Shown here piece after piece: positions 1 to 64,000 of a DNA stretch of 64,000 nt (the first letter of the stretch is position 1; the number at the start of each line of letters is the position of its first letter). Both the position numbers and the translations under genes were made by a program. A model generated the notes under the pieces. It worked only from the letters and a program-made list of their open reading frames with translations, was not told where the DNA came from and did no database searches. Source of the stretch: an uncultured Bacteroidales bacterium (GTDB lineage Bacteria > Bacteroidota > Bacteroidia > Bacteroidales > Paludibacteraceae); NCBI GenBank assembly GCA_902798965.1, contig CADBYS010000002.1:1-64000 (forward strand), in the 5' to 3' direction.

Positions 1-1
1 A

Positions 2-193
2 TGGGAGCAGAACACCCAAATCCAGGATGACAACCTTGATTACTACAAGCGCCTGCACAACATGTACCGGCAGCTCCAAGCCGATGTCAAGGAAGCCCGC
101 GCCGACCTCAAGCGCACCGCCGAGAAACTCGCCAAGGATCATCCCGACTCCGAGTCCATCAAATACGGCTTCACTATCGCCATCATGGCGTAA
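2..193 (+). CDS. C-terminal end of an unknown protein (partial)
   Basis: An open frame entering from the left edge encodes 63 residues and stops at 191-193. The start lies outside the window. The visible part is charged and helical-looking (a KEARADLKRTAEKLAK stretch), suggesting a coiled coil, with a short hydrophobic end. No family is recognised. It is followed 30 bp later by another small unknown gene, as in a phage-like or integrated accessory region. Confidence 0.5.
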   Translation, partial: WEQNTQIQDDNLDYYKRLHNMYRQLQADVKEARADLKRTAEKLAKDHPDSESIKYGFTIAIMA

Positions 194-223
194 TTATTCA
201 CAAAATCAAAAGGAGGAAAGACT

Positions 224-493
224 ATGCAAATCAGACCCGAAGTACTTGAGTACGCACATGAGAGATTAGCAGAGATATGTATTTCTAATGCAAAAGTACA
301 CGATTTCGCTCGCGGAATAAGTCACGAACTGCTTTCCATTTTCTATCAGGGCATACAGGACTATCGCGAACTGATAAAGTTCAAAGCCTATGCGTTGAAG
401 AGATTTGAGGAGGCAGATGACATGATCTCTGAACGGGACAAAGTCATTGAGGAGTACAAGAAAAACATGAACGAAAATCGGACAAAATCGTAA
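224..493 (+). CDS. Hypothetical protein, 89 aa
   Basis: A small hydrophilic, mostly helical protein with a lysine- and glutamate-rich C-terminal third. A purine-rich AAGGAGGA lies just upstream (about 209-216), a strong Shine-Dalgarno that is unusual for Bacteroidota and supports this ATG. It follows the partial gene on the same strand. No conserved family or catalytic motif is recognised, so no function is assigned. Confidence 0.55.
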   Translation: MQIRPEVLEYAHERLAEICISNAKVHDFARGISHELLSIFYQGIQDYRELIKFKAYALKRFEEADDMISERDKVIEEYKKNMNENRTKS

Positions 494-535
494 AAGAAAA
501 AAAGAAGCAAAAAAAGAAAAATAAATAGTCCTAAT

Positions 536-577
536 TCTTAATTCCTAACCTATAAGTAATGGGGTTGGGAATTAGGA
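536..577 (+). repeat. Inverted repeat between small genes
   Basis: The left arm TTAATTCCTAACC (538-550) pairs with a GGTTGGGAATTA arm starting at 563, with one wobble. No T-run follows, so it is not a classical terminator. It lies just before the 116-residue gene. Confidence 0.4.
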
Positions 578-604
578 ATTCGGAAAAATTAAAATTTTTT
601 TATT

Positions 605-955
605 ATGGATTACAATCAATTATACGTACAATTCTGCGACGAGTTTTGGAAATATTTCGAGAACTCAGACCGCGCGCGAGGCAGGAAGTCGGCAACGTTC
701 CTGTTGTGGAAAGACAAATCCAAACCGACGCGCAAAGCCATGGCGGAGTTCCTCAGCGAGAATGGTGCGCCAAAGGATAATCCGTTCTTTTGGGTGCAGC
801 ACTTCCCTGAGCCCGTGCCAACGAACTACAACGGGAAGAACATGCCGGACGACAAGGAACTGTTCATCGCCGTGTACAACGGCGAGGCGGGAATATATAC
901 CCGCCAGGATGTTGAGGATTATGAAATGACCATCAAAAAACGATTTGAGTTATGA
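605..955 (+). CDS. Hypothetical protein, 116 aa
   Basis: A soluble, charged protein of 116 residues, rich in aromatic residues (WKYFEN, FFWVQHF). No domain is recognised. The ATG at 605 follows a very AT-rich stretch. Its stop codon overlaps the start of the next small gene (ATGA at 952-955), so the two are probably translated together. Base composition is similar to the surrounding accessory genes. Function unknown. Confidence 0.55.
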   Translation: MDYNQLYVQFCDEFWKYFENSDRARGRKSATFLLWKDKSKPTRKAMAEFLSENGAPKDNPFFWVQHFPEPVPTNYNGKNMPDDKELFIAVYNGEAGIYTRQDVEDYEMTIKKRFEL

Positions 956-1089
956 TACACGAAGAATATTACGAAGAGGAGTACTACGAGGAAGAGGAGT
1001 ACGAGGAACGCGAAGAACGCGATGAGCGATGCAGCTATGAGCGGCGATGGTGGGACTACTCCTACTATCAAGATGCGAGGTGGTTGTAG
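952..1089 (+). CDS. Tiny acidic Tyr/Glu-rich protein, 45 aa
   Basis: This short frame begins in the ATGA overlap with the preceding gene and runs 45 codons to TAG. Its first half is almost only Glu, Tyr and Arg (EEYYEEEYYEEEEYEER), and it ends in a Trp/Tyr-rich tail. The overlap supports real translational coupling. Such an acidic peptide could mimic nucleic acid or bind the 116-residue partner, but that is speculation. Confidence 0.45.
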   Translation: MIHEEYYEEEYYEEEEYEEREERDERCSYERRWWDYSYYQDARWL

Positions 1090-1090
1090 G

Positions 1091-1118
1091 CGAAAGGTGA
1101 AAAGTGAAAGGTGAAAGG
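1091..1118. repeat. GTGAAAGGTGAAAA mini-repeat cluster
   Basis: Several tandem 7-8-bp words of the type GGTGAAA/AGTGAAA. The same words occur at 5103-5135 and, inverted, at 50358-50376. Confidence 0.6.
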
Positions 1119-1339
1119 ACTACGATGGACTTGGTAAGTCATCAACATCCGGCAAGTGCTATTTCTGCGAGCTGACGCTCGCTGTCGGGGACGTATTCCG
1201 GAGGGTCGGATCAAATCCGACCGGAATGGACGGAGATTGGGGTGTGATCGGGTAATCGTCGGAAGATGGTCGCGTGATGGTAAGGTGAATGGATTGACAA
1301 TGGACTTATTAGGTCAAAAATTAAAGACAATTAAAAACA

Positions 1340-1500
1340 ATTAGCCCCTTTCCCCGTGGCGGAAATCTCGGTCGGCTAGGCTCCCCGCCAGCCTTCCCTG
1401 TTCGAAAACAGAAGTCAACTGTTTTCTCCATCCCCGTTTATCGGGGAACACCTAGGGTCAAAAATGACCCAAAATTAACAAAAATTATTAATGATTAAAA
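1340..1500. other. Gene-free stretch with three small hairpins
   Basis: Within the 470-bp gap between the 45-residue gene and the HTH gene there are three short inverted repeats: AAAACAG/CTGTTTT near 1406-1424, TCCCC/GGGGA near 1431-1447, and GGGTC/GACCC near 1454-1469. An ORF at 1156-1344 has no coding character. The hairpins could be protein-binding or recombination sites. Confidence 0.3.
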
Positions 1501-1559
1501 CTTACAAATTATGAGTACAAACGAATATTTTGAAACGTGGAATCTATGACGTAGATCTG

Positions 1560-1973
1560 ATGAGCGATACGATGGTGGATCTGCACGACTGGTTGCAGAC
1601 TAACGAGCCGAAAAAGAACTTTGTGGGGCTGTTCGCACAGTTCTACTATATTCGCTGGTTGCGCGAGATGGATTATGTGCGCCACTTCGAGCCGAGCGAT
1701 TATGAGACGCTGGTTAGGTTATCGGATAGCGGACAATTCGATGATGAGCGTGAACATGCCCGGCGCGTAGCAGAGCGGGTGGATGAGATTATTGAGTTCG
1801 TGAATACGCACACATTCCGCGGTGAGCGCTGCCCTGCAACCGCACGACGGATATTCGAGATGTGGCTGCAAGGATACAGCTATCGGGAGATGGCCGAAGC
1901 AGTATGTAGCGACAAAGGAACGGTACGACAATATCTGTGCCGGATGAAAGAAAACATCAAAAATCACCTGTAA
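1560..1973 (+). CDS. Small protein with C-terminal helix-turn-helix
   Basis: About 137 residues from the ATG at 1560; an upstream TTG at 1530 would add ten residues. The last 45 residues look like a helix-turn-helix of the sigma-region-4/terminase-small-subunit kind (YSYREMAEAVCSDKGTVRQY), preceded by a basic helical region. It probably binds DNA. A separate 12-codon ATG frame opens at 1511 and stops inside this gene, hinting at a frameshift or leader. It sits among accessory genes, so a phage-type regulator is plausible, but the family is not certain. Confidence 0.5.
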   Translation: MSDTMVDLHDWLQTNEPKKNFVGLFAQFYYIRWLREMDYVRHFEPSDYETLVRLSDSGQFDDEREHARRVAERVDEIIEFVNTHTFRGERCPATARRIFEMWLQGYSYREMAEAVCSDKGTVRQYLCRMKENIKNHL

Positions 1974-2020
1974 ATACAGGCGAACACCTACGCAAAATGG
2001 CTACTATATAGAGGGGCAAG

Positions 2021-2060
2021 TGAAAGTCAAAAGTCGAAAGTCGAAAGTCGAAAGTCAAAA
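2021..2060. repeat. GTCGAAA mini-repeat cluster
   Basis: Five to six tandem copies of a 7-bp word GTCGAAA/GTCAAAA directly in front of the next gene. The same word recurs at 10858, 11194, 11635, 13818 and 32100. Confidence 0.7.
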
Positions 2061-2067
2061 GAAGAAA

Positions 2068-2337
2068 ATGGCGAAGGTAGAATTTGACATAGGCATTGAT
2101 TCGGTGCGGGGGATATTGATGGGGAGTGATCCGTATTATATCCGCCGCTATCCGGACAGGAACGGGAAGGTGATGCATATCGTGCAAGCACGACCTGACC
2201 GTTCCGGCCATGTGGCTACCCAAGCCGAACGACAGAACCGCATCGACTTCGCGGAGCGTTATGGCGCCCAACGCCACGCGGAGTTCATGGAGCGGAAGTG
2301 GAAGGGGCAAACGAAGATCCCATTCGAGGGGCTTTAG
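2068..2337 (+). CDS. Small accessory protein, MAKVEF family, 89 aa
   Basis: I chose the ATG at 2068 because residues upstream of it in the same frame are encoded by the heptamer repeat. The N-terminus (MAKVEF...GIDSVRG) matches the pattern in the 128-residue protein at 3178 (MAKVEW...GIDSVSG) and more loosely the protein at 2571, so the three appear to be divergent paralogues. The rest is basic, with no membrane segment. Possibly a nucleic-acid-binding or structural phage-like protein; function unknown. Confidence 0.55.
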   Translation: MAKVEFDIGIDSVRGILMGSDPYYIRRYPDRNGKVMHIVQARPDRSGHVATQAERQNRIDFAERYGAQRHAEFMERKWKGQTKIPFEGL

Positions 2338-2514
2338 AACAAAAACACAAAAAACACTGCTTGCGGTTGCTGTGCTGCGCACATGAGTATTAGCTTGCTA
2401 AGCGACACTTACAAATAAATTTGACGTGCCCCTTATCAATCTAATCCTCACCTCTGCGAGGCGCAACCCCAAGCAGCAATAAACCTAAATAAACCCGTTG
2501 GCAAACCTAAAAAA

Positions 2515-2532
2515 GGCGATAAAAATATCGCC
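2515..2532. promoter_or_regulatory. Perfect small hairpin in leader region
   Basis: GGCGAT and ATCGCC pair around an AAAAAT loop, 40 bp before the start of the next gene. No T-run follows, so it could be a leader hairpin or protein-binding site rather than a terminator. Confidence 0.35.
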
Positions 2533-2570
2533 GAAATGCAAAATATTAACAACCTAAATCTTAACTATTT

Positions 2571-2888
2571 ATGGCAAAGATCACATTACATGGAATGTTT
2601 GCCCGCGTGAAGGGCAAATTCAACCGGTCGGAGACCTTGTATTTCAAGGGTTGTCCGTGCAAGAAGGAACAGCTGGGTGTTGACCTGCTGAACCCGAGTA
2701 AGTCGAAGCACGCAAAGAACGTGCAGGCACAAAACGCGCTGAAGACCGCTGCCGCAGCCGCGAAGACTGCGCTGGCTGATCCTACGGAGCGCGCAACGCT
2801 GGAAGCTGCGTTCAACGCGCAGAAGAAGTACAGCTCGCTGTTCGCTTACACTGTGGCGCAGAAGTACGTGAATCCCTTCGGCGATTAA
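2571..2888 (+). CDS. Small accessory protein, MAKITL family, 105 aa
   Basis: The N-terminus MAKITLHGMFARVKGKF resembles the two neighbouring MAKVE proteins in length and position of the V-x-G turn. The middle is alanine- and lysine-rich and probably helical (NALKTAAAAAKTALAD). It is basic, has two cysteines in a GCPCK motif, and has no signal peptide. It lies in a run of small same-strand genes with long spacers. No known family is recognised. Confidence 0.55.
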   Translation: MAKITLHGMFARVKGKFNRSETLYFKGCPCKKEQLGVDLLNPSKSKHAKNVQAQNALKTAAAAAKTALADPTERATLEAAFNAQKKYSSLFAYTVAQKYVNPFGD

Positions 2889-2893
2889 CGAAT

Positions 2894-2930
2894 CGGTACG
2901 GATTTGACGGATTGAACGGATTGCAATGGA
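2894..2930. repeat. ACGGATT mini-repeat cluster
   Basis: Tandem words of the kind TACGGATTTG / ACGGATTGA, three copies just after the stop of the 105-residue gene. Confidence 0.55.
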
Positions 2931-3024
2931 TCTTGGTTGGTCAAAAATTACCCAAAATAATCCAAAATTATTACGTTGGATTTGTTTGGTCAACAACTAC
3001 CAACAACTTCAATGGACTCACATG

Positions 3025-3056
3025 TTCTTATCTCACTTCGTTCGAACGATTATTTC
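3025..3056 (+). repeat. 30-bp dispersed repeat (TTCTTATCTCAC...), copy 1
   Basis: Begins TTCTTATCTCACTTCG and ends CGAACGATTATT. Near-identical copies lie at 32065-32097 (opposite strand), 57827-57858 and 59666-59696; only the middle few bases differ. Confidence 0.65.
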
Positions 3057-3085
3057 ACGAATTAAGCGAATCGCAATGAATCTAT

Positions 3086-3122
3086 ATGTTCACGAATTAA
3101 GCGAATTAAACGAATTACGATG
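3086..3122 (-). repeat. TTTAATTCG mini-repeat, copy 1
   Basis: On the minus strand it reads as tandem TTTAATTCG/CTTAATTCG words followed by GTGAACA. The same string occurs at 33427, 48631 and 57821. Confidence 0.65.
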
Positions 3123-3177
3123 AATCCGTAAGATCTGTTAGATCCGGACAGTTTAACAATTTAAAACCTTAACTATT

Positions 3178-3564
3178 ATGGCAAAAGTAGAATGGAGTGC
3201 CGGTATTGACAGTGTATCCGGCGCACTGAGTAAACCGAGTAAGAGTGGTCAGCACTCGTGCAACAAGATGTTGCTTGGCACGCACCGCGTAGCCGCGACC
3301 GAGAGTAACAAATGTAACCGCATCTATCTGCGCAAGAAAGTGGAGCGTTCCACCGAGCCCACCGCAGATGAGTTGGCTGCTCGCACCCGATTCGGCATCG
3401 TGTCGGCGCAGGTGGCACAGCGCAAGAAGAACCTGGCGACGATGAACCAGGATCGTGAAGCATTCGAGGCACAGAAGAACACCCCGGGCGGCAAGAAGAC
3501 CCTCGTATCCTACCTGTGGATGGTCGTTGGCGCTGCCTACGATGCCGAGCACCCCGGCGAGTAA
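3178..3564 (+). CDS. Small accessory protein, MAKVEW family, 128 aa
   Basis: The longest member of the three paralogues. After the shared N-terminus (GIDSVSGALSK) it has a basic middle and a helical C-terminal half (TRFGIVSAQVAQRKKNLATM), ending in a hydrophobic LWMVVGAAYDA segment. It is preceded by mini-repeats and followed after 11 bp by a membrane peptide with a very good Shine-Dalgarno. Function unknown; a phage or integrated-element role is inferred from context only. Confidence 0.55.
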   Translation: MAKVEWSAGIDSVSGALSKPSKSGQHSCNKMLLGTHRVAATESNKCNRIYLRKKVERSTEPTADELAARTRFGIVSAQVAQRKKNLATMNQDREAFEAQKNTPGGKKTLVSYLWMVVGAAYDAEHPGE

Positions 3565-3575
3565 GGAGGTGAGCG

Positions 3576-3770
3576 ATGAAAGCTAACATCCAACTGATTA
3601 CTGCGGCTGTGTTGGCGATAGGCGGATTAGTGCTCTTGTTCTGCGGGGTGTATATCACTCCGCAGGGCGAGATTCACGAAAGCCTGTTGGTCGGATTCGG
3701 CGAAGTAGCGACGTTCGCAGGAGCGTTATTTGGAATTGATTACACGTATAAAATGAAAAGTAAAAATTGA
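3576..3770 (+). CDS. Small two-helix membrane protein, 64 aa
   Basis: A consensus AAGGAGGT (3563-3570) precedes the ATG. The protein has two hydrophobic segments, roughly residues 6-27 and 38-55, joined by a short polar loop (TPQGEIHESL), and a basic tail YKMKSKN. The size and topology resemble holin-like or other small phage/ICE membrane proteins of Bacteroidota, but no specific family is claimed. A 35-residue peptide gene follows after 12 bp. Confidence 0.55.
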   Translation: MKANIQLITAAVLAIGGLVLLFCGVYITPQGEIHESLLVGFGEVATFAGALFGIDYTYKMKSKN

Positions 3771-3782
3771 AAGGAAATGCAA

Positions 3783-3890
3783 ATGAACACTGAAAACGAA
3801 GAAAGAGACTGGGTGAAAGTTCTGTACGAAATCATCCTCAAGATCCTCACGCTGGGCTTCTACCATGTAGAGAAACATCGTAAGAACTGA
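3783..3890 (+). CDS. Tiny peptide, 35 aa
   Basis: It starts 12 bp after the membrane protein and ends before a good terminator, so it closes the same transcript. It has an acidic head (MNTENEERDW), a hydrophobic core (VLYEIILKILTLGFY) and a basic tail (HVEKHRKN). That suggests one membrane-associated helix. Bacteroidota phage and element genomes often carry peptides of this shape; the role is unknown. Confidence 0.5.
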   Translation: MNTENEERDWVKVLYEIILKILTLGFYHVEKHRKN

Positions 3891-3892
3891 TT

Positions 3893-3925
3893 GAAAGCGT
3901 CCGCAAGGGCGCTTTCTTTGTTTTT
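3893..3925 (+). terminator. Rho-independent terminator
   Basis: GAAAGCG pairs with CGCTTTC across a short loop and is followed by TTTGTTTTT. It closes the run of small genes. Confidence 0.7.
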
Positions 3926-3955
3926 CACGCCTTCACAGATTCTTAGCTTGCTTTT

Positions 3956-4275
3956 ATGGAGTCTCATCGTTATTTTTTCAAGGACATAGCCGGTGTTCCG
4001 CGCACGATGGTGTACGACAATATTTCCTCAACTCAAGTATCTCGAAGAACTGGAAGTCAATGAGCTACCGAAAGAAGGACAGATAATACTACCAACCGTT
4101 GAAACTTTAGACTTTATCAAAGAGGGACGCAGTATTATTATGTATGGTAATCCGGGGACCGGCAAAACACATATTGTCATCGGACTCGGTATCAAAGCGT
4201 GTCTGCAAGGATACTCGGTGTACTTTACATCCGTCCCGAAACTTCTGACTACCATACGAGAGGCAAAAACGGACA
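3956..4275 (+). pseudogene. IS21-family remnant: IstA fragment joined to IstB fragment
   Basis: From 3956 the frame reads a short IstA-like piece ending [10 protein letters not shown], the conserved stretch around a catalytic Asp in IS21 transposases. At about 4020 the reading frame changes and an IstB-like piece begins ([16 protein letters not shown]), including the Walker A motif YGNPGTGKTH, before homology is lost near 4275. The N-terminal part of IstB, all of IstA except this piece, and the IstB C-terminus are missing. The long open frame at 3993-4508 is therefore not an intact gene. It marks an old deletion of an insertion sequence at the edge of the accessory region. Confidence 0.75.
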
Positions 4276-4288
4276 GAACTTTGAGAAA

Positions 4289-4306
4289 TCTTTGCAGATG
4301 CAAAGA
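4289..4306. promoter_or_regulatory. 18-bp near-perfect palindrome
   Basis: TCTTTGCA and TGCAAAGA flank a GA centre. It lies about 200 bp upstream of the TetR gene and overlaps a minus-strand TATCTTTG-type promoter box. It could be an operator or IS-end relic. Confidence 0.3.
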
Positions 4307-4511
4307 TACAAAAAATGACATTTACAAGTCTTTGCTTAAAAATAAGCAGCCCTTTTCGATTTACATTACTCTTGCGCCGCTGTGTCAGATTGATAAGTTG
4401 AGAAGACAAAATGAATTTGGAAACTATAAAAGTGGCGAAAGTTTCCGAGTGTGGGGCGTTGTGGCATACGGTTTGCATAGCAAAAGGCGGAAAAAATCCA
4501 ACAGATAAACA

Positions 4512-5111
4512 ATGGCAGATCTGCATAGTGAGATAATAAAGAAGTCAGGCGATATGTTTTACCGTCTGGGGATTCGTAGTGTGTCGATCGACGATATATG
4601 CCATGAGTTGGGTATATCGAAGAAGACCTTCTACGTGTATTTCGCGAGCAAGGATGCACTGGTAGAGCAGTTGCTCAGCGCCAATGTAGCGAAGATGGAG
4701 CAAAAGATGCGCACAACGATGGAGTCCAGCGATTTCAGCGAGATAGTGCGCAAGTTTACGCAGTGGGTAACGACCGAGAACGAGGACGTACGAAAAGTGC
4801 CGCAGTTGGTCTATGACCTGAAGAAATACTACCCGAAGCAGTATCTGACGTTTCAGCGGCAGGCCTTTGATGTGCAGCAGCGTTACATCGAGCAGTTCAT
4901 CGAGCAAGGGATGAAAGCCGGGCTCGTGCGCGCGAAGATCGATAAGGACTATACCTCCCATCTGTTTGCCAAAATATACACCGACGCTATGCGGGATTTT
5001 GACAAGATTGAATCGAAAGGACAAAACCTGCCGCAGTTCAGTCGTGTGGCTACGGATATATTGATCCGGGGAATACTGAGTGAAGAGGGGCTGAAACTCT
5101 TTGAAAGGTGA
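4512..5111 (+). CDS. TetR-family transcriptional regulator
   Basis: A 199-residue protein with an N-terminal TetR helix-turn-helix (about residues 5-50; VSIDDICHELGISKKTFYVY is the recognition region) and a helical ligand-binding/dimerisation domain. It is the first gene of an efflux operon, followed by TolC, membrane-fusion and RND genes on the same strand, so it probably represses that operon and responds to a pump substrate. The stop codon lies inside a GGTGAAA mini-repeat cluster, so the C-terminal end may have been altered by repeat growth. Confidence 0.85.
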   Translation: MADLHSEIIKKSGDMFYRLGIRSVSIDDICHELGISKKTFYVYFASKDALVEQLLSANVAKMEQKMRTTMESSDFSEIVRKFTQWVTTENEDVRKVPQLVYDLKKYYPKQYLTFQRQAFDVQQRYIEQFIEQGMKAGLVRAKIDKDYTSHLFAKIYTDAMRDFDKIESKGQNLPQFSRVATDILIRGILSEEGLKLFER

Positions 5112-5135
5112 AAAGTGAAAGGTGAAAAGTGAAAG
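5103..5135. repeat. GGTGAAAAGTGAAA mini-repeat cluster
   Basis: Four tandem 7-8-bp words spanning the tetR stop codon and the gap to the tolC-like gene. Confidence 0.65.
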
Positions 5136-5155
5136 GAAATAAACAAACAAAATAT

Positions 5156-6538
5156 ATGAACAAAAAACTGATAATTGCAATTCTGGGTTTGGTGTTCGGG
5201 ATGAACATGCAAGCTGAGGATAAGGTGCCAACGGTGTTGGAGCTGAGTCTCACGCAGGCGCAAGACTATGCCGTGGAGCAGAACCGCAGCCTGCAAAACG
5301 CCTCGCTGGCTGTGCAACAGTCGAAGATGCAGCGCTGGCAGACCATCGCATCGATGTTGCCGCAGGTGCAAGGTACATTGGGCTACACGAATATGTTCAA
5401 TTACGAGATTAACTTCGGCGGAACGGGTTCCAACTCGCAGATGGATGCCTTGTATGGAGTGTTTGCCAAGATGGGAATAGATACAACCGGTATGACCGGT
5501 TCTGCGAGCGGCTCGATGTCACGGAAGATGTTGCCTTACGTCAACGCAGGCATACAGGCATCGATTGCGCTGAATGCACAGATGGTAGTAGGCGCGCTGC
5601 TGAACAACCTGGCGGTAGATATGCAGAAGGTGACATACTCCCAGAATGAGACGAACCTGCGATCGAGCGTGACAACCAGTTATGTGTCCGTGTTGGTGAT
5701 GGAGGATATACTTCAACTGCTCGACAGCAGCCTGATGAACATCCAGGCATTGGCTGAGATAAGCCAGCAAGCGGTGAATGTGGGCGCAGCAGAGCAGACA
5801 ACAGCTGATCAATTGCGCGTGCGCGTAAATACCTTAAAGAACAGTATCAACAGCAGCAAGCGTAACCTGGAACTTTCCAAAAACTCGCTGAAAGTGCTGC
5901 TGGATGTTCCGGCAGAAACGCAACTGGTGCTGACCAGCAAGATGGATGAGATGTTGTCGGCAGAGAACGTGCTGAAACTGTTGGGCGAGGACTTCAATAT
6001 CAACAACAACTACAACTACCAACTGTTGCAGATGAATACGGAACTGGCAAAGAAGAACGTGACGATGGCGGCTGTGGCGTATGTGCCCACCTTGTCGGCG
6101 TATTACCAATATACGTACCGTAAAGATATAGGTGAAGGAGGATTCAACATGACTCCCCCGCATACTGCAGGTGTCAGCCTGACAATGCCGCTATTTACAG
6201 CCGGCAAGAACGGAGCGGCTATCAAAGAGAAAAAGTTGGCGTACCAAGCTGCGCAGAATACTCTGGCAGAAACAAAAGACAACTTGGGCATTCAGTACCA
6301 GCAACTACGCTTCAACCTGCAGAATGCCTATGAGGCGTATATCAATGAGAAAGATAATATGGAGGTAACGCAGCGCGTATTCGCCTCTACTACCAACAAG
6401 TTCCATTGGGGAGCGGCATCAAACCTGGAGCTGACCAACGCCAGCAATGACCTGATCAGTGCGCAGTCAAACTACGTGCAAGCCATCATGGCACTCGTCA
6501 ACGCACAAGTGGAACTGGAGAAGTTCCTTAACAATTAG
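5156..6538 (+). CDS. TolC-family outer membrane efflux protein
   Basis: 460 residues. The ATG at 5156 gives a proper signal peptide (KKLIIAILGLVFGMNMQA); earlier in-frame codons derive from the repeat. The two long helical repeats typical of OEP/TolC proteins are visible, with LSLTQAQDYAVEQN at the start of the first and asparagine/leucine-rich heptads near the end (ELTNASNDLISAQSNYVQ). It would form the outer-membrane duct of a tripartite pump with the adaptor and RND transporter encoded next. Confidence 0.9.
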   Translation: MNKKLIIAILGLVFGMNMQAEDKVPTVLELSLTQAQDYAVEQNRSLQNASLAVQQSKMQRWQTIASMLPQVQGTLGYTNMFNYEINFGGTGSNSQMDALYGVFAKMGIDTTGMTGSASGSMSRKMLPYVNAGIQASIALNAQMVVGALLNNLAVDMQKVTYSQNETNLRSSVTTSYVSVLVMEDILQLLDSSLMNIQALAEISQQAVNVGAAEQTTADQLRVRVNTLKNSINSSKRNLELSKNSLKVLLDVPAETQLVLTSKMDEMLSAENVLKLLGEDFNINNNYNYQLLQMNTELAKKNVTMAAVAYVPTLSAYYQYTYRKDIGEGGFNMTPPHTAGVSLTMPLFTAGKNGAAIKEKKLAYQAAQNTLAETKDNLGIQYQQLRFNLQNAYEAYINEKDNMEVTQRVFASTTNKFHWGAASNLELTNASNDLISAQSNYVQAIMALVNAQVELEKFLNN

Positions 6539-6582
6539 ACAAAAGACAAAAGACGAAAGACAAAAGACAAAAGACAAAAGAC
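6538..6582. repeat. AAAAGAC mini-repeat cluster
   Basis: Six tandem copies of a 7-bp AAAAGAC-type word between the outer-membrane and adaptor genes. Confidence 0.7.
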
Positions 6583-6617
6583 CGGCGCAAGCGCCTAAAA
6601 GAAAATATACATCAAAT

Positions 6618-7637
6618 ATGAAAAAGATATTTATATACTCGTTGGCAGCCATGATGCTTGTGGGCTGCGGAACAAAACAGACCGAAACAACCGCGGAAAC
6701 GGCAGAGGAACAGGAACGCGTGGAGCAGGTACGCACCACCGTGCTGCAACCCCGCGAGATAGAACGCGTGATAGCAGTGTCCACCAACCTGCAAGGGTAC
6801 CTGACGCAGAACGTTGCTCCGTCGCTGACCGGAAAGATTGAGCATATTTACTGCGAGGTAGGCGACAAGGTGACCAAAGGTCAAGACCTGGTACGCATGG
6901 ATCAGACGCAGTACAAGACCACGAAGATCTCGCTGAGCAACCTGGGGGTGGAGAAGAACCGTATCGAACAACTGCTCAAGACCGGTTCGGCTACGCAACA
7001 GCAATACGACCAGATCGTTACGCAGTATAACTCCACCAAGGAGCAAGCCGAGTTCCTGCAGACGAACACCTACGTCAAGGCGCCGTTCAACGGAGTGATA
7101 TCCGCCAAGACCTACGAGGACGGTGAGCTGTACAGCGGACAACCGATACTGGTGCTGACGCAGATTGACAAGCTGAAAGCCCTGGTAGCGATCCCCGAGA
7201 TGTACTTCCCGAAGTTCCATGAGGGTATGAAGCTCACGCTCACCTCGCCGATCTATCCGGATCAGACCTTCCCGGCAACCGTGGAGATCATTTATCCGAC
7301 GATCGATGCCGCCAGCCACACCTTCCAGGTGAAGATCGTGATCCCGAACCAGAAGAACCTGCTGCGTCCGGGAATGTACGTGACGACCACCATCGGTCTG
7401 GGTAAAGAGAAGACGATCGTGGCTCCGTATCAGAGCGTGGAGAAACTGGTGGGCGCCAACGACCGCTATGTGTTCCTGAACGACAACGGCCGCGCCAAAC
7501 GCGTGAGCGTGACGCTCGGTCAGCGTTTCGATCAGGATATAGAGATCATCTCACCGGAGATCACCGCCGGCGTGGAGATGGTGACTGTTGGGCAGCATAA
7601 ATTGGTTGATGGAGTGAAGATCAATGTTGTAGAATAA
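6618..7637 (+). CDS. RND efflux periplasmic adaptor (membrane fusion lipoprotein)
   Basis: 339 residues from the ATG at 6618, which begins a lipoprotein signal (AAMMLVGCG, Cys about residue 17). It has the barrel-sandwich (lipoyl-like) halves around a short helical hairpin (GKIEHIYCEVGDKVTKGQ; VKAPFNGVISAKTYEDGE), then beta-barrel and membrane-proximal domains. It links the outer-membrane duct with the inner-membrane RND pump. The 80-bp upstream gap holds only mini-repeats, consistent with one operon. Confidence 0.9.
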   Translation: MKKIFIYSLAAMMLVGCGTKQTETTAETAEEQERVEQVRTTVLQPREIERVIAVSTNLQGYLTQNVAPSLTGKIEHIYCEVGDKVTKGQDLVRMDQTQYKTTKISLSNLGVEKNRIEQLLKTGSATQQQYDQIVTQYNSTKEQAEFLQTNTYVKAPFNGVISAKTYEDGELYSGQPILVLTQIDKLKALVAIPEMYFPKFHEGMKLTLTSPIYPDQTFPATVEIIYPTIDAASHTFQVKIVIPNQKNLLRPGMYVTTTIGLGKEKTIVAPYQSVEKLVGANDRYVFLNDNGRAKRVSVTLGQRFDQDIEIISPEITAGVEMVTVGQHKLVDGVKINVVE

Positions 7638-7639
7638 TT

Positions 7640-7680
7640 CTCGAAATATCGAAATATCGATATATCGATTTATCGAAATA
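7640..7680. repeat. ATATCGAA mini-repeat cluster
   Basis: Tandem TCGAAATA/TCGATATA words between the adaptor and RND genes. A similar cluster lies inside queA at 21241-21281. Confidence 0.65.
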
Positions 7681-7685
7681 ATTTT

Positions 7686-10600
7686 ATGGCAATTTACAAA
7701 ACAGCGATACAAAAACCGGTTACCACTGCGTTGATATTCGTGGCGGTGATCGTGATAGGTATATTCTCGTTCCTGAGGCTGCCTATCGACCAGTTCCCGG
7801 AGATGGATCCGCCGTACATCACGGTGATGACCACCTACCCGGGTGCGTCGGCGAGTGAGATGGAGACGAACGTGACGAAGATCATGGAGAATGCGTTGAC
7901 CTCCGTCGACCACCTGAAACATATCACCTCGCAGTCGAAAGACAACCTGTCGATGGTTGTGCTGGAGCTGGAGTGGGGCAGTAACATGGACGAGGCGGTG
8001 AACGACGTGCGTTCGTTCGTGGACATGACCAAGAACAACCTGCCGGACAACTGCGGCACGCCGATGATCTTCAAGCTGTCCACAAGCTCGATGCCTGTGG
8101 CACAGTACTCGATCACAGCCGACGAGACCTACGCGGGCTTGGACAAGATCCTCAACGACGAGGTTATACCGCAGCTCAACCAGGTGGATGGTATAGGTAA
8201 CATCTCTCTGTCGGGTGCGCCGGATCGATACGTATATATCAACATCGACCAGCAGAAACTCGATGCTTACGGTTTGACCCTCGAGCAGGTAGGACAAGTC
8301 GTTTCGGCGAACAACCTGAACATGTCGTCGGGTACGATCAAAATGCCCAAGGAGCAGTACCAGATGCAGGTGCGCTCGGAGTACATCGAGAGCTCGGAGA
8401 TTGAGAACCTGATGGTTACGATGACTCCGCAAGGACAACAGGTGTTCATCCGCGATATAGCAACGGTCAAAGATACGATCAAGGATCTAAGCTTGGACGA
8501 GAAGACCGACGGCCGTGAGTCGGTGCGTCTGATCATCGCCAAGCAGACCGGTGCGAACACCGTGAAGGTGTGCCATGACGTGCGCAAACAACTGGCACAG
8601 ATAAAGAAGCAGCTGCCCTCGGACGTGAAGATCGACAAGATTTACGACTTCGCCGACAACATCCAGAACAGTATCAACTCGCTGGAGGAATCGGTGCTGT
8701 ACGCGCTGCTGTTCGTCGTTTTGGTGGTGCTGTTCTTCCTGGGTAAGTGGCGCGCGACGCTGATCATCGGTATCACTATTCCCATCGCGCTGATCGTGGC
8801 GTTCATCTACCTGGGTGTAGCCGATTCGTCCATCAATATCATCTCCCTGTGTTCGCTGACCATCGCCATCGGTATGGTGGTGGATGATGCGATCGTGGTG
8901 CTGGAGAACATCACGCGTCACGTAGAACGTGGTGAAGACCCGCACGAGGCTGCTATCTATGCCACGAACGAGGTGTGGGTATCAGTTATCGCTACGACGC
9001 TGGTGCTTGTAGCCGTGTTCGTGCCGCTGACGATGCTCTCGGGTATGGCAGGTATCATGTTCCACGAGCTGGGCTGGATCGTTACGGTGGTGTGCTGTAC
9101 ATCGACCGTAGTAGCTATATCGCTGACCCCGATGCTCTGCTCCAAGTTGCTGACAGCCAAGAAGGTGCATGTGGATGAGAACGGTAAGTTGATTGATGAC
9201 GAGGCCGGCAAGAAGACGCTATATGACCGCACGGTGGTATGTCTGCTCGATGTAGTGGATGATGCGTATGCCCGTTCGTTGGGGTGGTGCTTGAAGCACA
9301 AGATTTTAACCATCTTCATTCTGCTTGCTCTGTTCGCCGCTTCGCTGATACCTGTATTCAAGGGATATATCGGTACGGACTTCATGCAGCAACAGGATAA
9401 TGGCCGATTGTCGGTAGTGGTTAAGCTGCAACGCGGTACGCGTATCGAGGAGACGCTGAAGACTGCCCGTACGCTCGAGACACGCTTCGTGGAACTGGTG
9501 CCGAGCATACAGCTGATCAACACCTCTGCCGGTTCGAACGACGATGCCACGATCGCGGCTATGTTCTCATCGACGATGAACAACAAGATATCGATGACCA
9601 TTCGTCTGCCCAAGAAGTGGGAACGCGAGCAAGATATCTGGACGATTGCCGAGATCCTGCGTCAGGAACTGGCACGCTACCCGGAGATTATTGAGTATCA
9701 GTGCCAGGTGGCTGCCAATGGCCCTGGTGGCAGCAACAATACGGTCGATCTGGAGATCTATGGCTACGATTTCGACAAGACCAGCCAACTCGCGGAGAAA
9801 GCCCGTTACCTGAGCTCACAGTTGCCGGGTGCGCGCGACGTGAACATCAGCCGTGAGGATGATCGCCCGGATATCAAGGTGACCGTGGATAAGGAGAAAG
9901 CTTCGCGTCTGGGATTGTCATCCGCCACTATCTCTACCTACTTGCGTAACCGCGTAACCGGTATGAGCTGCGGCTACCTGAAAGACGACGGTTCGGAGTA
10001 TGATATCGTGGTGCGATTGAACGAGGAAGACCGCAACTCCATCTCCGATGTGCTGGATATGTCTATCCCTACGCCTACCGGAAAGGTTGTCAAACTGAGC
10101 GAGGTGGCAGAGATCGGCGAATACTGGGCACCGCCTACCATCGAGCGCAAGAGCCGTCAGCGTATCGTAACGGTGAAGGTAACGCCGTACGAGGTTTCGC
10201 TGGGTGAGCTGGCACAGCAGATAGAATCGCAAGTTGTGCCGCAACTCGACCTGCCGGTGGGTTACTCCACGCATATCGGCGGTACGTACGAGACGCAGCA
10301 AGATACGTTCCACGACATGATTCTCTTGTTCTTGCTGATTATCCTGCTGGTATATATCACCATGGCTTCGCAGTTCGAGAATCTGATGATGCCGGGTATC
10401 ATCATGTTCTCCGTTCCGTTCGCGTTGTCGGGTGTGATCATCGCACTGTGGATCACGCATCGTTCGCTGGATATGATCGGTGCCTTGGGACTTGTGCTAC
10501 TCGTCGGTATCGTGGTGAAGAACGGTATTGTGCTGGTGGATTACATCAACCTGCTACGTGAGCGCGGCTATGAACTGAATCAGGCTATTCAGATGGCAGG

Positions 10601-10892
10601 TCGCAGCCGTATCCGTCCGGTATTGATGACCGCCTTCACAACCATCTTAGGTATGGTGCCGATGGCTGTGAGCAAGGGTGAAGGTGCGGAGATGTGGCAA
10701 CCGCTGGGTATAGTGGTTATCGGCGGTCTGACCGTCAGCACGTTCCTCACGCTGTTCATTGTGCCGGTACTGTATGGCGCTATGTCGCGTCACGGTGACA
10801 GAGAGAAGACAGAGAAACTGCGTAAGAAGTTCATCTTTATGCAAATCAAGGTAGATAGTCAAAAGTCAAAAGTCGAAAGTCAAAAGCAGTAG
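7686..10892 (+). CDS. RND multidrug efflux transporter (AcrB/MexB type)
   Basis: 1068 residues, full length for the HAE1/AcrB family. The N-terminal helix (TTALIFVAVIVIGIFSFLRL), porter domains, and central transmembrane bundle with the GMVVDDAIVVLENI motif are present; its two adjacent Asp residues sit in the proton-relay region. The second half repeats this architecture (LVGIVVKNGIVLVDYIN). It exports toxic compounds using the proton gradient together with the adaptor and TolC-like protein. The last about 13 residues (VDSQKSKVESQKQ) are encoded by the heptamer mini-repeat and are probably a non-conserved extension. Confidence 0.95.
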   Translation: MAIYKTAIQKPVTTALIFVAVIVIGIFSFLRLPIDQFPEMDPPYITVMTTYPGASASEMETNVTKIMENALTSVDHLKHITSQSKDNLSMVVLELEWGSNMDEAVNDVRSFVDMTKNNLPDNCGTPMIFKLSTSSMPVAQYSITADETYAGLDKILNDEVIPQLNQVDGIGNISLSGAPDRYVYINIDQQKLDAYGLTLEQVGQVVSANNLNMSSGTIKMPKEQYQMQVRSEYIESSEIENLMVTMTPQGQQVFIRDIATVKDTIKDLSLDEKTDGRESVRLIIAKQTGANTVKVCHDVRKQLAQIKKQLPSDVKIDKIYDFADNIQNSINSLEESVLYALLFVVLVVLFFLGKWRATLIIGITIPIALIVAFIYLGVADSSINIISLCSLTIAIGMVVDDAIVVLENITRHVERGEDPHEAAIYATNEVWVSVIATTLVLVAVFVPLTMLSGMAGIMFHELGWIVTVVCCTSTVVAISLTPMLCSKLLTAKKVHVDENGKLIDDEAGKKTLYDRTVVCLLDVVDDAYARSLGWCLKHKILTIFILLALFAASLIPVFKGYIGTDFMQQQDNGRLSVVVKLQRGTRIEETLKTARTLETRFVELVPSIQLINTSAGSNDDATIAAMFSSTMNNKISMTIRLPKKWEREQDIWTIAEILRQELARYPEIIEYQCQVAANGPGGSNNTVDLEIYGYDFDKTSQLAEKARYLSSQLPGARDVNISREDDRPDIKVTVDKEKASRLGLSSATISTYLRNRVTGMSCGYLKDDGSEYDIVVRLNEEDRNSISDVLDMSIPTPTGKVVKLSEVAEIGEYWAPPTIERKSRQRIVTVKVTPYEVSLGELAQQIESQVVPQLDLPVGYSTHIGGTYETQQDTFHDMILLFLLIILLVYITMASQFENLMMPGIIMFSVPFALSGVIIALWITHRSLDMIGALGLVLLVGIVVKNGIVLVDYINLLRERGYELNQAIQMAGRSRIRPVLMTAFTTILGMVPMAVSKGEGAEMWQPLGIVVIGGLTVSTFLTLFIVPVLYGAMSRHGDREKTEKLRKKFIFMQIKVDSQKSKVESQKQ
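10858..10887. repeat. GTCAAAA/GTCGAAA mini-repeat in RND 3' end
   Basis: Four tandem heptamers that encode the extra C-terminal tail of the RND pump. Confidence 0.7.
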
Positions 10893-10897
10893 AAGGT

Positions 10898-11191
10898 ATG
10901 AAAAGTGTAATGATCGTGTTCAACCAGGCTAACACGGGTAGGGTTGAGTACATGTTAGATATATTGGATATCAAGGGCTTCACGTTCTTTGAGCAGGTGC
11001 AAGGTCGCGGTACCAACGGCGGTGAACCCCGCCGTGGTACGCACGCCTGGCCGGAGATGAACTCGTGCGTGATCACCGTGGTGGATGATGAGAAGGTACC
11101 CGTGCTGATGGAGTCCATCAAGAAACTCGACCTGCGTAATGAGGAAGTCGGTGTACGTGCGTTCGTATGGAACATCGAGCAGACGGTGTGA
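10898..11191 (+). CDS. PII-like small regulatory protein
   Basis: 97 residues with the size and alternating beta-alpha pattern of the PII/ferredoxin-like fold (MKSVMIVFNQANTGRVEYML start; a loop RGTNGGEPRRGTH in the T-loop position; CVITVVDDEKVPVLMESIKK). It begins 6 bp after the RND gene and its stop overlaps the gluQ start, so it belongs to the efflux operon. A trimeric sensor acting on the transporter or its regulation is an inference from position and fold; classical PII uridylation residues are not identifiable. Confidence 0.6.
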   Translation: MKSVMIVFNQANTGRVEYMLDILDIKGFTFFEQVQGRGTNGGEPRRGTHAWPEMNSCVITVVDDEKVPVLMESIKKLDLRNEEVGVRAFVWNIEQTV

Positions 11192-12159
11192 TGAGTCGAA
11201 AGTCGAAAGTCGAAAGTCGAAAGCAGACAATCGTCGGACGCTTCGCTCCTTCTCCTACGGGAGAGATGCATTTAGGTAATGTGCTTGCCGCTTTGTTGTC
11301 TTGGCTTTCCGCCAAGCAGCAAGGCGGCTTGTGGCGACTTAGGATCGAAGATCTTGACCCGCAGCGTTCGCGCCGCGAGTATGCAGAGCAGCTGATGCGC
11401 GACCTGGAGTGGCTGGGTTTGCCGTGGGACGGAGAGGTGGTTTGGCAATCGGAGCGCACGGAGGTTTATGAGCAGTACCTTAATCAATTAGCTTCTATCC
11501 GTGAGATCCGTGGAATCCGTACAGATTCCCTTATTTATCCGTGCACCTGCACGCGCAACGAGATTCTTGCTGCGCAAGCGCCGCATGAATCCGATGGGCG
11601 AATTGTTTACCCCGGCACATGTAGGCCGAATAGGCTTTCGACTTTCGACTTTCGACTTTCGACTAAAAAAGCCGCAACGAGGCTGATGGTGCCGGATGAG
11701 CAGATAGAGTACACCGATCGCGTGTATGGCTTACAAACGGTCAATCTTGCTACGCATTGCGGGGATTTTATCGTGCGGCGGTCGGATGGCGTATTTGCCT
11801 ATCAGTTGGCTGTGGTGGTGGATGATGCACTGATGGGTGTGACGGAGATCGTGCGTGGCAGAGACCTGCTGCTTTCCGCCGCGCAGCAGATCTATCTATA
11901 CCGCTTGTTAGGCTTTCCTGTGCCGCAGTTCTGCCATCATCCGTTGCTTATCAATGAGGCAGGTCAGCGTCTGTGCAAACGCGATCAGTCGCTGGCAGTC
12001 AGCGCCATGCGGCAGCATATAACTGCGCCGGAGATCATCGGTTTGCTGGCATATACAATAGGACTGACGCCAACACGCGAGGTGTTGACGCCAGAACAAA
12101 TCCTTCCTCTCTTTACTTGGAGCAAGATAGGTCAGCAAGACTTGTGTTGCTCGCTCTGA
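11191..12159 (+). CDS. gluQ: Glutamyl-Q tRNA(Asp) synthetase-like protein (GluQRS)
   Basis: 322 residues, related to the catalytic half of glutamyl-tRNA synthetase. It has GRFAPSPTGEMHLGN (the HIGH-type motif), RIEDLDPQR, a zinc site CTC...YPGTC, and no anticodon-binding domain. GluQRS attaches glutamate to queuosine in tRNA(Asp). The TGATG overlap with the PII-like gene fixes the start. Three mini-repeat insertions are translated in this gene: SRKSKVESRK at the N-terminus, SIREIRGIRTDSL near residue 105, and RLSTFDFRLSTKK next to the zinc site. The KRD motif in place of KMSKS is retained (LCKRDQSLAV). Confidence 0.85.
   Translation: MSRKSKVESRKQTIVGRFAPSPTGEMHLGNVLAALLSWLSAKQQGGLWRLRIEDLDPQRSRREYAEQLMRDLEWLGLPWDGEVVWQSERTEVYEQYLNQLASIREIRGIRTDSLIYPCTCTRNEILAAQAPHESDGRIVYPGTCRPNRLSTFDFRLSTKKAATRLMVPDEQIEYTDRVYGLQTVNLATHCGDFIVRRSDGVFAYQLAVVVDDALMGVTEIVRGRDLLLSAAQQIYLYRLLGFPVPQFCHHPLLINEAGQRLCKRDQSLAVSAMRQHITAPEIIGLLAYTIGLTPTREVLTPEQILPLFTWSKIGQQDLCCSL
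11194..11223. repeat. GTCGAAA x4 in the gluQ 5' end
   Basis: Four perfect heptamers immediately after the start codon; they encode the first residues of GluQRS. Confidence 0.8.
11497..11530. repeat. ATCCGTG mini-repeat inside gluQ
   Basis: Three ATCCGTG/ATCCGTA words in frame, encoding SIREIRGIRTD in a connecting segment of GluQRS. Confidence 0.65.
11635..11664. repeat. TTTCGAC x4 inside gluQ
   Basis: Four perfect copies of the reverse-complement heptamer, in frame, encoding LSTFDFRLST directly after the YPGTC zinc motif. Confidence 0.8.
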
Positions 12160-12180
12160 AGGCTTCTGAGAGGATATTTT

Positions 12181-14703
12181 CTATAGTTTGATTGTTGCCT
12201 TTTGCAGACCGTCGGCAGTGAACGTACCTTTGCTGCCCAGACGGATGATGAAAGTACATTGTCCGGCAAAGGCGTGCATCTCGGGTTTCACGAAACTATC
12301 GAGACACGCTGCGTCGCCGTTGGCGGTAGCTACGAAGCCTTCGCCCTCGTAGCGGATGAGGTTAGCTGCTGCAGGGCACAGATTACCGTCCTTATCCTCT
12401 ACGCGCAGTGTTACATAGCACAGCTCCTCGGGATATTCGCGTTGGTTCGCCCATACGGCAGTCAGTTTGTACGGCTCGCCGGCTGTACGGATCGTTTCGC
12501 GTGCAGCTTCTTTGCCGTTGGCATCGTAGGCTACGACCTCGATCTGTCCTGCCTCGTAGGGCACATCGAACCACATGAGTCGGTAGCGTGGCAGCAGTTC
12601 GGGGCAGGGCTGCGAACCCCATACGGGCGGCACGAAGTCGCCCACCTTAGGCATAGCGCTCACGCCTTCAATCTGTTCGCCGGCTTTCAGGCGCTCGGTT
12701 TCTTCGGCGGTAGCGTGGCGCAGCTTGCCATAACTCTTGCCGTTGACAAACAGCTCGGCGGAGGGGTAAGACGTGTAGCAGAACACGGGCACCAGATCGC
12801 CCTCGTTCCAGTTCCAGTGCGGCAGCAGGTGCAGGGTAGGTTGCTTGGTCTGCCACTGCGAGCGGTAGAGGTAGTAGCGGTCTTTGGGCAGCGATGCCAG
12901 ATCGATGATGCCGAAGTACGAGCTGTGGCTTGGCCAAGCGTCGGTGTCGTAGGGCGAAGGCTCGCCCAGATAGTCGAAGCCTGTCCACACGAACTGACCG
13001 AGCGTCCACGCGTAGTCGTCTTGCAGCTGGAAGTCCTGCTCAGGCAGACCCGACCATTGGCAGTACTCTACATCATAGCCTGAAGACTGATGATCGTCGT
13101 ACATGGCGAAATCCTTGAGGATAGCCGGCGTCTTGTATACGCCGCGGCTGCTGACCGTGGAGGCGGTTTCCGAACCAAGGATCATCTTTTGCGGCAGATA
13201 CTCGTACGCCTCGTGATATCGGCCGGTGCGGTAGTTCAAGCCGGGCAGCTCTACTGCTGCGCCGAAGCCGTTGTGGATGATGTGCATGGCCTGATCCATA
13301 CCGTTGGTAACGGGGCGGGTGGGGTCGAGTTGGTGGAAGAGCGCCTGCAGGTTCGTCACGATCTCTATGCCATCGTCCAGCACCTGGTTCCATACCTCGT
13401 TGCCGCTCGACCAGAGCATGACAGAGGCGTTGTTGCGGTAGTGCTTAACCATGTTCGTGATGTCCGCCTGCCAATAATCGTTGAACTCCTTGTTGTAGTC
13501 GTTCTCCGTCTTGCCCCAGTTCCATACGTCAAACGGCTCGATCATCATCATCATACCCATTTCATCGCACAGCTCGACGAGTTCGGGCGCAGGCATGTTG
13601 TGGCTGGTGCGGATAGCATCGCAACCCATGTCCTGCAGCATGGCTATCTGGTGCCGCAGCGCGTCCTTGTGGATAGCGGCGCCGAGCGGACCAAGGTCGT
13701 GGTGGTTGCAAACGCCCTTGAACTTACGCGTCACGCCGTTGAGTTGGAAGCCGTGCTCGGGAGTGTAAGAGATAGAGCGAATGCCGAAACGGGTTTCGAC
13801 CTCGTCAAGTAACTCGGCTTTCGACTTTTGACTTTCGACTTTCGACTCACGATATACTCGCGTGCGAGCGGTATACAGGTTAGGTGTCTCGGGACTCCAC
13901 AGATTCGGATTCTGCACCTCTGCGCTGCCTTCCTGACCATGGATAGTGGCTACGACTTTTCCCTTGAAGAGAATGTAGGTAACGATTTCCACACCTGCCT
14001 CATCGGCTGTGGTGGGGTCAACGCCGTTCTGCAGTTCGGCGGCAAACGTCACAACCGCTTTCTGCTTGCTTACTTCCGGCGTGCGAATGAGCGTTCCGAA
14101 GGTAGGCACATGGATATAATCGGTGGTGATGAGGTGCACGTTGCGGTAGATGCCTGCACCCGGGTACCAGCGGCTCTGCTGGGGTTTGTTCTCGAGGAAG
14201 ACATCAATATCCACACTGTCGCCGGTGAGCAGTTGGGGCAGAATGTAGCAGTCGAACGTGTTATAGCCATATGGCCAGTAGCATACCTCTTCGTCGTTGA
14301 TATAGATGTCGGCGTGCGACATAGCGCCATCGAACACCAGAGTGTTGAACTTCGTTCTGTCCACGGCAATACGTGTGCGGTAATGTGCCTTGCCCATCCA
14401 TGGCAGACCTCCGCTGCGGCCGGTTTTCCAGGTGGCTTCCTGTTCGCCGTTCTGCAGTACAACGACTTTCTGCAGGTCGTTCTCGCGGTCAAACTCTCCG
14501 CTGATGGCGTAGTCGTGGGGGATACGTACGTGTTGCCAGCCTTCGCCTGCAGGCTGGTCGTTGGCATCCAGGCGCGTGAACTCCCACTCGGTGAGCAGGC
14601 GCTCCTGACGTACAGGTTGTTCTTTTTTACTGCAAGCCGTGCATAGTACGGCTACTGCCATAATCGCGGCAGCTGAGAGAAGTATTGAACTGTGATGAGT
14701 CAT
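12181..14703 (-). CDS. GH2-family beta-galactosidase-like lipoprotein
   Basis: 840 residues. A lipoprotein signal (AVLCTACSKK) suggests anchoring in the outer membrane or periplasm. The GH2 layout is visible: jelly-roll sugar-binding domain (residues about 35-200), Ig-like domain, TIM barrel with acid/base Glu in WSSGNEVWN and nucleophile Glu in ILGSETAST, then C-terminal Ig-like domains. It probably removes beta-linked galactose from host or plant glycans. A mini-repeat at 13818-13848 adds RESKVESQKSKAE between the Ig and barrel domains. It lies just downstream of a GH20 gene on the same strand. Confidence 0.88.
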   Translation of the reverse strand: MTHHSSILLSAAAIMAVAVLCTACSKKEQPVRQERLLTEWEFTRLDANDQPAGEGWQHVRIPHDYAISGEFDRENDLQKVVVLQNGEQEATWKTGRSGGLPWMGKAHYRTRIAVDRTKFNTLVFDGAMSHADIYINDEEVCYWPYGYNTFDCYILPQLLTGDSVDIDVFLENKPQQSRWYPGAGIYRNVHLITTDYIHVPTFGTLIRTPEVSKQKAVVTFAAELQNGVDPTTADEAGVEIVTYILFKGKVVATIHGQEGSAEVQNPNLWSPETPNLYTARTRVYRESKVESQKSKAELLDEVETRFGIRSISYTPEHGFQLNGVTRKFKGVCNHHDLGPLGAAIHKDALRHQIAMLQDMGCDAIRTSHNMPAPELVELCDEMGMMMMIEPFDVWNWGKTENDYNKEFNDYWQADITNMVKHYRNNASVMLWSSGNEVWNQVLDDGIEIVTNLQALFHQLDPTRPVTNGMDQAMHIIHNGFGAAVELPGLNYRTGRYHEAYEYLPQKMILGSETASTVSSRGVYKTPAILKDFAMYDDHQSSGYDVEYCQWSGLPEQDFQLQDDYAWTLGQFVWTGFDYLGEPSPYDTDAWPSHSSYFGIIDLASLPKDRYYLYRSQWQTKQPTLHLLPHWNWNEGDLVPVFCYTSYPSAELFVNGKSYGKLRHATAEETERLKAGEQIEGVSAMPKVGDFVPPVWGSQPCPELLPRYRLMWFDVPYEAGQIEVVAYDANGKEAARETIRTAGEPYKLTAVWANQREYPEELCYVTLRVEDKDGNLCPAAANLIRYEGEGFVATANGDAACLDSFVKPEMHAFAGQCTFIIRLGSKGTFTADGLQKATIKL
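13818..13848. repeat. TTTCGAC mini-repeat inside the GH2 gene
   Basis: Four tandem heptamers of the GTCGAAA family in frame, encoding a charged linker (SKVESQKSK) in the beta-galactosidase. Confidence 0.75.
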
Positions 14704-14741
14704 ATAATCTGAATAGTATTAATGGTGTAATATATGTTTCT

Positions 14742-16937
14742 TTATTGCGCCTTCTCCTCCAGGAAAAGATGCGTGGTGTTGGAGTGGTGGTCGAGGTAAT
14801 GCCACTGCGCTGTGATGTGCTTGGCATCCGCCGGCAGAGTGAACGGCTGCTCGTATATCGCCTCCTTCAGCGAACCGTCGCCAAGGCGTATGGCATAGGT
14901 GATGATGCCGCGGTCGGTGATGCGGTTCATGCTTACCATGTTATCCTCGCCGATATGTATGCCGGGTTGCATGAGGTGGAAGTTGCAGCCTTGTTGCGCC
15001 AGGCGCGGCAGGGCAGTGTTGTAGAGCAGTGCGCCGTATTCGGGCACGCTCAGTGCGGAACGGGTGTTCCAGGCGCGTTCGCTCAGGCCGAACATCTTCG
15101 GGTATAGTTGCCACTCTACCTGCTCGAAGTTGCGGATGACCTCCGCCCATAGTTGGGCACTCATGCCTATGACGTTCTTGTGGTCAAGCGGTTGCCAGTT
15201 GAACGAGTCGAACTCATCCGTATAACCGCCCCAGTTCAGGCCTTTCTCCTCGTGCTGATGGCAGTAGGCGAAGTCGAAGTACAGGTGGTCGGCTGCAGCA
15301 AGCACTACGGGGAAACCTTTCTCCGCCATCTCGCGGGCTTTCTTCTCGCCCGGGTGCCAACTGTAGCATATAGCGCGTGACGCGGGCGTGCAGAAGTGGT
15401 CGATCTCCTCCCAGCCTGCGGGTTGCAGGTTATATTCCTGCAGGATAGCTAACACACCGTCGATGAACGTCTGGTGCTCCTCGTGGGTCAGTGCGCCTTT
15501 GGGCACCTCATCGCCGCCGATGTTGAAGATCGTGAGCGGGCACCCGGCCTCGTTGTGCATGTCAACAAATGCCTCTATTATCGTGCGGATGGTAGGCAGT
15601 GCTTCGGGGCGGGTGACGGCAATCACATTATCTGTATAATTTTGAGCACTGAGGTACTCACGTTGCTCCAGCTCGGGGTCAACGAGCACGTCGCCCATCG
15701 CTTTCTTGATGGCGCGCATGTGTCCGGGCATATCGATCTCGGGTATGATGCGGATATTGCGCTGCTTGGCGTACTGCAGGATCCATATGTAATCCTCGCG
15801 TGTGAGATAACCGTTGGCGGTCGATGTGCTGTCGTTCTTGTCCCACCCGCCGCAGTAGGCGGGGTAGAGGCAGTCGCGCTCGTCGGTCGTATAACCGCGG
15901 CGGCTGCCGTTGGCAGTGAGTTGTGGCAGCGCGGGAATCTCGATGCGCCAGCCCTCATCGTCAGCGAGGTGCAGGTGTAAAACATTTAATTTGAGTGCTG
16001 CCATCTGATTGATGACCAGCAATATATCCTCTGTGGTGTAGAAGTTTCGTGCTATATCCAGCATCACGGCGCGGAAGTGCAGGTCGGGATAGTCGCTTAT
16101 CGTCGTTACGCGTGTGCTGTCGCCCAACTGCTCGAGCGTGACGCACGCATACTGCAATCCCGCCTCGTCTGCATGGCGTATGGTAATCTGCTCATCCTCA
16201 ATCGTTATCGCATATCCTTCCTCCGGCAGTGTGCTATCCTGTATCACCTCACGTGGCAGGGATGCTATCGTGCGCATCGTTTGCCCTGCTTGCAGCTGCT
16301 TGGGCTGCGGGAAGTACGGATACACCTCCGTGCTGTTCCGTGTGTTTCCGTGTTCGTTAACCGATTCTCCGTGCTCGTCTATGCCCCTTCGCTCGTTGAT
16401 ATAGGCGTACATATATTCGCCATCGGCGTAGGGCGTCTTCAGCCAGGTCTCTATGCCACGCGTCATCTGATTCATGCGTGTGTAGGGCGCAAACGAGCAT
16501 GGCAGACTGACCGGTGGCAGCGGGTTGCCTGCTGCGTCGGTTGCATCCGGGCGAACCAGGAAGAACCCTTCCGGATGGCTGCTCTGCCGCACAGCCGAGC
16601 CTTTGTAGCGCAGTTTGTACGTGCGCGTGCAGCCCGCTTGCAGCGGCTGGAAAGCCTCGGTGGGTGTGAGGGTGTGGTAGGAGGCTTGCACCTCTGTCTC
16701 GCGCAGTTCGTCACCCTCCGTATAAATGGGGTGTAGCGACATTAGACTGAATCCGATCAGCCAACCGTCGCTCAGGAGCGGCTTGCTTGTGTTGTTGGTG
16801 ATGGTCAGCGCTGCCTCGCAGATGTTCGGCTCCACATCATTCGCCAGCAGTTCCCAATGCAGCGTGAGCGGGGCTTTCTTCGGCTGGCAGGCGGCTAACA
16901 TAAACAGAGGAATAAGGATATAGATGTATTTCTTCAT
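14742..16937 (-). CDS. GH20 beta-N-acetylhexosaminidase lipoprotein
   Basis: 731 residues with lipoprotein signal (LIPLFMLAACQPKK). An N-terminal Ig-like/chitobiase domain and a GH20b domain lead into the TIM barrel (ARNFYTTEDILLVINQM; LHLHLADDEGWRIEI). The catalytic Asp-Glu pair is in NIGGDEVPKGA. It hydrolyses terminal GlcNAc/GalNAc from glycoconjugates and fits with the neighbouring beta-galactosidase in glycan breakdown. At 16326-16379 a mini-repeat (TTCCGTG words) adds DEHGESVNEHGNTRNSTEV, absent from typical relatives as far as I can judge. A gap of 38 bp separates it from the GH2 gene, so the two are probably co-transcribed. Confidence 0.9.
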   Translation of the reverse strand: MKKYIYILIPLFMLAACQPKKAPLTLHWELLANDVEPNICEAALTITNNTSKPLLSDGWLIGFSLMSLHPIYTEGDELRETEVQASYHTLTPTEAFQPLQAGCTRTYKLRYKGSAVRQSSHPEGFFLVRPDATDAAGNPLPPVSLPCSFAPYTRMNQMTRGIETWLKTPYADGEYMYAYINERRGIDEHGESVNEHGNTRNSTEVYPYFPQPKQLQAGQTMRTIASLPREVIQDSTLPEEGYAITIEDEQITIRHADEAGLQYACVTLEQLGDSTRVTTISDYPDLHFRAVMLDIARNFYTTEDILLVINQMAALKLNVLHLHLADDEGWRIEIPALPQLTANGSRRGYTTDERDCLYPAYCGGWDKNDSTSTANGYLTREDYIWILQYAKQRNIRIIPEIDMPGHMRAIKKAMGDVLVDPELEQREYLSAQNYTDNVIAVTRPEALPTIRTIIEAFVDMHNEAGCPLTIFNIGGDEVPKGALTHEEHQTFIDGVLAILQEYNLQPAGWEEIDHFCTPASRAICYSWHPGEKKAREMAEKGFPVVLAAADHLYFDFAYCHQHEEKGLNWGGYTDEFDSFNWQPLDHKNVIGMSAQLWAEVIRNFEQVEWQLYPKMFGLSERAWNTRSALSVPEYGALLYNTALPRLAQQGCNFHLMQPGIHIGEDNMVSMNRITDRGIITYAIRLGDGSLKEAIYEQPFTLPADAKHITAQWHYLDHHSNTTHLFLEEKAQ
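16326..16379. repeat. TTCCGTG mini-repeat inside the GH20 gene
   Basis: Five TTCCGTG/CTCCGTG-type words in frame. The same word family recurs at 57891-57922 and 11497-11530. Confidence 0.65.
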
Positions 16938-16945
16938 GGTCGTTA

Positions 16946-16980
16946 TAAAAAAAGGGGCTGCACTGAGCAGCCCCTTTCTT
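16946..16980 (-). terminator. Rho-independent terminator of the exb operon
   Basis: On the minus strand, AAGGGGCTG and CAGCCCCTT form a strong stem followed by a run of T. It lies directly after exbD and before the start of the GH20 gene. Confidence 0.9.
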
Positions 16981-16985
16981 GGGGA

Positions 16986-17456
16986 TTAGTAGTTTGTTCG
17001 TTGAGTGGCTGCGTAACTGATCTTCAGGGCATACGCCTTACGTAATTCCTGCTTGATATCAGCGATGATACCCATTCGGGTTTCCTTGTCAGCCTTGATG
17101 CTTACGGTCATCAATCCCTGCTCGGACTCATTCATAGCCGAACGCTCGTTGATGATGTAGTCAGCGATCTCGCTCTTGTCGGCAAACGCGTCATCCAACT
17201 GAATACGTGTTTCCGTACCGAACTGCTTCTGGAACTCCTTGGTAGGTGTACCTACGTAGATGTAGCGAACAAGTGATTTCTTCTCAAGCTTGGTGAGCTC
17301 CGTAGCCTGCGGATTCTGGATCTGTACCTTGTAGGTAACCTCCTTCATCGACGTTACGGACATGAAGAAGAACAGCAGCATGAAGATGATATCAGGCAGT
17401 GAAGATGTGTTCAGTGCCGGCATCTCGCGTTTGTCGTTTCTGCGAATCTTTGCCAT
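16986..17456 (-). CDS. exbD: ExbD/TolR biopolymer transport protein (second copy)
   Basis: 156 residues. The single transmembrane helix near residues 16-35 (LPDIIFMLLFFFMSVTSM) carries the conserved Asp expected for proton coupling. The periplasmic domain follows. It starts 2 bp after the preceding exbD and ends at a terminator. Two ExbD paralogues in one operon is the usual Bacteroidota arrangement for energising TonB-dependent receptors. Confidence 0.9.
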   Translation of the reverse strand: MAKIRRNDKREMPALNTSSLPDIIFMLLFFFMSVTSMKEVTYKVQIQNPQATELTKLEKKSLVRYIYVGTPTKEFQKQFGTETRIQLDDAFADKSEIADYIINERSAMNESEQGLMTVSIKADKETRMGIIADIKQELRKAYALKISYAATQRTNY

Positions 17457-17458
17457 AC

Positions 17459-18040
17459 TTAGTTCCCTCCATAGTTTTTAGGCTCAGCCTCCGAGATCTT
17501 CTGCGGATAAACCTTCTGAATCAGTTTCTGTTCATCCTCATCGAGCTCGTTGAAAGCCTTGTGATAATACTTGTGAGCGCACTCGTCACGCAACTCGTTG
17601 TAAGCCGCTACGAGTTCATTCTGTACATCGAGATATGCCTGGTATTGCGTATCAACGTCGTTCTGGACGGAGATAACGTGGTTCTTGGCATACTTCACAA
17701 CGCCTATAGCGCCACCGAAATCCTCTTCGTAGAGTTTCGGCAGGTTGGCGTCGTCGTTGACGTTAGCAATGAACTCTTTGGCTTTTTCCCGTAGTTGCTT
17801 GACGCTCATCTCCTGGCCTTGCACCATAAGCTGGTTGGCAGAGTTGATTTTTACCACCAACAGGTTACGCTTGTTGATATCCGTATCCTCAATCTTCTGA
17901 TCAGGGGGGATTGGCGCAGGCAGACGACGTGTCAGACCTTGGTTGACATCCATTGATGTGGTCACCAGAAAGAAGATGAGCAGCAAGAATGAGATGTCGG
18001 CCATGGAACTGGCGTTAATCTGTGGGACTTTCTTAGCCAT
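17459..18040 (-). CDS. exbD: ExbD/TolR biopolymer transport protein (first copy)
   Basis: 193 residues. The N-terminal MADISFLLLIFFLVTTSMD segment carries the membrane helix and its essential Asp. The periplasmic part is longer than in the other ExbD. The gene lies 15 bp after the four-helix protein and directly before the second exbD. With ExbB it forms the inner-membrane motor that couples the proton gradient to TonB. Confidence 0.9.
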   Translation of the reverse strand: MAKKVPQINASSMADISFLLLIFFLVTTSMDVNQGLTRRLPAPIPPDQKIEDTDINKRNLLVVKINSANQLMVQGQEMSVKQLREKAKEFIANVNDDANLPKLYEEDFGGAIGVVKYAKNHVISVQNDVDTQYQAYLDVQNELVAAYNELRDECAHKYYHKAFNELDEDEQKLIQKVYPQKISEAEPKNYGGN

Positions 18041-18055
18041 AATTGTTCATTGATT

Positions 18056-18532
18056 TTATTTACGTGAACGTGAAATGCATGCACCTACAATCACGGTGAT
18101 GATAGTAGCGGCAAACAAGATATATACCAGATACATAACGGCGTCAGCCATCTGTGCCCAGAATCCTACGTTGTCCGTTCCTTCGTAACCGATGATGTGC
18201 AGTTCTTCGGGGCTACCCAGCATCCAGCATACGACGCAGAGCAGTACAGCTCCACCTACTACGCACAGACTGCGGATGGCACGTTTCGGATTGTACTTGA
18301 AGTCACTGCCCAATTTTACTACCAGTACGCACAAGGTAATCAGCACAGCTATTCCCAGCAGGATATAGATCCAGGTCAGGAACAGATCGGAGAATTTCGG
18401 GATATCCAGGAAGTCTCCTGCCACCTCCATAGCGCCGCTGTTTCCGCCCAGGAAGAACGCAGCGATAACTGCGATACCCAGAGCCAGCAACGTCCATAGG
18501 GTAATCTTCGGAATCATTTTATAGTTCTTCAT
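18056..18532 (-). CDS. Four-helix membrane protein of the exb operon
   Basis: 158 residues with four predicted membrane segments (about residues 8-28, 48-68, 88-106, 128-152) and a short loop between helices 3 and 4. It lies between exbB and exbD on the same strand with short gaps, so it is presumably an accessory part of the TonB-energising complex. The family is seen in similar Bacteroidota operons but I know of no assigned function. Confidence 0.7.
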   Translation of the reverse strand: MKNYKMIPKITLWTLLALGIAVIAAFFLGGNSGAMEVAGDFLDIPKFSDLFLTWIYILLGIAVLITLCVLVVKLGSDFKYNPKRAIRSLCVVGGAVLLCVVCWMLGSPEELHIIGYEGTDNVGFWAQMADAVMYLVYILFAATIITVIVGACISRSRK

Positions 18533-18578
18533 AACTTACTCTTTTTAATAGTTAAACAATAGTGAGCAGTTATGCCGA

Positions 18579-19397
18579 TTACTTCTTCTGAGCCTTGTCG
18601 TAAGCTACTACGATATCCAGGAGGCTAATCGAGCTGTCTTCCATCTCGTTAACCAGGCCTTCAATCAAGCTGAGGATGTAATTGTAGAACAACTGGAGGA
18701 TAACGGCGATAATCAAACCGAGCAAGGTGGTCAACAGAGCGACCTTGATACCACCGGCAACAACGGTAGCCGAGATATCACCTACTTGTTGGATCTTATC
18801 GAAGGCCTCGATCATACCGATGATGGTACCCAAGAATCCGAGAGACGGAGCGATAGCGATGAACAGGGTGATCCAGCTCAGGTTCTTCTCGAGCAAGCCG
18901 AGTTGAACGCCGCCGTAAGAAGCAACGGTCTTCTCAACTACATCAATACCTTCGTTGTAGCGGCTCAAGCCCTGGTAGAAGATACTTGCTACAGGTCCGC
19001 GAGTCTCGCGGCAAACCTCGAGAGCTGCGTCAATGCCTTTCTTGTTCAGAGCCTCTTCAATCTTAGCCAGCAGCACTTTGGTGTTCGTCTTGCTGAGCGA
19101 CAGATAGATGATACGCTCAATGCAGAGAGCCAAACCGAATACGAGAGTAACCAGGGTCAGAGCCATGAAGCCGGCACCACCCTCGATGAATTTCGTTTTC
19201 AGCGTCTTGTGAAGAGCTACCAAGCCCGTGGCTTCCTCAGCCGGAGCGGCTACTTCTTCAGCAGGAACTACTGCGTTTTCATCAACTTGCTCTACTGCAG
19301 CTTCAGCAGCGGGAGCTGCCTCTGCCTCTTGAGCTACTGCAACACCGCCAAAGGCCAGCATTGCGATTACCGTGAAGGTTGCAAAAAGTTTTTTCAT
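18579..19397 (-). CDS. exbB: ExbB/TolQ/MotA proton-channel family protein
   Basis: 272 residues. Unlike enterobacterial ExbB it begins with a cleavable-looking signal (LFATFTVIAMLAFGGVAVAQ) and an Ala/Glu-rich linker (residues about 22-58), typical of Bacteroidota members. Three membrane helices follow, with the conserved SLGFLGTIIGMIEAF and TTLLGLIIAVILQ channel segments. It is the first gene of exbB, four-helix protein, exbD, exbD. Confidence 0.9.
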   Translation of the reverse strand: MKKLFATFTVIAMLAFGGVAVAQEAEAAPAAEAAVEQVDENAVVPAEEVAAPAEEATGLVALHKTLKTKFIEGGAGFMALTLVTLVFGLALCIERIIYLSLSKTNTKVLLAKIEEALNKKGIDAALEVCRETRGPVASIFYQGLSRYNEGIDVVEKTVASYGGVQLGLLEKNLSWITLFIAIAPSLGFLGTIIGMIEAFDKIQQVGDISATVVAGGIKVALLTTLLGLIIAVILQLFYNYILSLIEGLVNEMEDSSISLLDIVVAYDKAQKK

Positions 19398-19461
19398 GAG
19401 ATTGTGTTTTTTTTATAGTACTTTATTATTTTTTATTCGTTAATGAGAATCTATTTTGATT

Positions 19462-19713
19462 CCGCGGCTCGCCGCAAGAATCTCCGCCGGGGATTGCTTC
19501 GTAATCCCCACAAGCTGCCGCTGGCACCTTGTTCAAAGCTTTTGTGTCAATCCGTGTCCGGAAGTAAACTTCCTTCCACGGCTCGCCGCAGGAATCTCCG
19601 CCGGGGATTTCTTCGTAATCCCCACAAGCTGCCGCTGGCACCTTGTTCAAAGCTTTTGTGTCAATCCGTGTCCGGAAGTAAACTTCCTTCCACGGCTCGC
19701 CGCAAAATCTTTG
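19462..19713 (-). repeat. 114-bp tandem repeat downstream of tRNA-Ser(GGA)
   Basis: The 114-bp unit starts at 19462 and 19576, with a partial third copy at 19690 that runs into the tRNA 3' end. Two full copies are almost identical. Each contains, on the minus strand, a hairpin ACAAGGTGCC-AGC-GGCAGCTTGT, then GGGGATTACGAAGNAATCCCC, then GGAAGTTTACTTCC. The middle hairpin resembles a tRNA T-arm with an altered loop, and GCGGCGAGCC after it matches sequence just beyond the tRNA. The open frame across it (KVPAAACGDYE repeated) is unlikely to be a gene. Confidence 0.85.
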
Positions 19714-19801
19714 CGGAGAGACGGGGATTCGAACCCCGGAAACCCTTTTGGAGTTTACACGCTTTCCAGGCGTGCCTCTTCAACCACTCGAGCATCTCTC
19801 C
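19714..19801 (-). tRNA. tRNA-Ser (anticodon GGA)
   Basis: 88 nt. Acceptor GGAGAGA/TCTCTCC with discriminator G, anticodon loop CTGGAAA, long variable arm typical of serine tRNA, T-arm GGGGTTCGAATCCCC. CCA is not encoded. A TACCTTTG promoter box lies upstream at 19958-19965 and structured element A lies between the promoter and the tRNA. Confidence 0.93.
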
Positions 19802-19808
19802 TTTCGCG

Positions 19809-19906
19809 TTCGGCAAATCGTGCTTACGGATGTCGCGCTGCAACATAAAGCGCACGATTGCCTCCGCTCTTCGAAAAACAACGTTGGCACGTTCTTTTTC
19901 GAGATT
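19809..19906 (-). repeat. Structured dispersed element, copy A
   Basis: On the minus strand: a long hairpin TCGAAAAA-G-AACGT...ACGTT-G-TTTTTCGA, the linker AGAGCGGAGGC, an outer stem GGCAATCGTGC...GCACGATTTGCC enclosing CTTT and the hairpin ATGTTGC-AGC-GCGACAT. It ends 8 bp before the tRNA-Ser(GGA) 5' end and so lies in its leader. Copies B, C and D share the layout with different stem sequences. Confidence 0.75.
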
Positions 19907-19957
19907 AAATTGAACCTCGTGTTATACCTTTTTGAGGGCTTAGCACGTAATCGGGTA

Positions 19958-19965
19958 CAAAGGTA
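19958..19965 (-). promoter_or_regulatory. Promoter box for tRNA-Ser(GGA)
   Basis: TACCTTTG on the minus strand matches the Bacteroidota TAnnTTTG consensus, about 155 bp upstream of the tRNA with element A in between. Confidence 0.6.
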
Positions 19966-20080
19966 CAAAAAATTTTTGATATTTCAAAACGTTTTGGCAA
20001 AAAAAATGATTATTTTTGTATTTTTTTTCAAAATTGCATCACTTTTTAGCATTTTGCGGGTCAAAATTTGCAATTTTTGA

Positions 20081-20911
20081 TTATTTTGCGTCAGGAAGTC
20101 GGAAAAGTTTACGGCTGTTGGCCGATGTCACTTCAATTACCTCTTGCGGGGTGCAGTTGTATATTTCCGCCAACTTCATGGCTACGTATTGCATATATAT
20201 CGGTTCGTTTCGTTCGCCCCGGTGCGGGGTAGGTGCCAGGTATGGTGCGTCTGTCTCCAGCAGCAGTCGCTCCAGCGGTACGTTCTTGAGGTTTTCCGCC
20301 AGTTTGCTGTTCTTGAAAGTGAGTACGCCGCCTATGCCCAGGTACATTCCCATCTTCAGCCACTCTTCCGCCACTTCTGCGCTGCCGCTGAAGCAATGTA
20401 TGACACCCAAACATTTGCCATTTGGCCATTTGCCATTTGCCATTTGGCTATTGATATGTTCTTTGACTATTTGCAATGAATCGGCAGTGGCATCACGGTT
20501 GTGGATGATCACGGGTAAGTCAAGTTCGTCAGCCCAGCGCAGCTGGGTGCGCAGTACCTCATGTTGCGCAGCATCGAACTCGCGGGTATAATGGTAGTCT
20601 AATCCTATCTCGCCGATGGCTACGATGCGCTCGCTGATATCCAAGCCGGGGCGGGTGTGCTCAAGTATGGCAGCGTGCAGCACTTCCAGTTGCTCCTTCC
20701 AGTCTTCGAGCACGTTCTGCGGATGCAAGCCCAATACAGGATAGCAGAATCCCCGCCAACGGCGGCATATATCGAAGATACCGTCAATCGAATGCATATC
20801 CACACCCGGCACAACGATGGCCTCTATGCCTCCGTCCTTCTGGCGCTGCAGGAACTCTTCGCGGTCGGCTGCATACGCCTCTTCATCTACATGACAATGG
20901 CTGTCTATCAT
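20081..20911 (-). CDS. tatD: TatD-family metal-dependent deoxyribonuclease
   Basis: 276 residues, TIM-barrel hydrolase. Metal ligands are visible: N-terminal DSHCHVD, AIGEIGLDYHY, VIIHNRDA, and the C-terminal LETDAPYLAP. TatD proteins are 3'-5' DNases/RNases linked to DNA repair or RNA quality control. The start overlaps the queA stop by 4 bp, making it the last gene of the GH53-rlmL-queA-tatD operon. A TTTGCCA mini-repeat adds NSQMANGKWPNGK between beta strands. Confidence 0.9.
   Translation of the reverse strand: MIDSHCHVDEEAYAADREEFLQRQKDGGIEAIVVPGVDMHSIDGIFDICRRWRGFCYPVLGLHPQNVLEDWKEQLEVLHAAILEHTRPGLDISERIVAIGEIGLDYHYTREFDAAQHEVLRTQLRWADELDLPVIIHNRDATADSLQIVKEHINSQMANGKWPNGKCLGVIHCFSGSAEVAEEWLKMGMYLGIGGVLTFKNSKLAENLKNVPLERLLLETDAPYLAPTPHRGERNEPIYMQYVAMKLAEIYNCTPQEVIEVTSANSRKLFRLPDAK
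20411..20449. repeat. TTTGCCA mini-repeat inside tatD
   Basis: Four to five TTTGCCA/TTTGGCCA words in frame, encoding an Asn/Gly/Lys-rich loop of TatD. Confidence 0.7.
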
Positions 20912-22149
20912 AACTCTTTTGTCTTTTGCCTAAACAATATCGACGAATCGCCGTAACTGAGGAACCGGAAGTCGTGGCTCAGGGCGTAGTCGTATATCGT
21001 GTGCCAGTTGCCGCCCACAAATGCCGACACGAGCAGCAGCAGGGTGGATTTGGGCTGGTGGAAGTTCGTGATCAGTACATCTACCACGTGGAAGTCGTAC
21101 CCGGGACGGATCATGATCTGTGTCTCGGCGTGCAGTGTGTCTTGCCCGGTGGCATTCAGGTAGTCGAGTATGGCTTGCAGCGCCTCGTGAGCGCTCACTG
21201 CGTACGAGCGCTCGTAGGGCTCATGTTGGTCAATGTGGATGGTTTCGATGTTTCGATATCTCGATATTTCGATATTTCGAAGCCTGCACCCGATGAAGTA
21301 CAGTGACTCGAGTGTGCGCATCGATGTGGTGCCCACGGCAACTATGTGCCCGAGATTAGCCATCACGTCGGCTATAGCCTGCCGCGGCACGGCAATGATC
21401 TCCGTATGCATGGGATGCTCGTTGGCATCCTCGACCTTGACGGGCAGGAACGTGCCTGCACCTACATGCAGTGTCAGTTCGGTGGTGCGGATGCCACGGC
21501 TACGCAGGTCAGCGAGCACGTTGTTGGTGAAGTGCAGACCGGCTGTAGGTGCAGCTACCGATCCTTTGATGCGCGAATAGACGGTCTGGTAGGTGGTCTT
21601 GTCGCTCTCTTCGGATTTGCGGTTGAGGTAGGGGGGGATAGGTAGTTCGCCTATGGCCTCAAGCAGTTCGCTGAAGGCTACGGACGAATCGTCCCAACTG
21701 AATCGGATGGCGTACGTGTTGCCTTGTGGCTCTCCTTTATGCGCGCGCAGGCGCACAATACGCGTACCTAATTGTATTGTCTGCTCTACGTACTCGGTGT
21801 TGAACTTCTTGGCGTTGCCGACAATACATTTCCATATGCAACCCGTTGTCGAGCTCAGCGACAACTGGTAGTCGTACGGCTCGATAGGTGCCAGGCAGAA
21901 CACTTCGATGCGGGCACCGGTAGTCTTGTGAAACACCAGCCGCGCCTGAATGACGCGGGTGTTGTTATATACCAGGAGCGATCCTTGGGGGATATATTCG
22001 CCTATGCGGAAGAACTTATCTTCGCTCACTCGGCCGTCGCGGTACACGAGCAGCTTGCTGTGGTCTCTTTCCGCGAGCGGGTACTTGGCGATCCTCTCGT
22101 CCGTGAGCGGATAGTCGTACTCGCTTATCAGTATGGGGTTTTCTGTCAT
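20908..22149 (-). CDS. queA: S-adenosylmethionine:tRNA ribosyltransferase-isomerase (QueA)
   Basis: 413 residues. It transfers the ribosyl part of SAM to 7-aminomethyl-7-deazaguanine in tRNA to make epoxyqueuosine. Family stretches include YPLAERDHSKLLVY, VYNNTRVIQARL, GSVAAPTAGLHFT, LHVGAGTFLPV and VLITNFHQPKSTLLLL. It overlaps tatD by 4 bp. The rlmL frame also runs into this gene from upstream. A mini-repeat at 21241-21281 encodes RLRNIEISRYRNIETI after FIGC, an unusual insertion in an otherwise conserved enzyme. Confidence 0.92.
   Translation of the reverse strand: MTENPILISEYDYPLTDERIAKYPLAERDHSKLLVYRDGRVSEDKFFRIGEYIPQGSLLVYNNTRVIQARLVFHKTTGARIEVFCLAPIEPYDYQLSLSSTTGCIWKCIVGNAKKFNTEYVEQTIQLGTRIVRLRAHKGEPQGNTYAIRFSWDDSSVAFSELLEAIGELPIPPYLNRKSEESDKTTYQTVYSRIKGSVAAPTAGLHFTNNVLADLRSRGIRTTELTLHVGAGTFLPVKVEDANEHPMHTEIIAVPRQAIADVMANLGHIVAVGTTSMRTLESLYFIGCRLRNIEISRYRNIETIHIDQHEPYERSYAVSAHEALQAILDYLNATGQDTLHAETQIMIRPGYDFHVVDVLITNFHQPKSTLLLLVSAFVGGNWHTIYDYALSHDFRFLSYGDSSILFRQKTKEL
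21241..21281. repeat. TTTCGATA mini-repeat inside queA
   Basis: Four to five TTTCGATA/TCTCGATA words in frame. They match the word cluster between the efflux genes at 7640-7680. Confidence 0.7.
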
Positions 22150-23422
22150 AATCTTTTTTATTTTGGGGTCCCCGACGCAACCGTGAGGTTGTGGTGGGGA
22201 GAGCGGAGGCCGGCTGAGCTTTAAGACCGCTGTGCGGGCTTCCGTGCGATGCCTTGCCGAACGCGGCTTTCCATTCCTTATGTTCGCCCGCGAACAATTC
22301 GTATTGGTTGAACAGGCAATCCAGCTCGCCGTTCATCAGGTGCAGTTTCTGCGAAGGTTTGAGCCCGATGCATTTCAGCGCTTCCTCGTTGCTGGAGATG
22401 ATCCACGCCGTGGCTCCCGTGAATTGGAACTTCAGCGCCTTGCCTATCTCGCTGTACAGGCGCAGCACGTCTTTGTCCTGCGCCAAGCGTTCGCCGTAGG
22501 GTGGGTTGATCAGTACGAGTGCTTCGGGGGTGCCTTGCTCATGTTTGATCTCCTCGATACGAATCTGCTTGATGTCGATGTACTTCTGCAGTCCCGCCGC
22601 ACGCACGTTTTTCAATGCAGCCTGCACGGCGTAGAACCCTGCATCCGAGCCGTAGATGTGATGCGCGAACTCACGTTCGTCGCTGTCGTCCTGACTCAGG
22701 GTGTCGAACAGGTCTTGGTTGAAATCTTTCCACTTCTCGAACGCAAAATGCTTGCGGAAGATTCCCGGTGGTATGTTCAGGGCGATCAGTGCCGCCTCTA
22801 TCAGTATCGTTCCCGAGCCGCACATGGGGTCGTACAGGTCGCTTTGTCCGTTCCAGCCTGCCAGCAGCAACATGCCTGCTGCCAGCGCCTCGTTGATGGG
22901 CGCCTCGGTGTTCGCCACGCGCCAGCCGCGTTTGTGCAGACTCTCCCCGCTACTGTCCAGCGAGATGGTCACCGTCCTATCGGCTATATGTACGTTGATA
23001 TACAGGTCAGGGTCGGTGATGCGTACGTTCGGGCGCTTGCCGTACTTGTCGTTGAACTGATCGACGATGGCATCCTTCACCTTGTAAGTCACGTAGCGCG
23101 AGTGGCGGAAGGTCTCCGAATACACCGTGGCATCGATGCTGAAGGTCGTTGTCAAGTCCATGTACTGCTCCCATTCGATCTTCTTGACCTCCTCATACAC
23201 GCCATCCGCATCCTCAGCGCGGAAAGTAGCGATAGGTACGAGCACGCGCGAGGCGGTTCGTAGCCACAGGTTGGCTTTGTACAGAACACTCTTGTCGCCG
23301 CGGAACGTTACGGCGCGACGACCGAGTTCAATATCATTGCCGCCAATGGCTGCTATCTCGCCTGCCAGCACCTCTTCCAGACCCTTGAAGGTCTTGGCGA
23401 TCATTGTAAATTCAGAATCCAT
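22016..23422 (-). CDS. rlmL: RlmL-type 23S rRNA guanine N2-methyltransferase
   Basis: 468 residues as an open frame. N-terminal MIAKTFKGLEEVLAGEI and THUMP region (about 1-170), then a Rossmann methyltransferase with LYDPMCGSGTILIEAA and catalytic NPPYGER. The start at 23422 overlaps the GH53 stop by 11 bp. The conserved protein appears to end near FNQYELFAGE; after that the frame continues through structured element C (AAFGKASHG...) and 134 bp into queA in another frame, giving a basic tail that I consider non-native. It methylates G2445-type positions of 23S rRNA. Confidence 0.88.
   Translation of the reverse strand: MDSEFTMIAKTFKGLEEVLAGEIAAIGGNDIELGRRAVTFRGDKSVLYKANLWLRTASRVLVPIATFRAEDADGVYEEVKKIEWEQYMDLTTTFSIDATVYSETFRHSRYVTYKVKDAIVDQFNDKYGKRPNVRITDPDLYINVHIADRTVTISLDSSGESLHKRGWRVANTEAPINEALAAGMLLLAGWNGQSDLYDPMCGSGTILIEAALIALNIPPGIFRKHFAFEKWKDFNQDLFDTLSQDDSDEREFAHHIYGSDAGFYAVQAALKNVRAAGLQKYIDIKQIRIEEIKHEQGTPEALVLINPPYGERLAQDKDVLRLYSEIGKALKFQFTGATAWIISSNEEALKCIGLKPSQKLHLMNGELDCLFNQYELFAGEHKEWKAAFGKASHGSPHSGLKAQPASALPTTTSRLRRGPQNKKDYDRKPHTDKRVRLSAHGREDRQVPARGKRPQQAARVPRRPSERR
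22165..22264 (+). repeat. Structured dispersed element, copy C
   Basis: On the plus strand: CCCC-GACG-CAACC-GTGA-GGTTG-TGGT-GGGG hairpin, the linker AGAGCGGAGGC, then GAGCTTT and the hairpin AAGACCGC-TGT-GCGGGCTT followed by CCGTGCG and TTGCCGAACGCG. It spans the 3' part of rlmL and lies 15 bp from the queA start, antisense to both genes. Confidence 0.72.
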
Positions 23423-24758
23423 ACAGGTTGTACTCCTTGTCGCCTTTGATGATTAGGATTTGTCCGTCGCGCAGGATCTTGCGTATGCCGGAGGTGTTGC
23501 TCGTTGTGGATTCAACGGCAGACTGCTGCTCGGGCAGGAAGTTCTTCATATAGTACGGCGCGCAGACATCGGCTGCGGTCTGTGTTTCCGATACGCTGCC
23601 TGTTTTGTTGATTTTGTGACCGTTGGAGGCGGTGCCCTCATCCCAGAACCCGCGGTTCGACCACGTCTCCTCTACCAAGCCTTCTTTTGTGTTCCAGTTG
23701 ACATTATCGCCGTTGCCGAGATCTTCCGGATACCAATAATTGATACCGTCCACATTATCAAGCGGCTTGAGTGCGTCCACCAGGTCGCGAACGAAGTTAT
23801 ATTGCCCTTGGATGGAACATGGCCATGCATCGCGGGTGTCGTAATTCACGCCTTCGGTCGGCCAATACTGGAAGTTATATGCGCATTCAACAATGTGCAC
23901 ACGCTTGGTGGGGAAAAAGGTCTTCAGGTTCTTGATGGCCTGCACCAGATTGTTCTTGTCGCTCTTATCTTTCACTTGTTCGCTATTCAGATACCCGTGC
24001 CAGAAGGGATAGTAGCTGAGTCCGATAATATCGAAGTCGATACCGCCATTCACCAACTTGTTGTAGTAATATGAGTTGTACCCAGTATTGGTCGGTCGGT
24101 CGGTGTGAATGATGATCTGCGCATTCGGACATACTTCGCGCACGGCATTGCAACCGGCACGGAGCAGACCAAGATACCCCTCCCAGTTGGTACCCTGCTT
24201 GTCGTATGGCGCAACTTTGATACCACACAATCCGTACATGATCTCGTTGCCTACCTGCACGAGGTCGGGCGTTGCTCCGGCGGCGTTGAGTGCCGTCAGT
24301 ACGTCGGTTGTGTAGGTGCTTATATGCTCAGCCATAGCGGCATCATCGCTGCCTTTCCACGCTGCAGGTGCCTGGATATGACCGGCATCCACCCAACTGT
24401 CAGAGTAGTGAAAATCCAACAGAAAATACGCACCGGCATCTTTGATGCGTTTGCCCAGTGCTGTTACGTACGTCAGATCCTGACAGATGGCATAATCGGT
24501 ACTCTGATAGTCCGGTGCTTTCTGCTGCGGGTTGACGAAGATGCGTACGCGGAACGTGTTCCAACCGCAGTCTGTGATGCACCAGCTGATCAGATCGCTG
24601 ATTTTCTTGTTGTTTACATCCTTGTAACCCGAACTGTACTGCTCATACTGCGGCAGCATGGATATGTCGCCGCCCACGTAACGTTGATGCGCGGATTGAG
24701 CGCGTACACACAGCAAACTTGCGCTAATAGCAAGGGTAAGCAAAACGAACTTTTTCAT
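23412..24758 (-). CDS. GH53 endo-beta-1,4-galactanase (arabinogalactan hydrolase)
   Basis: 448 residues from the ATG at 24758, which opens a signal peptide (KKFVLLTLAISASLLCVRAQ). GH53 features: GGDISMLPQYEQ, NTFRVRIFVNP, LLDFHYSDSW, acid/base Glu in VQVGNEIMYG and nucleophile Glu in HIVECAYNFQ. It cuts galactan side chains of pectin. The C-terminus KILRDGQILIIKGDKEYNL resembles the ends of the two surface proteins at 50901 and 60146, suggesting a shared sorting or anchoring tail. It heads an operon with three tRNA/rRNA/DNA-processing genes, an odd combination. Confidence 0.9.
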   Translation of the reverse strand: MKKFVLLTLAISASLLCVRAQSAHQRYVGGDISMLPQYEQYSSGYKDVNNKKISDLISWCITDCGWNTFRVRIFVNPQQKAPDYQSTDYAICQDLTYVTALGKRIKDAGAYFLLDFHYSDSWVDAGHIQAPAAWKGSDDAAMAEHISTYTTDVLTALNAAGATPDLVQVGNEIMYGLCGIKVAPYDKQGTNWEGYLGLLRAGCNAVREVCPNAQIIIHTDRPTNTGYNSYYYNKLVNGGIDFDIIGLSYYPFWHGYLNSEQVKDKSDKNNLVQAIKNLKTFFPTKRVHIVECAYNFQYWPTEGVNYDTRDAWPCSIQGQYNFVRDLVDALKPLDNVDGINYWYPEDLGNGDNVNWNTKEGLVEETWSNRGFWDEGTASNGHKINKTGSVSETQTAADVCAPYYMKNFLPEQQSAVESTTSNTSGIRKILRDGQILIIKGDKEYNLYGF

Positions 24759-24789
24759 GATTGTTTGTTGTTTTTCAAAAATGACTTTG

Positions 24790-24797
24790 CAAAGATA
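24790..24797 (-). promoter_or_regulatory. Promoter box for the GH53-rlmL-queA-tatD operon
   Basis: TATCTTTG on the minus strand, about 32 bp upstream of the GH53 start codon. Confidence 0.65.
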
Positions 24798-24861
24798 CAC
24801 AATTTTTCGCAAATATGCAAGAAAAAATGCAAATAAATTTGTTTTTTTCCAAAAAATACTG

Positions 24862-24869
24862 TATCTTTG
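24862..24869 (+). promoter_or_regulatory. Promoter box for tRNA-Ser(UGA)
   Basis: TATCTTTG on the plus strand with a TTTG about 20 bp upstream. Transcription would pass through element D into the tRNA. Confidence 0.65.
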
Positions 24870-24898
24870 CATGCTTTTTTGGCAAAAACACCCGAAAT

Positions 24899-25001
24899 GG
24901 GGTCCCCGACGCAAACCAAGCCGTAGGCTGTTTGTGGTGGGGAAGAGCCGAGACACGCGTCGCCTTTATGCCGCCAAGCGGCATCCGATGCGATCGCGAT
25001 G
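24899..25001 (+). repeat. Structured dispersed element, copy D
   Basis: CCCC-GACG-CAAAC...GTTTG-TGGT-GGGG hairpin with an inner AGCC-GTA-GGCT, the linker AGAGCCGAGAC, outer stem CGCGTCGC...GCGATCGCG, CTTT, and a perfect inner hairpin ATGCCGC-CAA-GCGGCAT followed by CCGATGCG. It lies between the promoter and tRNA-Ser(UGA), in the same orientation relative to the tRNA as copy A. Confidence 0.75.
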
Positions 25002-25012
25002 TTGAAGGCGTA

Positions 25013-25097
25013 GGAAAGTTGGCGGAGTGGTCGATCGCGGCGGTCTTGAAAACCGTTGACCTGAGAGGGTCCGGGGGTTCGAATCCCTCACTTTCCG
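25013..25097 (+). tRNA. tRNA-Ser (anticodon UGA)
   Basis: 85 nt. Acceptor GGAAAGT/ACTTTCC, anticodon loop CTTGAAA (TGA anticodon), long variable arm, T-arm GGGGGTTCGAATCCCT, discriminator G. CCA is not encoded. Confidence 0.93.
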
Positions 25098-25127
25098 CAA
25101 GAAAGTTCGGGAACAGATGGAAAATGA

Positions 25128-25160
25128 AAAAGAGGAAACTAACGGTTTTCTCTTTTTGTT
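25128..25160 (+). terminator. Terminator after tRNA-Ser(UGA)
   Basis: AAAGAGGAAAC pairs with GGTTTTCTCTTT around a short loop and is followed by TTTTTGTTTT. Confidence 0.55.
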
Positions 25161-25180
25161 TTACAGCTGTTCACGAAAAA

Positions 25181-25240
25181 ACCTTGCAAGGATGCCCCTT
25201 GCAAGGTTTTGGGATTACGCAGCAATCCCTCACTTTCCGC
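25181..25240 (+). repeat. tRNA-Ser 3'-half imitation (hairpin, T-arm-like hairpin, acceptor 3' end)
   Basis: CCTTGCAAGG occurs twice as a strong hairpin, followed by GGGATTACGCAGCAATCCC and then TCACTTTCCGCA. The last 18 bp (25223-25240) repeat the 3' end of the upstream tRNA (25082-25099) exactly. The layout imitates variable arm, T-arm and acceptor of tRNA-Ser, with the altered T-loop also seen at 19485-19625. It could be an att-type duplication. Confidence 0.6.
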
Positions 25241-25251
25241 ACTTCCCCCCC

Positions 25252-26601
25252 CTACTTCCCGATGCAAAATCGTTCAAAGATGGTGTTGAGCACCTCTTGC
25301 GAACTGACTTGTCCGGTTATCTCGCCTAACGCATCGAGCGCGTCGTGCAAGTCGAGTGCCAGCAGTTCGCCGCTCAGTTCCTGCTGCAGTCCTTCCTCCA
25401 CGCGTTGCAATGCTTGCTCGGCGCGGCATAAGGCTTCGTAGTGGCGGATATTGCTGATCATGGCGTTGTCGGCATGCTCAGTCAGGCGGATTACCTCTTG
25501 CTCCAGACGGCTGACAAGCGGGGCGATCTGCTTGTGCTTGGCGCTGATATATATTTCTTCCGCCGATTCGTTTCCGCTTTGCAAATCTACCTTATTATAT
25601 ACGCGCACGCGCGTTTGGCTATCTGTGAGTTCGCTATCCTCAAGCACAGGTTGCGGGTCGGTTATGTCGAGCAGTTCGATGACGATATGTGCCTTGCGTA
25701 TAGCTTGCCGACTGCGCTCTATGCCCATCTGCTCTATGGTATCGTCGGTGGTTTGTATGCCTGCGGTGTCGGTCAGCCTGACCAGCACCCCGGCGATGGT
25801 GAGCGTATCTTCAATCGTGTCGCGCGTCGTGCCGCGTATGTCGCTCACTATCGCCCGCTCATCGCCAAGAAGCGCATTCAGCAAGGTGGATTTGCCGGCG
25901 TTAGGCGCACCTACAATCGCCACTTGTATGCCTTGCTTGATGGCATTACCCGTGCGGAACGATTCAATCAGCTCGCGAAGCATGGTGCGTGCACGTTGCA
26001 GCAAGGCTTGCAGATCCGTTCGATCGGCAAACTCCAGTTCCTCGTGGTCGGCGAAGTCCAACTCCAACTCGAGCAGGGCGGTGAAGGTAAGCAGCTGCTC
26101 GCGCAACTCACTGATCTTGACGGATATGCCACCGCGCAACTGACTGAGAGCCAGGTCTTTTTCGGCTTCCGTCTGTGCGGCAATCAGGTCTGCTACCGCT
26201 TCTGCCTGCGCCAGATCCATACGGCCGTTCATGAATGCCCGTTGGGTGAACTCGCCTCTGTTGGCCATGCGTGCACCGCTGTCGGTAAGCCATCGCAGCA
26301 ACTCCTGCTGGATATACAGGCTGCCGTGGCAGGCTATCTCCACGGTGTCTTCACCCGTGAATGAATGTGGCGCGCGAAATACCGTGCAGATCACCTCATC
26401 CAGAGTCTTGCCACCGCGCACCATGCTGCCATAGTGCGCACTGTGGCTTGCCGACTCGCTTAACCGGTGACGACCCGCGAACAGACTGTCAACAATCCCG
26501 ATAGCTTGCTTGCCGCTCACACGAATAACAGCTATTCCGCCCACACCGGTTGGCGTAGAAACAGCACAAATCGTATCTTCCTGTATCAATATTGTACTCA
26601 T
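25252..26601 (-). CDS. mnmE: tRNA modification GTPase MnmE
   Basis: 449 residues from ATG 26601 (the in-frame upstream codons cover the promoter). The N-terminal folate-binding domain starts DTICAVSTPTGVGGIAVIR. The G domain has GAPNAGKSTLLNAL, DIRGTTRDT, DTAG and NKVD, and the C-terminal CIGK motif supplies the catalytic Cys. With MnmG it makes the 5-carboxymethylaminomethyl group on U34 of several tRNAs. The gene is divergent from rlmH, with back-to-back promoters. Confidence 0.95.
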   Translation of the reverse strand: MSTILIQEDTICAVSTPTGVGGIAVIRVSGKQAIGIVDSLFAGRHRLSESASHSAHYGSMVRGGKTLDEVICTVFRAPHSFTGEDTVEIACHGSLYIQQELLRWLTDSGARMANRGEFTQRAFMNGRMDLAQAEAVADLIAAQTEAEKDLALSQLRGGISVKISELREQLLTFTALLELELDFADHEELEFADRTDLQALLQRARTMLRELIESFRTGNAIKQGIQVAIVGAPNAGKSTLLNALLGDERAIVSDIRGTTRDTIEDTLTIAGVLVRLTDTAGIQTTDDTIEQMGIERSRQAIRKAHIVIELLDITDPQPVLEDSELTDSQTRVRVYNKVDLQSGNESAEEIYISAKHKQIAPLVSRLEQEVIRLTEHADNAMISNIRHYEALCRAEQALQRVEEGLQQELSGELLALDLHDALDALGEITGQVSSQEVLNTIFERFCIGK

Positions 26602-26618
26602 TGCTGCGAAATTTTGCA

Positions 26619-26626
26619 CAAAGATA
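26619..26626 (-). promoter_or_regulatory. mnmE promoter box
   Basis: TATCTTTG on the minus strand, 18 bp before the mnmE start. Confidence 0.65.
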
Positions 26627-26658
26627 CGAAAATTTTTGCAAAATTGCAAATTTATTTG

Positions 26659-26666
26659 TATCTTTG
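26659..26666 (+). promoter_or_regulatory. rlmH promoter box
   Basis: TATCTTTG on the plus strand, 55 bp before the rlmH start, facing away from mnmE. Confidence 0.65.
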
Positions 26667-26720
26667 TGCGATTATTCACTCCGCGTATAGCGCTAAAACC
26701 ACGTAAACAACGCAAATCGT

Positions 26721-27191
26721 ATGAAAACAACCCTCTTGGTAGTTGGCAAGACAGTAGGCAGCGAATTGCCGCAGATGATTCAGACGTACACGCAACGCCT
26801 CAAGCATTATATCTCTTTCGATATTCAGGTTATCCCTGACCTGAAGAACACCAAGAACCTGAGCGAGCAGCAACAGAAGGAGCAGGAAGGTGAACTTATC
26901 CTTCGTGCCGTAGGGCAGAGTTTCGTTGTGCTGCTCGACGAGCATGGCATCGAATACCGCAGCCTGGCTTTTGCCGAGCAACTGCAATCGTGGCTGAACA
27001 CCTCTACGCGCGGCTTGACGTTCGTCATCGGAGGAGCATATGGTTTCAGCCCGGCTGTCTATAACCGTGCGGATGCCAAAATCTCTCTCAGCCAAATGAC
27101 CTTCAGCCATCAAATGATCCGTCTGCTGTTTGTGGAGCAGCTATATCGTGCCATGACGATTTTGCGGGGTGAACCCTATCACCACGAATAG
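26721..27191 (+). CDS. rlmH: 23S rRNA pseudouridine-1915 N3-methyltransferase RlmH
   Basis: 156 residues, a SPOUT methyltransferase. The SAM-binding knot is marked by LLDEHGIEYRS and TFVIGGAYGFSPAVYNRAD, and the C-terminus by LSQMTFSHQMIRLLFVEQLYRA. It methylates the pseudouridine at 1915 of 23S rRNA after 70S assembly. It is a single gene followed by a small-RNA-like region, divergent from mnmE. Confidence 0.95.
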   Translation: MKTTLLVVGKTVGSELPQMIQTYTQRLKHYISFDIQVIPDLKNTKNLSEQQQKEQEGELILRAVGQSFVVLLDEHGIEYRSLAFAEQLQSWLNTSTRGLTFVIGGAYGFSPAVYNRADAKISLSQMTFSHQMIRLLFVEQLYRAMTILRGEPYHHE

Positions 27192-27319
27192 CATGTTTTT
27201 TGGGGATTATGGGGGTGTTTGTATGTTCAAATGTAATATTCGGATAACAAAAATAGCGAAAAATATGTTATAAAACATGTTTTTTTGGCGAAAAATTTGC
27301 AAATATGCGAAAAAAGCAG

Positions 27320-27327
27320 TACCTTTG
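27320..27327 (+). promoter_or_regulatory. Promoter box of candidate small RNA
   Basis: TACCTTTG with a TTTG about 20 bp upstream, located between rlmH and a convergent glycosyltransferase gene; no ordinary gene follows it. Confidence 0.6.
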
Positions 27328-27332
27328 CACCG

Positions 27333-27400
27333 TGTTTTTCATGGTATTAGATTTAAGGTTAATGAAGATTGGGTTGTCGTGAGACAATCCTTCTTTTTTT
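27333..27400 (+). ncRNA. Candidate short RNA with mini-ORF, about 68 nt
   Basis: A complete transcription unit without a normal gene: promoter box at 27320, transcript of about 68 nt, and a terminator (GGGTTGTC-GTGA-GACAATCC then a T-run, 27371-27400). It contains a 13-codon frame MVLDLRLMKIGLS (27341-27382) whose stop lies in the terminator loop, so it could be a leader-type peptide or purely an RNA. The downstream gene is on the other strand, so it is not an attenuator of that gene. Confidence 0.5.
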
Positions 27401-27438
27401 ATCCCATTTTTACCGGGATAGTTTTGCTGAGGAAAATT

Positions 27439-28587
27439 CTACAAGATTTTGAGGAAGGCCTGGGTCATTTTGTCCCAGACATATTTGTCTTTCTCCTGGC
27501 GGAGATAGTCGGTAAAGGCTGTTTGGCGCTGGTTGTTGAAGTAATCGCGCAGGCTTTCGGCTATGTCATCGGCTTTGGGCGGCACGGCATAACCCATCTT
27601 GCCGTGATGCACGATCTCCGACAATCCGCCTACGTTCGTTACCAGCATAGGTTTCTCAAAATGGAACGCTACCTGTGTCACGCCGCTTTGTGTGGCTGAC
27701 TTGTAAGGTTGTACGGTCAGGTCGGCTGCTCCGAAGTACTTGCGCAGTTCGCTGTCGGCTATGAACTCGTTGCGGATGATCACCCGCTCATCCAGCCCGG
27801 CTTGGCTGATCTGCTCGCGGTACTTCTGCTCATCTTCGTAGAACTCGCCGGCAATGAGCAGTCTGAGCTTAGGTAACTCATCTTTGACTTGGGCAAACGC
27901 ATCGATGAGCAGATCCAGTCCTTTGTAGGCGCGCACCAAGCCGAAGAACAGCATGTAATCGAGTTGCGGGTCTATGCCCAACGCTTGGCAAGCTTCGGCT
28001 TTGGTCATCCGTTCGCCGTAATGGTCGTAGATAGGATGGGGATTGAAGGCTTTGGGTTTCTTGTTCGTAGCATTCCCTTCCACCTTGCTTATATCCTCCA
28101 GTACGCTTTTCGATAGCGCCACAAAGCCATCCGTTTGGCGTACGAACGCCGGGGCAAACAGTTTGTCGAGGATCGATGGCTCATGGGGCATCATGTTGTG
28201 AACCAGAGCGATACAACGCGTGTGGCCATTGCGCTTGACGATGCGCTCTATGGTCGAGAAGCATGGCGCAAAGAACGCCATCCAGTAGCAGCATATCAGC
28301 AAGTCCGGGCGTTGCTTGCGCAGCTGATGTCCCACTTTCAGCCACGTTAGCGGGTTACAGGAGTGGATAGCGCGGCTAATCTGCAGCCCGCGCGGCGCAG
28401 GATCATCTGTAAGTTGTGTCTTGCCAGGGAAGAGGAACGAGGGGTATTGCGTCGTGAACGTGATGATCTGAACATGATGTCCCTCATCCATGAATTGTTG
28501 CGCCAGACGCTGGTTGAACGTGGCAAGCCCACCCCGGAAGGGGTAGGCTGTGCCCACGATCACTATGTTCAGCTTCTTATTGCTCAC
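27439..28587 (-). CDS. GT4-family glycosyltransferase
   Basis: 382 residues, GT-B fold. N-terminal VGTAYPFRGGLATFNQRLA; C-terminal nucleotide-sugar site FGLVRAYKGLDLLIDAFA, RNEFIADSELRKYFGAAD, QSGVTQVAFHFEKPMLVTNVGG. It probably acts in envelope polysaccharide or glycolipid synthesis at the cytoplasmic face. It lies 18 bp after the carboxyltransferase gene on the same strand and may share its transcript, although the functions do not match obviously. Acceptor and sugar are unknown. Confidence 0.85.
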   Translation of the reverse strand: MSNKKLNIVIVGTAYPFRGGLATFNQRLAQQFMDEGHHVQIITFTTQYPSFLFPGKTQLTDDPAPRGLQISRAIHSCNPLTWLKVGHQLRKQRPDLLICCYWMAFFAPCFSTIERIVKRNGHTRCIALVHNMMPHEPSILDKLFAPAFVRQTDGFVALSKSVLEDISKVEGNATNKKPKAFNPHPIYDHYGERMTKAEACQALGIDPQLDYMLFFGLVRAYKGLDLLIDAFAQVKDELPKLRLLIAGEFYEDEQKYREQISQAGLDERVIIRNEFIADSELRKYFGAADLTVQPYKSATQSGVTQVAFHFEKPMLVTNVGGLSEIVHHGKMGYAVPPKADDIAESLRDYFNNQRQTAFTDYLRQEKDKYVWDKMTQAFLKIL

Positions 28588-28605
28588 TGCACTAATAACT
28601 TAGTG

Positions 28606-30492
28606 TTATTTGGAGATTTTGTTAGTACTGCCCTTCCATGCGCTCTTCTTGGCAGGAATAACCTTCGTATCGGCTTTCCCCTTTGGGCTTTCGGCTTTCG
28701 GTGCCTCGGCAGGTATTTCGGCCTTCTCCAGCCAGCAAATAGCATCGCCTTTGCTGACCTTGTCGCCTTGCTGTTTGTCGATAGCCACAAGTCGTGTGTT
28801 GTCGAACGCCGTCAACGGCTCTATGCCGTGTTGCGTCTGCAGGTAGCAAACAACCTCGCCTTGACGGAACAATGTACCGAATGCCGGTGCGTGACTATCC
28901 TCGTTGAAGTCCAGTTCCCACAGCACTTTGCCTGCCTGTGTTGCCTCAACCGGCTCGCTTGTGGGGTGCAGTATGGCACGTTTGTCAGCTGCCGAGAGGT
29001 AAACGATTTGCTGCCCGCCCTTGGCGGCTTTCTCCATACGCTCCAGCAGGTCTTTGTTGAACTGCTCCTTTGCCAAGCCCGACTTGAACTCGCGGTACTG
29101 CTTCTCGTGCATAGCGAACTCGAACAGTTCCTCGTCGTCTTGGCCGCGATCCCAGCCAAGCTCCTCCATCTCTTTGATGAAGCGAGGCAACTCGTTCGGG
29201 TAAAGCTTCTGCGGGTCGTCGGTGTAGAACTCGAAGCCTTTCTCCTTCGCCAGCTCGATGATCTCCGGAGCCAACTCGCCGGGCAACTTGCCCGACTTGC
29301 CCAGGATCATGCCCCACATTGCGGGATCCATGCGCGTGAAGTCTTTCTCGCCCATCGAGCGGCTGAACAGGTTCATCAGCGCGGCGTTCTTTACATACTG
29401 GCTGAACGGCGTTACCAGACACGGCGTACCGAGCATCGGCCATATACGTTGTACCTCGTCGAACAGTTGTACGAGTAGTTCGTCTTCGCTCAGTTCCTTC
29501 TCGCCTTTCTTCTTCAGGTTGGCGTTGATGGCGGCGTGCATACCTTTCAGGTCGGCCATCAGCGAACCCATCATGCCGCCCGGCAAACCGCAACCTACCA
29601 GAAGCGAGGTCATCAGCGAGTTCTTCGGGTCAATCCAGTAGCCCAGGAAATCGTCGATGAACGATTGTGTGAGCGAGCGGGCTTCCATATATGCCTTCAT
29701 GTTGATATCCTTAACCAGGAACCCTGCATCCTTCAGCATAGCTTGTATGGTTATCACATCGGGATGCACCTTGCCCCATGCCAGCGGCTCCATTGCCACG
29801 TCAAGCACATCGCCTCCGGCCTTGGCTACCTCGAGCATCGATGCTACGGAGAATCCGGGTCCGCAATGGCCGTGGTACTGAATGATAATATCAGGGTGTT
29901 TCTCCTTAATCGCGGCTACAATCACGCCTAACATGTGCGGACGACCGATACCTGCCATATCCTTCAGACAGATCTCTTGCGCACCGCCCTCTATCAGCTG
30001 CTCCGCCAGATTGATGTAGTACTCGGCATTGTGCACCTTCGAGTACGTGATACACATCGTTGCCTGAGCTGTCATGCCGGCCTCTTTTGCCCACTTGATG
30101 CTCGGGATGATATTCCTCGGGTCATTCAATCCGCAGAAGATACGCGTGATGTTCGTGCCTTGCGCGTGCTTTACCTTATACATAAGCTGACGCACATCAG
30201 CAGGAACAGGGTTCATGCGCAGTGCGTTCAAACCACGATCGAGCATGTGGGTCTTGATGCCCGCTTCGTTGAAGGGTTTGCAGAACGTGCGAACAGCGAG
30301 GTTAGGATTCTCGCCGTACAACAGGTTTACTTGCTCGCTGGCACCGCCGTTGGTCTCCACGCGGTCGAAGCAACCCATATCGATAATTACGGGTGCAATC
30401 TTGGCCAACTGGTCTTTGCGCGGTACGTACTTACCGCTACTTTGCCACATGTCGCGGTACACGAGCGAAAATTGGACTTCTTTCTTTGCCAT
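28606..30492 (-). CDS. Carboxyltransferase, oxaloacetate decarboxylase alpha / PycB type
   Basis: 628 residues. DRE-TIM barrel carboxyltransferase: MGCFDRVETNGGA, EICLKDMAGIGRP, IQYHGHCGPGFS (metal His pair) and the PYC/OADA conserved domain (GCGLPGGMMGSLMADL). The C-terminus looks like a barrel-sandwich domain, but where a biotin motif (AMKM) is expected it reads LQTQHGIEP and no biotinyl lysine is visible. The enzyme would therefore need a separate biotin carrier. A Pro/Ala/Glu-Lys linker near the end (PAEAPKAESPKGKA) overlaps a mini-repeat. Substrate is probably oxaloacetate/pyruvate or a related acid. Confidence 0.82.
   Translation of the reverse strand: MAKKEVQFSLVYRDMWQSSGKYVPRKDQLAKIAPVIIDMGCFDRVETNGGASEQVNLLYGENPNLAVRTFCKPFNEAGIKTHMLDRGLNALRMNPVPADVRQLMYKVKHAQGTNITRIFCGLNDPRNIIPSIKWAKEAGMTAQATMCITYSKVHNAEYYINLAEQLIEGGAQEICLKDMAGIGRPHMLGVIVAAIKEKHPDIIIQYHGHCGPGFSVASMLEVAKAGGDVLDVAMEPLAWGKVHPDVITIQAMLKDAGFLVKDINMKAYMEARSLTQSFIDDFLGYWIDPKNSLMTSLLVGCGLPGGMMGSLMADLKGMHAAINANLKKKGEKELSEDELLVQLFDEVQRIWPMLGTPCLVTPFSQYVKNAALMNLFSRSMGEKDFTRMDPAMWGMILGKSGKLPGELAPEIIELAKEKGFEFYTDDPQKLYPNELPRFIKEMEELGWDRGQDDEELFEFAMHEKQYREFKSGLAKEQFNKDLLERMEKAAKGGQQIVYLSAADKRAILHPTSEPVEATQAGKVLWELDFNEDSHAPAFGTLFRQGEVVCYLQTQHGIEPLTAFDNTRLVAIDKQQGDKVSKGDAICWLEKAEIPAEAPKAESPKGKADTKVIPAKKSAWKGSTNKISK
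28671..28705. repeat. CTTTCGG-type mini-repeat in carboxyltransferase tail
   Basis: Tandem GGCTTTC/CGGCTTTC/GGTG words in frame encoding the PKAESPKGKA linker. Confidence 0.5.
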
Positions 30493-30551
30493 GGTATATT
30501 TTTTTAGTATGTTTTACGATATAAATTAGCGTATTTTTTACAAATCGACCG

Positions 30552-30559
30552 CAAAGTTA
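30552..30559 (-). promoter_or_regulatory. Promoter box for the carboxyltransferase gene
   Basis: TAACTTTG on the minus strand, about 60 bp before the start codon. Confidence 0.6.
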
Positions 30560-30622
30560 CAAAAAAAATCCCATATTTGCAAATTTTTTTGCAATTTATT
30601 TGCAATTTTCAATATTTTTTTG

Positions 30623-30630
30623 TAACTTTG
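30623..30630 (+). promoter_or_regulatory. tyrS promoter box
   Basis: TAACTTTG with TTTG at 30599-30602; 66 bp before the tyrS start. Confidence 0.65.
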
Positions 30631-30695
30631 TAGTCGCTTTGCGAAATAGCAAATAAATTTGACATAAGAATACACTATTCAAATCAAAAATTGAG

Positions 30696-31991
30696 ATGAA
30701 AAATTTTGTTGAAGAATTACGTTGGCGCGGTATGCTTCATGATATCATGCCTGGCACGGAAGAACAACTGATGAAGGAGATGACTGTAGCCTATGTGGGC
30801 ATCGACCCCACGGCCGACAGTCTGCATATAGGTCACCTGTGTGGCATCATGATGTTACGTCACTTGCAGCAGTGTGGTCACAAACCCATCGCTCTGATCG
30901 GCGGTGCCACCGGTATGATCGGCGATCCGTCAGGTAAGTCTGCTGAGCGCAACCTGCTCACCGAGGAGGTGCTGCGCCACAACGTAGCTGCCATCCGCGC
31001 ACAGCTCGAGCACTTCCTGGATTTCAATTCCGATGCGCCTAACGCTGCCGAACTGGTGAACAACTACGAGTGGATGAAAGATTATACCTTCCTGGATTTC
31101 GCGCGTAATATAGGTAAACTGATTACTGTGAACTATATGATGGCCAAGGATAGCGTCAAGAAGCGCTTCAACGGTGAGTACAGTCAGGGTATGTCGTTCA
31201 CCGAGTTCACCTATCAGTTGTTGCAAGGGTACGACTTTGTGTATCTGAACGAGCACAAGAACTGCAAGCTCCAGATGGGCGGCAGCGACCAATGGGGTAA
31301 CATCACCACGGGTACTGACCTTATCAAGAAAATCAGCGGCAACGAGGCATTCGCCCTCACTTGCCCGCTTATCACCAAGGCCGATGGCGGCAAGTTCGGC
31401 AAGACCGAGAGCGGCAACATCTGGCTCGACAAGCACTATACCTCCCCCTACAAGTTCTACCAGTTCTGGCTCAACGTGAGCGACGACGATGCCAAGCGCT
31501 ACATCAAGATCTTCACCTCTCTGGAGCGCGAAGAGATAGAAGCACTCATCGCTGAGCATGATGCAGCTCCGCATATGCGCGCCTTGCAAAAACGCCTCGC
31601 TAAAGAAGTGACCGTCATGGTACATGGCGAGCAGGATTACAATGCTGCTGTGGAGGCTACGAACATTTTGTTCGGTAACGCTACGGCCGATGCACTGCGC
31701 GCACTCGATGAGCAGACCTTCTTGCAGGTTTTCGAGGGCGTAGAGCGCTACGACATCAGCCTCGACGAACTCAAGGCAGGTATTCAGCCCCTCGATTTGT
31801 TGGCTGAGAAAACGAAAATCTTCCCCTCCAAAGGCGAGGCAAGAAAGATGATTGTGGCTAATGGCTTCTCGATGAACAAGGAGAAACTTACCGACCCGCA
31901 GACGCCTCTCACCGATGCGGCACTGCTCAACGGCAAGTACCTCCTGTTCCAGAAAGGAAAGAAAAACTACTATCTTGTTACCGCAAGATAG
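30696..31991 (+). CDS. tyrS: Tyrosyl-tRNA synthetase
   Basis: 431 residues, class I synthetase. The HIGH motif appears as LHIGHLCG, the tyrosine site as [12 protein letters not shown], and the KMSKS loop as [10 protein letters not shown]-terminal S4 RNA-binding domain starts near residue 355 ([19 protein letters not shown]). It charges tRNA-Tyr with tyrosine. Single gene with its own promoter, divergent from the carboxyltransferase. Confidence 0.96.
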
Positions 31992-32036
31992 ACCGCTTCG
32001 CTCAAAGAGAAAAGACTGCTGCGCTCAAAGAGTAAT
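31991..32036. repeat. GCTCAAAGAG mini-repeat
   Basis: Two long words GAC(C/T)GCTTCGCTCAAAGAG / GCTGCGCTCAAAGAG directly after tyrS. A related cluster sits between dnaJ and grpE at 39327-39377. Confidence 0.55.
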
Positions 32037-32064
32037 TAGGCTTTTGTCTTTGAGTGAGTGAAAC

Positions 32065-32097
32065 GTAATAATCGTTCGATCGAAGTGAGATAAGAAC
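32065..32097 (-). repeat. 30-bp dispersed repeat, copy 2
   Basis: On the minus strand it reads TTCTTATCTCACTTCG then ATCGAACGATTATT, matching 3025-3056. Confidence 0.65.
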
Positions 32098-32099
32098 GG

Positions 32100-32116
32100 T
32101 CTTTCGACTTTCGACT
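32100..32116. repeat. TTTCGAC mini-repeat before deoD
   Basis: Two to three copies of the TTTCGAC word adjoining the 30-bp repeat. Confidence 0.55.
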
Positions 32117-32143
32117 AATAAATATTCACTAAATAATACTATT

Positions 32144-32866
32144 ATGGCAAAGGAAAACACACCGACCCCGCACATTGGGGCAAAGTATGAAGACATCGCG
32201 AAGACAATGATTATGGCAGGCGACCCGCTGCGTGCCAAACTGATGGCTGAGCGATTCCTCGAGAATCCTGTATTGGTAAATAACGTACGTGGCATGCTCG
32301 CGTACACGGGTACATACAAAGGAAAGAAGATCACCGTGATGGGTCACGGTATGGGTATTCCGTCCATCGGCATCTATACCTATGAGTTGTTTAACTTCTA
32401 CGATGTAGAGACCATCATCCGCGTGGGTTCCTGCGGTGCACGTCAGATGTACGTCAACTTGGGCGATATCGTTATTGCTCAAGGCAGTTGCACCGACAGC
32501 AACTGGGATGCACAGTACAACCTGCCCGGTCGTTATTGTCCTATCGCTGATTTCGACCTCTGCCGCAAGGCGGTGGAAGCTGCTGAGAAACGCGGATACA
32601 AGTATCACGTAGGTAACGTATTCAGCGCCGATATCTTCTACTGCGAGGACGAGCGTAAGAAGAATTGGACGAAGATGGGCGTGCTCGCCGACGAGATGGA
32701 AGCTCCGTCGCTGTACATGAACGCTGCACGCGCCGGCAAGAAAGCGCTGGTAATCTGCACCGTTAGCGATCATATTCTCACAGGCGAAGCTACCACAGCC
32801 GAGCAGCGTCAGAACACCTTCACCCAGATGATGGATGTTGCCTTTGACGTCGTTTCACAACTCTAA
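32144..32866 (+). CDS. deoD: Purine nucleoside phosphorylase DeoD-type
   Basis: 240 residues, hexameric PNP family. MAGDPLRAKLMAERFL carries the phosphate-binding Arg, RVGSCGA a nucleoside-site loop, EMEA the ribose-binding segment and TVSDHILTGE the catalytic Asp. It cleaves purine ribo- and deoxyribonucleosides with phosphate for salvage. The start follows a leader made mostly of dispersed repeats; rfbC begins 4 bp after the stop. Confidence 0.94.
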   Translation: MAKENTPTPHIGAKYEDIAKTMIMAGDPLRAKLMAERFLENPVLVNNVRGMLAYTGTYKGKKITVMGHGMGIPSIGIYTYELFNFYDVETIIRVGSCGARQMYVNLGDIVIAQGSCTDSNWDAQYNLPGRYCPIADFDLCRKAVEAAEKRGYKYHVGNVFSADIFYCEDERKKNWTKMGVLADEMEAPSLYMNAARAGKKALVICTVSDHILTGEATTAEQRQNTFTQMMDVAFDVVSQL

Positions 32867-32870
32867 TCAT

Positions 32871-33419
32871 ATGGAAATCATCAAGACTCCGATAGAAGGT
32901 CTGCTTATCATCGAACCCCGGGTGTTCACCGACGCCCGCGGGTTCTTTGAGGAGACCTACAACGAGCAGCGCTACCGCGATGCGGGCATCGATGTGCGCT
33001 TCGTACAGGATAATATGTCGGCTTCCTGTTATGGCGTAGTGCGCGGATTACACTTCCAGCGGCCGCCATACACCCAAGCCAAACTGGTCAGTTGCATCGT
33101 AGGTAGTGTGCTCGATGTGGCTGTTGACCTGCGTAAGGATAGTCCGACCTTCGGACAACATGTGGCTGTGGAACTTAGCGCTGACAATCATCGCCAGTTC
33201 TTTATCCCCAAGGGGTTTGCTCATGGTTTCAGCGTGCTAAGCGAACATGCGATGTTCAGCTATAAGTGCGACGAACTCTACCACCCCGAGGCGGATGGCG
33301 GAATCCTTCTCTCCGATCCCTCGCTGGGTATCAATTGGCAGATTCCCGTTGAGCAACGCATCATCTCGGAGAAAGACACAAAACATCCCTTATTAAAAGA
33401 TTTAGGCTATACGCTTTAA
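32871..33419 (+). CDS. rfbC: dTDP-4-dehydrorhamnose 3,5-epimerase
   Basis: 182 residues, RmlC cupin. GFFEETYNEQRYRDAG, QDNMSASCYGVVRGLHFQRPP (catalytic His), IVGSVLDVAVDLRKDSPTFG and FIPKGFAHGFSVLSE are family signatures. Third step of dTDP-L-rhamnose synthesis. Start taken at 32871 (MEIIKTPIEGLL), 4 bp after deoD; the next gene encodes the final reductase. Confidence 0.94.
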   Translation: MEIIKTPIEGLLIIEPRVFTDARGFFEETYNEQRYRDAGIDVRFVQDNMSASCYGVVRGLHFQRPPYTQAKLVSCIVGSVLDVAVDLRKDSPTFGQHVAVELSADNHRQFFIPKGFAHGFSVLSEHAMFSYKCDELYHPEADGGILLSDPSLGINWQIPVEQRIISEKDTKHPLLKDLGYTL

Positions 33420-33426
33420 TCTCCGT

Positions 33427-33456
33427 ATTCGTTTAATTCGCTTAATTCGTGAACAG
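33427..33456 (+). repeat. TTTAATTCG mini-repeat, copy 2
   Basis: GTTTAATTCG/CTTAATTCG/GTGAACAG ending exactly at the rfbD start codon. Confidence 0.65.
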
Positions 33457-34344
33457 ATGAATATTCTTATCACCGGTGCAAACGGACAATTAGGCAACGA
33501 GATGCGTATCCTCTCTGCACAGCATCCCAAACATACTTATCTCTTCTCGGACGTCTTCGTACCCGAGAACAGCCCGGTTACTGTTCATCCCCTGGATATA
33601 ACCGACGAGGCTGCGGTGTGCGGGTTTGTAGGCGAACATTGCGTGGATCTGATTGTCAACTGCGCAGCGTACACCAATGTGGATAAAGCCGAGCAAGACG
33701 AACCCGTTGCTCTCAAGATCAACGCCGATGCTGTGGCTAACCTCGCGCGCAGCGGAGCGCGACTGATTCATATCAGTACCGACTACGTCTTCTCCGGCGA
33801 TGAGCATCTCCCCTGCCGTGAGCAAGATCCTGTAGCGCCGCGTACCGCCTACGGTCGCACCAAATATGCCGGCGAACAAGCCCTGCTCGCTATTCAACCC
33901 GATGCCATCATCTTCCGTACAGCCTGGCTGTACTCGGAGTATGGCAATAACTTTATGAAGACGATGATTCGTCTTGGGCAGACGAAACCGGAGATAGGCG
34001 TTGTGTACGACCAGATCGGTACGCCTACCTACGCGCTCGATCTGGCGCAGGCTATCTTTGCCGCCATCGAAGCCGACGAATGGAAAGCCGGCATCTATCA
34101 CTATACCAACGAAGGTGTTTGCTCTTGGTACGACTTCACCCTCGCTATCCACGAGGTGTATAATATGTTGCACAAGGATCAGATAAACTGCCGCGTGAAA
34201 CCCATATTAAGCGAGGAGTACCAATACCTCACACCTCGTCCGCACTATTCGGTGCTCAACAAGGCGAAGGTAAAACAAACCTTCGGCATCCAAATTCCCC
34301 ATTGGCGCGATTCGCTCATTGCCTGCATGCAGAACATACAGTAA
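33457..34344 (+). CDS. rfbD: dTDP-4-dehydrorhamnose reductase
   Basis: 295 residues, extended SDR. ILITGANGQLGNEM binds NAD(P)H, ISTDYVFSGD and the YGRTKYAGEQ catalytic Tyr/Lys are present, with RTAWLYSEYGNNFMKTM downstream. Last step of dTDP-L-rhamnose synthesis. The start codon directly abuts a mini-repeat. The rfbA and rfbB genes are not in this window. An O-antigen-type membrane protein follows, consistent with surface polysaccharide production. Confidence 0.94.
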   Translation: MNILITGANGQLGNEMRILSAQHPKHTYLFSDVFVPENSPVTVHPLDITDEAAVCGFVGEHCVDLIVNCAAYTNVDKAEQDEPVALKINADAVANLARSGARLIHISTDYVFSGDEHLPCREQDPVAPRTAYGRTKYAGEQALLAIQPDAIIFRTAWLYSEYGNNFMKTMIRLGQTKPEIGVVYDQIGTPTYALDLAQAIFAAIEADEWKAGIYHYTNEGVCSWYDFTLAIHEVYNMLHKDQINCRVKPILSEEYQYLTPRPHYSVLNKAKVKQTFGIQIPHWRDSLIACMQNIQ

Positions 34345-34367
34345 GCGCCATCCGTTCCGTAACTTTC

Positions 34368-35672
34368 ATGGCTACGTACCGCACCATAATGAGCAAAGCG
34401 AACTACCTGCTGTTCCTGGCAGTTCTGTTCTGCTTGCCCTTCCCCCAGATAGGCTTGCGATACCTGATTGTGGCTTGGGGCGTCTCGTGGCTCTTGGAGG
34501 GGCGTTGGCTTAGCCGACCCGAACAGTGCCAGAATATCGGCAACGGTTGGTCAAGGCGTTGGCCGTCATCGCTCTGGGTTCCGTGTGTGCTGTTTGCCTT
34601 ATGGTTCGTCTGGGAATGTGTGTCGATGCTTTGGGCACCCGACAAGGCGCTTGCCAAAGCACAGATCGAGCGCCATCTGGCTATTCCGATGTTATTGCCC
34701 ATAACCATCTGGGGCGTTAACAACCTGTACGATTACAGACGTATACGTCAAGTCATCGTGTATGGAGCACTGGCGGCAGTTCCTGTATATTTCTTTACGA
34801 TGTTTTGGGTGTTCAACCACACTTGTGTGGAACATCCCAATGACTATCTTCCTACACATATGTTTCCCGTGGCCTTCTTTGCCAATGGCATTTCGGCTAT
34901 CAAGCATCGTCTGTTCCTGAGCAGTGCGGAGATTCTGGGAATCATCGCCGCGTGCTATCGCCGTAAGGAACTGAGCCGGGCGTATGGCGCGGTGGAAGGC
35001 TGGCTGATTACAATCATGGAAGTGGCGGCTATGTGCTCGCTGGTTCTGGCTACGGGCTCCAGAGCTTCGCTGTTTGCCGGAGTGGCGCTGGCGGGCGTAG
35101 CGACGGTGGAACATGCACCTAAGAAATATAAATCCTTGGCTATCAGCGGAGCCTTGATTCTGGCTGTGCTGATGAGTATATGTGTCGTCAAACTCCATCC
35201 GCGTATGCAGTCGTTCGAGTGGGAACATCTGCGCCTCGAGAAGATGGATGCTTCGCGCAACGCCCGACTGAACATATGGTCGATGGCGCTTGACGAACCC
35301 AAGGATTACTTGTGGCAGGGATTAGGTGCGGGGCAGAGTCCGCAATATTTGCAGCAGCGCTACGCCGAACATGGCTACACCTCTTATGTGCAGCAGGGGC
35401 TTCATGCGCATAACCAGTACATGATGGAGTTATTGGAGTTAGGGGTGTTCGGCTTGGCATTGTTTGTGCTGGCGTGCGTCAGTCCCGTGATCTTTGCCCG
35501 CAACCGCCAGAAGCAGACTGCCGCGTACATGCTCACTCTGTACGGTATGAACATGCTTACCGACAATATGTTCGGCAAGTTCGACGGCATAGCCATCTGG
35601 TGCGTGTGGATGATGCTAATCATGCTGCAAGCCGATGCGCAGGGTAAGCAGCAAGCCGCGAGGGATGCATAG
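34368..35672 (+). CDS. O-antigen ligase/polymerase-like membrane protein
   Basis: About 434 residues from ATG 34368 (34389 is an alternative). Roughly ten membrane helices, with a large periplasmic loop before the C-terminal helices. The Wzy_C/O-antigen-ligase loop shows AGQSPQYLQQRYAEHGY and QQGLHAHNQYMMELLELGVFG, where the conserved His and the H-N pattern are expected. It probably joins or polymerises lipid-linked glycans in the periplasm and follows the rhamnose genes. Its last 57 bp overlap the end of the convergent outer-membrane gene. Confidence 0.78.
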   Translation: MATYRTIMSKANYLLFLAVLFCLPFPQIGLRYLIVAWGVSWLLEGRWLSRPEQCQNIGNGWSRRWPSSLWVPCVLFALWFVWECVSMLWAPDKALAKAQIERHLAIPMLLPITIWGVNNLYDYRRIRQVIVYGALAAVPVYFFTMFWVFNHTCVEHPNDYLPTHMFPVAFFANGISAIKHRLFLSSAEILGIIAACYRRKELSRAYGAVEGWLITIMEVAAMCSLVLATGSRASLFAGVALAGVATVEHAPKKYKSLAISGALILAVLMSICVVKLHPRMQSFEWEHLRLEKMDASRNARLNIWSMALDEPKDYLWQGLGAGQSPQYLQQRYAEHGYTSYVQQGLHAHNQYMMELLELGVFGLALFVLACVSPVIFARNRQKQTAAYMLTLYGMNMLTDNMFGKFDGIAIWCVWMMLIMLQADAQGKQQAARDA

Positions 35673-38114
35673 CGACATCGAGGTGCGGCTGTCGCGCATC
35701 GAAGCTATGCCGCGCGTAACCGTCCAATACGGATAAGTAGGATGATTTACATCATCGAACGTATATTCGGTCAGCGCAGTTCCGAAATCATACAGATTGT
35801 AACACAAGATCTCCAGTTCCATGGGGATCTTTCCTTTTTCGGGGTTAGCCGTTTCTGACAGATTGCTTGTTCCCCGACCAACCCACCAGCGTCCGGTTAG
35901 CCGCAAGTCAAGGTTAAAGAAGGCATCTTCGCGCTTGCCGAACACGCCGTTAGCCATATTGATGCCTTTGGCATCGCTGTGATACAATGCCACTTGCGTG
36001 TGGGGCGTCGAGGAAACAGCAGGGGATGTATAACTTTGCGTGACGAACGTGCTGAACGGTTGGCCGTCCTTGAACTTGAAGTTCAGCGAGGCAGAAAAAT
36101 ATTTAATGGGGTTGTACGTCACTTGTATCCTTCCTATGAACGACTTGTCCTGATTCAGTCGGCAGTTGGCTTGATAGGGTTTTCCGGCTGAACGCGCAAC
36201 CAGGAACGTATTCGGGTTGGCTGTGTTCTCGCTCAGCGAACCGATATTGTTGTGCAGCACGCCGTTGCCCAAGGTCGATATACCTGCCATCAGGTAGCTC
36301 TGCCACGACAGTGCCACAAACCAGTGCTTGCTCGTGTATGTATATTTGATCGTGTTCGACAGGTAGTACGGTGTTCTGCCGCCCCACGTGCCGCTCATCA
36401 GCTCCAGCGGTTGTGTGGTCACGGTGTACTGCTTTTCTCCTTCCGTCAGGTAGTACAGCTCGCCTTGTTTGGTCAGGTTGCCCTCGTCCGCAAACGTCGT
36501 GAACCACTCGTTGTAGTACTTGCGCGCCTGGTTGAGCAGCGATATCTCGTGCCTGCCGTTTTTGCCGAACGAGAACCGTATAGGCAGATCAAGCACGGCG
36601 TATGCGGGCTGTTGGTGCCATAGGTCTTTGCTCGGCGTGTGGTACTTGCCGCCCGTCGTCGCCAGCAGCGTGCCGTCGGCGTAACGGATATCCGCATTCA
36701 GGTGCGTGGCATTCAGGTACTGCAGCTCATTGAGCGTATATACTTGCCGCTGATGGCTTAGCGTCAATCCTATCTCGAACCACTGCGCAGGCTTCCAAGC
36801 CAAACCCGCGTGAGCAGTGATGTTCGGCGATACGATGCTTCTTCCGCTGCCCTGCAACATGCCGTCGAGCGTCACGCCTACAGCTGCCTCGCCATACAGA
36901 GTCGGGGTCAGCTGCCGCGAGGCTATCACCTGCAGTTCGTTCTCCAGCAAACCTGCCGTGTAGCTTTGTGCCTGCCATTCGTAGGTGTACAGGGGTAGGG
37001 GAGTGACATCCGCTATGCTCTGCGCATAAATAGCTGTGCGGAACGACGAGGCATCCGTGCTCTGATGAATCAGCGAGTTATAGCTCGATAACTGCAATCG
37101 CAGCCACGGTAGTATCGCCCACTCGTAGCGCGCCGACAGGTTCAGTTCCATCAGTTTGCCCGGGGCGTAGTACGGCTCGAAGCCTTCACCGTCTTGGTCA
37201 AACAGGTTACGCGAGAAACTTACTGAATCGCGGCGCACATCGGTCACACCGAGGGATAAGCCCAAGTTCAGCGTCGAGCGGTTGTCGAAGGTCTTGCTGC
37301 TTGTCAAACCTGCCAACACCGCCGCCATATGGGCTTGCTCGTCGGGGTTGTACAGGAATTCCGACAGGTAATCATCGGCGGTCTTTGCTACAGCAAAGTA
37401 ATGCAGTCGATCGGCAAACGTATTCGGCTCCAGCGGTATGCGTCCGTCAATCTGTACCTGCATGTAGTCGGCAGGGATCATCCCGCTGATGCCTGTCTGG
37501 TCAAAAGCCGTCTGCTTGCGCTTGCCGTAATGCACATACAGGTGTTGCCCGCCTATCGTCAGCTCGGCTGTGCCTGCACCTACCACATGGTTGCGCATTC
37601 TCACGGCGCGGCTGTCCATCGTGCGCTCCTCGCCTGAGGAGTGAAACAGGTTAATCAGTTCGCGTGTACCCGGCGATATACCGCCCAGATTGCCCATGTT
37701 TCCGGTCAACCGAAGCATGTCGCGTTGTACGGAATCTTCCTCAAAGATCAGTTCCCCTGTATGGTAGTTCAGCGCCAGCGAAGTCTGCGACATGTTCATG
37801 TGCAGCAATGTGCTGCCGGTCATGGCGCGGCTGTCCACACGCATACCGTTCCACCAGTAGCGGTTCTGCCGGAACGAGTTGCCGGCTATCGAGAAGATCA
37901 TCCGGTCGCCTATATTCCACTCACCCGTGGTCTCCGACTCCACGACAACATAGTCGTTGTAGTTGTCCAAATAATGCCCCAGATCGGTGGTCACATACTG
38001 CTCGCGGAAGAACGCCGAACGCACACTGTCCACACCTAACGACGGAAAAACCTCAGCGCGCATCCATAGCGCACTGAGGCTCATCCATCCTATTAGTAGC
38101 AGTCTGTTCCGCAT
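35616..38114 (-). CDS. Large outer membrane beta-barrel protein (TonB-receptor-like)
   Basis: 832 residues with a signal peptide (LLLIGWMSLSALWMRAE). Most of the length consists of alternating amphipathic strands with aromatic ends, as in TonB-dependent receptor barrels (RLHYFAVAKTADDY; FSASLNFKFKDGQPFS; AFFNLDLRLTGRWWVG). A clear carboxypeptidase-like or plug domain and TonB box are not evident, so the substrate and even the receptor function are uncertain. It lies 32 bp downstream of dnaJ. Confidence 0.65.
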   Translation of the reverse strand: MRNRLLLIGWMSLSALWMRAEVFPSLGVDSVRSAFFREQYVTTDLGHYLDNYNDYVVVESETTGEWNIGDRMIFSIAGNSFRQNRYWWNGMRVDSRAMTGSTLLHMNMSQTSLALNYHTGELIFEEDSVQRDMLRLTGNMGNLGGISPGTRELINLFHSSGEERTMDSRAVRMRNHVVGAGTAELTIGGQHLYVHYGKRKQTAFDQTGISGMIPADYMQVQIDGRIPLEPNTFADRLHYFAVAKTADDYLSEFLYNPDEQAHMAAVLAGLTSSKTFDNRSTLNLGLSLGVTDVRRDSVSFSRNLFDQDGEGFEPYYAPGKLMELNLSARYEWAILPWLRLQLSSYNSLIHQSTDASSFRTAIYAQSIADVTPLPLYTYEWQAQSYTAGLLENELQVIASRQLTPTLYGEAAVGVTLDGMLQGSGRSIVSPNITAHAGLAWKPAQWFEIGLTLSHQRQVYTLNELQYLNATHLNADIRYADGTLLATTGGKYHTPSKDLWHQQPAYAVLDLPIRFSFGKNGRHEISLLNQARKYYNEWFTTFADEGNLTKQGELYYLTEGEKQYTVTTQPLELMSGTWGGRTPYYLSNTIKYTYTSKHWFVALSWQSYLMAGISTLGNGVLHNNIGSLSENTANPNTFLVARSAGKPYQANCRLNQDKSFIGRIQVTYNPIKYFSASLNFKFKDGQPFSTFVTQSYTSPAVSSTPHTQVALYHSDAKGINMANGVFGKREDAFFNLDLRLTGRWWVGRGTSNLSETANPEKGKIPMELEILCYNLYDFGTALTEYTFDDVNHPTYPYWTVTRGIASMRDSRTSMSLCIPRGLLLTLRIGLQHD

Positions 38115-38144
38115 CTAACAATTTAACAGCTTAACAGTTTAACG
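38115..38144. repeat. TTTAACAG mini-repeat
   Basis: Three ATTTAACAGC/TTAACAGTTTAAC words between dnaJ and the barrel gene; a similar string lies at 3146-3171. Confidence 0.55.
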
Positions 38145-38146
38145 TC

Positions 38147-39307
38147 TTACCCGAAAAGCGTGTGGAAGAAGCTCTTCTTATCCGTCTTACTATCCGGAGC
38201 CACGTTGTTGTTCTTGCGCAGTTTCTCCACCAGTTCTTTGTCTTCCTGGCTCAGGTGCTCGGGGATATATACGCCCACGTTGATGAGCAGGTCGCCTACG
38301 CCGTATTGCCGTCCGTACTGATCGATCATCGGCAGTCCTTTGCCGCGCATCCTCAGCACCTTACCCGGTTGCGTTCCCGGAGTGATGGTGATCTTCGCAT
38401 CGCCGCTTAGGGTTGGTATCTGCACTTGTCCGCCCAGGATAGCTGTAGGCACATCCAGCAGCAGGTTGTATATCAGGTCGCCGCCGTCGCGTGCAAAATC
38501 CTTGTGCTCCTCTTCCTCGATGATCACAATCAGGTCACCCGGCACTCCTCCGCGCGGTGCGGCGTTACCCTTGCCTTGCATCGGCAGGATCATGCCGTCG
38601 GCTACGCCTGCGGGTATATGTACCTCTACTATCTGTTCGTCGCGTACCACACCTTCGCCTTGGCAGTGCGGACACTTGTTCTTTATCACCTTACCTTCGC
38701 CGTGACAGGTCGGACACTCCTGTTGTACCTGCATCATGCCGAATATGCCGCGCTGCGTGCGAACCACACGTCCCGTACCCTTACAGGTCGGACACTGCTC
38801 GCCGCCCTTGCCGTCAGCCGAACCGCTGCCGTTGCAGTGTTGGCACTCTACGAGTTTGCGGATCTTCAACTTCTTGTCCACGCCTTTGGCAACCTCTTCC
38901 AGCGTGAGTCGTACGCGAACGCGCAGGTCTGTTCCTCTGCGCACACGCTGACCACCGCGTCGGCCGCCTGCACCCGGTATGAAGTCGTTGATGTCGAATC
39001 CCGCGCCCTCAAACAGGTCGCCGAACCGCATGAATATATCTTCCATGCTCATTCCGCCGCCGCTGAATCCGCTCGCACCGCCCATACCGGCAAAGCCGAA
39101 CTGATCGTAACGCTGACGTTTCTGAGGATCGCTCAGCACCTCGTAAGCCTCAGCCGCTTCCTTGAACTTCTCCTCAGCCTCCTTGTCACCCGGGTTCTTG
39201 TCGGGGTGATACTTGATGGCACATTTGCGATATGCCTTCTTTATGTCGTCGGCACTGGCGTTCTTCTCCACGCCCAGCACCTCATAATAATCTCTCTTCT
39301 CTGCCAT
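38147..39307 (-). CDS. dnaJ: Chaperone DnaJ
   Basis: 386 residues. J domain (residues 1-70, HPD in [11 protein letters not shown]), Gly/Phe-rich region, zinc domain with four CxxCxGxG motifs ([32 protein letters not shown]), and two C-terminal substrate domains. Co-chaperone that delivers unfolded proteins to DnaK and stimulates its ATPase. It is downstream of grpE on the same strand. Confidence 0.97.
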
Positions 39308-39326
39308 AAAATCATTTGATTTAATT

Positions 39327-39377
39327 AGACCGTTTCACTGAAAGAATAAAGACCGCTTCGCTGAAAGAGTAAAGACG
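39327..39377. repeat. CTGAAAGAGTAAAGACCG mini-repeat
   Basis: Two long words (GACCGTTTCACTGAAAGAATAAA, GACCGCTTCGCTGAAAGAGTAAA split here across lines of text) between grpE and dnaJ, related to 31991-32036. Confidence 0.55.
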
Positions 39378-39405
39378 AGTTACATCAGTCGAATACATAT
39401 AAGTC

Positions 39406-39434
39406 TTTATTCCTTACTCCTTATTCCTTATTCC
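39406..39434. repeat. TTATTCC mini-repeat at grpE end
   Basis: Four TCCTTAT/TCCTTAC words that include the grpE stop codon. Confidence 0.6.
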
Positions 39435-40021
39435 CCAACGACTACTTTCGCGAAGCGAATAACCCGCTCGCCGTGTTTGTATCCTGTTTGTGTGCAATCG
39501 ATGATCTTGCCTTTCTTCTCCTCGCCGGCTGCAAAGGTTGTGATGGCCTCGTGCTCGTCGGTATTGAAGTCGGCATCGGTCGTGTCGATAGCATGTACGT
39601 CTTGCTTGTCCAGCCAGGCAATGAACTTGTTGTAGATAAGGTCGATGCCTTCGCGCAGCGAGTTAATATCTTCGGTCTTGCTCATCGCTGCACGGGCGCG
39701 CTCAAAGTCATCCACCAGCGGCAATATATCCACCAGCAGTTTCTCGCTCGCCGTGTCCATCAGTTCCAGCTTCTCCTTGTTCGTACGACGACGGTAGTTG
39801 TCGAACTCCGCCATCTGCCTCAGGCGTATGTCCTCCAGCTCTGCCACACGTTTCTCCAGCTCCGCAATCCGCTCCTCAGCCGTCGGCTCTTTCTTGGCTT
39901 CCTCTTCTGCCGGTTCCTCGCTGACCTCAGGTTGTTCTTCGTTAGCTTTCGCTTGCTCTTCAAGCAGTTCATCTACCTCTGCTTGCAGGTTGTCTTCTAT
40001 GTTCTGTTTGTTTTTTTTCAT
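39428..40021 (-). CDS. grpE: Nucleotide exchange factor GrpE
   Basis: 197 residues from MKKNKQN. A disordered acidic N-terminus (residues 1-65) leads into the coiled coil (ELEKRVAELEDIRLRQMAEFDNYRRRTNKEK) given here only as an approximate region, residues 55-85, and the C-terminal beta domain (HEAITTFAAG; GYKHGERVIRFAKVVV). It releases ADP from DnaK. Upstream of dnaJ in a grpE-dnaJ operon. Confidence 0.95.
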   Translation of the reverse strand: MKKNKQNIEDNLQAEVDELLEEQAKANEEQPEVSEEPAEEEAKKEPTAEERIAELEKRVAELEDIRLRQMAEFDNYRRRTNKEKLELMDTASEKLLVDILPLVDDFERARAAMSKTEDINSLREGIDLIYNKFIAWLDKQDVHAIDTTDADFNTDEHEAITTFAAGEEKKGKIIDCTQTGYKHGERVIRFAKVVVGE

Positions 40022-40122
40022 TTTGTACATATTTTGTCAGTATGACATGTTCAAAATCTATGCCAAGCCGCTCTTCTATCGACTTTTGACTCTTTTTCTG
40101 CCAAAATGGCAGTCATTCGTGT

Positions 40123-41337
40123 CTATTCGTACAGCAAGTAAGGTTTCCGTAGCTCTTTGAAGTCCTCCACGTCTTGTTGCCAGCGCGCACGGATGGCAGT
40201 ATTGTCGCAACCCGCCTCAATCATCTCGCGCACATATTTCTGTCCCATCAGTTTGTCGAAGAACGCCGTAAAGAACCTCTCCGGACTATCCTCTCTGCCC
40301 ATCACCTGCTCGTACGCATCAATCACGTACGTCATGTTGATCTGTTCCGCCCAAATCTGCTCGTAGGGTAGCTTGCTCAAGTCCACGCCGTAGCACTCCT
40401 CGTCCATCCGCGGCGGCTGTTTCGCACCGGGCATACTGCGCGGCGTAAAGTTGTAGCTGTACTTCCTGTCCATAAGCGGGTGACCGTATTGCTGGAAGGG
40501 TTTGTCTGTGCCGCGACCCAGACTGACTATCGTCCCCTCAAAGGCGCACAGCGACGGATAGAGATAGATCGCTTGCATGTTCGGCAGGTTGGGGCTGGGT
40601 GCCACGGGCAGTTCGTAATGCGTCTGATGTGTATAATGTTTGCAGGGTATAACGTGCACCGTGCATTGGTTGCCGGCGCTGTCCAACCACTGCTCGCCTT
40701 GCGCCATGCGTGCCAACTCGCCCAAGGTCAATCCGTGAACAATAGGTATAGGCAGCAGACCCACACCGCTCTTGAGCGACATATCCAGCGTGCAACCGTC
40801 CACATAATGTCCGTTCGGGTTCGGTCGATCCATGATCACCACCTCTTTCCCATATTTCCCGCACGCCTCTATCAGCCGGCACATGGTAATATAGTAGGTG
40901 TAGTACCGCAGTCCCACGTCCTGTATATCTACCACTAACACATCGAACTGCTCCATCGATTCTGCCGCAGGGTAATTGCTGCCGTGCGAACTGTACAGCG
41001 ACAGGATAGGTATTCCCGTCTGCGCATCCACATCGCTCTGCACCAGTTCGCCCGCATCCGCCGTGCCGCGAAAGCCGTGCTCAGGTGAGAAGATTGCCGT
41101 CACGTTCACGCCCAGCTCTATCAGTCGGTCGAGTACATGTTGCCGGCTCCCATCCTTGCGGATGATGATTCCCGTCTGGTTACTCAGCAGCGCCACGCGC
41201 CTGCCCGCTAACAGCGGCATATACAACTCCGACCGCTCATCGCCAAGCACCACACGTGATGACTTTGCTTTGGCGTAACCTGCTGCGCAGATAGCTAACC
41301 CTGCGATGAGCAGCAGTACAATCGATATCTTTTTCAT
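40123..41337 (-). CDS. namZ: NamZ-type exo-beta-N-acetylmuramidase (DUF1343)
   Basis: 404 residues from ATG 41337, giving a signal peptide (ISIVLLLIAGLAICAAGY). The DUF1343 signatures ALLSNQTGI, FSPEHGFRGTADAGE, VVDIQDVGLRYYTY, MDRPNPNG and SLGRGTDKPFQ are clear. NamZ enzymes remove terminal MurNAc from peptidoglycan fragments and allow cell-wall sugar recovery. The start overlaps the stop of the LRR gene (ATGA), so the two are translationally coupled. Confidence 0.9.
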   Translation of the reverse strand: MKKISIVLLLIAGLAICAAGYAKAKSSRVVLGDERSELYMPLLAGRRVALLSNQTGIIIRKDGSRQHVLDRLIELGVNVTAIFSPEHGFRGTADAGELVQSDVDAQTGIPILSLYSSHGSNYPAAESMEQFDVLVVDIQDVGLRYYTYYITMCRLIEACGKYGKEVVIMDRPNPNGHYVDGCTLDMSLKSGVGLLPIPIVHGLTLGELARMAQGEQWLDSAGNQCTVHVIPCKHYTHQTHYELPVAPSPNLPNMQAIYLYPSLCAFEGTIVSLGRGTDKPFQQYGHPLMDRKYSYNFTPRSMPGAKQPPRMDEECYGVDLSKLPYEQIWAEQINMTYVIDAYEQVMGREDSPERFFTAFFDKLMGQKYVREMIEAGCDNTAIRARWQQDVEDFKELRKPYLLYE

Positions 41338-43124
41338 TCTTTGCACCCTTTGAATACATTTTTGCCTACCTCGCACTCATCCGGCAGCGCCGGCATGAAC
41401 GACCCTAACATCTCGCAGTTCAGGAACGCCTCATCGCCTATCTGCTTGATCTTCACCGGCGTCGGCAACATCACTTTCCTCAGCTGCTTGCAGCCCGCGA
41501 ACGCCCGCGTGCCGATGCTCTCCACGCCTTTGGGCACAATCACCTCCTTGATACTCCGGCAATCCATGAACGCCTCGCGCTCTATGTACCGCAGTTTCTT
41601 GCTCAGCTCCAGCTTGCGTATGCCGTAGCACCCCGCAAAAGCCCCGCTGCCTATCACGCTCACCTCCACGGGCAACGCAATCTGCTCCAGTCGTTTGCAG
41701 TCGCGGAACGCGCCGTCGTCTATCACGTGCAGGTCGTCGCCAAATGTCACCTGCTCCATCGTCACGCAGCCCATGAACGCCTCTTTCCCGATGCTGAACG
41801 TCCGATCAGGGATAGCTATCCGCTCCAGCCTGCCGCAGTTTTTGAACGCACCGTTCTGCACCGTGTACAGATTCTCCGGCAGAGTCACGCGGAACACATG
41901 GTTGCAGTTCGCAAACGCCTCTTCGGCAATAGCTCCCACGCGCTCAGGAATAGCAATCTGCTCCAGAGTCGTGCAACCGATAAAACATTGCTTGCCCAAC
42001 TCTTCGAGCGAAGCGGGCAGGTTGATCGCCTCCAGCTTGATGCAACCGGCAAACGCGCCGTTGCCTATGTATTTCAGCGCGCTCGGGAAGGCAAACTGCG
42101 CAAACTGCTTGCAGCTGTAGAAGCACGCTGTAGGTATCGTATCAATACCCTGCGGCAAAGCAATCGACGGCAACGCGCTGCACTCATAGAAACACCCCGC
42201 ACCGATACGCCGCACGCCCTGAGGCAACGTAACCTGCTGCAGCAACGCACACTTGTAGAACGCAAACGCACCTACCTCCGTTACGCTCTGCGGGATCTGC
42301 ACCGTGCGCAGGTTAGCGCACTCGTAGAAGCACGCCGCAGGGATGCGCTCCAGTAGCGGCGACAGCTCCACGGATTGTACCACGGCATTGTTCGCAAACG
42401 CCCCTTCGGCTATCATGTAGTACGGCGTCTTGTATTGCACCTTGGCGGGCAACTCCTTGTTCACCGCTATCAGACACGAATCCACATACAGCACACCTTT
42501 CTTCCATTTCTTCTCGTTCGTGTAGATGCCCGAACCCGTGAACGCATCCCGTCCTATCGAGGTCACGCTCTTCGTGAAGTTCACTTTCTGCAGACTCTTG
42601 CAGTCCTTGAACGTGAACACATCAATGCGCTTGATGCCGTCAGGTATCACTACGTTCGTCACCACCTTGTTGCCTTGGAAAGCACCGCCGGCAATCACCC
42701 GCGTGCCTTCCCGCACCACGAACTTCGGCTTGCTGATGGTCTTATCCACCGCTATCAGGCACGAGTCGATGTACAGCGCACCGTCCTCCCACAGCTCTCT
42801 GTTCGCATACAGCGCCGTGCCCTCTATCGAACTCCTGTACAGTTGCCTGATCGTCGGCGGCAACACGATCGACGTCAGTCCCTTGCAGCCCTTGAACGCC
42901 TCGGCACTTAGCGAAGTCACCGTGTACGTCTTCCCTTCGCCGTCTGTAATCTGTTCGGGAATAACTACGTCGCCGTAAGCCTTCGGGTTCACGCCCACCT
43001 CGGCGGTGCGGTGCTCCACATCCAGTATGTACACCAGATCATCCACGTACGCCGTTACATCCGCAGCCTGCATCCCCATGATGCCGGCCATCATCATCAA
43101 TGCAATAATCCAATATCGTTTCAT
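41334..43124 (-). CDS. BspA-type leucine-rich repeat surface protein
   Basis: 596 residues with signal peptide (IALMMMAGIMGMQAADV). More than fifteen LRR_5 units of about 23 residues (FYECANLRTVQIPQSVTEVG; AFAGCIKLEAINLPASL). BspA-like repeats mediate binding to host proteins or other bacteria. No anchoring motif is evident. ATGA overlap with namZ downstream suggests a shared function at the surface or in peptidoglycan, which is not established. Confidence 0.88.
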   Translation of the reverse strand: MKRYWIIALMMMAGIMGMQAADVTAYVDDLVYILDVEHRTAEVGVNPKAYGDVVIPEQITDGEGKTYTVTSLSAEAFKGCKGLTSIVLPPTIRQLYRSSIEGTALYANRELWEDGALYIDSCLIAVDKTISKPKFVVREGTRVIAGGAFQGNKVVTNVVIPDGIKRIDVFTFKDCKSLQKVNFTKSVTSIGRDAFTGSGIYTNEKKWKKGVLYVDSCLIAVNKELPAKVQYKTPYYMIAEGAFANNAVVQSVELSPLLERIPAACFYECANLRTVQIPQSVTEVGAFAFYKCALLQQVTLPQGVRRIGAGCFYECSALPSIALPQGIDTIPTACFYSCKQFAQFAFPSALKYIGNGAFAGCIKLEAINLPASLEELGKQCFIGCTTLEQIAIPERVGAIAEEAFANCNHVFRVTLPENLYTVQNGAFKNCGRLERIAIPDRTFSIGKEAFMGCVTMEQVTFGDDLHVIDDGAFRDCKRLEQIALPVEVSVIGSGAFAGCYGIRKLELSKKLRYIEREAFMDCRSIKEVIVPKGVESIGTRAFAGCKQLRKVMLPTPVKIKQIGDEAFLNCEMLGSFMPALPDECEVGKNVFKGCKE

Positions 43125-43154
43125 ATCTTCAATAATTATCTCTCTTTTGATTTT

Positions 43155-44573
43155 TTAGCCTTCCTTAAACAGATCATCCATTGTAATCTGTTGATAAATA
43201 CCACCGGAGTACATATTCGTTTTCATGCCGAAGGTGCTAATTAGTATAGGTATCACGGCATAGCGTGTCCCTGTTTCTTCGACAAATGTACCCTGTCGGT
43301 TTCTAAGTTTCAGGTCTTCATCCTTATCAATCGTATATTCCTTGATACTATACTTTATTTCACATAGATTGATAATTCGGTCTGCTCGTTCAAGTAGCAG
43401 ATCTATCTGCGCTTTTTCTGTGCTGTTCTTGCTTCGCCAGGAGTAGTATTCAACGCCTATACGGTCTATTCCCAGCGCCTGTTTGATTTGAGGTATATGC
43501 AACATACATACCCGTTCAAAACTCAGACCGTTCCAATTGTTGATTTGAGGCGTATTGATATGCATACTCCAGTAATGTTCATCCGTCACCGGTTGCGTGA
43601 CGAAGGTGTTGTAGAAGATCACAAACATATCCGTCAACTGATACAGCCCATCGTTCTTCTTTATTTTCTTGCTCTTAACATAGTAGTACCTGATAAAGTC
43701 GCACTTCACAAGGTTCATCATGTATTCTGAGAAGTGCCCGTTGTCGGTCATCTTCGTTTGGGTAAGTATCTCGTCACGTGTTATACCTTGTTTCGCGCGC
43801 GCAAGAACGCGCAGTATATCCATATACGGTGTGGGGTCTTTGAATAGCGACTTGAATAACCTGTCGTATTCATCGCTCATCATGGCATCGTTGCCGAAGA
43901 ATAGTCTGTCCAATGCCGATGCCACACTATCGGTAGGTTGCAGCATTTCCAGGTAGTAAGGTATTCCGCCCAGCGCCATGTATATCTGCATAATCGACAA
44001 TCTGTCCCAAAGCACATTGCGGCTATGTAGCATCAATTCCGTTTCATGCAGGTTGAACGGATGAAGATGCATCTCGTGCGTGATACGGTTATGCAGCCCG
44101 CCGTGGTTGTCAATAATGTTCTTTATCATCCAACTGGTTGCACTGCCGCATACAATCAGCATCACTTCTTTGTGTGTTTGTGCCCAACTGTTCCAAAAGT
44201 GACCTAACGCGCGAACAAAACCCGCTTTCGGTGTGTCAAAACAGGGTAATTCATCAATAAACAGCACACATCGCTCGCCGGAGACGATGCTCTGCTCCAG
44301 CAACTTCTGCAACTCATAGAATGCATCCATCCATGTCTTCGGCACACGCCCCGAGTAACCTATATTACGCAACCCTTGTACAAAAGCGGCTATCTGTTCG
44401 CTCTTTTCGCCGTCAATCACACCGATAATGCTAAATGCAAAGTGTGAACCGAAAAACTCGTTCACCAGATAAGTCTTGCCGACTCTGCGCCTGCCGTATA
44501 GAGCCACAAACTCTGCTCTGCCGGAGTCGTAATAGCTCTTCAAAGATGCCAATTCATGCTTCCTGCCTATCAT
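43155..44573 (-). CDS. ATPase with C-terminal DUF234/PD-(D/E)xK-like domain (paralogue 1)
   Basis: 472 residues. N-terminal AAA/STAND-like ATPase: Walker A YGRRRVGKTYLV, Walker B VLFIDELPCFD, sensor LIVCGSATSW. A winged-helix middle part is followed by a C-terminal nuclease-like core AQIDLLLERADRIINLCEIK, in which the Asp...Glu-x-Lys pattern of PD-(D/E)xK folds is visible. This archaeal-type ATPase family is expanded in Bacteroidota and its role is unknown. Immediately upstream is a promoter and then a 52-bp inverted-repeat array, the same arrangement as at 57976. Confidence 0.82.
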   Translation of the reverse strand: MIGRKHELASLKSYYDSGRAEFVALYGRRRVGKTYLVNEFFGSHFAFSIIGVIDGEKSEQIAAFVQGLRNIGYSGRVPKTWMDAFYELQKLLEQSIVSGERCVLFIDELPCFDTPKAGFVRALGHFWNSWAQTHKEVMLIVCGSATSWMIKNIIDNHGGLHNRITHEMHLHPFNLHETELMLHSRNVLWDRLSIMQIYMALGGIPYYLEMLQPTDSVASALDRLFFGNDAMMSDEYDRLFKSLFKDPTPYMDILRVLARAKQGITRDEILTQTKMTDNGHFSEYMMNLVKCDFIRYYYVKSKKIKKNDGLYQLTDMFVIFYNTFVTQPVTDEHYWSMHINTPQINNWNGLSFERVCMLHIPQIKQALGIDRIGVEYYSWRSKNSTEKAQIDLLLERADRIINLCEIKYSIKEYTIDKDEDLKLRNRQGTFVEETGTRYAVIPILISTFGMKTNMYSGGIYQQITMDDLFKEG

Positions 44574-44600
44574 AATCGTAGCTGATTTTGAAAAACGCTA

Positions 44601-44608
44601 CAAAGATA
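44601..44608 (-). promoter_or_regulatory. Promoter box of ATPase paralogue 1
   Basis: TATCTTTG on the minus strand with a TTTG box at 44629-44632. The 33-bp promoter region matches that of paralogue 2 (59428-59460) at all but three positions. Confidence 0.65.
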
Positions 44609-44639
44609 ACACTTTTTTTTGATATTTGCAAATATTTTC

Positions 44640-44816
44640 GGGCGAAAGTTGCATTTTTTTGTCTATTTTCGCCCATTATTGCATGATTAGTGGGCGAAAT
44701 ATGAACTTTTTTGTCAACTTCCGCCCACCTATTGCTATATTCTTGGGCGAAATTTGAATTATTTTGTTAACTTCCGCCCATGTATTGCGCATGTTGCATT
44801 TGTTGTCAACTTCGCC
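44640..44816. repeat. Array of 52-53-bp units with GGGCGAAA inverted repeats
   Basis: Units start at 44640, 44692 and 44745, with a degenerate fourth near 44788. Each unit has GGGCGAAA on the left and a TTTCGCCC- or CTTCCGCCC-type right arm about 19 bp away, with a T-rich TTTTTTGTC core. The array lies between two divergent ATPase genes and abuts the promoter of paralogue 1. It is not a CRISPR: arms are imperfect and no unique spacers exist. Confidence 0.8.
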
Positions 44817-44908
44817 TAAATGCTACATGAACTATCAAAATCGCAGATATTGTCGGCTAAATCCTATGTTTTTAACGAATTATTTTGTATATATGAATAA
44901 AAATGCGT

Positions 44909-44916
44909 ACCTTTGC
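44909..44916 (+). promoter_or_regulatory. Promoter box of DUF4143 ATPase
   Basis: TACCTTTG, 70 bp before the start. Immediately downstream is TTTCCT-AAAAATA-AGGAAA, an inverted repeat that could be an operator. Confidence 0.6.
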
Positions 44917-44985
44917 GGAAGATTTCCTAAAAATAAGGAAAGATTTTTGGAATATTTCCTTGATTTTGGGGTAAATTTACTGAAT

Positions 44986-46308
44986 ATGGCAAGAAAAGAG
45001 TTATTCAAATCACTAATCGCATTGAATCAGGCAGAGTTGCCGTTCGAACGGATAGAACGGGAGACTATACTGCCGGAAAAGCCGGAATTGATAATAACCG
45101 TTCCGGGTGTGCGTCGTGCCGGAAAATCATCGCTGTTGATGTTAGCGGTGAACAAACTATTGGCATCGGGAGTGAAGCGCGAACAGATACTATGGGTGAA
45201 CTTTGACGATGAGCGTATCGTAGGTATGCCGACAGAAGAGTTGGACGAGGTGCTTCAAGCCTATCGGGAGATGTACCCGGAGATGAACCTGAAGGATGTG
45301 TATATGTTCTTCGATGAGATACAGAACGTTGCCGGTTGGGATCTGTTTGTGTTGCGTGTGTTCAAGTCGTACTGCGAGCATGTGTACGTGACGGGAAGTA
45401 ATGCGAAGTTGCTATCGTCAGAGATATCCACGGCTCTGCGCGGTTGGACGCTGGATTATGAGATATTGCCGTTGAGTTTCCGCGAGTTATGCCGATTCAA
45501 AGGGATAGATGCGGATAGTCACTTGGAGAGCGACAAAGCGCGACGTTATGCAGCGATGGAGGAGTACATCCATGGAGGTGCGTTCCCGAAAGTGGTGCTG
45601 ACGAGTGATAAGTCGCTGAAACTGCGTTTGCTGCAAGGGTATTTCAATACGATGCTGTTCCGGGACTTGGTGGAGCGTCATAAGATAAAGAACATAGAGG
45701 CGCTGCGGTACTTCCTTAAGCGCGTGATGCTGAACCTGACGAAAACTACATCGATCAACGCAATCGTGAACGACATGCGTTCAAGCGGTGTAACAGTGAG
45801 CAAGGATGACCTGTATGAGTGGGCAAACTGGGCTGTGGAGGCGTATATGTTTGTGCGGTATCCGAAATACAGCGCGTCGTTGGTGAAGGAGAATCAGTCG
45901 CTGCGCAAGTACTACATAATCGACACGGGAATGCGTCAGGCTGTGCTGATGCCGCAATCGGAGGACAAGGGGAAGTTGCTGGAGAACATAGTGGCGCTGG
46001 AGCTGTTCCGTCGTCGTGGTGTGGACAAGAAGATTTTCTACTGGCAGGACGGACACGAGTGCGACTTTGTGGTGCAACAGGGTGAGCGCGTGGAAGAGGT
46101 GATACAAGTCACGTGGGACATGGAGGACGAGGATACGCTCAGGCGTGAGATAGATGGGGCGAAGGAGGCAGCGCGAGCGACACGATGCGACAAACTGACA
46201 ATCGTGACGCGGGACAGCAAAGAGACAATAGAGGAAGACGGATTCCGGATAGAGGTAGTGGGCATCGAAGAGTGGCTGACGAATAGCTACACTACCTCCT
46301 TAACTTGA
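44986..46308 (+). CDS. AAA ATPase with DUF4143 domain
   Basis: 440 residues from ATG 44986 (codons upstream run through the promoter). Walker A GVRRAGKSSLLML, Walker B VYMFFDEIQNV, VTGSNAKLLSSEISTAL sensor region, then a DUF4143 helical/winged part (GYFNTMLFRDLVERHK) and a nuclease-like end (ECDFVVQQGERVEEVIQVTW) with acidic residues but no clear ExK. Divergent from ATPase paralogue 1; they share the 52-bp array. The biological role of this family is unknown. Confidence 0.82.
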   Translation: MARKELFKSLIALNQAELPFERIERETILPEKPELIITVPGVRRAGKSSLLMLAVNKLLASGVKREQILWVNFDDERIVGMPTEELDEVLQAYREMYPEMNLKDVYMFFDEIQNVAGWDLFVLRVFKSYCEHVYVTGSNAKLLSSEISTALRGWTLDYEILPLSFRELCRFKGIDADSHLESDKARRYAAMEEYIHGGAFPKVVLTSDKSLKLRLLQGYFNTMLFRDLVERHKIKNIEALRYFLKRVMLNLTKTTSINAIVNDMRSSGVTVSKDDLYEWANWAVEAYMFVRYPKYSASLVKENQSLRKYYIIDTGMRQAVLMPQSEDKGKLLENIVALELFRRRGVDKKIFYWQDGHECDFVVQQGERVEEVIQVTWDMEDEDTLRREIDGAKEAARATRCDKLTIVTRDSKETIEEDGFRIEVVGIEEWLTNSYTTSLT

Positions 46309-46357
46309 TTAATGTCTGCTAAAAACGACTATACAACGTTCGTAACACTATAAAATA

Positions 46358-47413
46358 ATGAAAAACAAAGAATATAACTTAGTAACCCTCGAAGAACTCG
46401 AGGCGTTGTACGAAAAAGCAGATGGCGTGAGAAAAGATCTTCCGATGAAGCTTTCTTCCGGACACACACTCCTCGAAAAACACCTCATTGTCGAACAATT
46501 GTTGCAAAGGAACTACAAGGAAGTGGAGTGGTTGAATATCTGCAAGTCCCTTGCTGATATTTGTGGCTACGCACATTTGTGGGCACATCCATTAGCATGG
46601 CGAGATCCTTCTCTATATCCTGATTATGTTATTGATGGACGTATTGCGAAAGAGGTTTTCGACGACACAAGATATCCCGATATTATTGAGGTGGTGGATT
46701 ACATCTATGATCAAATTGTTCTTGATTACGCCGATAATCCCATTGTGGCGAATGAAGATGCCTTGGAGGCTGGTCTTGCTAAAGGAATGCACGATTGGAG
46801 TACGCTAACATGGGGCTTACGCAGTGTTCTTGATGATGGCGAATTTATCAAAGAGTCATGGGATTCCAATGGTGTTTATATTAAAGAATACGATTTCATC
46901 TCTTTACGACATAATCTTACCGTAATTGCCGAACAGCGCAGCCCGAAGCGCGCGGCAGAACTGCTGCGCATGTTGCAAAAAGAATGGCCGCAGATTAAAA
47001 AATGGAAAACCGGGCTTGAAACTATGGAAGAGAAAGATATCGAGGATTTTGAGTATGGACTGCATAATAAGTTTGACGATCTGTTGGCAGCGGGGGAAAA
47101 TGATAACACAGCACAGGCTGATGTCCCTAAGCCCGACAGCTCGTTCTTTAACTTAACAAACGGAATGACTTACGACATATGCAGGAAGCAACTGATAAAA
47201 GACATCAACGACGCTAAATCCAAAGCCAATGCATGTCGCAAGATTATGAGTTCAGATACCTGCGGATACTTCATGCTAAGAGACAAAGGCGACGATGAAA
47301 AAGCCGCTGCCATCAATCCATGGGTGCCACTCACGAACAAGAAGGGGAAATACGTGTTCAAAGGCGACGATTTCTGCAAAGCGCGAAATAATAAACCGCA
47401 AAGCGCGAAATAG
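46358..47413 (+). CDS. Hypothetical protein, 351 aa
   Basis: A soluble, mostly helical, acidic protein of 351 residues with Trp-rich stretches (WLNICKSLADICGYAHLWAH). I recognise no family. It follows the DUF4143 ATPase by 50 bp on the same strand and could be its partner. The 3' end contains a direct repeat of about 17 bp (GCAAAGCGCGAAATA) giving KARNNKPQSAK, so the terminal residues are repeat-derived. A terminator lies 80 bp downstream. Confidence 0.6.
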   Translation: MKNKEYNLVTLEELEALYEKADGVRKDLPMKLSSGHTLLEKHLIVEQLLQRNYKEVEWLNICKSLADICGYAHLWAHPLAWRDPSLYPDYVIDGRIAKEVFDDTRYPDIIEVVDYIYDQIVLDYADNPIVANEDALEAGLAKGMHDWSTLTWGLRSVLDDGEFIKESWDSNGVYIKEYDFISLRHNLTVIAEQRSPKRAAELLRMLQKEWPQIKKWKTGLETMEEKDIEDFEYGLHNKFDDLLAAGENDNTAQADVPKPDSSFFNLTNGMTYDICRKQLIKDINDAKSKANACRKIMSSDTCGYFMLRDKGDDEKAAAINPWVPLTNKKGKYVFKGDDFCKARNNKPQSAK

Positions 47414-47490
47414 TAAAGTTTCCGATTCCTTCCGGCGAAAATAACCTAATTCGAGGTATTCTTTCCGAATATTTTCCGAAAACTTTCCGA

Positions 47491-47524
47491 AACGAGACAT
47501 AAATTTGTGTGTCTCGTTTTTTTG
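47491..47524 (+). terminator. Rho-independent terminator
   Basis: AACGAGACA pairs exactly with TGTCTCGTT, followed by seven T. It closes the ATPase/unknown-protein unit. Confidence 0.8.
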
Positions 47525-47527
47525 TTG

Positions 47528-47535
47528 TATCTTTG
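47528..47535 (+). promoter_or_regulatory. Promoter box of winged-helix gene
   Basis: TATCTTTG directly after the terminator, 55 bp before the start codon. Confidence 0.6.
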
Positions 47536-47589
47536 CACTGCTTTTCCAAACGAAAGGCAACAAAAATTACAAATTCTAAAGTTTTAATA

Positions 47590-48435
47590 ATGAGACTTAC
47601 TCTCATAGAAAATATCGGTAAAGAATACGGACTCGACGCGAACGAGTTGAGTGTCTATTCGGCTATTGCCTCTTTCAGCAAAGGAAGAGGCTGGTTTGCT
47701 TCGTATACCGCCTTAACGAACCAACTCCCCTTCGTCATTTCCACCAAAACCATCGAGCGAGTGATCAAGCGTCTCACCACACTCGGATTGATAGAAAAGC
47801 GAGGTAAAGCTTTCTACGCTACGACAAATTGTCCGCCACCTGCCACCGACAATCTGTCCACTACCGACAATTCGTCCACCGACAATCTGTCTTCCGCCAC
47901 AGACACTTTGTCTCCCGCCAACCGACAAATAGTACCCGCCAAACAGACAAATAGTCCCTCAAAAGCCGACAATTTGTACCTTATATATAATAAAGAGAAT
48001 AAAGAAAGAGTAAGAGATAATATAAAAGATTCCGCGTGCGATACAATCGACACGCCTAATCCCTCAACCCCTTCTTCTTTTGATTCTTTATTTGATCAGT
48101 TGCTTAGCGCCTACAAGGCGCAAGAAGGGAACAAAGCTCCTTCCGCTGATGTCCTCACCGAAGCGCGCAACCTTTGGGATAATCTCCCCGACTACCATCA
48201 GCAGCAACTCCTTCGAGCCGTACAATCTGGTTCCTGGAACAAACCCCGCCTCGATTGGCTCATCTCCGACTTCCCGTTCCGCGAACCCACCAATTATGCC
48301 GGCCTGCAAGCGCCGCGAGGAGTTGACCTCTATCTAGTACCCATCGCTCCAAACAAATGTGCCCTCTATACTGCCGATGATGTTAAGGAATTTCACATAC
48401 CCAATGCGCAATTATTTAAGGAAGCAAGTCTTTGA
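47590..48435 (+). CDS. Winged-helix DNA-binding protein with repeated DNLS linker
   Basis: 281 residues from ATG 47590. Residues 1-78 form a winged helix (ANELSVYSAIASFSKGRGWF; STKTIERVIKRLTTLGLIEK), similar to replication-initiator or HTH_36 proteins. A low-complexity linker (about residues 82-125) repeats TDNLS. The C-terminal half is helical and contains WNKPRLDWLISDFPFREPTNY, a motif region common in Bacteroidota accessory DNA-binding proteins. Possibly plasmid/phage-type replication control; the partner element is not visible. Confidence 0.6.
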   Translation: MRLTLIENIGKEYGLDANELSVYSAIASFSKGRGWFASYTALTNQLPFVISTKTIERVIKRLTTLGLIEKRGKAFYATTNCPPPATDNLSTTDNSSTDNLSSATDTLSPANRQIVPAKQTNSPSKADNLYLIYNKENKERVRDNIKDSACDTIDTPNPSTPSSFDSLFDQLLSAYKAQEGNKAPSADVLTEARNLWDNLPDYHQQQLLRAVQSGSWNKPRLDWLISDFPFREPTNYAGLQAPRGVDLYLVPIAPNKCALYTADDVKEFHIPNAQLFKEASL

Positions 48436-48778
48436 CCCCACAAGTCCATTGTTGGGGCATTGTCCTTGCATTCTCGTGCCAATATCGTGTCATTATCGTG
48501 AGTGATCGAGGCATCATGAGGTCATTATCGGCTTGTTGTCGGTACATGATCCCGTGATGCTCCCGTTGCCTCCCAGCCAAAATCCCCTTTGGCATAGTCT
48601 TGAATAGTTGACCGAAAATATCCTTTGTAGTTCGTTTAATTCGTTTAATTCGTGAACAGAACATCCCCATCGTAATAATTTTGGGCTTATTTTGGGTATT
48701 TTGGACTAAAAATAGAAAATTTTGCAACTATTTGACAATTTTTTGCTCAAAATATTTGCAAATATCAAAAATTTTTTG
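48436..48778. other. Gene-free stretch before the hip operon
   Basis: About 340 bp without a convincing gene. It holds a TTTAATTCG mini-repeat (48631-48659) and repeated GTCATTATCG words near 48489-48530, then very AT-rich promoter DNA. Confidence 0.5.
48631..48659 (+). repeat. TTTAATTCG mini-repeat, copy 3
   Basis: GTTTAATTC/GTTTAATTC/GTGAACAG, identical words to those at 33427 and 57821. Confidence 0.65.
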
Positions 48779-48786
48779 TACCTTTG
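48779..48786 (+). promoter_or_regulatory. hip operon promoter box
   Basis: TACCTTTG, overlapping the first operator. Confidence 0.65.
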
Positions 48787-48787
48787 C

Positions 48788-48880
48788 ACCCGAAAGGGTA
48801 TAATGCAAGCACGAATAAGCAAAATTATACCCGAAAGGGTGTATTATGGACTCGCAGGCAATTATTATACCCGATAGGGT
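48788..48880 (+). promoter_or_regulatory. Three evenly spaced HipB-type operators
   Basis: ACCCGAAAGGGT at 48788-48799 and 48829-48840 and ACCCGATAGGGT at 48869-48880, spaced 41 and 40 bp (about four helical turns). They extend to TATACCC/GGGTATA palindromes. The first lies on the transcription start, so binding by the XRE protein encoded next would repress the operon. Confidence 0.75.
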
Positions 48881-48888
48881 GCAAAAAT

Positions 48889-49092
48889 ATGACAACATTA
48901 GCCACATACGTTAAGGCCAAACGAAAAGAGTTTGGCTTAACACAGGAAGACGTGAGTATGAAGTCCGGTGTAGGACTGAGGTTTGTGCGTGAATTGGAAC
49001 AAGGAAAACCAACGCTACGTATGGATAAAGTCAATCAAGTGCTTAGCTTGTTTGGCGCATCGTTGGAACCCACTCAAGCAGATAGATCATGA
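48889..49092 (+). CDS. hipB: HipB-like XRE-family antitoxin/repressor
   Basis: 67 residues from ATG 48889. A single XRE helix-turn-helix: KAKRKEFGLTQEDVSMKSGV GLRFVRELEQG is split here for length; recognition helix around residues 28-38. It ends in the AGL/GASLEPT-like tail of HipB proteins. Three operator palindromes precede it, and its stop overlaps the next start, so it autoregulates and is coupled to the HipS-like gene. Confidence 0.85.
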   Translation: MTTLATYVKAKRKEFGLTQEDVSMKSGVGLRFVRELEQGKPTLRMDKVNQVLSLFGASLEPTQADRS

Positions 49093-49415
49093 AACAGGGA
49101 AATGTATATTTCAAGAACGTTCTTGCCGGAATCATCCGTGAGGATGAGAATGGGTTCACTTTCCAATATGACCGCGATTATTTGGCACGTGAACAGGCAC
49201 AGCCGGTGAGTCTCACTTTGCCCTTACGCGAACAGCCGTTTGTGTCGCAAGTCATGTTCCCGTTCTTTGACGGGTTGATCCCCGAAGGATGGCTGCTTAA
49301 TGTGGCTGTGGAGAGTTGGAAAATCAATCCCAGAGACAGGATGCAACTCCTCTTAACCTGTTGCCGCGACTGCATCGGAGCAGTTAGCATTGAAGGAATG
49401 GTAAATGGTAAATGA
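49089..49415 (+). CDS. hipS: HipS-like protein (HipA N-terminal subdomain)
   Basis: 108 residues corresponding to the N-terminal subdomain that is fused in classic HipA (FTFQYDRDYLAREQAQPVSLTLPL; FPFFDGLIPEGWLL). Its ATG overlaps the hipB stop. As a separate protein it fits the tripartite HipBST layout in which HipS helps neutralise the kinase. The last residues MVNGK are encoded by an ATGGTAA mini-repeat, so the original stop may have shifted. Confidence 0.78.
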   Translation: MKQGNVYFKNVLAGIIREDENGFTFQYDRDYLAREQAQPVSLTLPLREQPFVSQVMFPFFDGLIPEGWLLNVAVESWKINPRDRMQLLLTCCRDCIGAVSIEGMVNGK

Positions 49416-49433
49416 CAAAATGGTAAATGGTAT
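49398..49433. repeat. ATGGTAA mini-repeat at the hipS/hipT junction
   Basis: Four to five ATGGTAA/AAATGAC words spanning the end of hipS and the start of hipT, producing several in-frame ATGs. Confidence 0.7.
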
Positions 49434-50379
49434 GCGTTGCTTGTATTGCTATAAGGAATTGAAGGCCGGAGAGGTGGATTATCATGCGGCTTGTGCCAAG
49501 AAGATGTTTGGCGCAGATCAGGCGCCTCAGTTGCCGTACGACCATAGTCAGATTCGGCAATTGGCAAAGTCAGTGATTCGTACGCAGACTACGGTGCCCG
49601 GAGTGCAAGCGAAACTGTCAATGGATATTCAGAAGATTGAGCACACGACGCGTTTCACGATAGTGGGATTAAGCGGCAAGTATATTGTAAAACCGCAGAC
49701 AGAACAGTATGCTGAGCTGCCTGAGAACGAGGACTTGACTATGCACTTGGCTGAAATAGCGGGCATAGCGGTAGTGCCGCATTGCTTGGCGCGATTTGCC
49801 GACGGAAGGTTGGTATATCTCTCCACGCGTATCGACAGGACAAAACGGGGCGAGAAGATTCCGATGGAAGACTTGTGCCAGTTGTCAGAACAACTGACCG
49901 AGTACAAATACCGCGGTTCGTACGAGCAGATAAGCAAGGTGGTGAATCGCCTCTCGGCTGCGCCGATGTTGGATGTTGTGAACTTCTGGCAGGTGGTGCT
50001 GTTCTGCTGGTTGACAGGGAACAGCGATATGCATCTAAAGAACTTCTCGCTGTATGCACCGAAAGGGCAACATGTGCTCAGTCCTGCATATGATTTGCTG
50101 AACACACTGGTGGTGATGCCGAGTGATCCGGAAGAACTGGCACTGAATCTTAACGGCAAGAAACGCAAACTCACGTGGCGCGATTGGAGTGCGGCAATGA
50201 CGAGGAGTGGTGTGCCTGATAAGGTGCAACAAAACATGCTCAACCGGTTCATGCAAGTGCTGCCCCAATGGGAGGAGACGATACGTAGTTCGTTCTTGTC
50301 AACTGATATGCAACAACGATATTTGTCAATCCTCCACACGCGCATAGAGCAACTCCGCCTTTCACCTTTCACCTTTTGA
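49432..50379 (+). CDS. hipT: HipT-like Ser/Thr kinase toxin
   Basis: 315 residues from ATG 49432, which puts the zinc-knuckle CLYCYKEL...DYHAACAKK at the very N-terminus; upstream in-frame ATGs at 49405 and 49420 lie in the mini-repeat. Kinase features: TVPGVQAKLSM loop, KYIVKPQ lysine, catalytic WLTGNSDMHLKNFSLY and metal-binding LSPAYDLLNT. HipA/HipT kinases phosphorylate aminoacyl-tRNA synthetases and stop growth; the target here is unknown. The C-terminus SPFTF is encoded by another mini-repeat. Confidence 0.85.
   Translation: MRCLYCYKELKAGEVDYHAACAKKMFGADQAPQLPYDHSQIRQLAKSVIRTQTTVPGVQAKLSMDIQKIEHTTRFTIVGLSGKYIVKPQTEQYAELPENEDLTMHLAEIAGIAVVPHCLARFADGRLVYLSTRIDRTKRGEKIPMEDLCQLSEQLTEYKYRGSYEQISKVVNRLSAAPMLDVVNFWQVVLFCWLTGNSDMHLKNFSLYAPKGQHVLSPAYDLLNTLVVMPSDPEELALNLNGKKRKLTWRDWSAAMTRSGVPDKVQQNMLNRFMQVLPQWEETIRSSFLSTDMQQRYLSILHTRIEQLRLSPFTF
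50358..50376. repeat. TTTCACC mini-repeat at the end of hipT
   Basis: Three TTTCACC/TTTCACC/TTTT words, reverse complement of the GGTGAAA family. Confidence 0.6.
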
Positions 50380-50746
50380 AAAAGTGTGAACCTTAATCGG
50401 GGGCAACACGTGGTCAAGTCCTAATCAACACGTGGCTTTTACCTTATCAAACCGTGGTCTTTGCCTACGCTCCACTTAGTGCCTTCCGTTGTGGTTTTCG
50501 TGCTGTATATCGCTGTGTATTTCGTGCATTTTGCGCGCATCATTGCGCGCATGTTTGCGCGCAGATTCCGCATGGCTATTTCCCCTTATCGTTCACCCCT
50601 CAGTTGCCACCTCAACCTCGCAAAAACAACCCCGTTTTTTGCAAACTACAAATTTCACGATGTTCTATTTTTATGAATAGGTTACCCCGCATTATGCTTT
50701 ATAACATATTTTCCTCAAAAAATTTGCATATATTAAATATTATTCT
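50380..50746. other. Gene-free stretch with repeats before the giant surface gene
   Basis: Contains CAACACGTGG twice (near 50404 and 50427) and a TTGCGCGCAT mini-repeat (three words at 50530-50563), then AT-rich promoter DNA. Overlapping short frames lack coding character. Confidence 0.45.
50530..50563. repeat. TTGCGCGCA mini-repeat
   Basis: Three TTGCGCGCA words about 12 bp apart. Confidence 0.55.
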
Positions 50747-50754
50747 TAACTTTG
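50747..50754 (+). promoter_or_regulatory. Promoter box of the giant surface-protein gene
   Basis: TAACTTTG, 147 bp before the start codon, leaving a long leader. Confidence 0.55.
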
Positions 50755-50900
50755 TACTCGTTTTTGGTGCAAATCATTGCCAAATCTTGCGATTCATCTT
50801 AAAAATAGAACATTTTTGATGAAATTACCGCAGATTCCGCCTGATTGCCACAAACACCCAAAATTCAACAATTTATAACGAATTTTTAACTAAAAACATA

Positions 50901-53900
50901 ATGAAAAATTTATACAATTTATTAACCCAATGTGCCCGCAGGACACTCTTCCTGCACAAAACAACCCTTCTGCTCCTCATAGCGCTGGGACTCTTTTGCC
51001 TCAATGAAAGTGCGTGGGCAGGCAATACATGGAAGGCGAATGTGGGCGTCGGTGTAGGAAATGGTACTGCGGTGGCTAAAATTAATAGTGATGCCATTGT
51101 AGGCGGCGGAGTTAAAAGCACCTCTGCTGCCGCAACATCTACCACTACAAAGCAAGCAAAATGGTCATCAACGTCAAGCTTAACCAAAGGGCACGCTATT
51201 TTTGAAGCGACAGCCAGTGATGGCTATTCATTTGATGCTTGGTATACGAATACTGCATGTACGTCCGGAAAGGCAGAAGGGAATCCATACACTACAACTT
51301 CGAACAGGGGAGGAACCTATACTTATTATGCCAAATTTACGCCGAACCAATATACTATTACCTTAAACAAGCAATCCGGTTCCGGAGGAGCAAGCAGTAT
51401 TAAAGTAACTTATGATGCAAGTACCAACTTGACGAGCGCAATTTCGAAACCGAGTAGAGCCGGTTATGACTTTAAGGGGTATTATACGCAAGCAAACGGA
51501 GGCGGAACGCAACTTATTGATGCGAATGGAAATGTGCTGCAGAGCAAAACCGGCTATACCGATGCAAATAAAAAATGGGTAAATGCTGGCGATGTTACGT
51601 TGTTTGCTTTGTGGCAAGCTGCGAGCTATACAGTATTCTTTAATGCTCATGGTGGTAACGCAGTTGACAATAAAGGAGTGACATATAATAGCCAGTATGG
51701 TACATTACCTTCTACCACTCGTTCAGGTTATACTTTCACAGGATGGTTTACTGCCGAAACCGGTGGTACGCAAGTAACAAGCACGACAACCGTAAGTATT
51801 ACGACTAATCAGACGCTTCACGCTCATTGGCTTGCACATTATAGCGTTGCATTCCATGCTAATGGCGGTAATGGCAGTATGACCGCGCAGTCGTTTATAC
51901 AAGGTACGGCACAAAACTTAAAGGAAAACACGTTTACCCGAACAGGATATACTTTTGCCGGTTGGGCAACAAGCGATGATGGAAATGTAGTCTACGAAGA
52001 TAAACAAAACGTAAATAATCTGAGTACGACGGGTAATGCTACAGTTAACTTGTATGCCAAATGGACTGCAAATACATATTATGTGTCCTTTAATGGCAAT
52101 GGTAATACAAGTGGTAGTATGAGCAATCAGACCTTCACGTATAATGAGGCGAAGAGTTTGTCAAGTAATGTATACGGGAAGTCTTATACTGTATCGTTTG
52201 ATGGAAATAGCGGAACACCTGCCAGTTCGAAATTGACGGCTACTGCTCCATTTCAAGGTTGGGCTACCACTGCGAATGGTGATAAGGTGTATAACGATAA
52301 GCAAAGCGTTTCTAATCTGACTATCACCAACGGAGCGACATTCTCTTTGTTTGCAAAATGGGGTGTAGGAACTATTACACTTCCTTCTGCCACACGGTCT
52401 GCATATCACTTGGAAGGTTGGTATAACGGAGATAATAAAGTTGGTGATGCGGGGCAAGCTTATACGCCTACATCCAATGTGACCCTTGTGGCTCATTGGA
52501 CGCAAAGTCAGTTGGCTACATCGTTTGGTGGCTCCAACCAAGGTATGAATGTGGGAGATGCGCAAAATAATGCTTTTGTACTCAATAATGCGCCCAATGC
52601 GCAAGCACATATATCGATTACTTCAATCAATGACGTAACGGATGGTTCAGGTAAGGTGATTGAGTATAATGCTGCAACCAATACGATTACTGCACGCAAC
52701 GCAGGTGTAGCAACAATCTATTTTACGCAAGACGAAACAGACGAAGTCACTGGTGGCACATCCGCTACGTGGACATATACGGTAACAAAGAAAGATCCTT
52801 CGTTCAGTGGTTCATCTTATAACGGATTAAAGGTGGATGATATTCAGATAGCCGATTATAGTTATAGCGACGTATCAGCATCCGCTCCATCTGCATCTTC
52901 GAACGATGCGTTCTATTTTACCGTTGATGACGTAACGTTTACTAATGTATCGAAGAATAAAGGAACAGATTTGGTAACTTATAACCCGTCCACCAAAGAG
53001 ATTACAGCATGTAATGCCGGTACAGGTAAGATTACTCTGCATCAGCGCGAGACATACAAATATAACGCTGGAAGTAAGTCATTCGACGTAAAAGTAAGTA
53101 AGTATGATCCTTCGTTCGATGGTTCTGCTTATAATAACTTGAAGGTAGAAGGTGCTCAGACTGTTGACTATAGTTCGCTCAATACTTCTGCAGCTAAACC
53201 TTCTGCATCATCAAACGATGCTTTCTATTATACCATTGATGTTACTTCATTTACTAATGAAGATTTGAATAATGGTACTGATTTGGCTACTTATGACCCG
53301 ACAAGTAATACGTTGACTCCGAAGAATGCCGGTACGGGAAATGTGACTCTGCATCAAAGCGAAACATATAAATTCAATGCAGGTAGTCAGTCCTTTGGTA
53401 TCACTATTGGTAAATGGGATAACACTCTTTATGTGAATGGCAAAACCTCCTACAGTTGCTCCATTAGTATGGCGGATGTGGTTACTGATGTTACCTTGAC
53501 TGCAACGAATACTGACTATACCAATTCCCCGATCAATGTAACACAAACAGCAGGAAATAAGGTCGCGGTGTTTGACAAGTTTGCCAAAACAATCGCAGCA
53601 ATAGGAACTGCAGGAACGGCTACGTGGAGTATTCATCAAGACGAGAACTACAAGTATTTTGCCGGCAATAATACGTTCAGCGCGGAAGTCAAAGCAGCTG
53701 CGGAAGTAACGGATTGCTATGTGTTGAATGTGCCAACACAACAGACATCCACGAACACGTTCGATCTGGATGCAAAAGGAAAAACATTATATATAGATTT
53801 TAGACGCTCATGGGGTGACATTTCTGCAAGTATCAAAATTATTGGTATCTCTTCAAATGGAGAAGAGGAAATCGATAGCCCTAGTTGGGATGACAATTGG

Positions 53901-56900
53901 ACTCGGAATAAAAGTTATGACATTAGTTCTAAAGACTATACTCAAATAAAAATAGAGTTATCCGGTGGTGTTAATACCAGATATTACGAAAATCTCAAGG
54001 TAACCCGTAAGACGTACCTAAATGCATCTGATTTGACCATTGACAAGACAGCCAATAACCTGCCGATCTACCCGGGCGAGAGCGACAAGCCTGGTGTAGG
54101 AACACTGAAGGTAGATTATTCGCTCTCTAACGGAGGCGACCTGAAGATATATAGTGATAATCCGAAGTTCACGCTCAATAAGACTACTATCACGGGCATT
54201 GGATGTAATGCTGGCAGCGAAGATATTTCCATCGAATACCGTTCAAACGAAGCAGGTGACGATGTGGCTAATCTTGTGATTTACAATGACGTGTACCGTA
54301 AGGAGGTGAAAGTGACAGGAAAGACCGTCTTGGCGGCACAAACCATTACATGGAACTATGACATGATCCGCAATGGTCAAGAGGTAACGGATGCAGCTAC
54401 TGCTCCGAACTTGGTGACCTATCACTCAGAGGATGATAACATAATACAAGTTCTCGAAGATGCCAACGGCAACAAAACAATCCTAAAAGGTGTAGGTGTA
54501 GGCACAGTAAAAATCATCGCTACCGCAGCCGGCGACAACTATTATGCCGAAACTCCCTCGGAGAAGACCATCGAAGTTACTGACAAACAGGTGCAAACGA
54601 TTGTTTGGAATCAGTCGCTCATGGGCTTGAAGCTCGGAGGGAGCAATGTTCCTCTTATAGCTGCAGTTACTTCCGATGTGGAGGGATGCAACTCTACTCG
54701 AACTATTACTTATACCTCAGCTAATCCGAAAATAGCCGAAATTGTCAATGGTAATGAACTGAAGATTAATGCTATAGGTAGCACCGTTATTACAGCAGTT
54801 CAAGAAGGTGGAGAGGATAGCGATGGACATGATTATGCACCTGTCTCTACCGAGAAGACGGTTATTGTACGCGATCCGAATGCTCCGTGTGAATCCTATG
54901 TGTACGAGCAGTCATCTGAGGTGAAGTTTGATTTGGGCTGGAATGCCCTGAACAAACTAACCAAGTACAGTTCGGAGATATCCTTCGGCGACAAGACTCC
55001 GGATATCTGTACCATACGTTACAAAGGAGAGGCGATAAATGTTTTTCTTGATTATTACGCCGGTACGATGACCGTTGAGCAGTATGTGGACGGCTGGTCT
55101 ACAGTAAGAAATCTGGGTAAACCTGCCATTGGAGAGTATCATGCAGACACGTTCCCTCTTAATCCTGCAGCTACGAAGATGCGTATCAAAGTAAGCGACG
55201 GAATGGGATACCATTACTTCACTGACTGCCGCGTTTCGCAAGCACGATTCATCAATAATACCACTACCCCCGAGGCGTTTGTATGTAATGCAGGACAAAG
55301 TGTAAGCCAAGCAATATCGTTCAACTACTCGAACTTGACCGATGGCTTGACACTTACCTTCGCACGAGGAACAGATTCGCACTTCAGTGTAAATAAGGAA
55401 TATATTGATGGTCAGTGCGGCTCATACAAGAACGGAGAGACGGTGACTGTATCATACAACCCCGCTATAGCTGAGTCGAACATCAAAGATACGCTTATCA
55501 TCACCGACGGTACAACTACTTGCCGTGTTCCGCTCCTGGGCTCGGCAACCGCATTGGCACGCCACATAGAGTGGAATATACCCGATAACAATGAGGAGAA
55601 CACCCTGCAAACCATTACATTGAACGCTGCGGCTCTCACAGGCGCTGGTGATGCTGCAGGTGAGGTGACTTATGGCTTGGACGGTAACTCTACCACCGGT
55701 TCAATCAACAACGGTGTCCTTTCATTTGACCGCGATGGCACTGCAATCGTCAAAGTGAACACGGTTGCTGATAACCGCTATAGTGATGCTGCTGAGATTA
55801 CAAAGACATTCGTTGTAAGTAAAACGCCTACCCAGGTAACCGTATTGCCTACGGCACATAACTTGGCTCTGGGACACGATGTAACAACAGTTGCTTTCAA
55901 GACAAACGGAGAGGTGAAGAACACCTATAACAATGCAGTCATTTCAGGTTCGTTTGCTGCCGTGAGCGGTGATGTAAGCACCATTGGTGACAATGAGATA
56001 ACCGTACGTTTCACTCCGGAAAATACCGACTTGTACGCAACATGCGAGACGAACATCGTTGTCTCTGTAGTAACAACCACCTTTACTGCCGATGGCGACT
56101 GGAGCAGCAAGGGCAACTGGAACACAGGTGTTGCACCTGTAGACAATGATGACGTAATCATCAATGCTGACGTGAAGGTTGTTGGTGATGTTGAAGTGAA
56201 CGATATTATCATCCGCGATAATAAGACTATCACTATTGCTCAGAATGCTTCGTTAACCGTCAACGGCACAACAGGTAATGTTAGCACCTACGGCAACATC
56301 GTTATCGAAGCCGGCGGCAAACTCATCCTCAATGGCGGTGAAGTTCACCTCAACGAGTTCACCTTGCAATCGACCTTCGACAGCGAGAACCCGATGTCCG
56401 GACAAGTCATCAACCAGAACAAGATCATCATGCACGGCGACGCATACTTCGTGTTGGATCTTGATCCCTCTGGCACGGCAACCTACGGATGGTACGACTT
56501 CGCCGTTCCCTTCCCCGTTGACGCGCTGCATGGTATCACACGCTGGGAGAACGGTGAGTGGATGACGCTTACCAACGAGTATCACTACGCAGTGATGGCT
56601 TATCATGAGGATCTGCGCGCTCGCACCAAGAACGGCTGGAAGAAAATTACAGGTATCCTCCAACCCGGTCAGGGTTATACCATCACCCCGGGCAATGAGG
56701 TGAACCGTTATCGTTTCGAGATAGTTGCCGGCAATCAGTTGGCTGCTCACGGCGACTACAACCTCAGCGCATCAAGCGAAGGTGATGATATCGATCGTGG
56801 CTGGAACAGTCTTGGAAACGGTACAATGGAGTACATTGCCCTGGATAACGCTCCCGCTGGCCTCGTGCAGATGTTCGATCATCAGCACAACGTTTACAAG

Positions 56901-57596
56901 ACGGTAATTGCTGACGAAAGCGCGTTTGTGGTCGGTGCTGCCTACTTCGTACAAGTAGCAGAAAGCAGTGTGCTCAATATCAGCTCCGCTGACGAAAATG
57001 CTACATTGCGTCGTGCTCCGCAACGCGAGTCGAACAACGATGACACCCGAATCGTGCTCAATCTTAATGCCAACGGTAAGACGCAGGATAAGATGGTTAT
57101 CACTTGCGACGACGAGGCTACCTACAACTACACCATCGGCAAGGATGTCTTGAAGATGGGTAAGACTACAGGCACAAGCATCGCACGTCTCTGGACGAGC
57201 GCCAAGGACGCTAATCTCTGCGCCTACAACGCACCGTACCTGAACAATCAGGCAATCGTTCCGCTCAATATCTACGCTCCGGCAGCAGGCGAATATACGC
57301 TCGCGTTGGCTAATACTCCGAACGAAGAGGTTTACTTGCGCCGCAATGGTGTAATCATCTGGAACATGGAGATGGGCGACTACTTCGCTGACTTCGCAGC
57401 CGGAACAGATAGCTCTTACGACCTGCTTGTTATTCGTCACGCACCCAACACCGCAACAGGAATTGATGCAATTGATAGCGAAAACGACAAGAATGGCACG
57501 ATTTTTGTAGAGAAAATGATTGTTGACGACCAACTCTATATCTTGCGCGACGGCACGTTGTACGATGCACAGGGTAGAGTAGTTACTAACCGCTAA
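50901..57596 (+). CDS. Giant secreted protein with Listeria-Bacteroides repeats, 2231 aa
   Basis: Signal peptide to about residue 41 (LLLLIALGLFCLNESAWA). Residues about 100-550 hold several InlB-B/Flg_new repeats (SGYTFTGWFTAETGGTQV; TGYTFAGWATSDDGN). Next come similar Ig-like blocks repeated around DPSFSGSSYNGLKV and YDPSFDGSAYNNLKV, Big_2-type domains, and a beta-helical region near residues 1730-1870. The end KMIVDDQLYILRDGTLYDA matches the tail of the GH53 and B12-operon proteins. Probably displayed or secreted (type IX-like sorting is an inference). The first 4.5 kb has lower GC than the neighbours, suggesting a different history from the C-terminal part. Confidence 0.85.
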   Translation: MKNLYNLLTQCARRTLFLHKTTLLLLIALGLFCLNESAWAGNTWKANVGVGVGNGTAVAKINSDAIVGGGVKSTSAAATSTTTKQAKWSSTSSLTKGHAIFEATASDGYSFDAWYTNTACTSGKAEGNPYTTTSNRGGTYTYYAKFTPNQYTITLNKQSGSGGASSIKVTYDASTNLTSAISKPSRAGYDFKGYYTQANGGGTQLIDANGNVLQSKTGYTDANKKWVNAGDVTLFALWQAASYTVFFNAHGGNAVDNKGVTYNSQYGTLPSTTRSGYTFTGWFTAETGGTQVTSTTTVSITTNQTLHAHWLAHYSVAFHANGGNGSMTAQSFIQGTAQNLKENTFTRTGYTFAGWATSDDGNVVYEDKQNVNNLSTTGNATVNLYAKWTANTYYVSFNGNGNTSGSMSNQTFTYNEAKSLSSNVYGKSYTVSFDGNSGTPASSKLTATAPFQGWATTANGDKVYNDKQSVSNLTITNGATFSLFAKWGVGTITLPSATRSAYHLEGWYNGDNKVGDAGQAYTPTSNVTLVAHWTQSQLATSFGGSNQGMNVGDAQNNAFVLNNAPNAQAHISITSINDVTDGSGKVIEYNAATNTITARNAGVATIYFTQDETDEVTGGTSATWTYTVTKKDPSFSGSSYNGLKVDDIQIADYSYSDVSASAPSASSNDAFYFTVDDVTFTNVSKNKGTDLVTYNPSTKEITACNAGTGKITLHQRETYKYNAGSKSFDVKVSKYDPSFDGSAYNNLKVEGAQTVDYSSLNTSAAKPSASSNDAFYYTIDVTSFTNEDLNNGTDLATYDPTSNTLTPKNAGTGNVTLHQSETYKFNAGSQSFGITIGKWDNTLYVNGKTSYSCSISMADVVTDVTLTATNTDYTNSPINVTQTAGNKVAVFDKFAKTIAAIGTAGTATWSIHQDENYKYFAGNNTFSAEVKAAAEVTDCYVLNVPTQQTSTNTFDLDAKGKTLYIDFRRSWGDISASIKIIGISSNGEEEIDSPSWDDNWTRNKSYDISSKDYTQIKIELSGGVNTRYYENLKVTRKTYLNASDLTIDKTANNLPIYPGESDKPGVGTLKVDYSLSNGGDLKIYSDNPKFTLNKTTITGIGCNAGSEDISIEYRSNEAGDDVANLVIYNDVYRKEVKVTGKTVLAAQTITWNYDMIRNGQEVTDAATAPNLVTYHSEDDNIIQVLEDANGNKTILKGVGVGTVKIIATAAGDNYYAETPSEKTIEVTDKQVQTIVWNQSLMGLKLGGSNVPLIAAVTSDVEGCNSTRTITYTSANPKIAEIVNGNELKINAIGSTVITAVQEGGEDSDGHDYAPVSTEKTVIVRDPNAPCESYVYEQSSEVKFDLGWNALNKLTKYSSEISFGDKTPDICTIRYKGEAINVFLDYYAGTMTVEQYVDGWSTVRNLGKPAIGEYHADTFPLNPAATKMRIKVSDGMGYHYFTDCRVSQARFINNTTTPEAFVCNAGQSVSQAISFNYSNLTDGLTLTFARGTDSHFSVNKEYIDGQCGSYKNGETVTVSYNPAIAESNIKDTLIITDGTTTCRVPLLGSATALARHIEWNIPDNNEENTLQTITLNAAALTGAGDAAGEVTYGLDGNSTTGSINNGVLSFDRDGTAIVKVNTVADNRYSDAAEITKTFVVSKTPTQVTVLPTAHNLALGHDVTTVAFKTNGEVKNTYNNAVISGSFAAVSGDVSTIGDNEITVRFTPENTDLYATCETNIVVSVVTTTFTADGDWSSKGNWNTGVAPVDNDDVIINADVKVVGDVEVNDIIIRDNKTITIAQNASLTVNGTTGNVSTYGNIVIEAGGKLILNGGEVHLNEFTLQSTFDSENPMSGQVINQNKIIMHGDAYFVLDLDPSGTATYGWYDFAVPFPVDALHGITRWENGEWMTLTNEYHYAVMAYHEDLRARTKNGWKKITGILQPGQGYTITPGNEVNRYRFEIVAGNQLAAHGDYNLSASSEGDDIDRGWNSLGNGTMEYIALDNAPAGLVQMFDHQHNVYKTVIADESAFVVGAAYFVQVAESSVLNISSADENATLRRAPQRESNNDDTRIVLNLNANGKTQDKMVITCDDEATYNYTIGKDVLKMGKTTGTSIARLWTSAKDANLCAYNAPYLNNQAIVPLNIYAPAAGEYTLALANTPNEEVYLRRNGVIIWNMEMGDYFADFAAGTDSSYDLLVIRHAPNTATGIDAIDSENDKNGTIFVEKMIVDDQLYILRDGTLYDAQGRVVTNR

Positions 57597-57608
57597 AATC
57601 GAATAGAT

Positions 57609-57752
57609 ATGCAAACAACAAAAACATATATCCGTCCCGCTACGAATGTGTTCATGCTTTCGACCATGGATCGAATGATGCAGAATATAGCAGGTTCACC
57701 TGAGCATCCTAATGTTGGCGCTGCCCCCGTTCGATTCCCCGAGGATAACTAA
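57609..57752 (+). CDS. 47-aa peptide downstream of the giant surface gene
   Basis: ATG 57609 lies 12 bp after the giant gene and the frame ends before a terminator, so it belongs to that transcript. The sequence has a TYIRPATNVFMLS head, a MDRMMQNIAGSP middle and an Asn/Pro-rich tail. This shape (Tyr-x-x-Pro start, internal Met-Met, Gly-Ser-Pro) resembles short peptides I associate with Bacteroidales surface-protein loci, but I know no function. It is missed by usual length cut-offs. Confidence 0.55.
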   Translation: MQTTKTYIRPATNVFMLSTMDRMMQNIAGSPEHPNVGAAPVRFPEDN

Positions 57753-57774
57753 TCAAGCCTCAGGCTCATTCTAC

Positions 57775-57812
57775 CAAACGTCCCGCATCGTAAGATGTGG
57801 GGCGTTTGCTTA
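57775..57812 (+). terminator. Terminator after the 47-aa peptide
   Basis: CAAACG...CGTTTG with an inner TCCCGCAT/ATGTGGGG stem, followed by a short T/A-rich run. Confidence 0.65.
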
Positions 57813-57820
57813 TATAACTC

Positions 57821-57876
57821 GTTTAATTCTTATCTCGTTTCACTCGAACGATTATTTCGCTTAATTCGTGAACAGT
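57821..57876 (+). repeat. Compound repeat: TTTAATTCG words around a 30-bp repeat (copy 3)
   Basis: GTTTAATTC, then the 30-bp repeat TTCTTATCTCGTTTCACTCG... (57827-57858), then GCTTAATTCGTGAACAG. The same two elements are adjacent at 3025-3122. Confidence 0.65.
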
Positions 57877-57890
57877 TATTGTCCATTGTA

Positions 57891-57922
57891 ATCCGTGTTT
57901 TCCGTGACCTTCCGTGTTCGTG
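57891..57922. repeat. TCCGTG mini-repeat
   Basis: Three ATCCGTGTTT/TCCGTGACC/TTCCGTGTTCG words, same family as inside the GH20 gene. Confidence 0.6.
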
Positions 57923-57975
57923 TAATATTCAATGACAAATTCATTGAATTTATTTAGTTTTATTTTCTAATTATA

Positions 57976-59403
57976 TCATTGGAATAGATCTTTTGCCGTC
58001 AGTGAAGAGTGCACAAGCGATGTATGCATTCCTTCTTTTAACCCGTAAGGAGTGACAAACGTCAGCACCACGCCTCGCTCTATACCATTCTCTTCCATAA
58101 ACAGCTGCTTGCGCGCGGTAAGCCGTTCGGCATAGTCTTTTTGGATGGCGTATGTCTTTGCTGAGAACTTCATCTCGCACAGATGAATCATCTTGTCAGC
58201 GCGCGAGATAACCAAATCAACCTGTGCCCCTTTGCGCTTGTCGTCTTTCTTGGGCACAAATCGCCACGACGACGCTTCGGTTGCCATCCCCGAGATACCC
58301 AAACCGCGCTTGATCTGCGGCAAGTGACGCAAACAAACCTCCTCGAACGTAAAACCTTCCCAACTCTCTACACTTCGATCCTGGAAGTGGTGAAGCCAGT
58401 ATTGCTCATCTTTTGAGCGGTTGTCTTTGACGTAACGGAAATAGAACAAGGTATAGAAATCGCAAAGACGATATAAGGTCTGCTTTGTCTTATTGCCATA
58501 TTGTGCGTACGACACTACAAAATCGCAGCGCTCCAGGTTCTCAAGGATCTTGGTCAGCCCCCCGCCTGAATAACCGGTCTCGTCAGAAATCTCCGTCTTG
58601 GTGAATCCTTCGCGCTTGGTAGCAAGCAACTGAACAATACGTATATACTTATCCGCTCTCTTGAACAAAGCGTTATATAGCTCCTTAAACTCGTCGTGCA
58701 AGTCGCCTCCTCTGCGGAAGATTAGAGCATCCACATTCTCTACCAGGCTAAGCTGCGGCCGAAGCAGACTCATGTAGTATGGCACTCCGCCAAAGATCAT
58801 ATAGAACTGCAATATCTGGTAGTCTTCCCATTCAAATCCGTTCGCTTGCAGGTATTGCTTGCACTCGCTCAAGTAAAATGGACGCAAGTATATCCGGTGC
58901 GTGATGCGATTATGCAAGCCGCCTTGGTTGTCTTCCAGCTTCTCTTTCATCCATGTCGTTGCACTTCCGCAAGCGATAAATACTATATCGTCTCTATTCT
59001 GCACCCAACTTGACCAGAAATACTCCAACTCGCTCACGAAATCGCTCTTCTGCGTATCAATCCAAGGCATCTCGTCAAAGAACACTACCTTCCGTGCCTC
59101 TTTGCTTTGCCCCAGGCAGTTTGCCAACTGCCGAAACGCTTCGTGCCAGTTCTGCAACTCCGGAATATCTGCATCAGGATAGAACCCTTGCAGTGCCTCG
59201 CGAAAATTTGCCAACTGAGTCAGTAGGGGTTTCTTGTGAGCACCTACAAAGTGAAAACTGTATGTGTCTTTACAAAAACTCCTTACCAGGAAGGTTTTTC
59301 CTACGCGCCTGCGTCCGTACAATATTACAAACTCCGAACGCTTTGAATCCAATGCTCGCTGCAATTCTGCCAGCTCTGTTTGACGTCCAATCAAGCTTTC
59401 CAT
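57976..59403 (-). CDS. ATPase with C-terminal DUF234/PD-(D/E)xK-like domain (paralogue 2)
   Basis: 475 residues from ATG 59403. Walker A YGRRRVGKTFLV, Walker B VVFFDEMPWID, sensor FIACGSATTW, middle winged helix, and C-terminal AQVDLVISRADKMIHLCEMK with an Asp...Glu-x-Lys pattern. Clearly paralogous to 43155-44573 along the whole length. Upstream are a nearly identical promoter and a two-unit 52-bp inverted-repeat array of its own sequence. The function is unknown; it may recognise or be controlled by that array. Confidence 0.82.
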   Translation of the reverse strand: MESLIGRQTELAELQRALDSKRSEFVILYGRRRVGKTFLVRSFCKDTYSFHFVGAHKKPLLTQLANFREALQGFYPDADIPELQNWHEAFRQLANCLGQSKEARKVVFFDEMPWIDTQKSDFVSELEYFWSSWVQNRDDIVFIACGSATTWMKEKLEDNQGGLHNRITHRIYLRPFYLSECKQYLQANGFEWEDYQILQFYMIFGGVPYYMSLLRPQLSLVENVDALIFRRGGDLHDEFKELYNALFKRADKYIRIVQLLATKREGFTKTEISDETGYSGGGLTKILENLERCDFVVSYAQYGNKTKQTLYRLCDFYTLFYFRYVKDNRSKDEQYWLHHFQDRSVESWEGFTFEEVCLRHLPQIKRGLGISGMATEASSWRFVPKKDDKRKGAQVDLVISRADKMIHLCEMKFSAKTYAIQKDYAERLTARKQLFMEENGIERGVVLTFVTPYGLKEGMHTSLVHSSLTAKDLFQ

Positions 59404-59427
59404 AATCTTCCGTTTTAAAATTTTGTG

Positions 59428-59435
59428 CAAAGATA
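59428..59435 (-). promoter_or_regulatory. Promoter box of ATPase paralogue 2
   Basis: TATCTTTG on the minus strand with TTTG at 59456-59459; the array begins just upstream. Confidence 0.65.
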
Positions 59436-59468
59436 CAACTTTTTTTTGACATTTGCAAATTTTTAGTG

Positions 59469-59571
59469 AGTTTTTTGTCCAAATCTATACTTTTTTATCC
59501 ACATTTGGAAGAAAAACGTTAGTTTTTTGTCCAAATCTATACTTTTTACCCCACATTTGGACAAAAAACCA
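59469..59571. repeat. Two 52-bp units with TTTTTTGTCCAAAT inverted repeats
   Basis: Units start at 59469 and 59521. Both begin AGTTTTTTGTCCAAATCTAT. In the second, TTTTTTGTCCAAAT (59523) faces ATTTGGACAAAAAA (59555); in the first the right arm is decayed. Confidence 0.8.
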
Positions 59572-59665
59572 TGGAATAGTCTTTAATTGTCTTTAATAGT
59601 TGACTCCCAAATCCATCGTAATTACATCCGCATGGATTTTTGATTTACTAAAAGCTCCATTGTAG

Positions 59666-59696
59666 TTCTTATCTCACTGCGCTCGAACGATTATTT
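59666..59696 (+). repeat. 30-bp dispersed repeat, copy 4
   Basis: TTCTTATCTCACTGCG then CTCGAACGATTATT. Confidence 0.65.
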
Positions 59697-59771
59697 GTTG
59701 TATGTTGTTGGCAACATAACAAAAAATGCAACATTCTTGCAAAATTATTTGCAAATATCAAAAAAAAATCG

Positions 59772-59779
59772 TATCTTTG
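59772..59779 (+). promoter_or_regulatory. Promoter box of the B12 operon
   Basis: TATCTTTG about 70 bp before the cobalamin riboswitch; a hairpin ACGTTAT...ATAACGT follows at about 59791-59824. Confidence 0.6.
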
Positions 59780-59844
59780 CACTCCGAAACGTTATCGCAG
59801 GCACTTTTTGTGCCCCAATAACGTAAAATTTAACAAAAATTATA

Positions 59845-60115
59845 GCGGACTTCGGTTCTTTTGCCCCAAGCAAAAGCCAAGAGGGAATCAGGTGAAAGTC
59901 CTGAACAGACCCGCTGCTGTAAGTCGCCTTCGGCAAACCGCGCTAACAGATTGCGCTTGGCGCAATAAAGCGCACGGTTGCCTCGGCTCTCCCCAAAACA
60001 ACTTTGCAAGTTCTTTTGGGGAATCCCGAAAAGAAGGAAATCTTACCAATGAAGCCACTGCCGAAAGGTGGGAAGGCGGTAAGACTGAGATGAGTCAGAA
60101 TACCTGCCGATGTCC
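59845..60115 (+). promoter_or_regulatory. Cobalamin (B12) riboswitch
   Basis: The conserved aptamer is clear: GAGGGAATCAGGTGAAAGTC, CTGAACAGACCCGCTGCTG, GAAGCCACTGCC-GAAA-GGTGGGAAGGCG split here by hyphens, and AGTCAGAATACCTGCC. It should shut off the downstream surface-protein genes when B12 is plentiful. It is longer than usual because element B (59929-60027) sits in the peripheral part between CTGTAAG and the GAAGCCACTG segment. Confidence 0.92.
59929..60027 (-). repeat. Structured dispersed element, copy B (inside riboswitch)
   Basis: On the minus strand: CCCC-AAAAG-AACTT...AAGTT-GTTTT-GGGG hairpin, the linker AGAGCCGAGGC, outer stem GGCAACCGTGC...GCGCGGTTTGCC, GCTTT and a perfect inner hairpin ATTGCGC-CAA-GCGCAAT. 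Confidence 0.75.
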
Positions 60116-60145
60116 TGATTGCTACACCTCTCGAGGATTAGAGTT

Positions 60146-61186
60146 ATGCAAAGCAAAAGAACACTTTTACAGATTATTTATTGCATGTGCGCGCTCGCGT
60201 TGAGTGCGCAACAGAATCCGTACATCAGCAGGGTGTACGAGTACTCCCCCGCACCCGGTCAGTTCGTCAACGAGCTGCCCGCGTATGTCGAGGGCGACGA
60301 TGCCGAAGCCATGCGCGCCAAAGCCGATTCGGCAATCGCGCATAATGCCAACCACGCCGTGACCTTAGGTGGTTGGGGTGGTTACATCGTTTTTGGCTTC
60401 GACCACGAAGTACCTAACATTGCAGGCCAAACCGACCTGCTCATCACCGGCAACGCCTTCTACTCGGATGTCAATCACCCCGAGCAGGGCGGCAGCAGCG
60501 AGCCCGGCGTAGTATATGTCAGCCGTGATGCCAACGGCAACGGTCTGCCGGACGATACCTGGTACGAGTTAGCCGGCTCGGAGTTCGCCAAAAGCAACCG
60601 CAACTACCGCGTTACGTATTTCCGCCCCGCAGCGGATCATGTGCGTACGCCTAACCCCACCGAGAGTCTCGTAGATACCTCATATATCTTCTGGCGCGAC
60701 ATCAACGGCGCCACAGGCTACATAGCGCAGAACCGCTACCACCTGCAAGCCTACTACCCGCTTTGGCTGGATGCCGACCGCTGGGTGTTCGACGGCACGT
60801 TGCTGCCACCGAACGCAGTCCCTTATCAGGAGGAAGGCCACACCAAGTTCATCATGATGAACTATGCCTACGGCTACGCCGACAACCACCCGAACAACAC
60901 TACCGCCGCCGAGCTGAACATCGAATGGGCAGTCACCCGCAGTGGTCAGCCCGCTAACCTCACGGGTATTCACTTCGTGAAGGTGCAGACCGGCACGCAC
61001 CAGCAATGCGGCTGGATAGGCGAGATCAGTACCGAGGTAAGCGGCGCAACCGACCTGCACATGTTGAATGGCACAGGCTGCACCAACGTACAAGCAACAC
61101 CACAACCCAAGAAAGTTATCCGCGACGGACAACTTCTCATCGAGCATGGCGGCTGCACGTACACGATTATCGGATTGAAGAGATAA
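60146..61186 (+). CDS. B12-riboswitch-controlled cell-surface protein, 346 aa
   Basis: Start at 60146 (MQSKRTLLQIIYCMCALALSAQ), a signal peptide; the earlier 60119 codon lies in the riboswitch. The mature part contains TLGGWGGYIVFGFDHEV and DTWYELAGSEFAKSNRNYR, features of surface proteins found at Bacteroidota cobalamin loci. It probably helps capture or hand over B12 at the outer surface; direct binding is an inference. The tail KKVIRDGQLLIEHGGCTYT shares the DGQL motif with two other exported proteins here. Confidence 0.7.
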   Translation: MQSKRTLLQIIYCMCALALSAQQNPYISRVYEYSPAPGQFVNELPAYVEGDDAEAMRAKADSAIAHNANHAVTLGGWGGYIVFGFDHEVPNIAGQTDLLITGNAFYSDVNHPEQGGSSEPGVVYVSRDANGNGLPDDTWYELAGSEFAKSNRNYRVTYFRPAADHVRTPNPTESLVDTSYIFWRDINGATGYIAQNRYHLQAYYPLWLDADRWVFDGTLLPPNAVPYQEEGHTKFIMMNYAYGYADNHPNNTTAAELNIEWAVTRSGQPANLTGIHFVKVQTGTHQQCGWIGEISTEVSGATDLHMLNGTGCTNVQATPQPKKVIRDGQLLIEHGGCTYTIIGLKR

Positions 61187-61215
61187 TCAACCATTTTCCA
61201 TAAATATTTTTTTCG

Positions 61216-64000
61216 ATGCATAAACATGTATTTTTGTGCGCCGTCATGACCCTATTGGGGTTGTGCGGTAAGGCTGTGGCTGACGATGTGATTATGCCGC
61301 AGTTCGGGCACCAGACCATAACGGTCAGTGCCGGAAGTCCTGTCACTTTCCTGGATATGAAAAGCAATCAGGGCATCAGTAGTAGCAGTAGCAACAACTC
61401 GTTTGCTACCACAATCTTCCAACCTGCCGAGGCTGGTAACTCCATCAAGATCACCTTCACCTCGCTTGATGTGCGCAACGATGGCACCAGTTGGCCTGCG
61501 TATGTCAAGGTCTATGATGGCGTGTTTGACGTGAGCAGCGTGACCTATCCGACATCCACGAGCGGCGTTAACGCAACGGAGTTTCCCGTTACCGACAAGC
61601 AGCTTGATCGTCTGGATGGCACATATTCCAACTTGGAATATATCTCTTCCGACGCCACAGGCGCATTATCCGTTTGCTACCATTACAAGTACGCCAAGGC
61701 CATCAACGGTTGGCGCGCTACGGTAGAGTCGGTCACCCTCTCCGCCATGACTGTCACCGGTGCTGCCGGCGACAACAGCTTCGTGGACGATGAGGTTTGG
61801 GCAGGCAAGACGAACGTAGCCGTTGCCGGTTTCGGTATAACAACCGATGGCTACTCATCCCCCGATAAGTTGCAATCGCTCACCTTCACCTGCAGCAATA
61901 CAGCCGTCGTTGACCCCACAGCCCTGAAGCTCTATGCCGGTCAAGCCGCATCGACAAGTGCACTGACAGAACTTGCAGGCACAATCACCGAGAGCAACGG
62001 CGTTTATACCTTCACGCTCACCACCCCGCAAACCTTGGGCAACGGCGCAAACAAGTTCTGCCTCGGCGGTGATATTCTCGCATCGGCAGCGTTTAACGCC
62101 ACAGCCGCTGTGAACGTGACAGGCATCGCTACCGTGGGCAACTTCACCACCTTCACTCCCGCGCAAGCAGTAACCCTCACCGTACAACCGATGTACCTGA
62201 TGGCTACCGACGCCACATATACCGTCAGCCAGCCTACGAACTTCTTTGACGAAGGCGGCAAGGACGGCAAGGTGATCAAGGGCTTTGACGGCAAGGTAGT
62301 GTTCGATCCCGCTACCGACGGCAAGAAGGTGGCACTGACCTTCAAGGATATTGAGGTGTTCTATACCGAGTATGCTGCCAACTCAACGGGTTATGTCGAT
62401 TACATCAAGGTGTATAACGGCAACAGCACCGCCGCTGCTGACCTGCTTTGGGAGATAACCGAGGCACAAGCTACCTGTCATCAGGATATCCTTATCCGCA
62501 GTACGGCTGCCGACGGCAAGTTGACCGTCACCCACAAGTGTAACATCTCTTACGACAGCAACCTCAAAGCAGGTTGGCAAGCCGTAGTCGATGAGTTCAC
62601 TCCGCAAGCCATGACGCTCAGCGAGCTCACTTACGCCAAACAAAGCGGCAAGACCGCTGCAGGCAAGCAGAATGTGCTGTTAGGTAGTTTCACCCTCACT
62701 ACAGCCAACACCGAACCTGCACTCAGCGTGGCAAGCCTTGAACTGACAACAAACAATACCTTCGCGCAGATGAGCAAACTCAAACTCTACTACACGAAGG
62801 ACAACACCTTTGCCACCACCAACCTGTTAGGCGAAGTAGCAGTCAGCGCCAATGCCATAACCCTCGCTGCCACCAACACCATCGCACTGCGCGAGGGTGA
62901 AAACCATCTGTGGCTGGTAGCCGATGTAAGCACGTCGGCCGTGAACGACCAGCGTCTGGAGTTCGTACCCGCCAAACTGACCTTCACCAACAACACGGAG
63001 TACACCACGTTCGCTGCACAGGAAGGCGCATTAACCATTGAGAACGTCGCCATTCAGGCTTGCGGCTCGCAAACATTCAACATCCGGGGCGAGTGGCAAT
63101 ACACCCACACCGTGGCTTCCGAGTACAGCAGCAAGTATATGTACGAGAACTGCGACCAGACCGTCATCTTCAAACCGATGCATTCGGGCAACGTTATCCA
63201 AATCGACTACACGGATTTTGATGTATATTATGCTTCCTCTTCGTACTCCACGCGCGCGAAATATATTGTTTACGCGGGTGAGGGAACGACCGGCGATATA
63301 CTCTGGCAGTTGGATGCCAACGGCAAGCAACCCGCGCAGATCCGTTCAACGGCGGAGGATGGCGCACTGACCATCGTCTTCAACCCCAACACTACCTCTT
63401 CCTACTATACCGGCAACGGCTGGCACGCAACAGTCAAAGAGTACAAGTTGCAGAACATGGCATTGGATACCGTCATCGTAGAGCAGGCAAGTACCTCTAT
63501 CGTTACTCCGGGAATGAAACAGGCTGAACTGCTCAACCTCAACATCAAGACCCTGGGTACAATCACTCCGCTCACGCTCGATCGTCTCATGTTGAACATG
63601 GCTTCTTGCCATACAAACGTCGATTCCGTATTCCTGATGCAAGGCAATACCGTTGTTGTGGCTGAGGAAGCCGATGAGGAAGTTGAACTGATTCTCGAAA
63701 GCAGTGTAACGCTCAGCGAGTACGACAACCGTTTCGTCCTCTGCGTCAACCTCAAAGACGATGCCACCATCGATGCAGCCATCGATGCCTCTGTCATCAG
63801 TGTCCGTATTAGCGGCACAGAACATACAGTAGCAGCCGGCAATCCCGAGGGTAGCCGCATCGTTAAGAACGTGCTGAACATGGCTGCCGGCGATAACGGC
63901 ACAAAGGTCATCGGCGAGAGTAGCCTCATGTTCTATGACGATGGCGGCGCAGATGGGCAATACACCTCGAACTTCGAGGGCTATGTTACCTTCAAGCCCG
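61216..64000 (+). CDS. Large CUB-like multidomain surface protein (3' end outside window)
   Basis: An open frame from ATG 61216 runs 928 codons to the window edge without a stop. Signal peptide (VFLCAVMTLLGLCGKAVAD). Repeated CUB-like blocks: VKVYDGVFDVSS, IKVYNGNSTAA, YIVYAGEGTTGD, and a new one beginning DDGGADGQYTSNFEGYVTF. Between them are domains like the N-terminal region of BNR-repeat neuraminidases (ALREGENHLWLVADVST). It follows the B12-regulated gene after 29 bp, so it is probably in the same operon. It could be an extracellular adhesin or a B12-acquisition partner. Confidence 0.75.
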   Translation, partial: MHKHVFLCAVMTLLGLCGKAVADDVIMPQFGHQTITVSAGSPVTFLDMKSNQGISSSSSNNSFATTIFQPAEAGNSIKITFTSLDVRNDGTSWPAYVKVYDGVFDVSSVTYPTSTSGVNATEFPVTDKQLDRLDGTYSNLEYISSDATGALSVCYHYKYAKAINGWRATVESVTLSAMTVTGAAGDNSFVDDEVWAGKTNVAVAGFGITTDGYSSPDKLQSLTFTCSNTAVVDPTALKLYAGQAASTSALTELAGTITESNGVYTFTLTTPQTLGNGANKFCLGGDILASAAFNATAAVNVTGIATVGNFTTFTPAQAVTLTVQPMYLMATDATYTVSQPTNFFDEGGKDGKVIKGFDGKVVFDPATDGKKVALTFKDIEVFYTEYAANSTGYVDYIKVYNGNSTAAADLLWEITEAQATCHQDILIRSTAADGKLTVTHKCNISYDSNLKAGWQAVVDEFTPQAMTLSELTYAKQSGKTAAGKQNVLLGSFTLTTANTEPALSVASLELTTNNTFAQMSKLKLYYTKDNTFATTNLLGEVAVSANAITLAATNTIALREGENHLWLVADVSTSAVNDQRLEFVPAKLTFTNNTEYTTFAAQEGALTIENVAIQACGSQTFNIRGEWQYTHTVASEYSSKYMYENCDQTVIFKPMHSGNVIQIDYTDFDVYYASSSYSTRAKYIVYAGEGTTGDILWQLDANGKQPAQIRSTAEDGALTIVFNPNTTSSYYTGNGWHATVKEYKLQNMALDTVIVEQASTSIVTPGMKQAELLNLNIKTLGTITPLTLDRLMLNMASCHTNVDSVFLMQGNTVVVAEEADEEVELILESSVTLSEYDNRFVLCVNLKDDATIDAAIDASVISVRISGTEHTVAAGNPEGSRIVKNVLNMAAGDNGTKVIGESSLMFYDDGGADGQYTSNFEGYVTFKP

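Follow-up and report, generated by a model that had tools for sequence, protein, structure and literature searches.

The structured repeat that occurs four times in the window (the whole 64,000-nt stretch of Paludibacteraceae DNA analyzed here) is probably a non-autonomous mobile DNA element of about 100 nt, REP- or MITE-like in kind, which this analysis detected in a single genus. The original prediction, made from the letters of the window, weighed two possibilities: that the repeat is a functional RNA, or that it is mobile in the manner of REP and MITE elements. Several findings favor mobility: similar copies are dispersed, equivalent sites are filled in one genome and empty in another, one copy interrupts a riboswitch, and copies turn over between species. 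The idea of a single functional RNA is disfavored, since of the 51 copies with an assignable context, 30 lie antisense to transcription.

All four copies proposed for the window are present and carry the predicted order of parts. This order and the sites stand, but the 3' ends were off by a few bases, and the borders of copies A, C, D, and B have been redrawn because the element ends in ...GCCGAASGCG (in copy D, GTTGAAGGCG), which closes the linker stem. The copies and their neighbors are as follows.

19713-19801, minus strand: tRNA-Ser (GGA), whose mature 5' end is 3 nt beyond the end of copy A
19805-19902, minus strand: copy A, with hairpin 1 at 19871-19902 (TCGA...TCGA type) and core at 19805-19870; 85.5 bits
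19958-19965, minus strand: promoter-like TACCTTTG, upstream of copy A
22165-22265, plus strand: copy C, with hairpin 1 at 22165-22199 and core at 22200-22265; 63.9 bits, the lowest-scoring of the four
24862-24869, plus strand: promoter-like TATCTTTG, upstream of copy D
24899-25010, plus strand: copy D, with hairpin 1 at 24899-24943 and core at 24944-25010; 70.3 bits
25013-25098, plus strand: tRNA-Ser (TGA), whose mature 5' end is 2 nt beyond the end of copy D
59836-60125, plus strand: cobalamin riboswitch (RF00174), 71.9 bits, its 189-position model spread over 290 nt and broken by copy B
59925-60027, minus strand: copy B, with hairpin 1 and core at 59925-59990, antisense within the cobalamin riboswitch; 86.9 bits

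Given the short distance to tRNA-Ser (GGA), copy A lies in a pre-tRNA leader. A minus-strand ORF (20908-22149) has its start codon 15 nt from copy C. TAnnTTTG is a promoter motif of Bacteroidetes, and we take TACCTTTG and TATCTTTG to be promoter-like by this motif.

Each repeat proceeds from hairpin 1 through an AGAGC linker to a core stem and an inner hairpin. Hairpin 1 usually has the form GGGGTCCCC...GGGG, and many of the copies at tRNAs instead have CGAAAAAG...TTTTTCG. The core can be written GCS-GA-GGC...GCC-GAA-SGC, in which GA and GAA make up a conserved internal loop that might contain tandem G.A pairs. Inside the core are a variable outer stem, a CTTT segment, an inner hairpin of 7 bp whose loop is about 3 nt long, and CNGTTA. 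The best matches in the genus's other species mostly retain the closing box and differ in the distal part.

The expectation that the inner hairpins differ in sequence and keep their pairing holds overall, except that the inner arm of copy C has one A.G mismatch that had escaped the earlier description. The ends of hairpin 1 do change together as proposed: the outer four pairs in 84 copies include CCCC/GGGG (36 copies), CCGA/TCGG (9), TCCC/GGGA (7), and TCGA/TCGA (6), with no hairpin 1 end found in 4 of the 84. As single strands, the window copies each fold better than 200 of 200 shuffled sequences (z of -3.95 for A, -3.02 for C, -3.38 for D, and -4.93 for B), and the MFE fold of copy C by itself lacks the consensus core.

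Strong covariation, also anticipated, is evident in 15 copies from the same genome, aligned with MAFFT and scored on a structure supplied by the analyst. In this alignment 97.1% of cells are paired and 12 of 21 pairs have changed on both sides. Values as high occurred in 0 of 500 shuffles for four of five measures and in 1 of 500 for the fifth, and controls with slid partners left 22%-44% of cells paired. Larger sets gave 16 of 21 pairs changed on both sides (36 distinct matches from the same genome) and 17 of 21 (41 distinct matches from two relatives), although these alignments were fitted to the covariance model and lean toward it. Taken together, the shuffle folds, the covariation, and the genome-wide model matches rule out a chance similarity of the copies.

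The absence of a recognized class also survived comparison with Rfam, whose families can be ruled out as an identity for the repeat. No family matches at the four copies at gathering scores, except for the riboswitch that copy B interrupts. When six loci were compared with Rfam at E values up to 1, the results were tRNA, rRNA, and sub-threshold matches, none of which describes the element. Likewise, no description of this repeat appeared among the matches listed in the open-licence literature.

Further copies in the genome, another expectation of the original prediction, are numerous. A covariance model of the core yields 37 matches in the 2.85-Mb rumen Bacteroidales genome (hereafter G000), consisting of 35 whole-core matches at E < 1e-5 and two weak fragments at contig ends, and the relatives G001 and G007 contain 31 and 35 matches, respectively. 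At E <= 0.001, 27 of 61 related genomes match, and all 27 are among the 37 that belong to this genus; none of the 24 genomes from other families does. In a scan of 393 genomes taken from across the order, just two have matches at E <= 1e-4, both among the three same-genus genomes shown. This wider scan was less sensitive (13 candidates were scored per genome, and 13 of the 35 copies in G000 were recovered), so rare or diverged copies elsewhere are possible. Judged by one protein encoded in the window, the nearest named relatives are MAGs labelled Bacteroidales or Paludibacteraceae, many of them from ruminants.

Searches of other collections produced little. An exact long pattern gave 0 hits in viral contigs, and a looser pattern gave 27 stretches. 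Sixteen of the 27 source contigs have a model match at E <= 0.1 (one match, in L353, sits away from the motif), the best scoring 28.7 bits, even though the contigs had been selected by motif, and we treat these viral occurrences as chance. A plasmid search with one copy as the query found no match, and a scan of a genome-contig collection with one core pattern found none.

Comparison of equivalent sites in related genomes provides evidence of mobility. Copies A and D are present at their sites in both G000 and G001, and these sites are empty in G007, whereas the site of copy C is filled only in G000 among these three aligned genomes, and the model detects no element at the corresponding loci of four further relatives. 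In G000 and G001, where the element is present, the cobalamin riboswitch spans 290 and 273 nt, respectively; in G009, where it is absent, the span is 217 nt. At another site (L019), both flanks match in G007 and the element is absent there. More broadly, 4 of the 37 copies in G000 have a counterpart with both flanks matching among 30 of the 35 copies in G007, although others may be masked by divergence of the flanks or by the ends of contigs.

Similar copies also occur in unrelated surroundings. The copies at L082 and L087 are 0.938 identical over hairpin 1 and core, and their flanks are 0.57 and 0.62 identical, which is inside the 95% range for random pairs (0.615 and 0.631). The most similar pair, L078 and L079 (0.962), is not clean evidence for dispersal because the upstream flanks are also alike (0.80). 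No target duplication was detected in 83 copies, with flank matches of 4 nt or more observed 10 times against 7.2 expected from shuffled flanks; some hairpin 1 borders in this count were placed by folding and could be inaccurate. In 52 copies the 5' flank is an A/T-rich WWY before GGGG, where the last position is a pyrimidine in 48 of 52 (G is excluded by construction), and no fixed tetranucleotide flanks the element in these copies.

The location of the copies relative to genes is unusually precise. Context was evaluated for 86 copies (37 from G000, including the two fragments, 30 of 35 from G007, and 19 of 31 from G001) by using our own simple gene caller together with ARAGORN. Twenty-one of these copies are in the sense orientation before a tRNA, 15 are beside an antisense promoter-like motif, and 10 are antisense at a stop codon. 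Four more are antisense at the 3' end of a tRNA or tmRNA, one is in a riboswitch, and 35 have no assigned context. Three of the 86 are inside a called ORF. Measured against the border of a called gene or tRNA, the 3' end of the element (the GCG end) falls between -2 and 4 nt in 35 of the 66 copies that have a called neighbor, and the hairpin 1 end comes within 4 nt of such a border in 0 of 72, the smallest gap being 7 nt.

The same abutment is seen within each type of context. Of the 21 copies at tRNAs, 20 have the GCG end at -1 to 4 nt relative to the mature 5' terminus. Of the 10 copies at stop codons, 8 have a reverse complement that starts immediately after the stop codon, and the others are at -1 and 2 nt. 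At promoter-like motifs, the GCG end is exactly 4 nt from TAnnTTTG in 9 of 15 copies, an offset that, presuming general promoter anatomy, would put the start of the element near +1. Tight packing of genes may suffice to explain abutment at stop codons, since the flanking stop and start codons overlap in G007 at the L019 site. Packing does not explain the tRNA leaders occupied by copies A and D, because tens of leader bases remain on the far side of each. REPs elsewhere have likewise been placed near the 3' ends of ORFs in at least one account (PMC3733652).

Orientation bears on the question of whether the conserved fold is formed by RNA or by DNA. By their neighbors, the 51 copies with an assigned context divide into 30 that are antisense to transcription and 21 that are in sense. 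Because more copies are antisense than lie along the covarying strand, we infer that folding occurs as single-stranded DNA. Wobble pairs point in the same direction. Among 77 distinct copies, G.T and A.C cells on the forward strand number 46 and 11, and the corresponding values are 22 and 4 for 28 copies judged to be antisense; these cells are not independent events, and when one recurrent U.G pair is removed the ratios drop to 25:11 overall and 9:4 in the antisense copies. The excess of G.T is therefore moderate evidence that the forward strand folds even where it is untranscribed, as single-stranded DNA would. A weak test for replication-strand bias, based on local GC skew, revealed none (16 of 35 positive).

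These observations are compatible with a mechanism in which the forward strand, when single-stranded, can fold into hairpin 1, the core stem with its GA/GAA loop, and the inner hairpin. An enzyme acting in trans might recognize this fold and copy or move the element without target duplication. Copies are retained at the borders of genes, where their 3' GCG end abuts a gene or promoter. The leading guess for the enzyme is a single-strand transposase of the HUH/Y1 type. Matches to a family of Y1 proteins with a long C-terminal extension (RAYT-like) occur in 26 of the 37 genomes of the genus and in 8 of the 24 others, with about seven such loci in G000. Three of these proteins were compared with Pfam; one reaches the Y1_Tnp cut-off, and no other family was matched. 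Y1 genes of subclass 2.6 in Bacteroidetes are described in one report as having 'atypical secondary structures' in their flanks (PMC6006769), which makes an HUH route plausible, if unproven.

Proximity to RAYT-like genes gives a different impression. Among 34 locus entries, some of them overlapping, the element lies near a RAYT-like gene at only one locus of G022 (L123, which is the same as L275). One further match at these loci has 13.3 bits and an E value of 0.43, and the model could miss diverged subfamilies of the element in such a scan. Several RAYT-like genes among the matches listed are flanked by other simple hairpins, and three genomes (G019, G020, and G024) have many RAYT-like matches and no element. 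A RAYT as the proven mobilizer is thus unsupported, because the common RAYT-like genes, apart from that in G022, are not flanked by the element and the two do not track each other in co-occurrence. Furthermore, no mobilizing enzyme or autonomous copy was noticed among the copies and loci examined.

The element resembles several known kinds of repeat and differs from each. It shares with REPs and REPINs, which are mobilized by RAYTs, a high copy number, mostly intergenic locations, the capacity to form hairpins, and a patchy distribution between species. However, it is longer, at about 100 nt, with two unlike structured modules, and it has no GTAG/CGTC tag 5' of a hairpin foot: WWY precedes GGGG in the 52 flanks, and an AGA linker precedes the core stem. 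It also does not flank the local RAYT-like genes as in a REPtron, and it is set apart by abutting tRNA 5' ends and promoter-like motifs on one side only. Bacterial MITEs, such as those reported for Porphyromonas gingivalis (PMC4596501), are similarly short, non-coding, dispersed, and presumably moved in trans, but the ends of the element are two unlike hairpins and its copies show no target duplication. FopS, a family of paralogous sRNAs (RF04319), is likewise a multi-copy structured family in Bacteroidetes, according to one description (PMC11697453), and it matches 0 of the 4 copies in the window. Elsewhere in the window, at 27332-27403, there is an Rfam match to FopS itself. BOX and ERIC are modular, structured, intergenic composite repeats of around 100 nt. 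By description only, the element is like them in all of these respects, and its lineage is different.

Copies in pre-tRNA leaders may have a cis-acting role, and the entire family might be considered a cis-acting functional RNA, such as a leader structure that processes or protects pre-tRNAs and has spread by duplication. The 21 sense copies and their tight placement before tRNAs agree with this possibility, as does the tRNA-Ser(GGA) leader, which carries a copy in G000, G001, and G009 and an apparent reduced form (19 bits) in G034. Such persistence at the same tRNA leader in several species counts against the mobile reading and also fits a host function. In addition, six orthologous pairs between G000 and either G001 or G007 have 102 unchanged and 24 differing base pairs, of which 19 changed on both sides, 3 changed on one side with pairing kept, and 2 are broken. 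This tally omits other likely orthologs, such as the riboswitch copy, and in some of the six pairs hairpin 1 or the core is of a different subtype altogether; replacement of whole blocks, or re-insertion, might account for some of the changes. The antisense position of 30 of the 86 copies is difficult to reconcile with a cis-acting RNA, and the tRNA-Ser(GGA) leader lacks the element in G007, G035, and G014. In G007 that leader, without the element, runs intact to the tRNA; as an account of the border abutment, clean insertion thus fits better than a deletion ratchet, although one site does not decide the matter. Moreover, non-standard pairs are similar in frequency in copies at tRNAs (7 of 378 cells) and elsewhere (31 of 1206, with one unassigned row omitted). 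Overall, a cis-acting RNA is unlikely as an explanation for the family.

The border positions could alternatively reflect function rather than insertion if the copies were hairpin insulators selected by the host, acting as mRNA 5' caps, intercistronic stabilizers, or terminator-like spacers. The regular spacing from stop codons and promoter-like motifs agrees with such a role, and at the L093 site other hairpin-like sequences, recognized by eye, follow the same stop codon in some relatives (G000, G034, G035, and G001). Yet G027 and G014 have almost no spacer at that site, relatives differ in where the element is present, the other strand is the one that the GA/GAA loop and the G.T wobbles suit, and tight packing alone, as at L019, can force intercistronic insertions beside a stop codon. 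Insulators therefore seem quite unlikely. A third proposal, that the repeat is a deletion derivative of an IS200/IS605-type element with hairpin 1 as its left end, the core as its right end, and TnpA supplied elsewhere, draws on the two unlike hairpins, the missing target duplication, the A/T-rich 5' flank with its pyrimidine before GGGG (subject to the exclusion of G noted above), and the Y1 proteins of the genus. It is nevertheless very unlikely, given that hairpin 1 is directly beside the core in nearly all copies listed, with none seen to have a transposase in between, and that a fixed flanking tetranucleotide is lacking. The one interval between cores that was read (at L082) consists of REP-like arrays, with no Y1-like ORF recognized.

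A non-autonomous mobile repeat therefore remains the preferred reading. A more ambitious form of it is doubtful, in which the repeat would define a new class of mobile element whose insertion is directed by structure, with the GCG end joined to the edges of tRNAs, tmRNAs, ORFs, or transcription starts. Its enzyme would read the single-stranded tandem G.A fold, and copies before tRNAs would have been recruited as leader structures.

There are lessons here for the interpretation of other repeats. Those that preserve a structure are usually read as functional RNAs, and the observation that the covarying strand of this element is more often untranscribed, where contexts can be read, serves as a warning. 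The coupled changes found across the genus supply many natural compensatory variants from which to learn what a binding enzyme reads. If the preference for gene borders is a form of targeting, it would show small mobile DNAs reaching safe sites in a new manner.

Several copies of the element contain a separate nested hairpin of approximately 30 nucleotides (GGGGTCCCC...GTGGGGTGCC), which is similar to the element's own hairpin 1. Element copies carrying this nested structure occur at loci L075, L103, L110, L083 and L152, and the same hairpin is present also at L108, L302 and L131, the last of which (in the related genome G008) places it next to a Y1-like gene. By eye, the nested hairpin appears to be bordered by direct repeats of 5-6 nucleotides (AGGCA, AGGCAG and AGAGC), and these apparent flanking repeats look as if the hairpin had inserted independently.

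Other hairpins are found as well. In relatives, at L297, L298, L299 and L287, different hairpin-like sequences, recognized by eye, lie immediately 3' of stop codons and occupy sites that the element uses. Repeated REP-like hairpin units adjoin element copies in G007 (L082, 3100-4050, and L087). Dispersed hairpins (GTAGAGACGAGGC...GTCTCAC) at L136 (G019, contig C21), which are located close to a weak Y1 match, look like REPs of the GTAG type. A Y1/HUH-like protein family comprises proteins of approximately 330-450 amino acids encoded at L124, L125, L311-L330 and other loci, with several paralogs per genome; in the three proteins tested, the C-terminal part carries no Pfam name.

The window also includes a match, scoring 74.1 bits, to a known family of small RNAs:

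27332-27403, + strand, RF04319 (FopS paralogous sRNAs of Bacteroidetes)

In the relative G001 (L171, contig C41, 392-440 and 794-859), a second element copy is located approximately 350 bp from a stretch that is 94% like part of the window's cobalamin riboswitch region.
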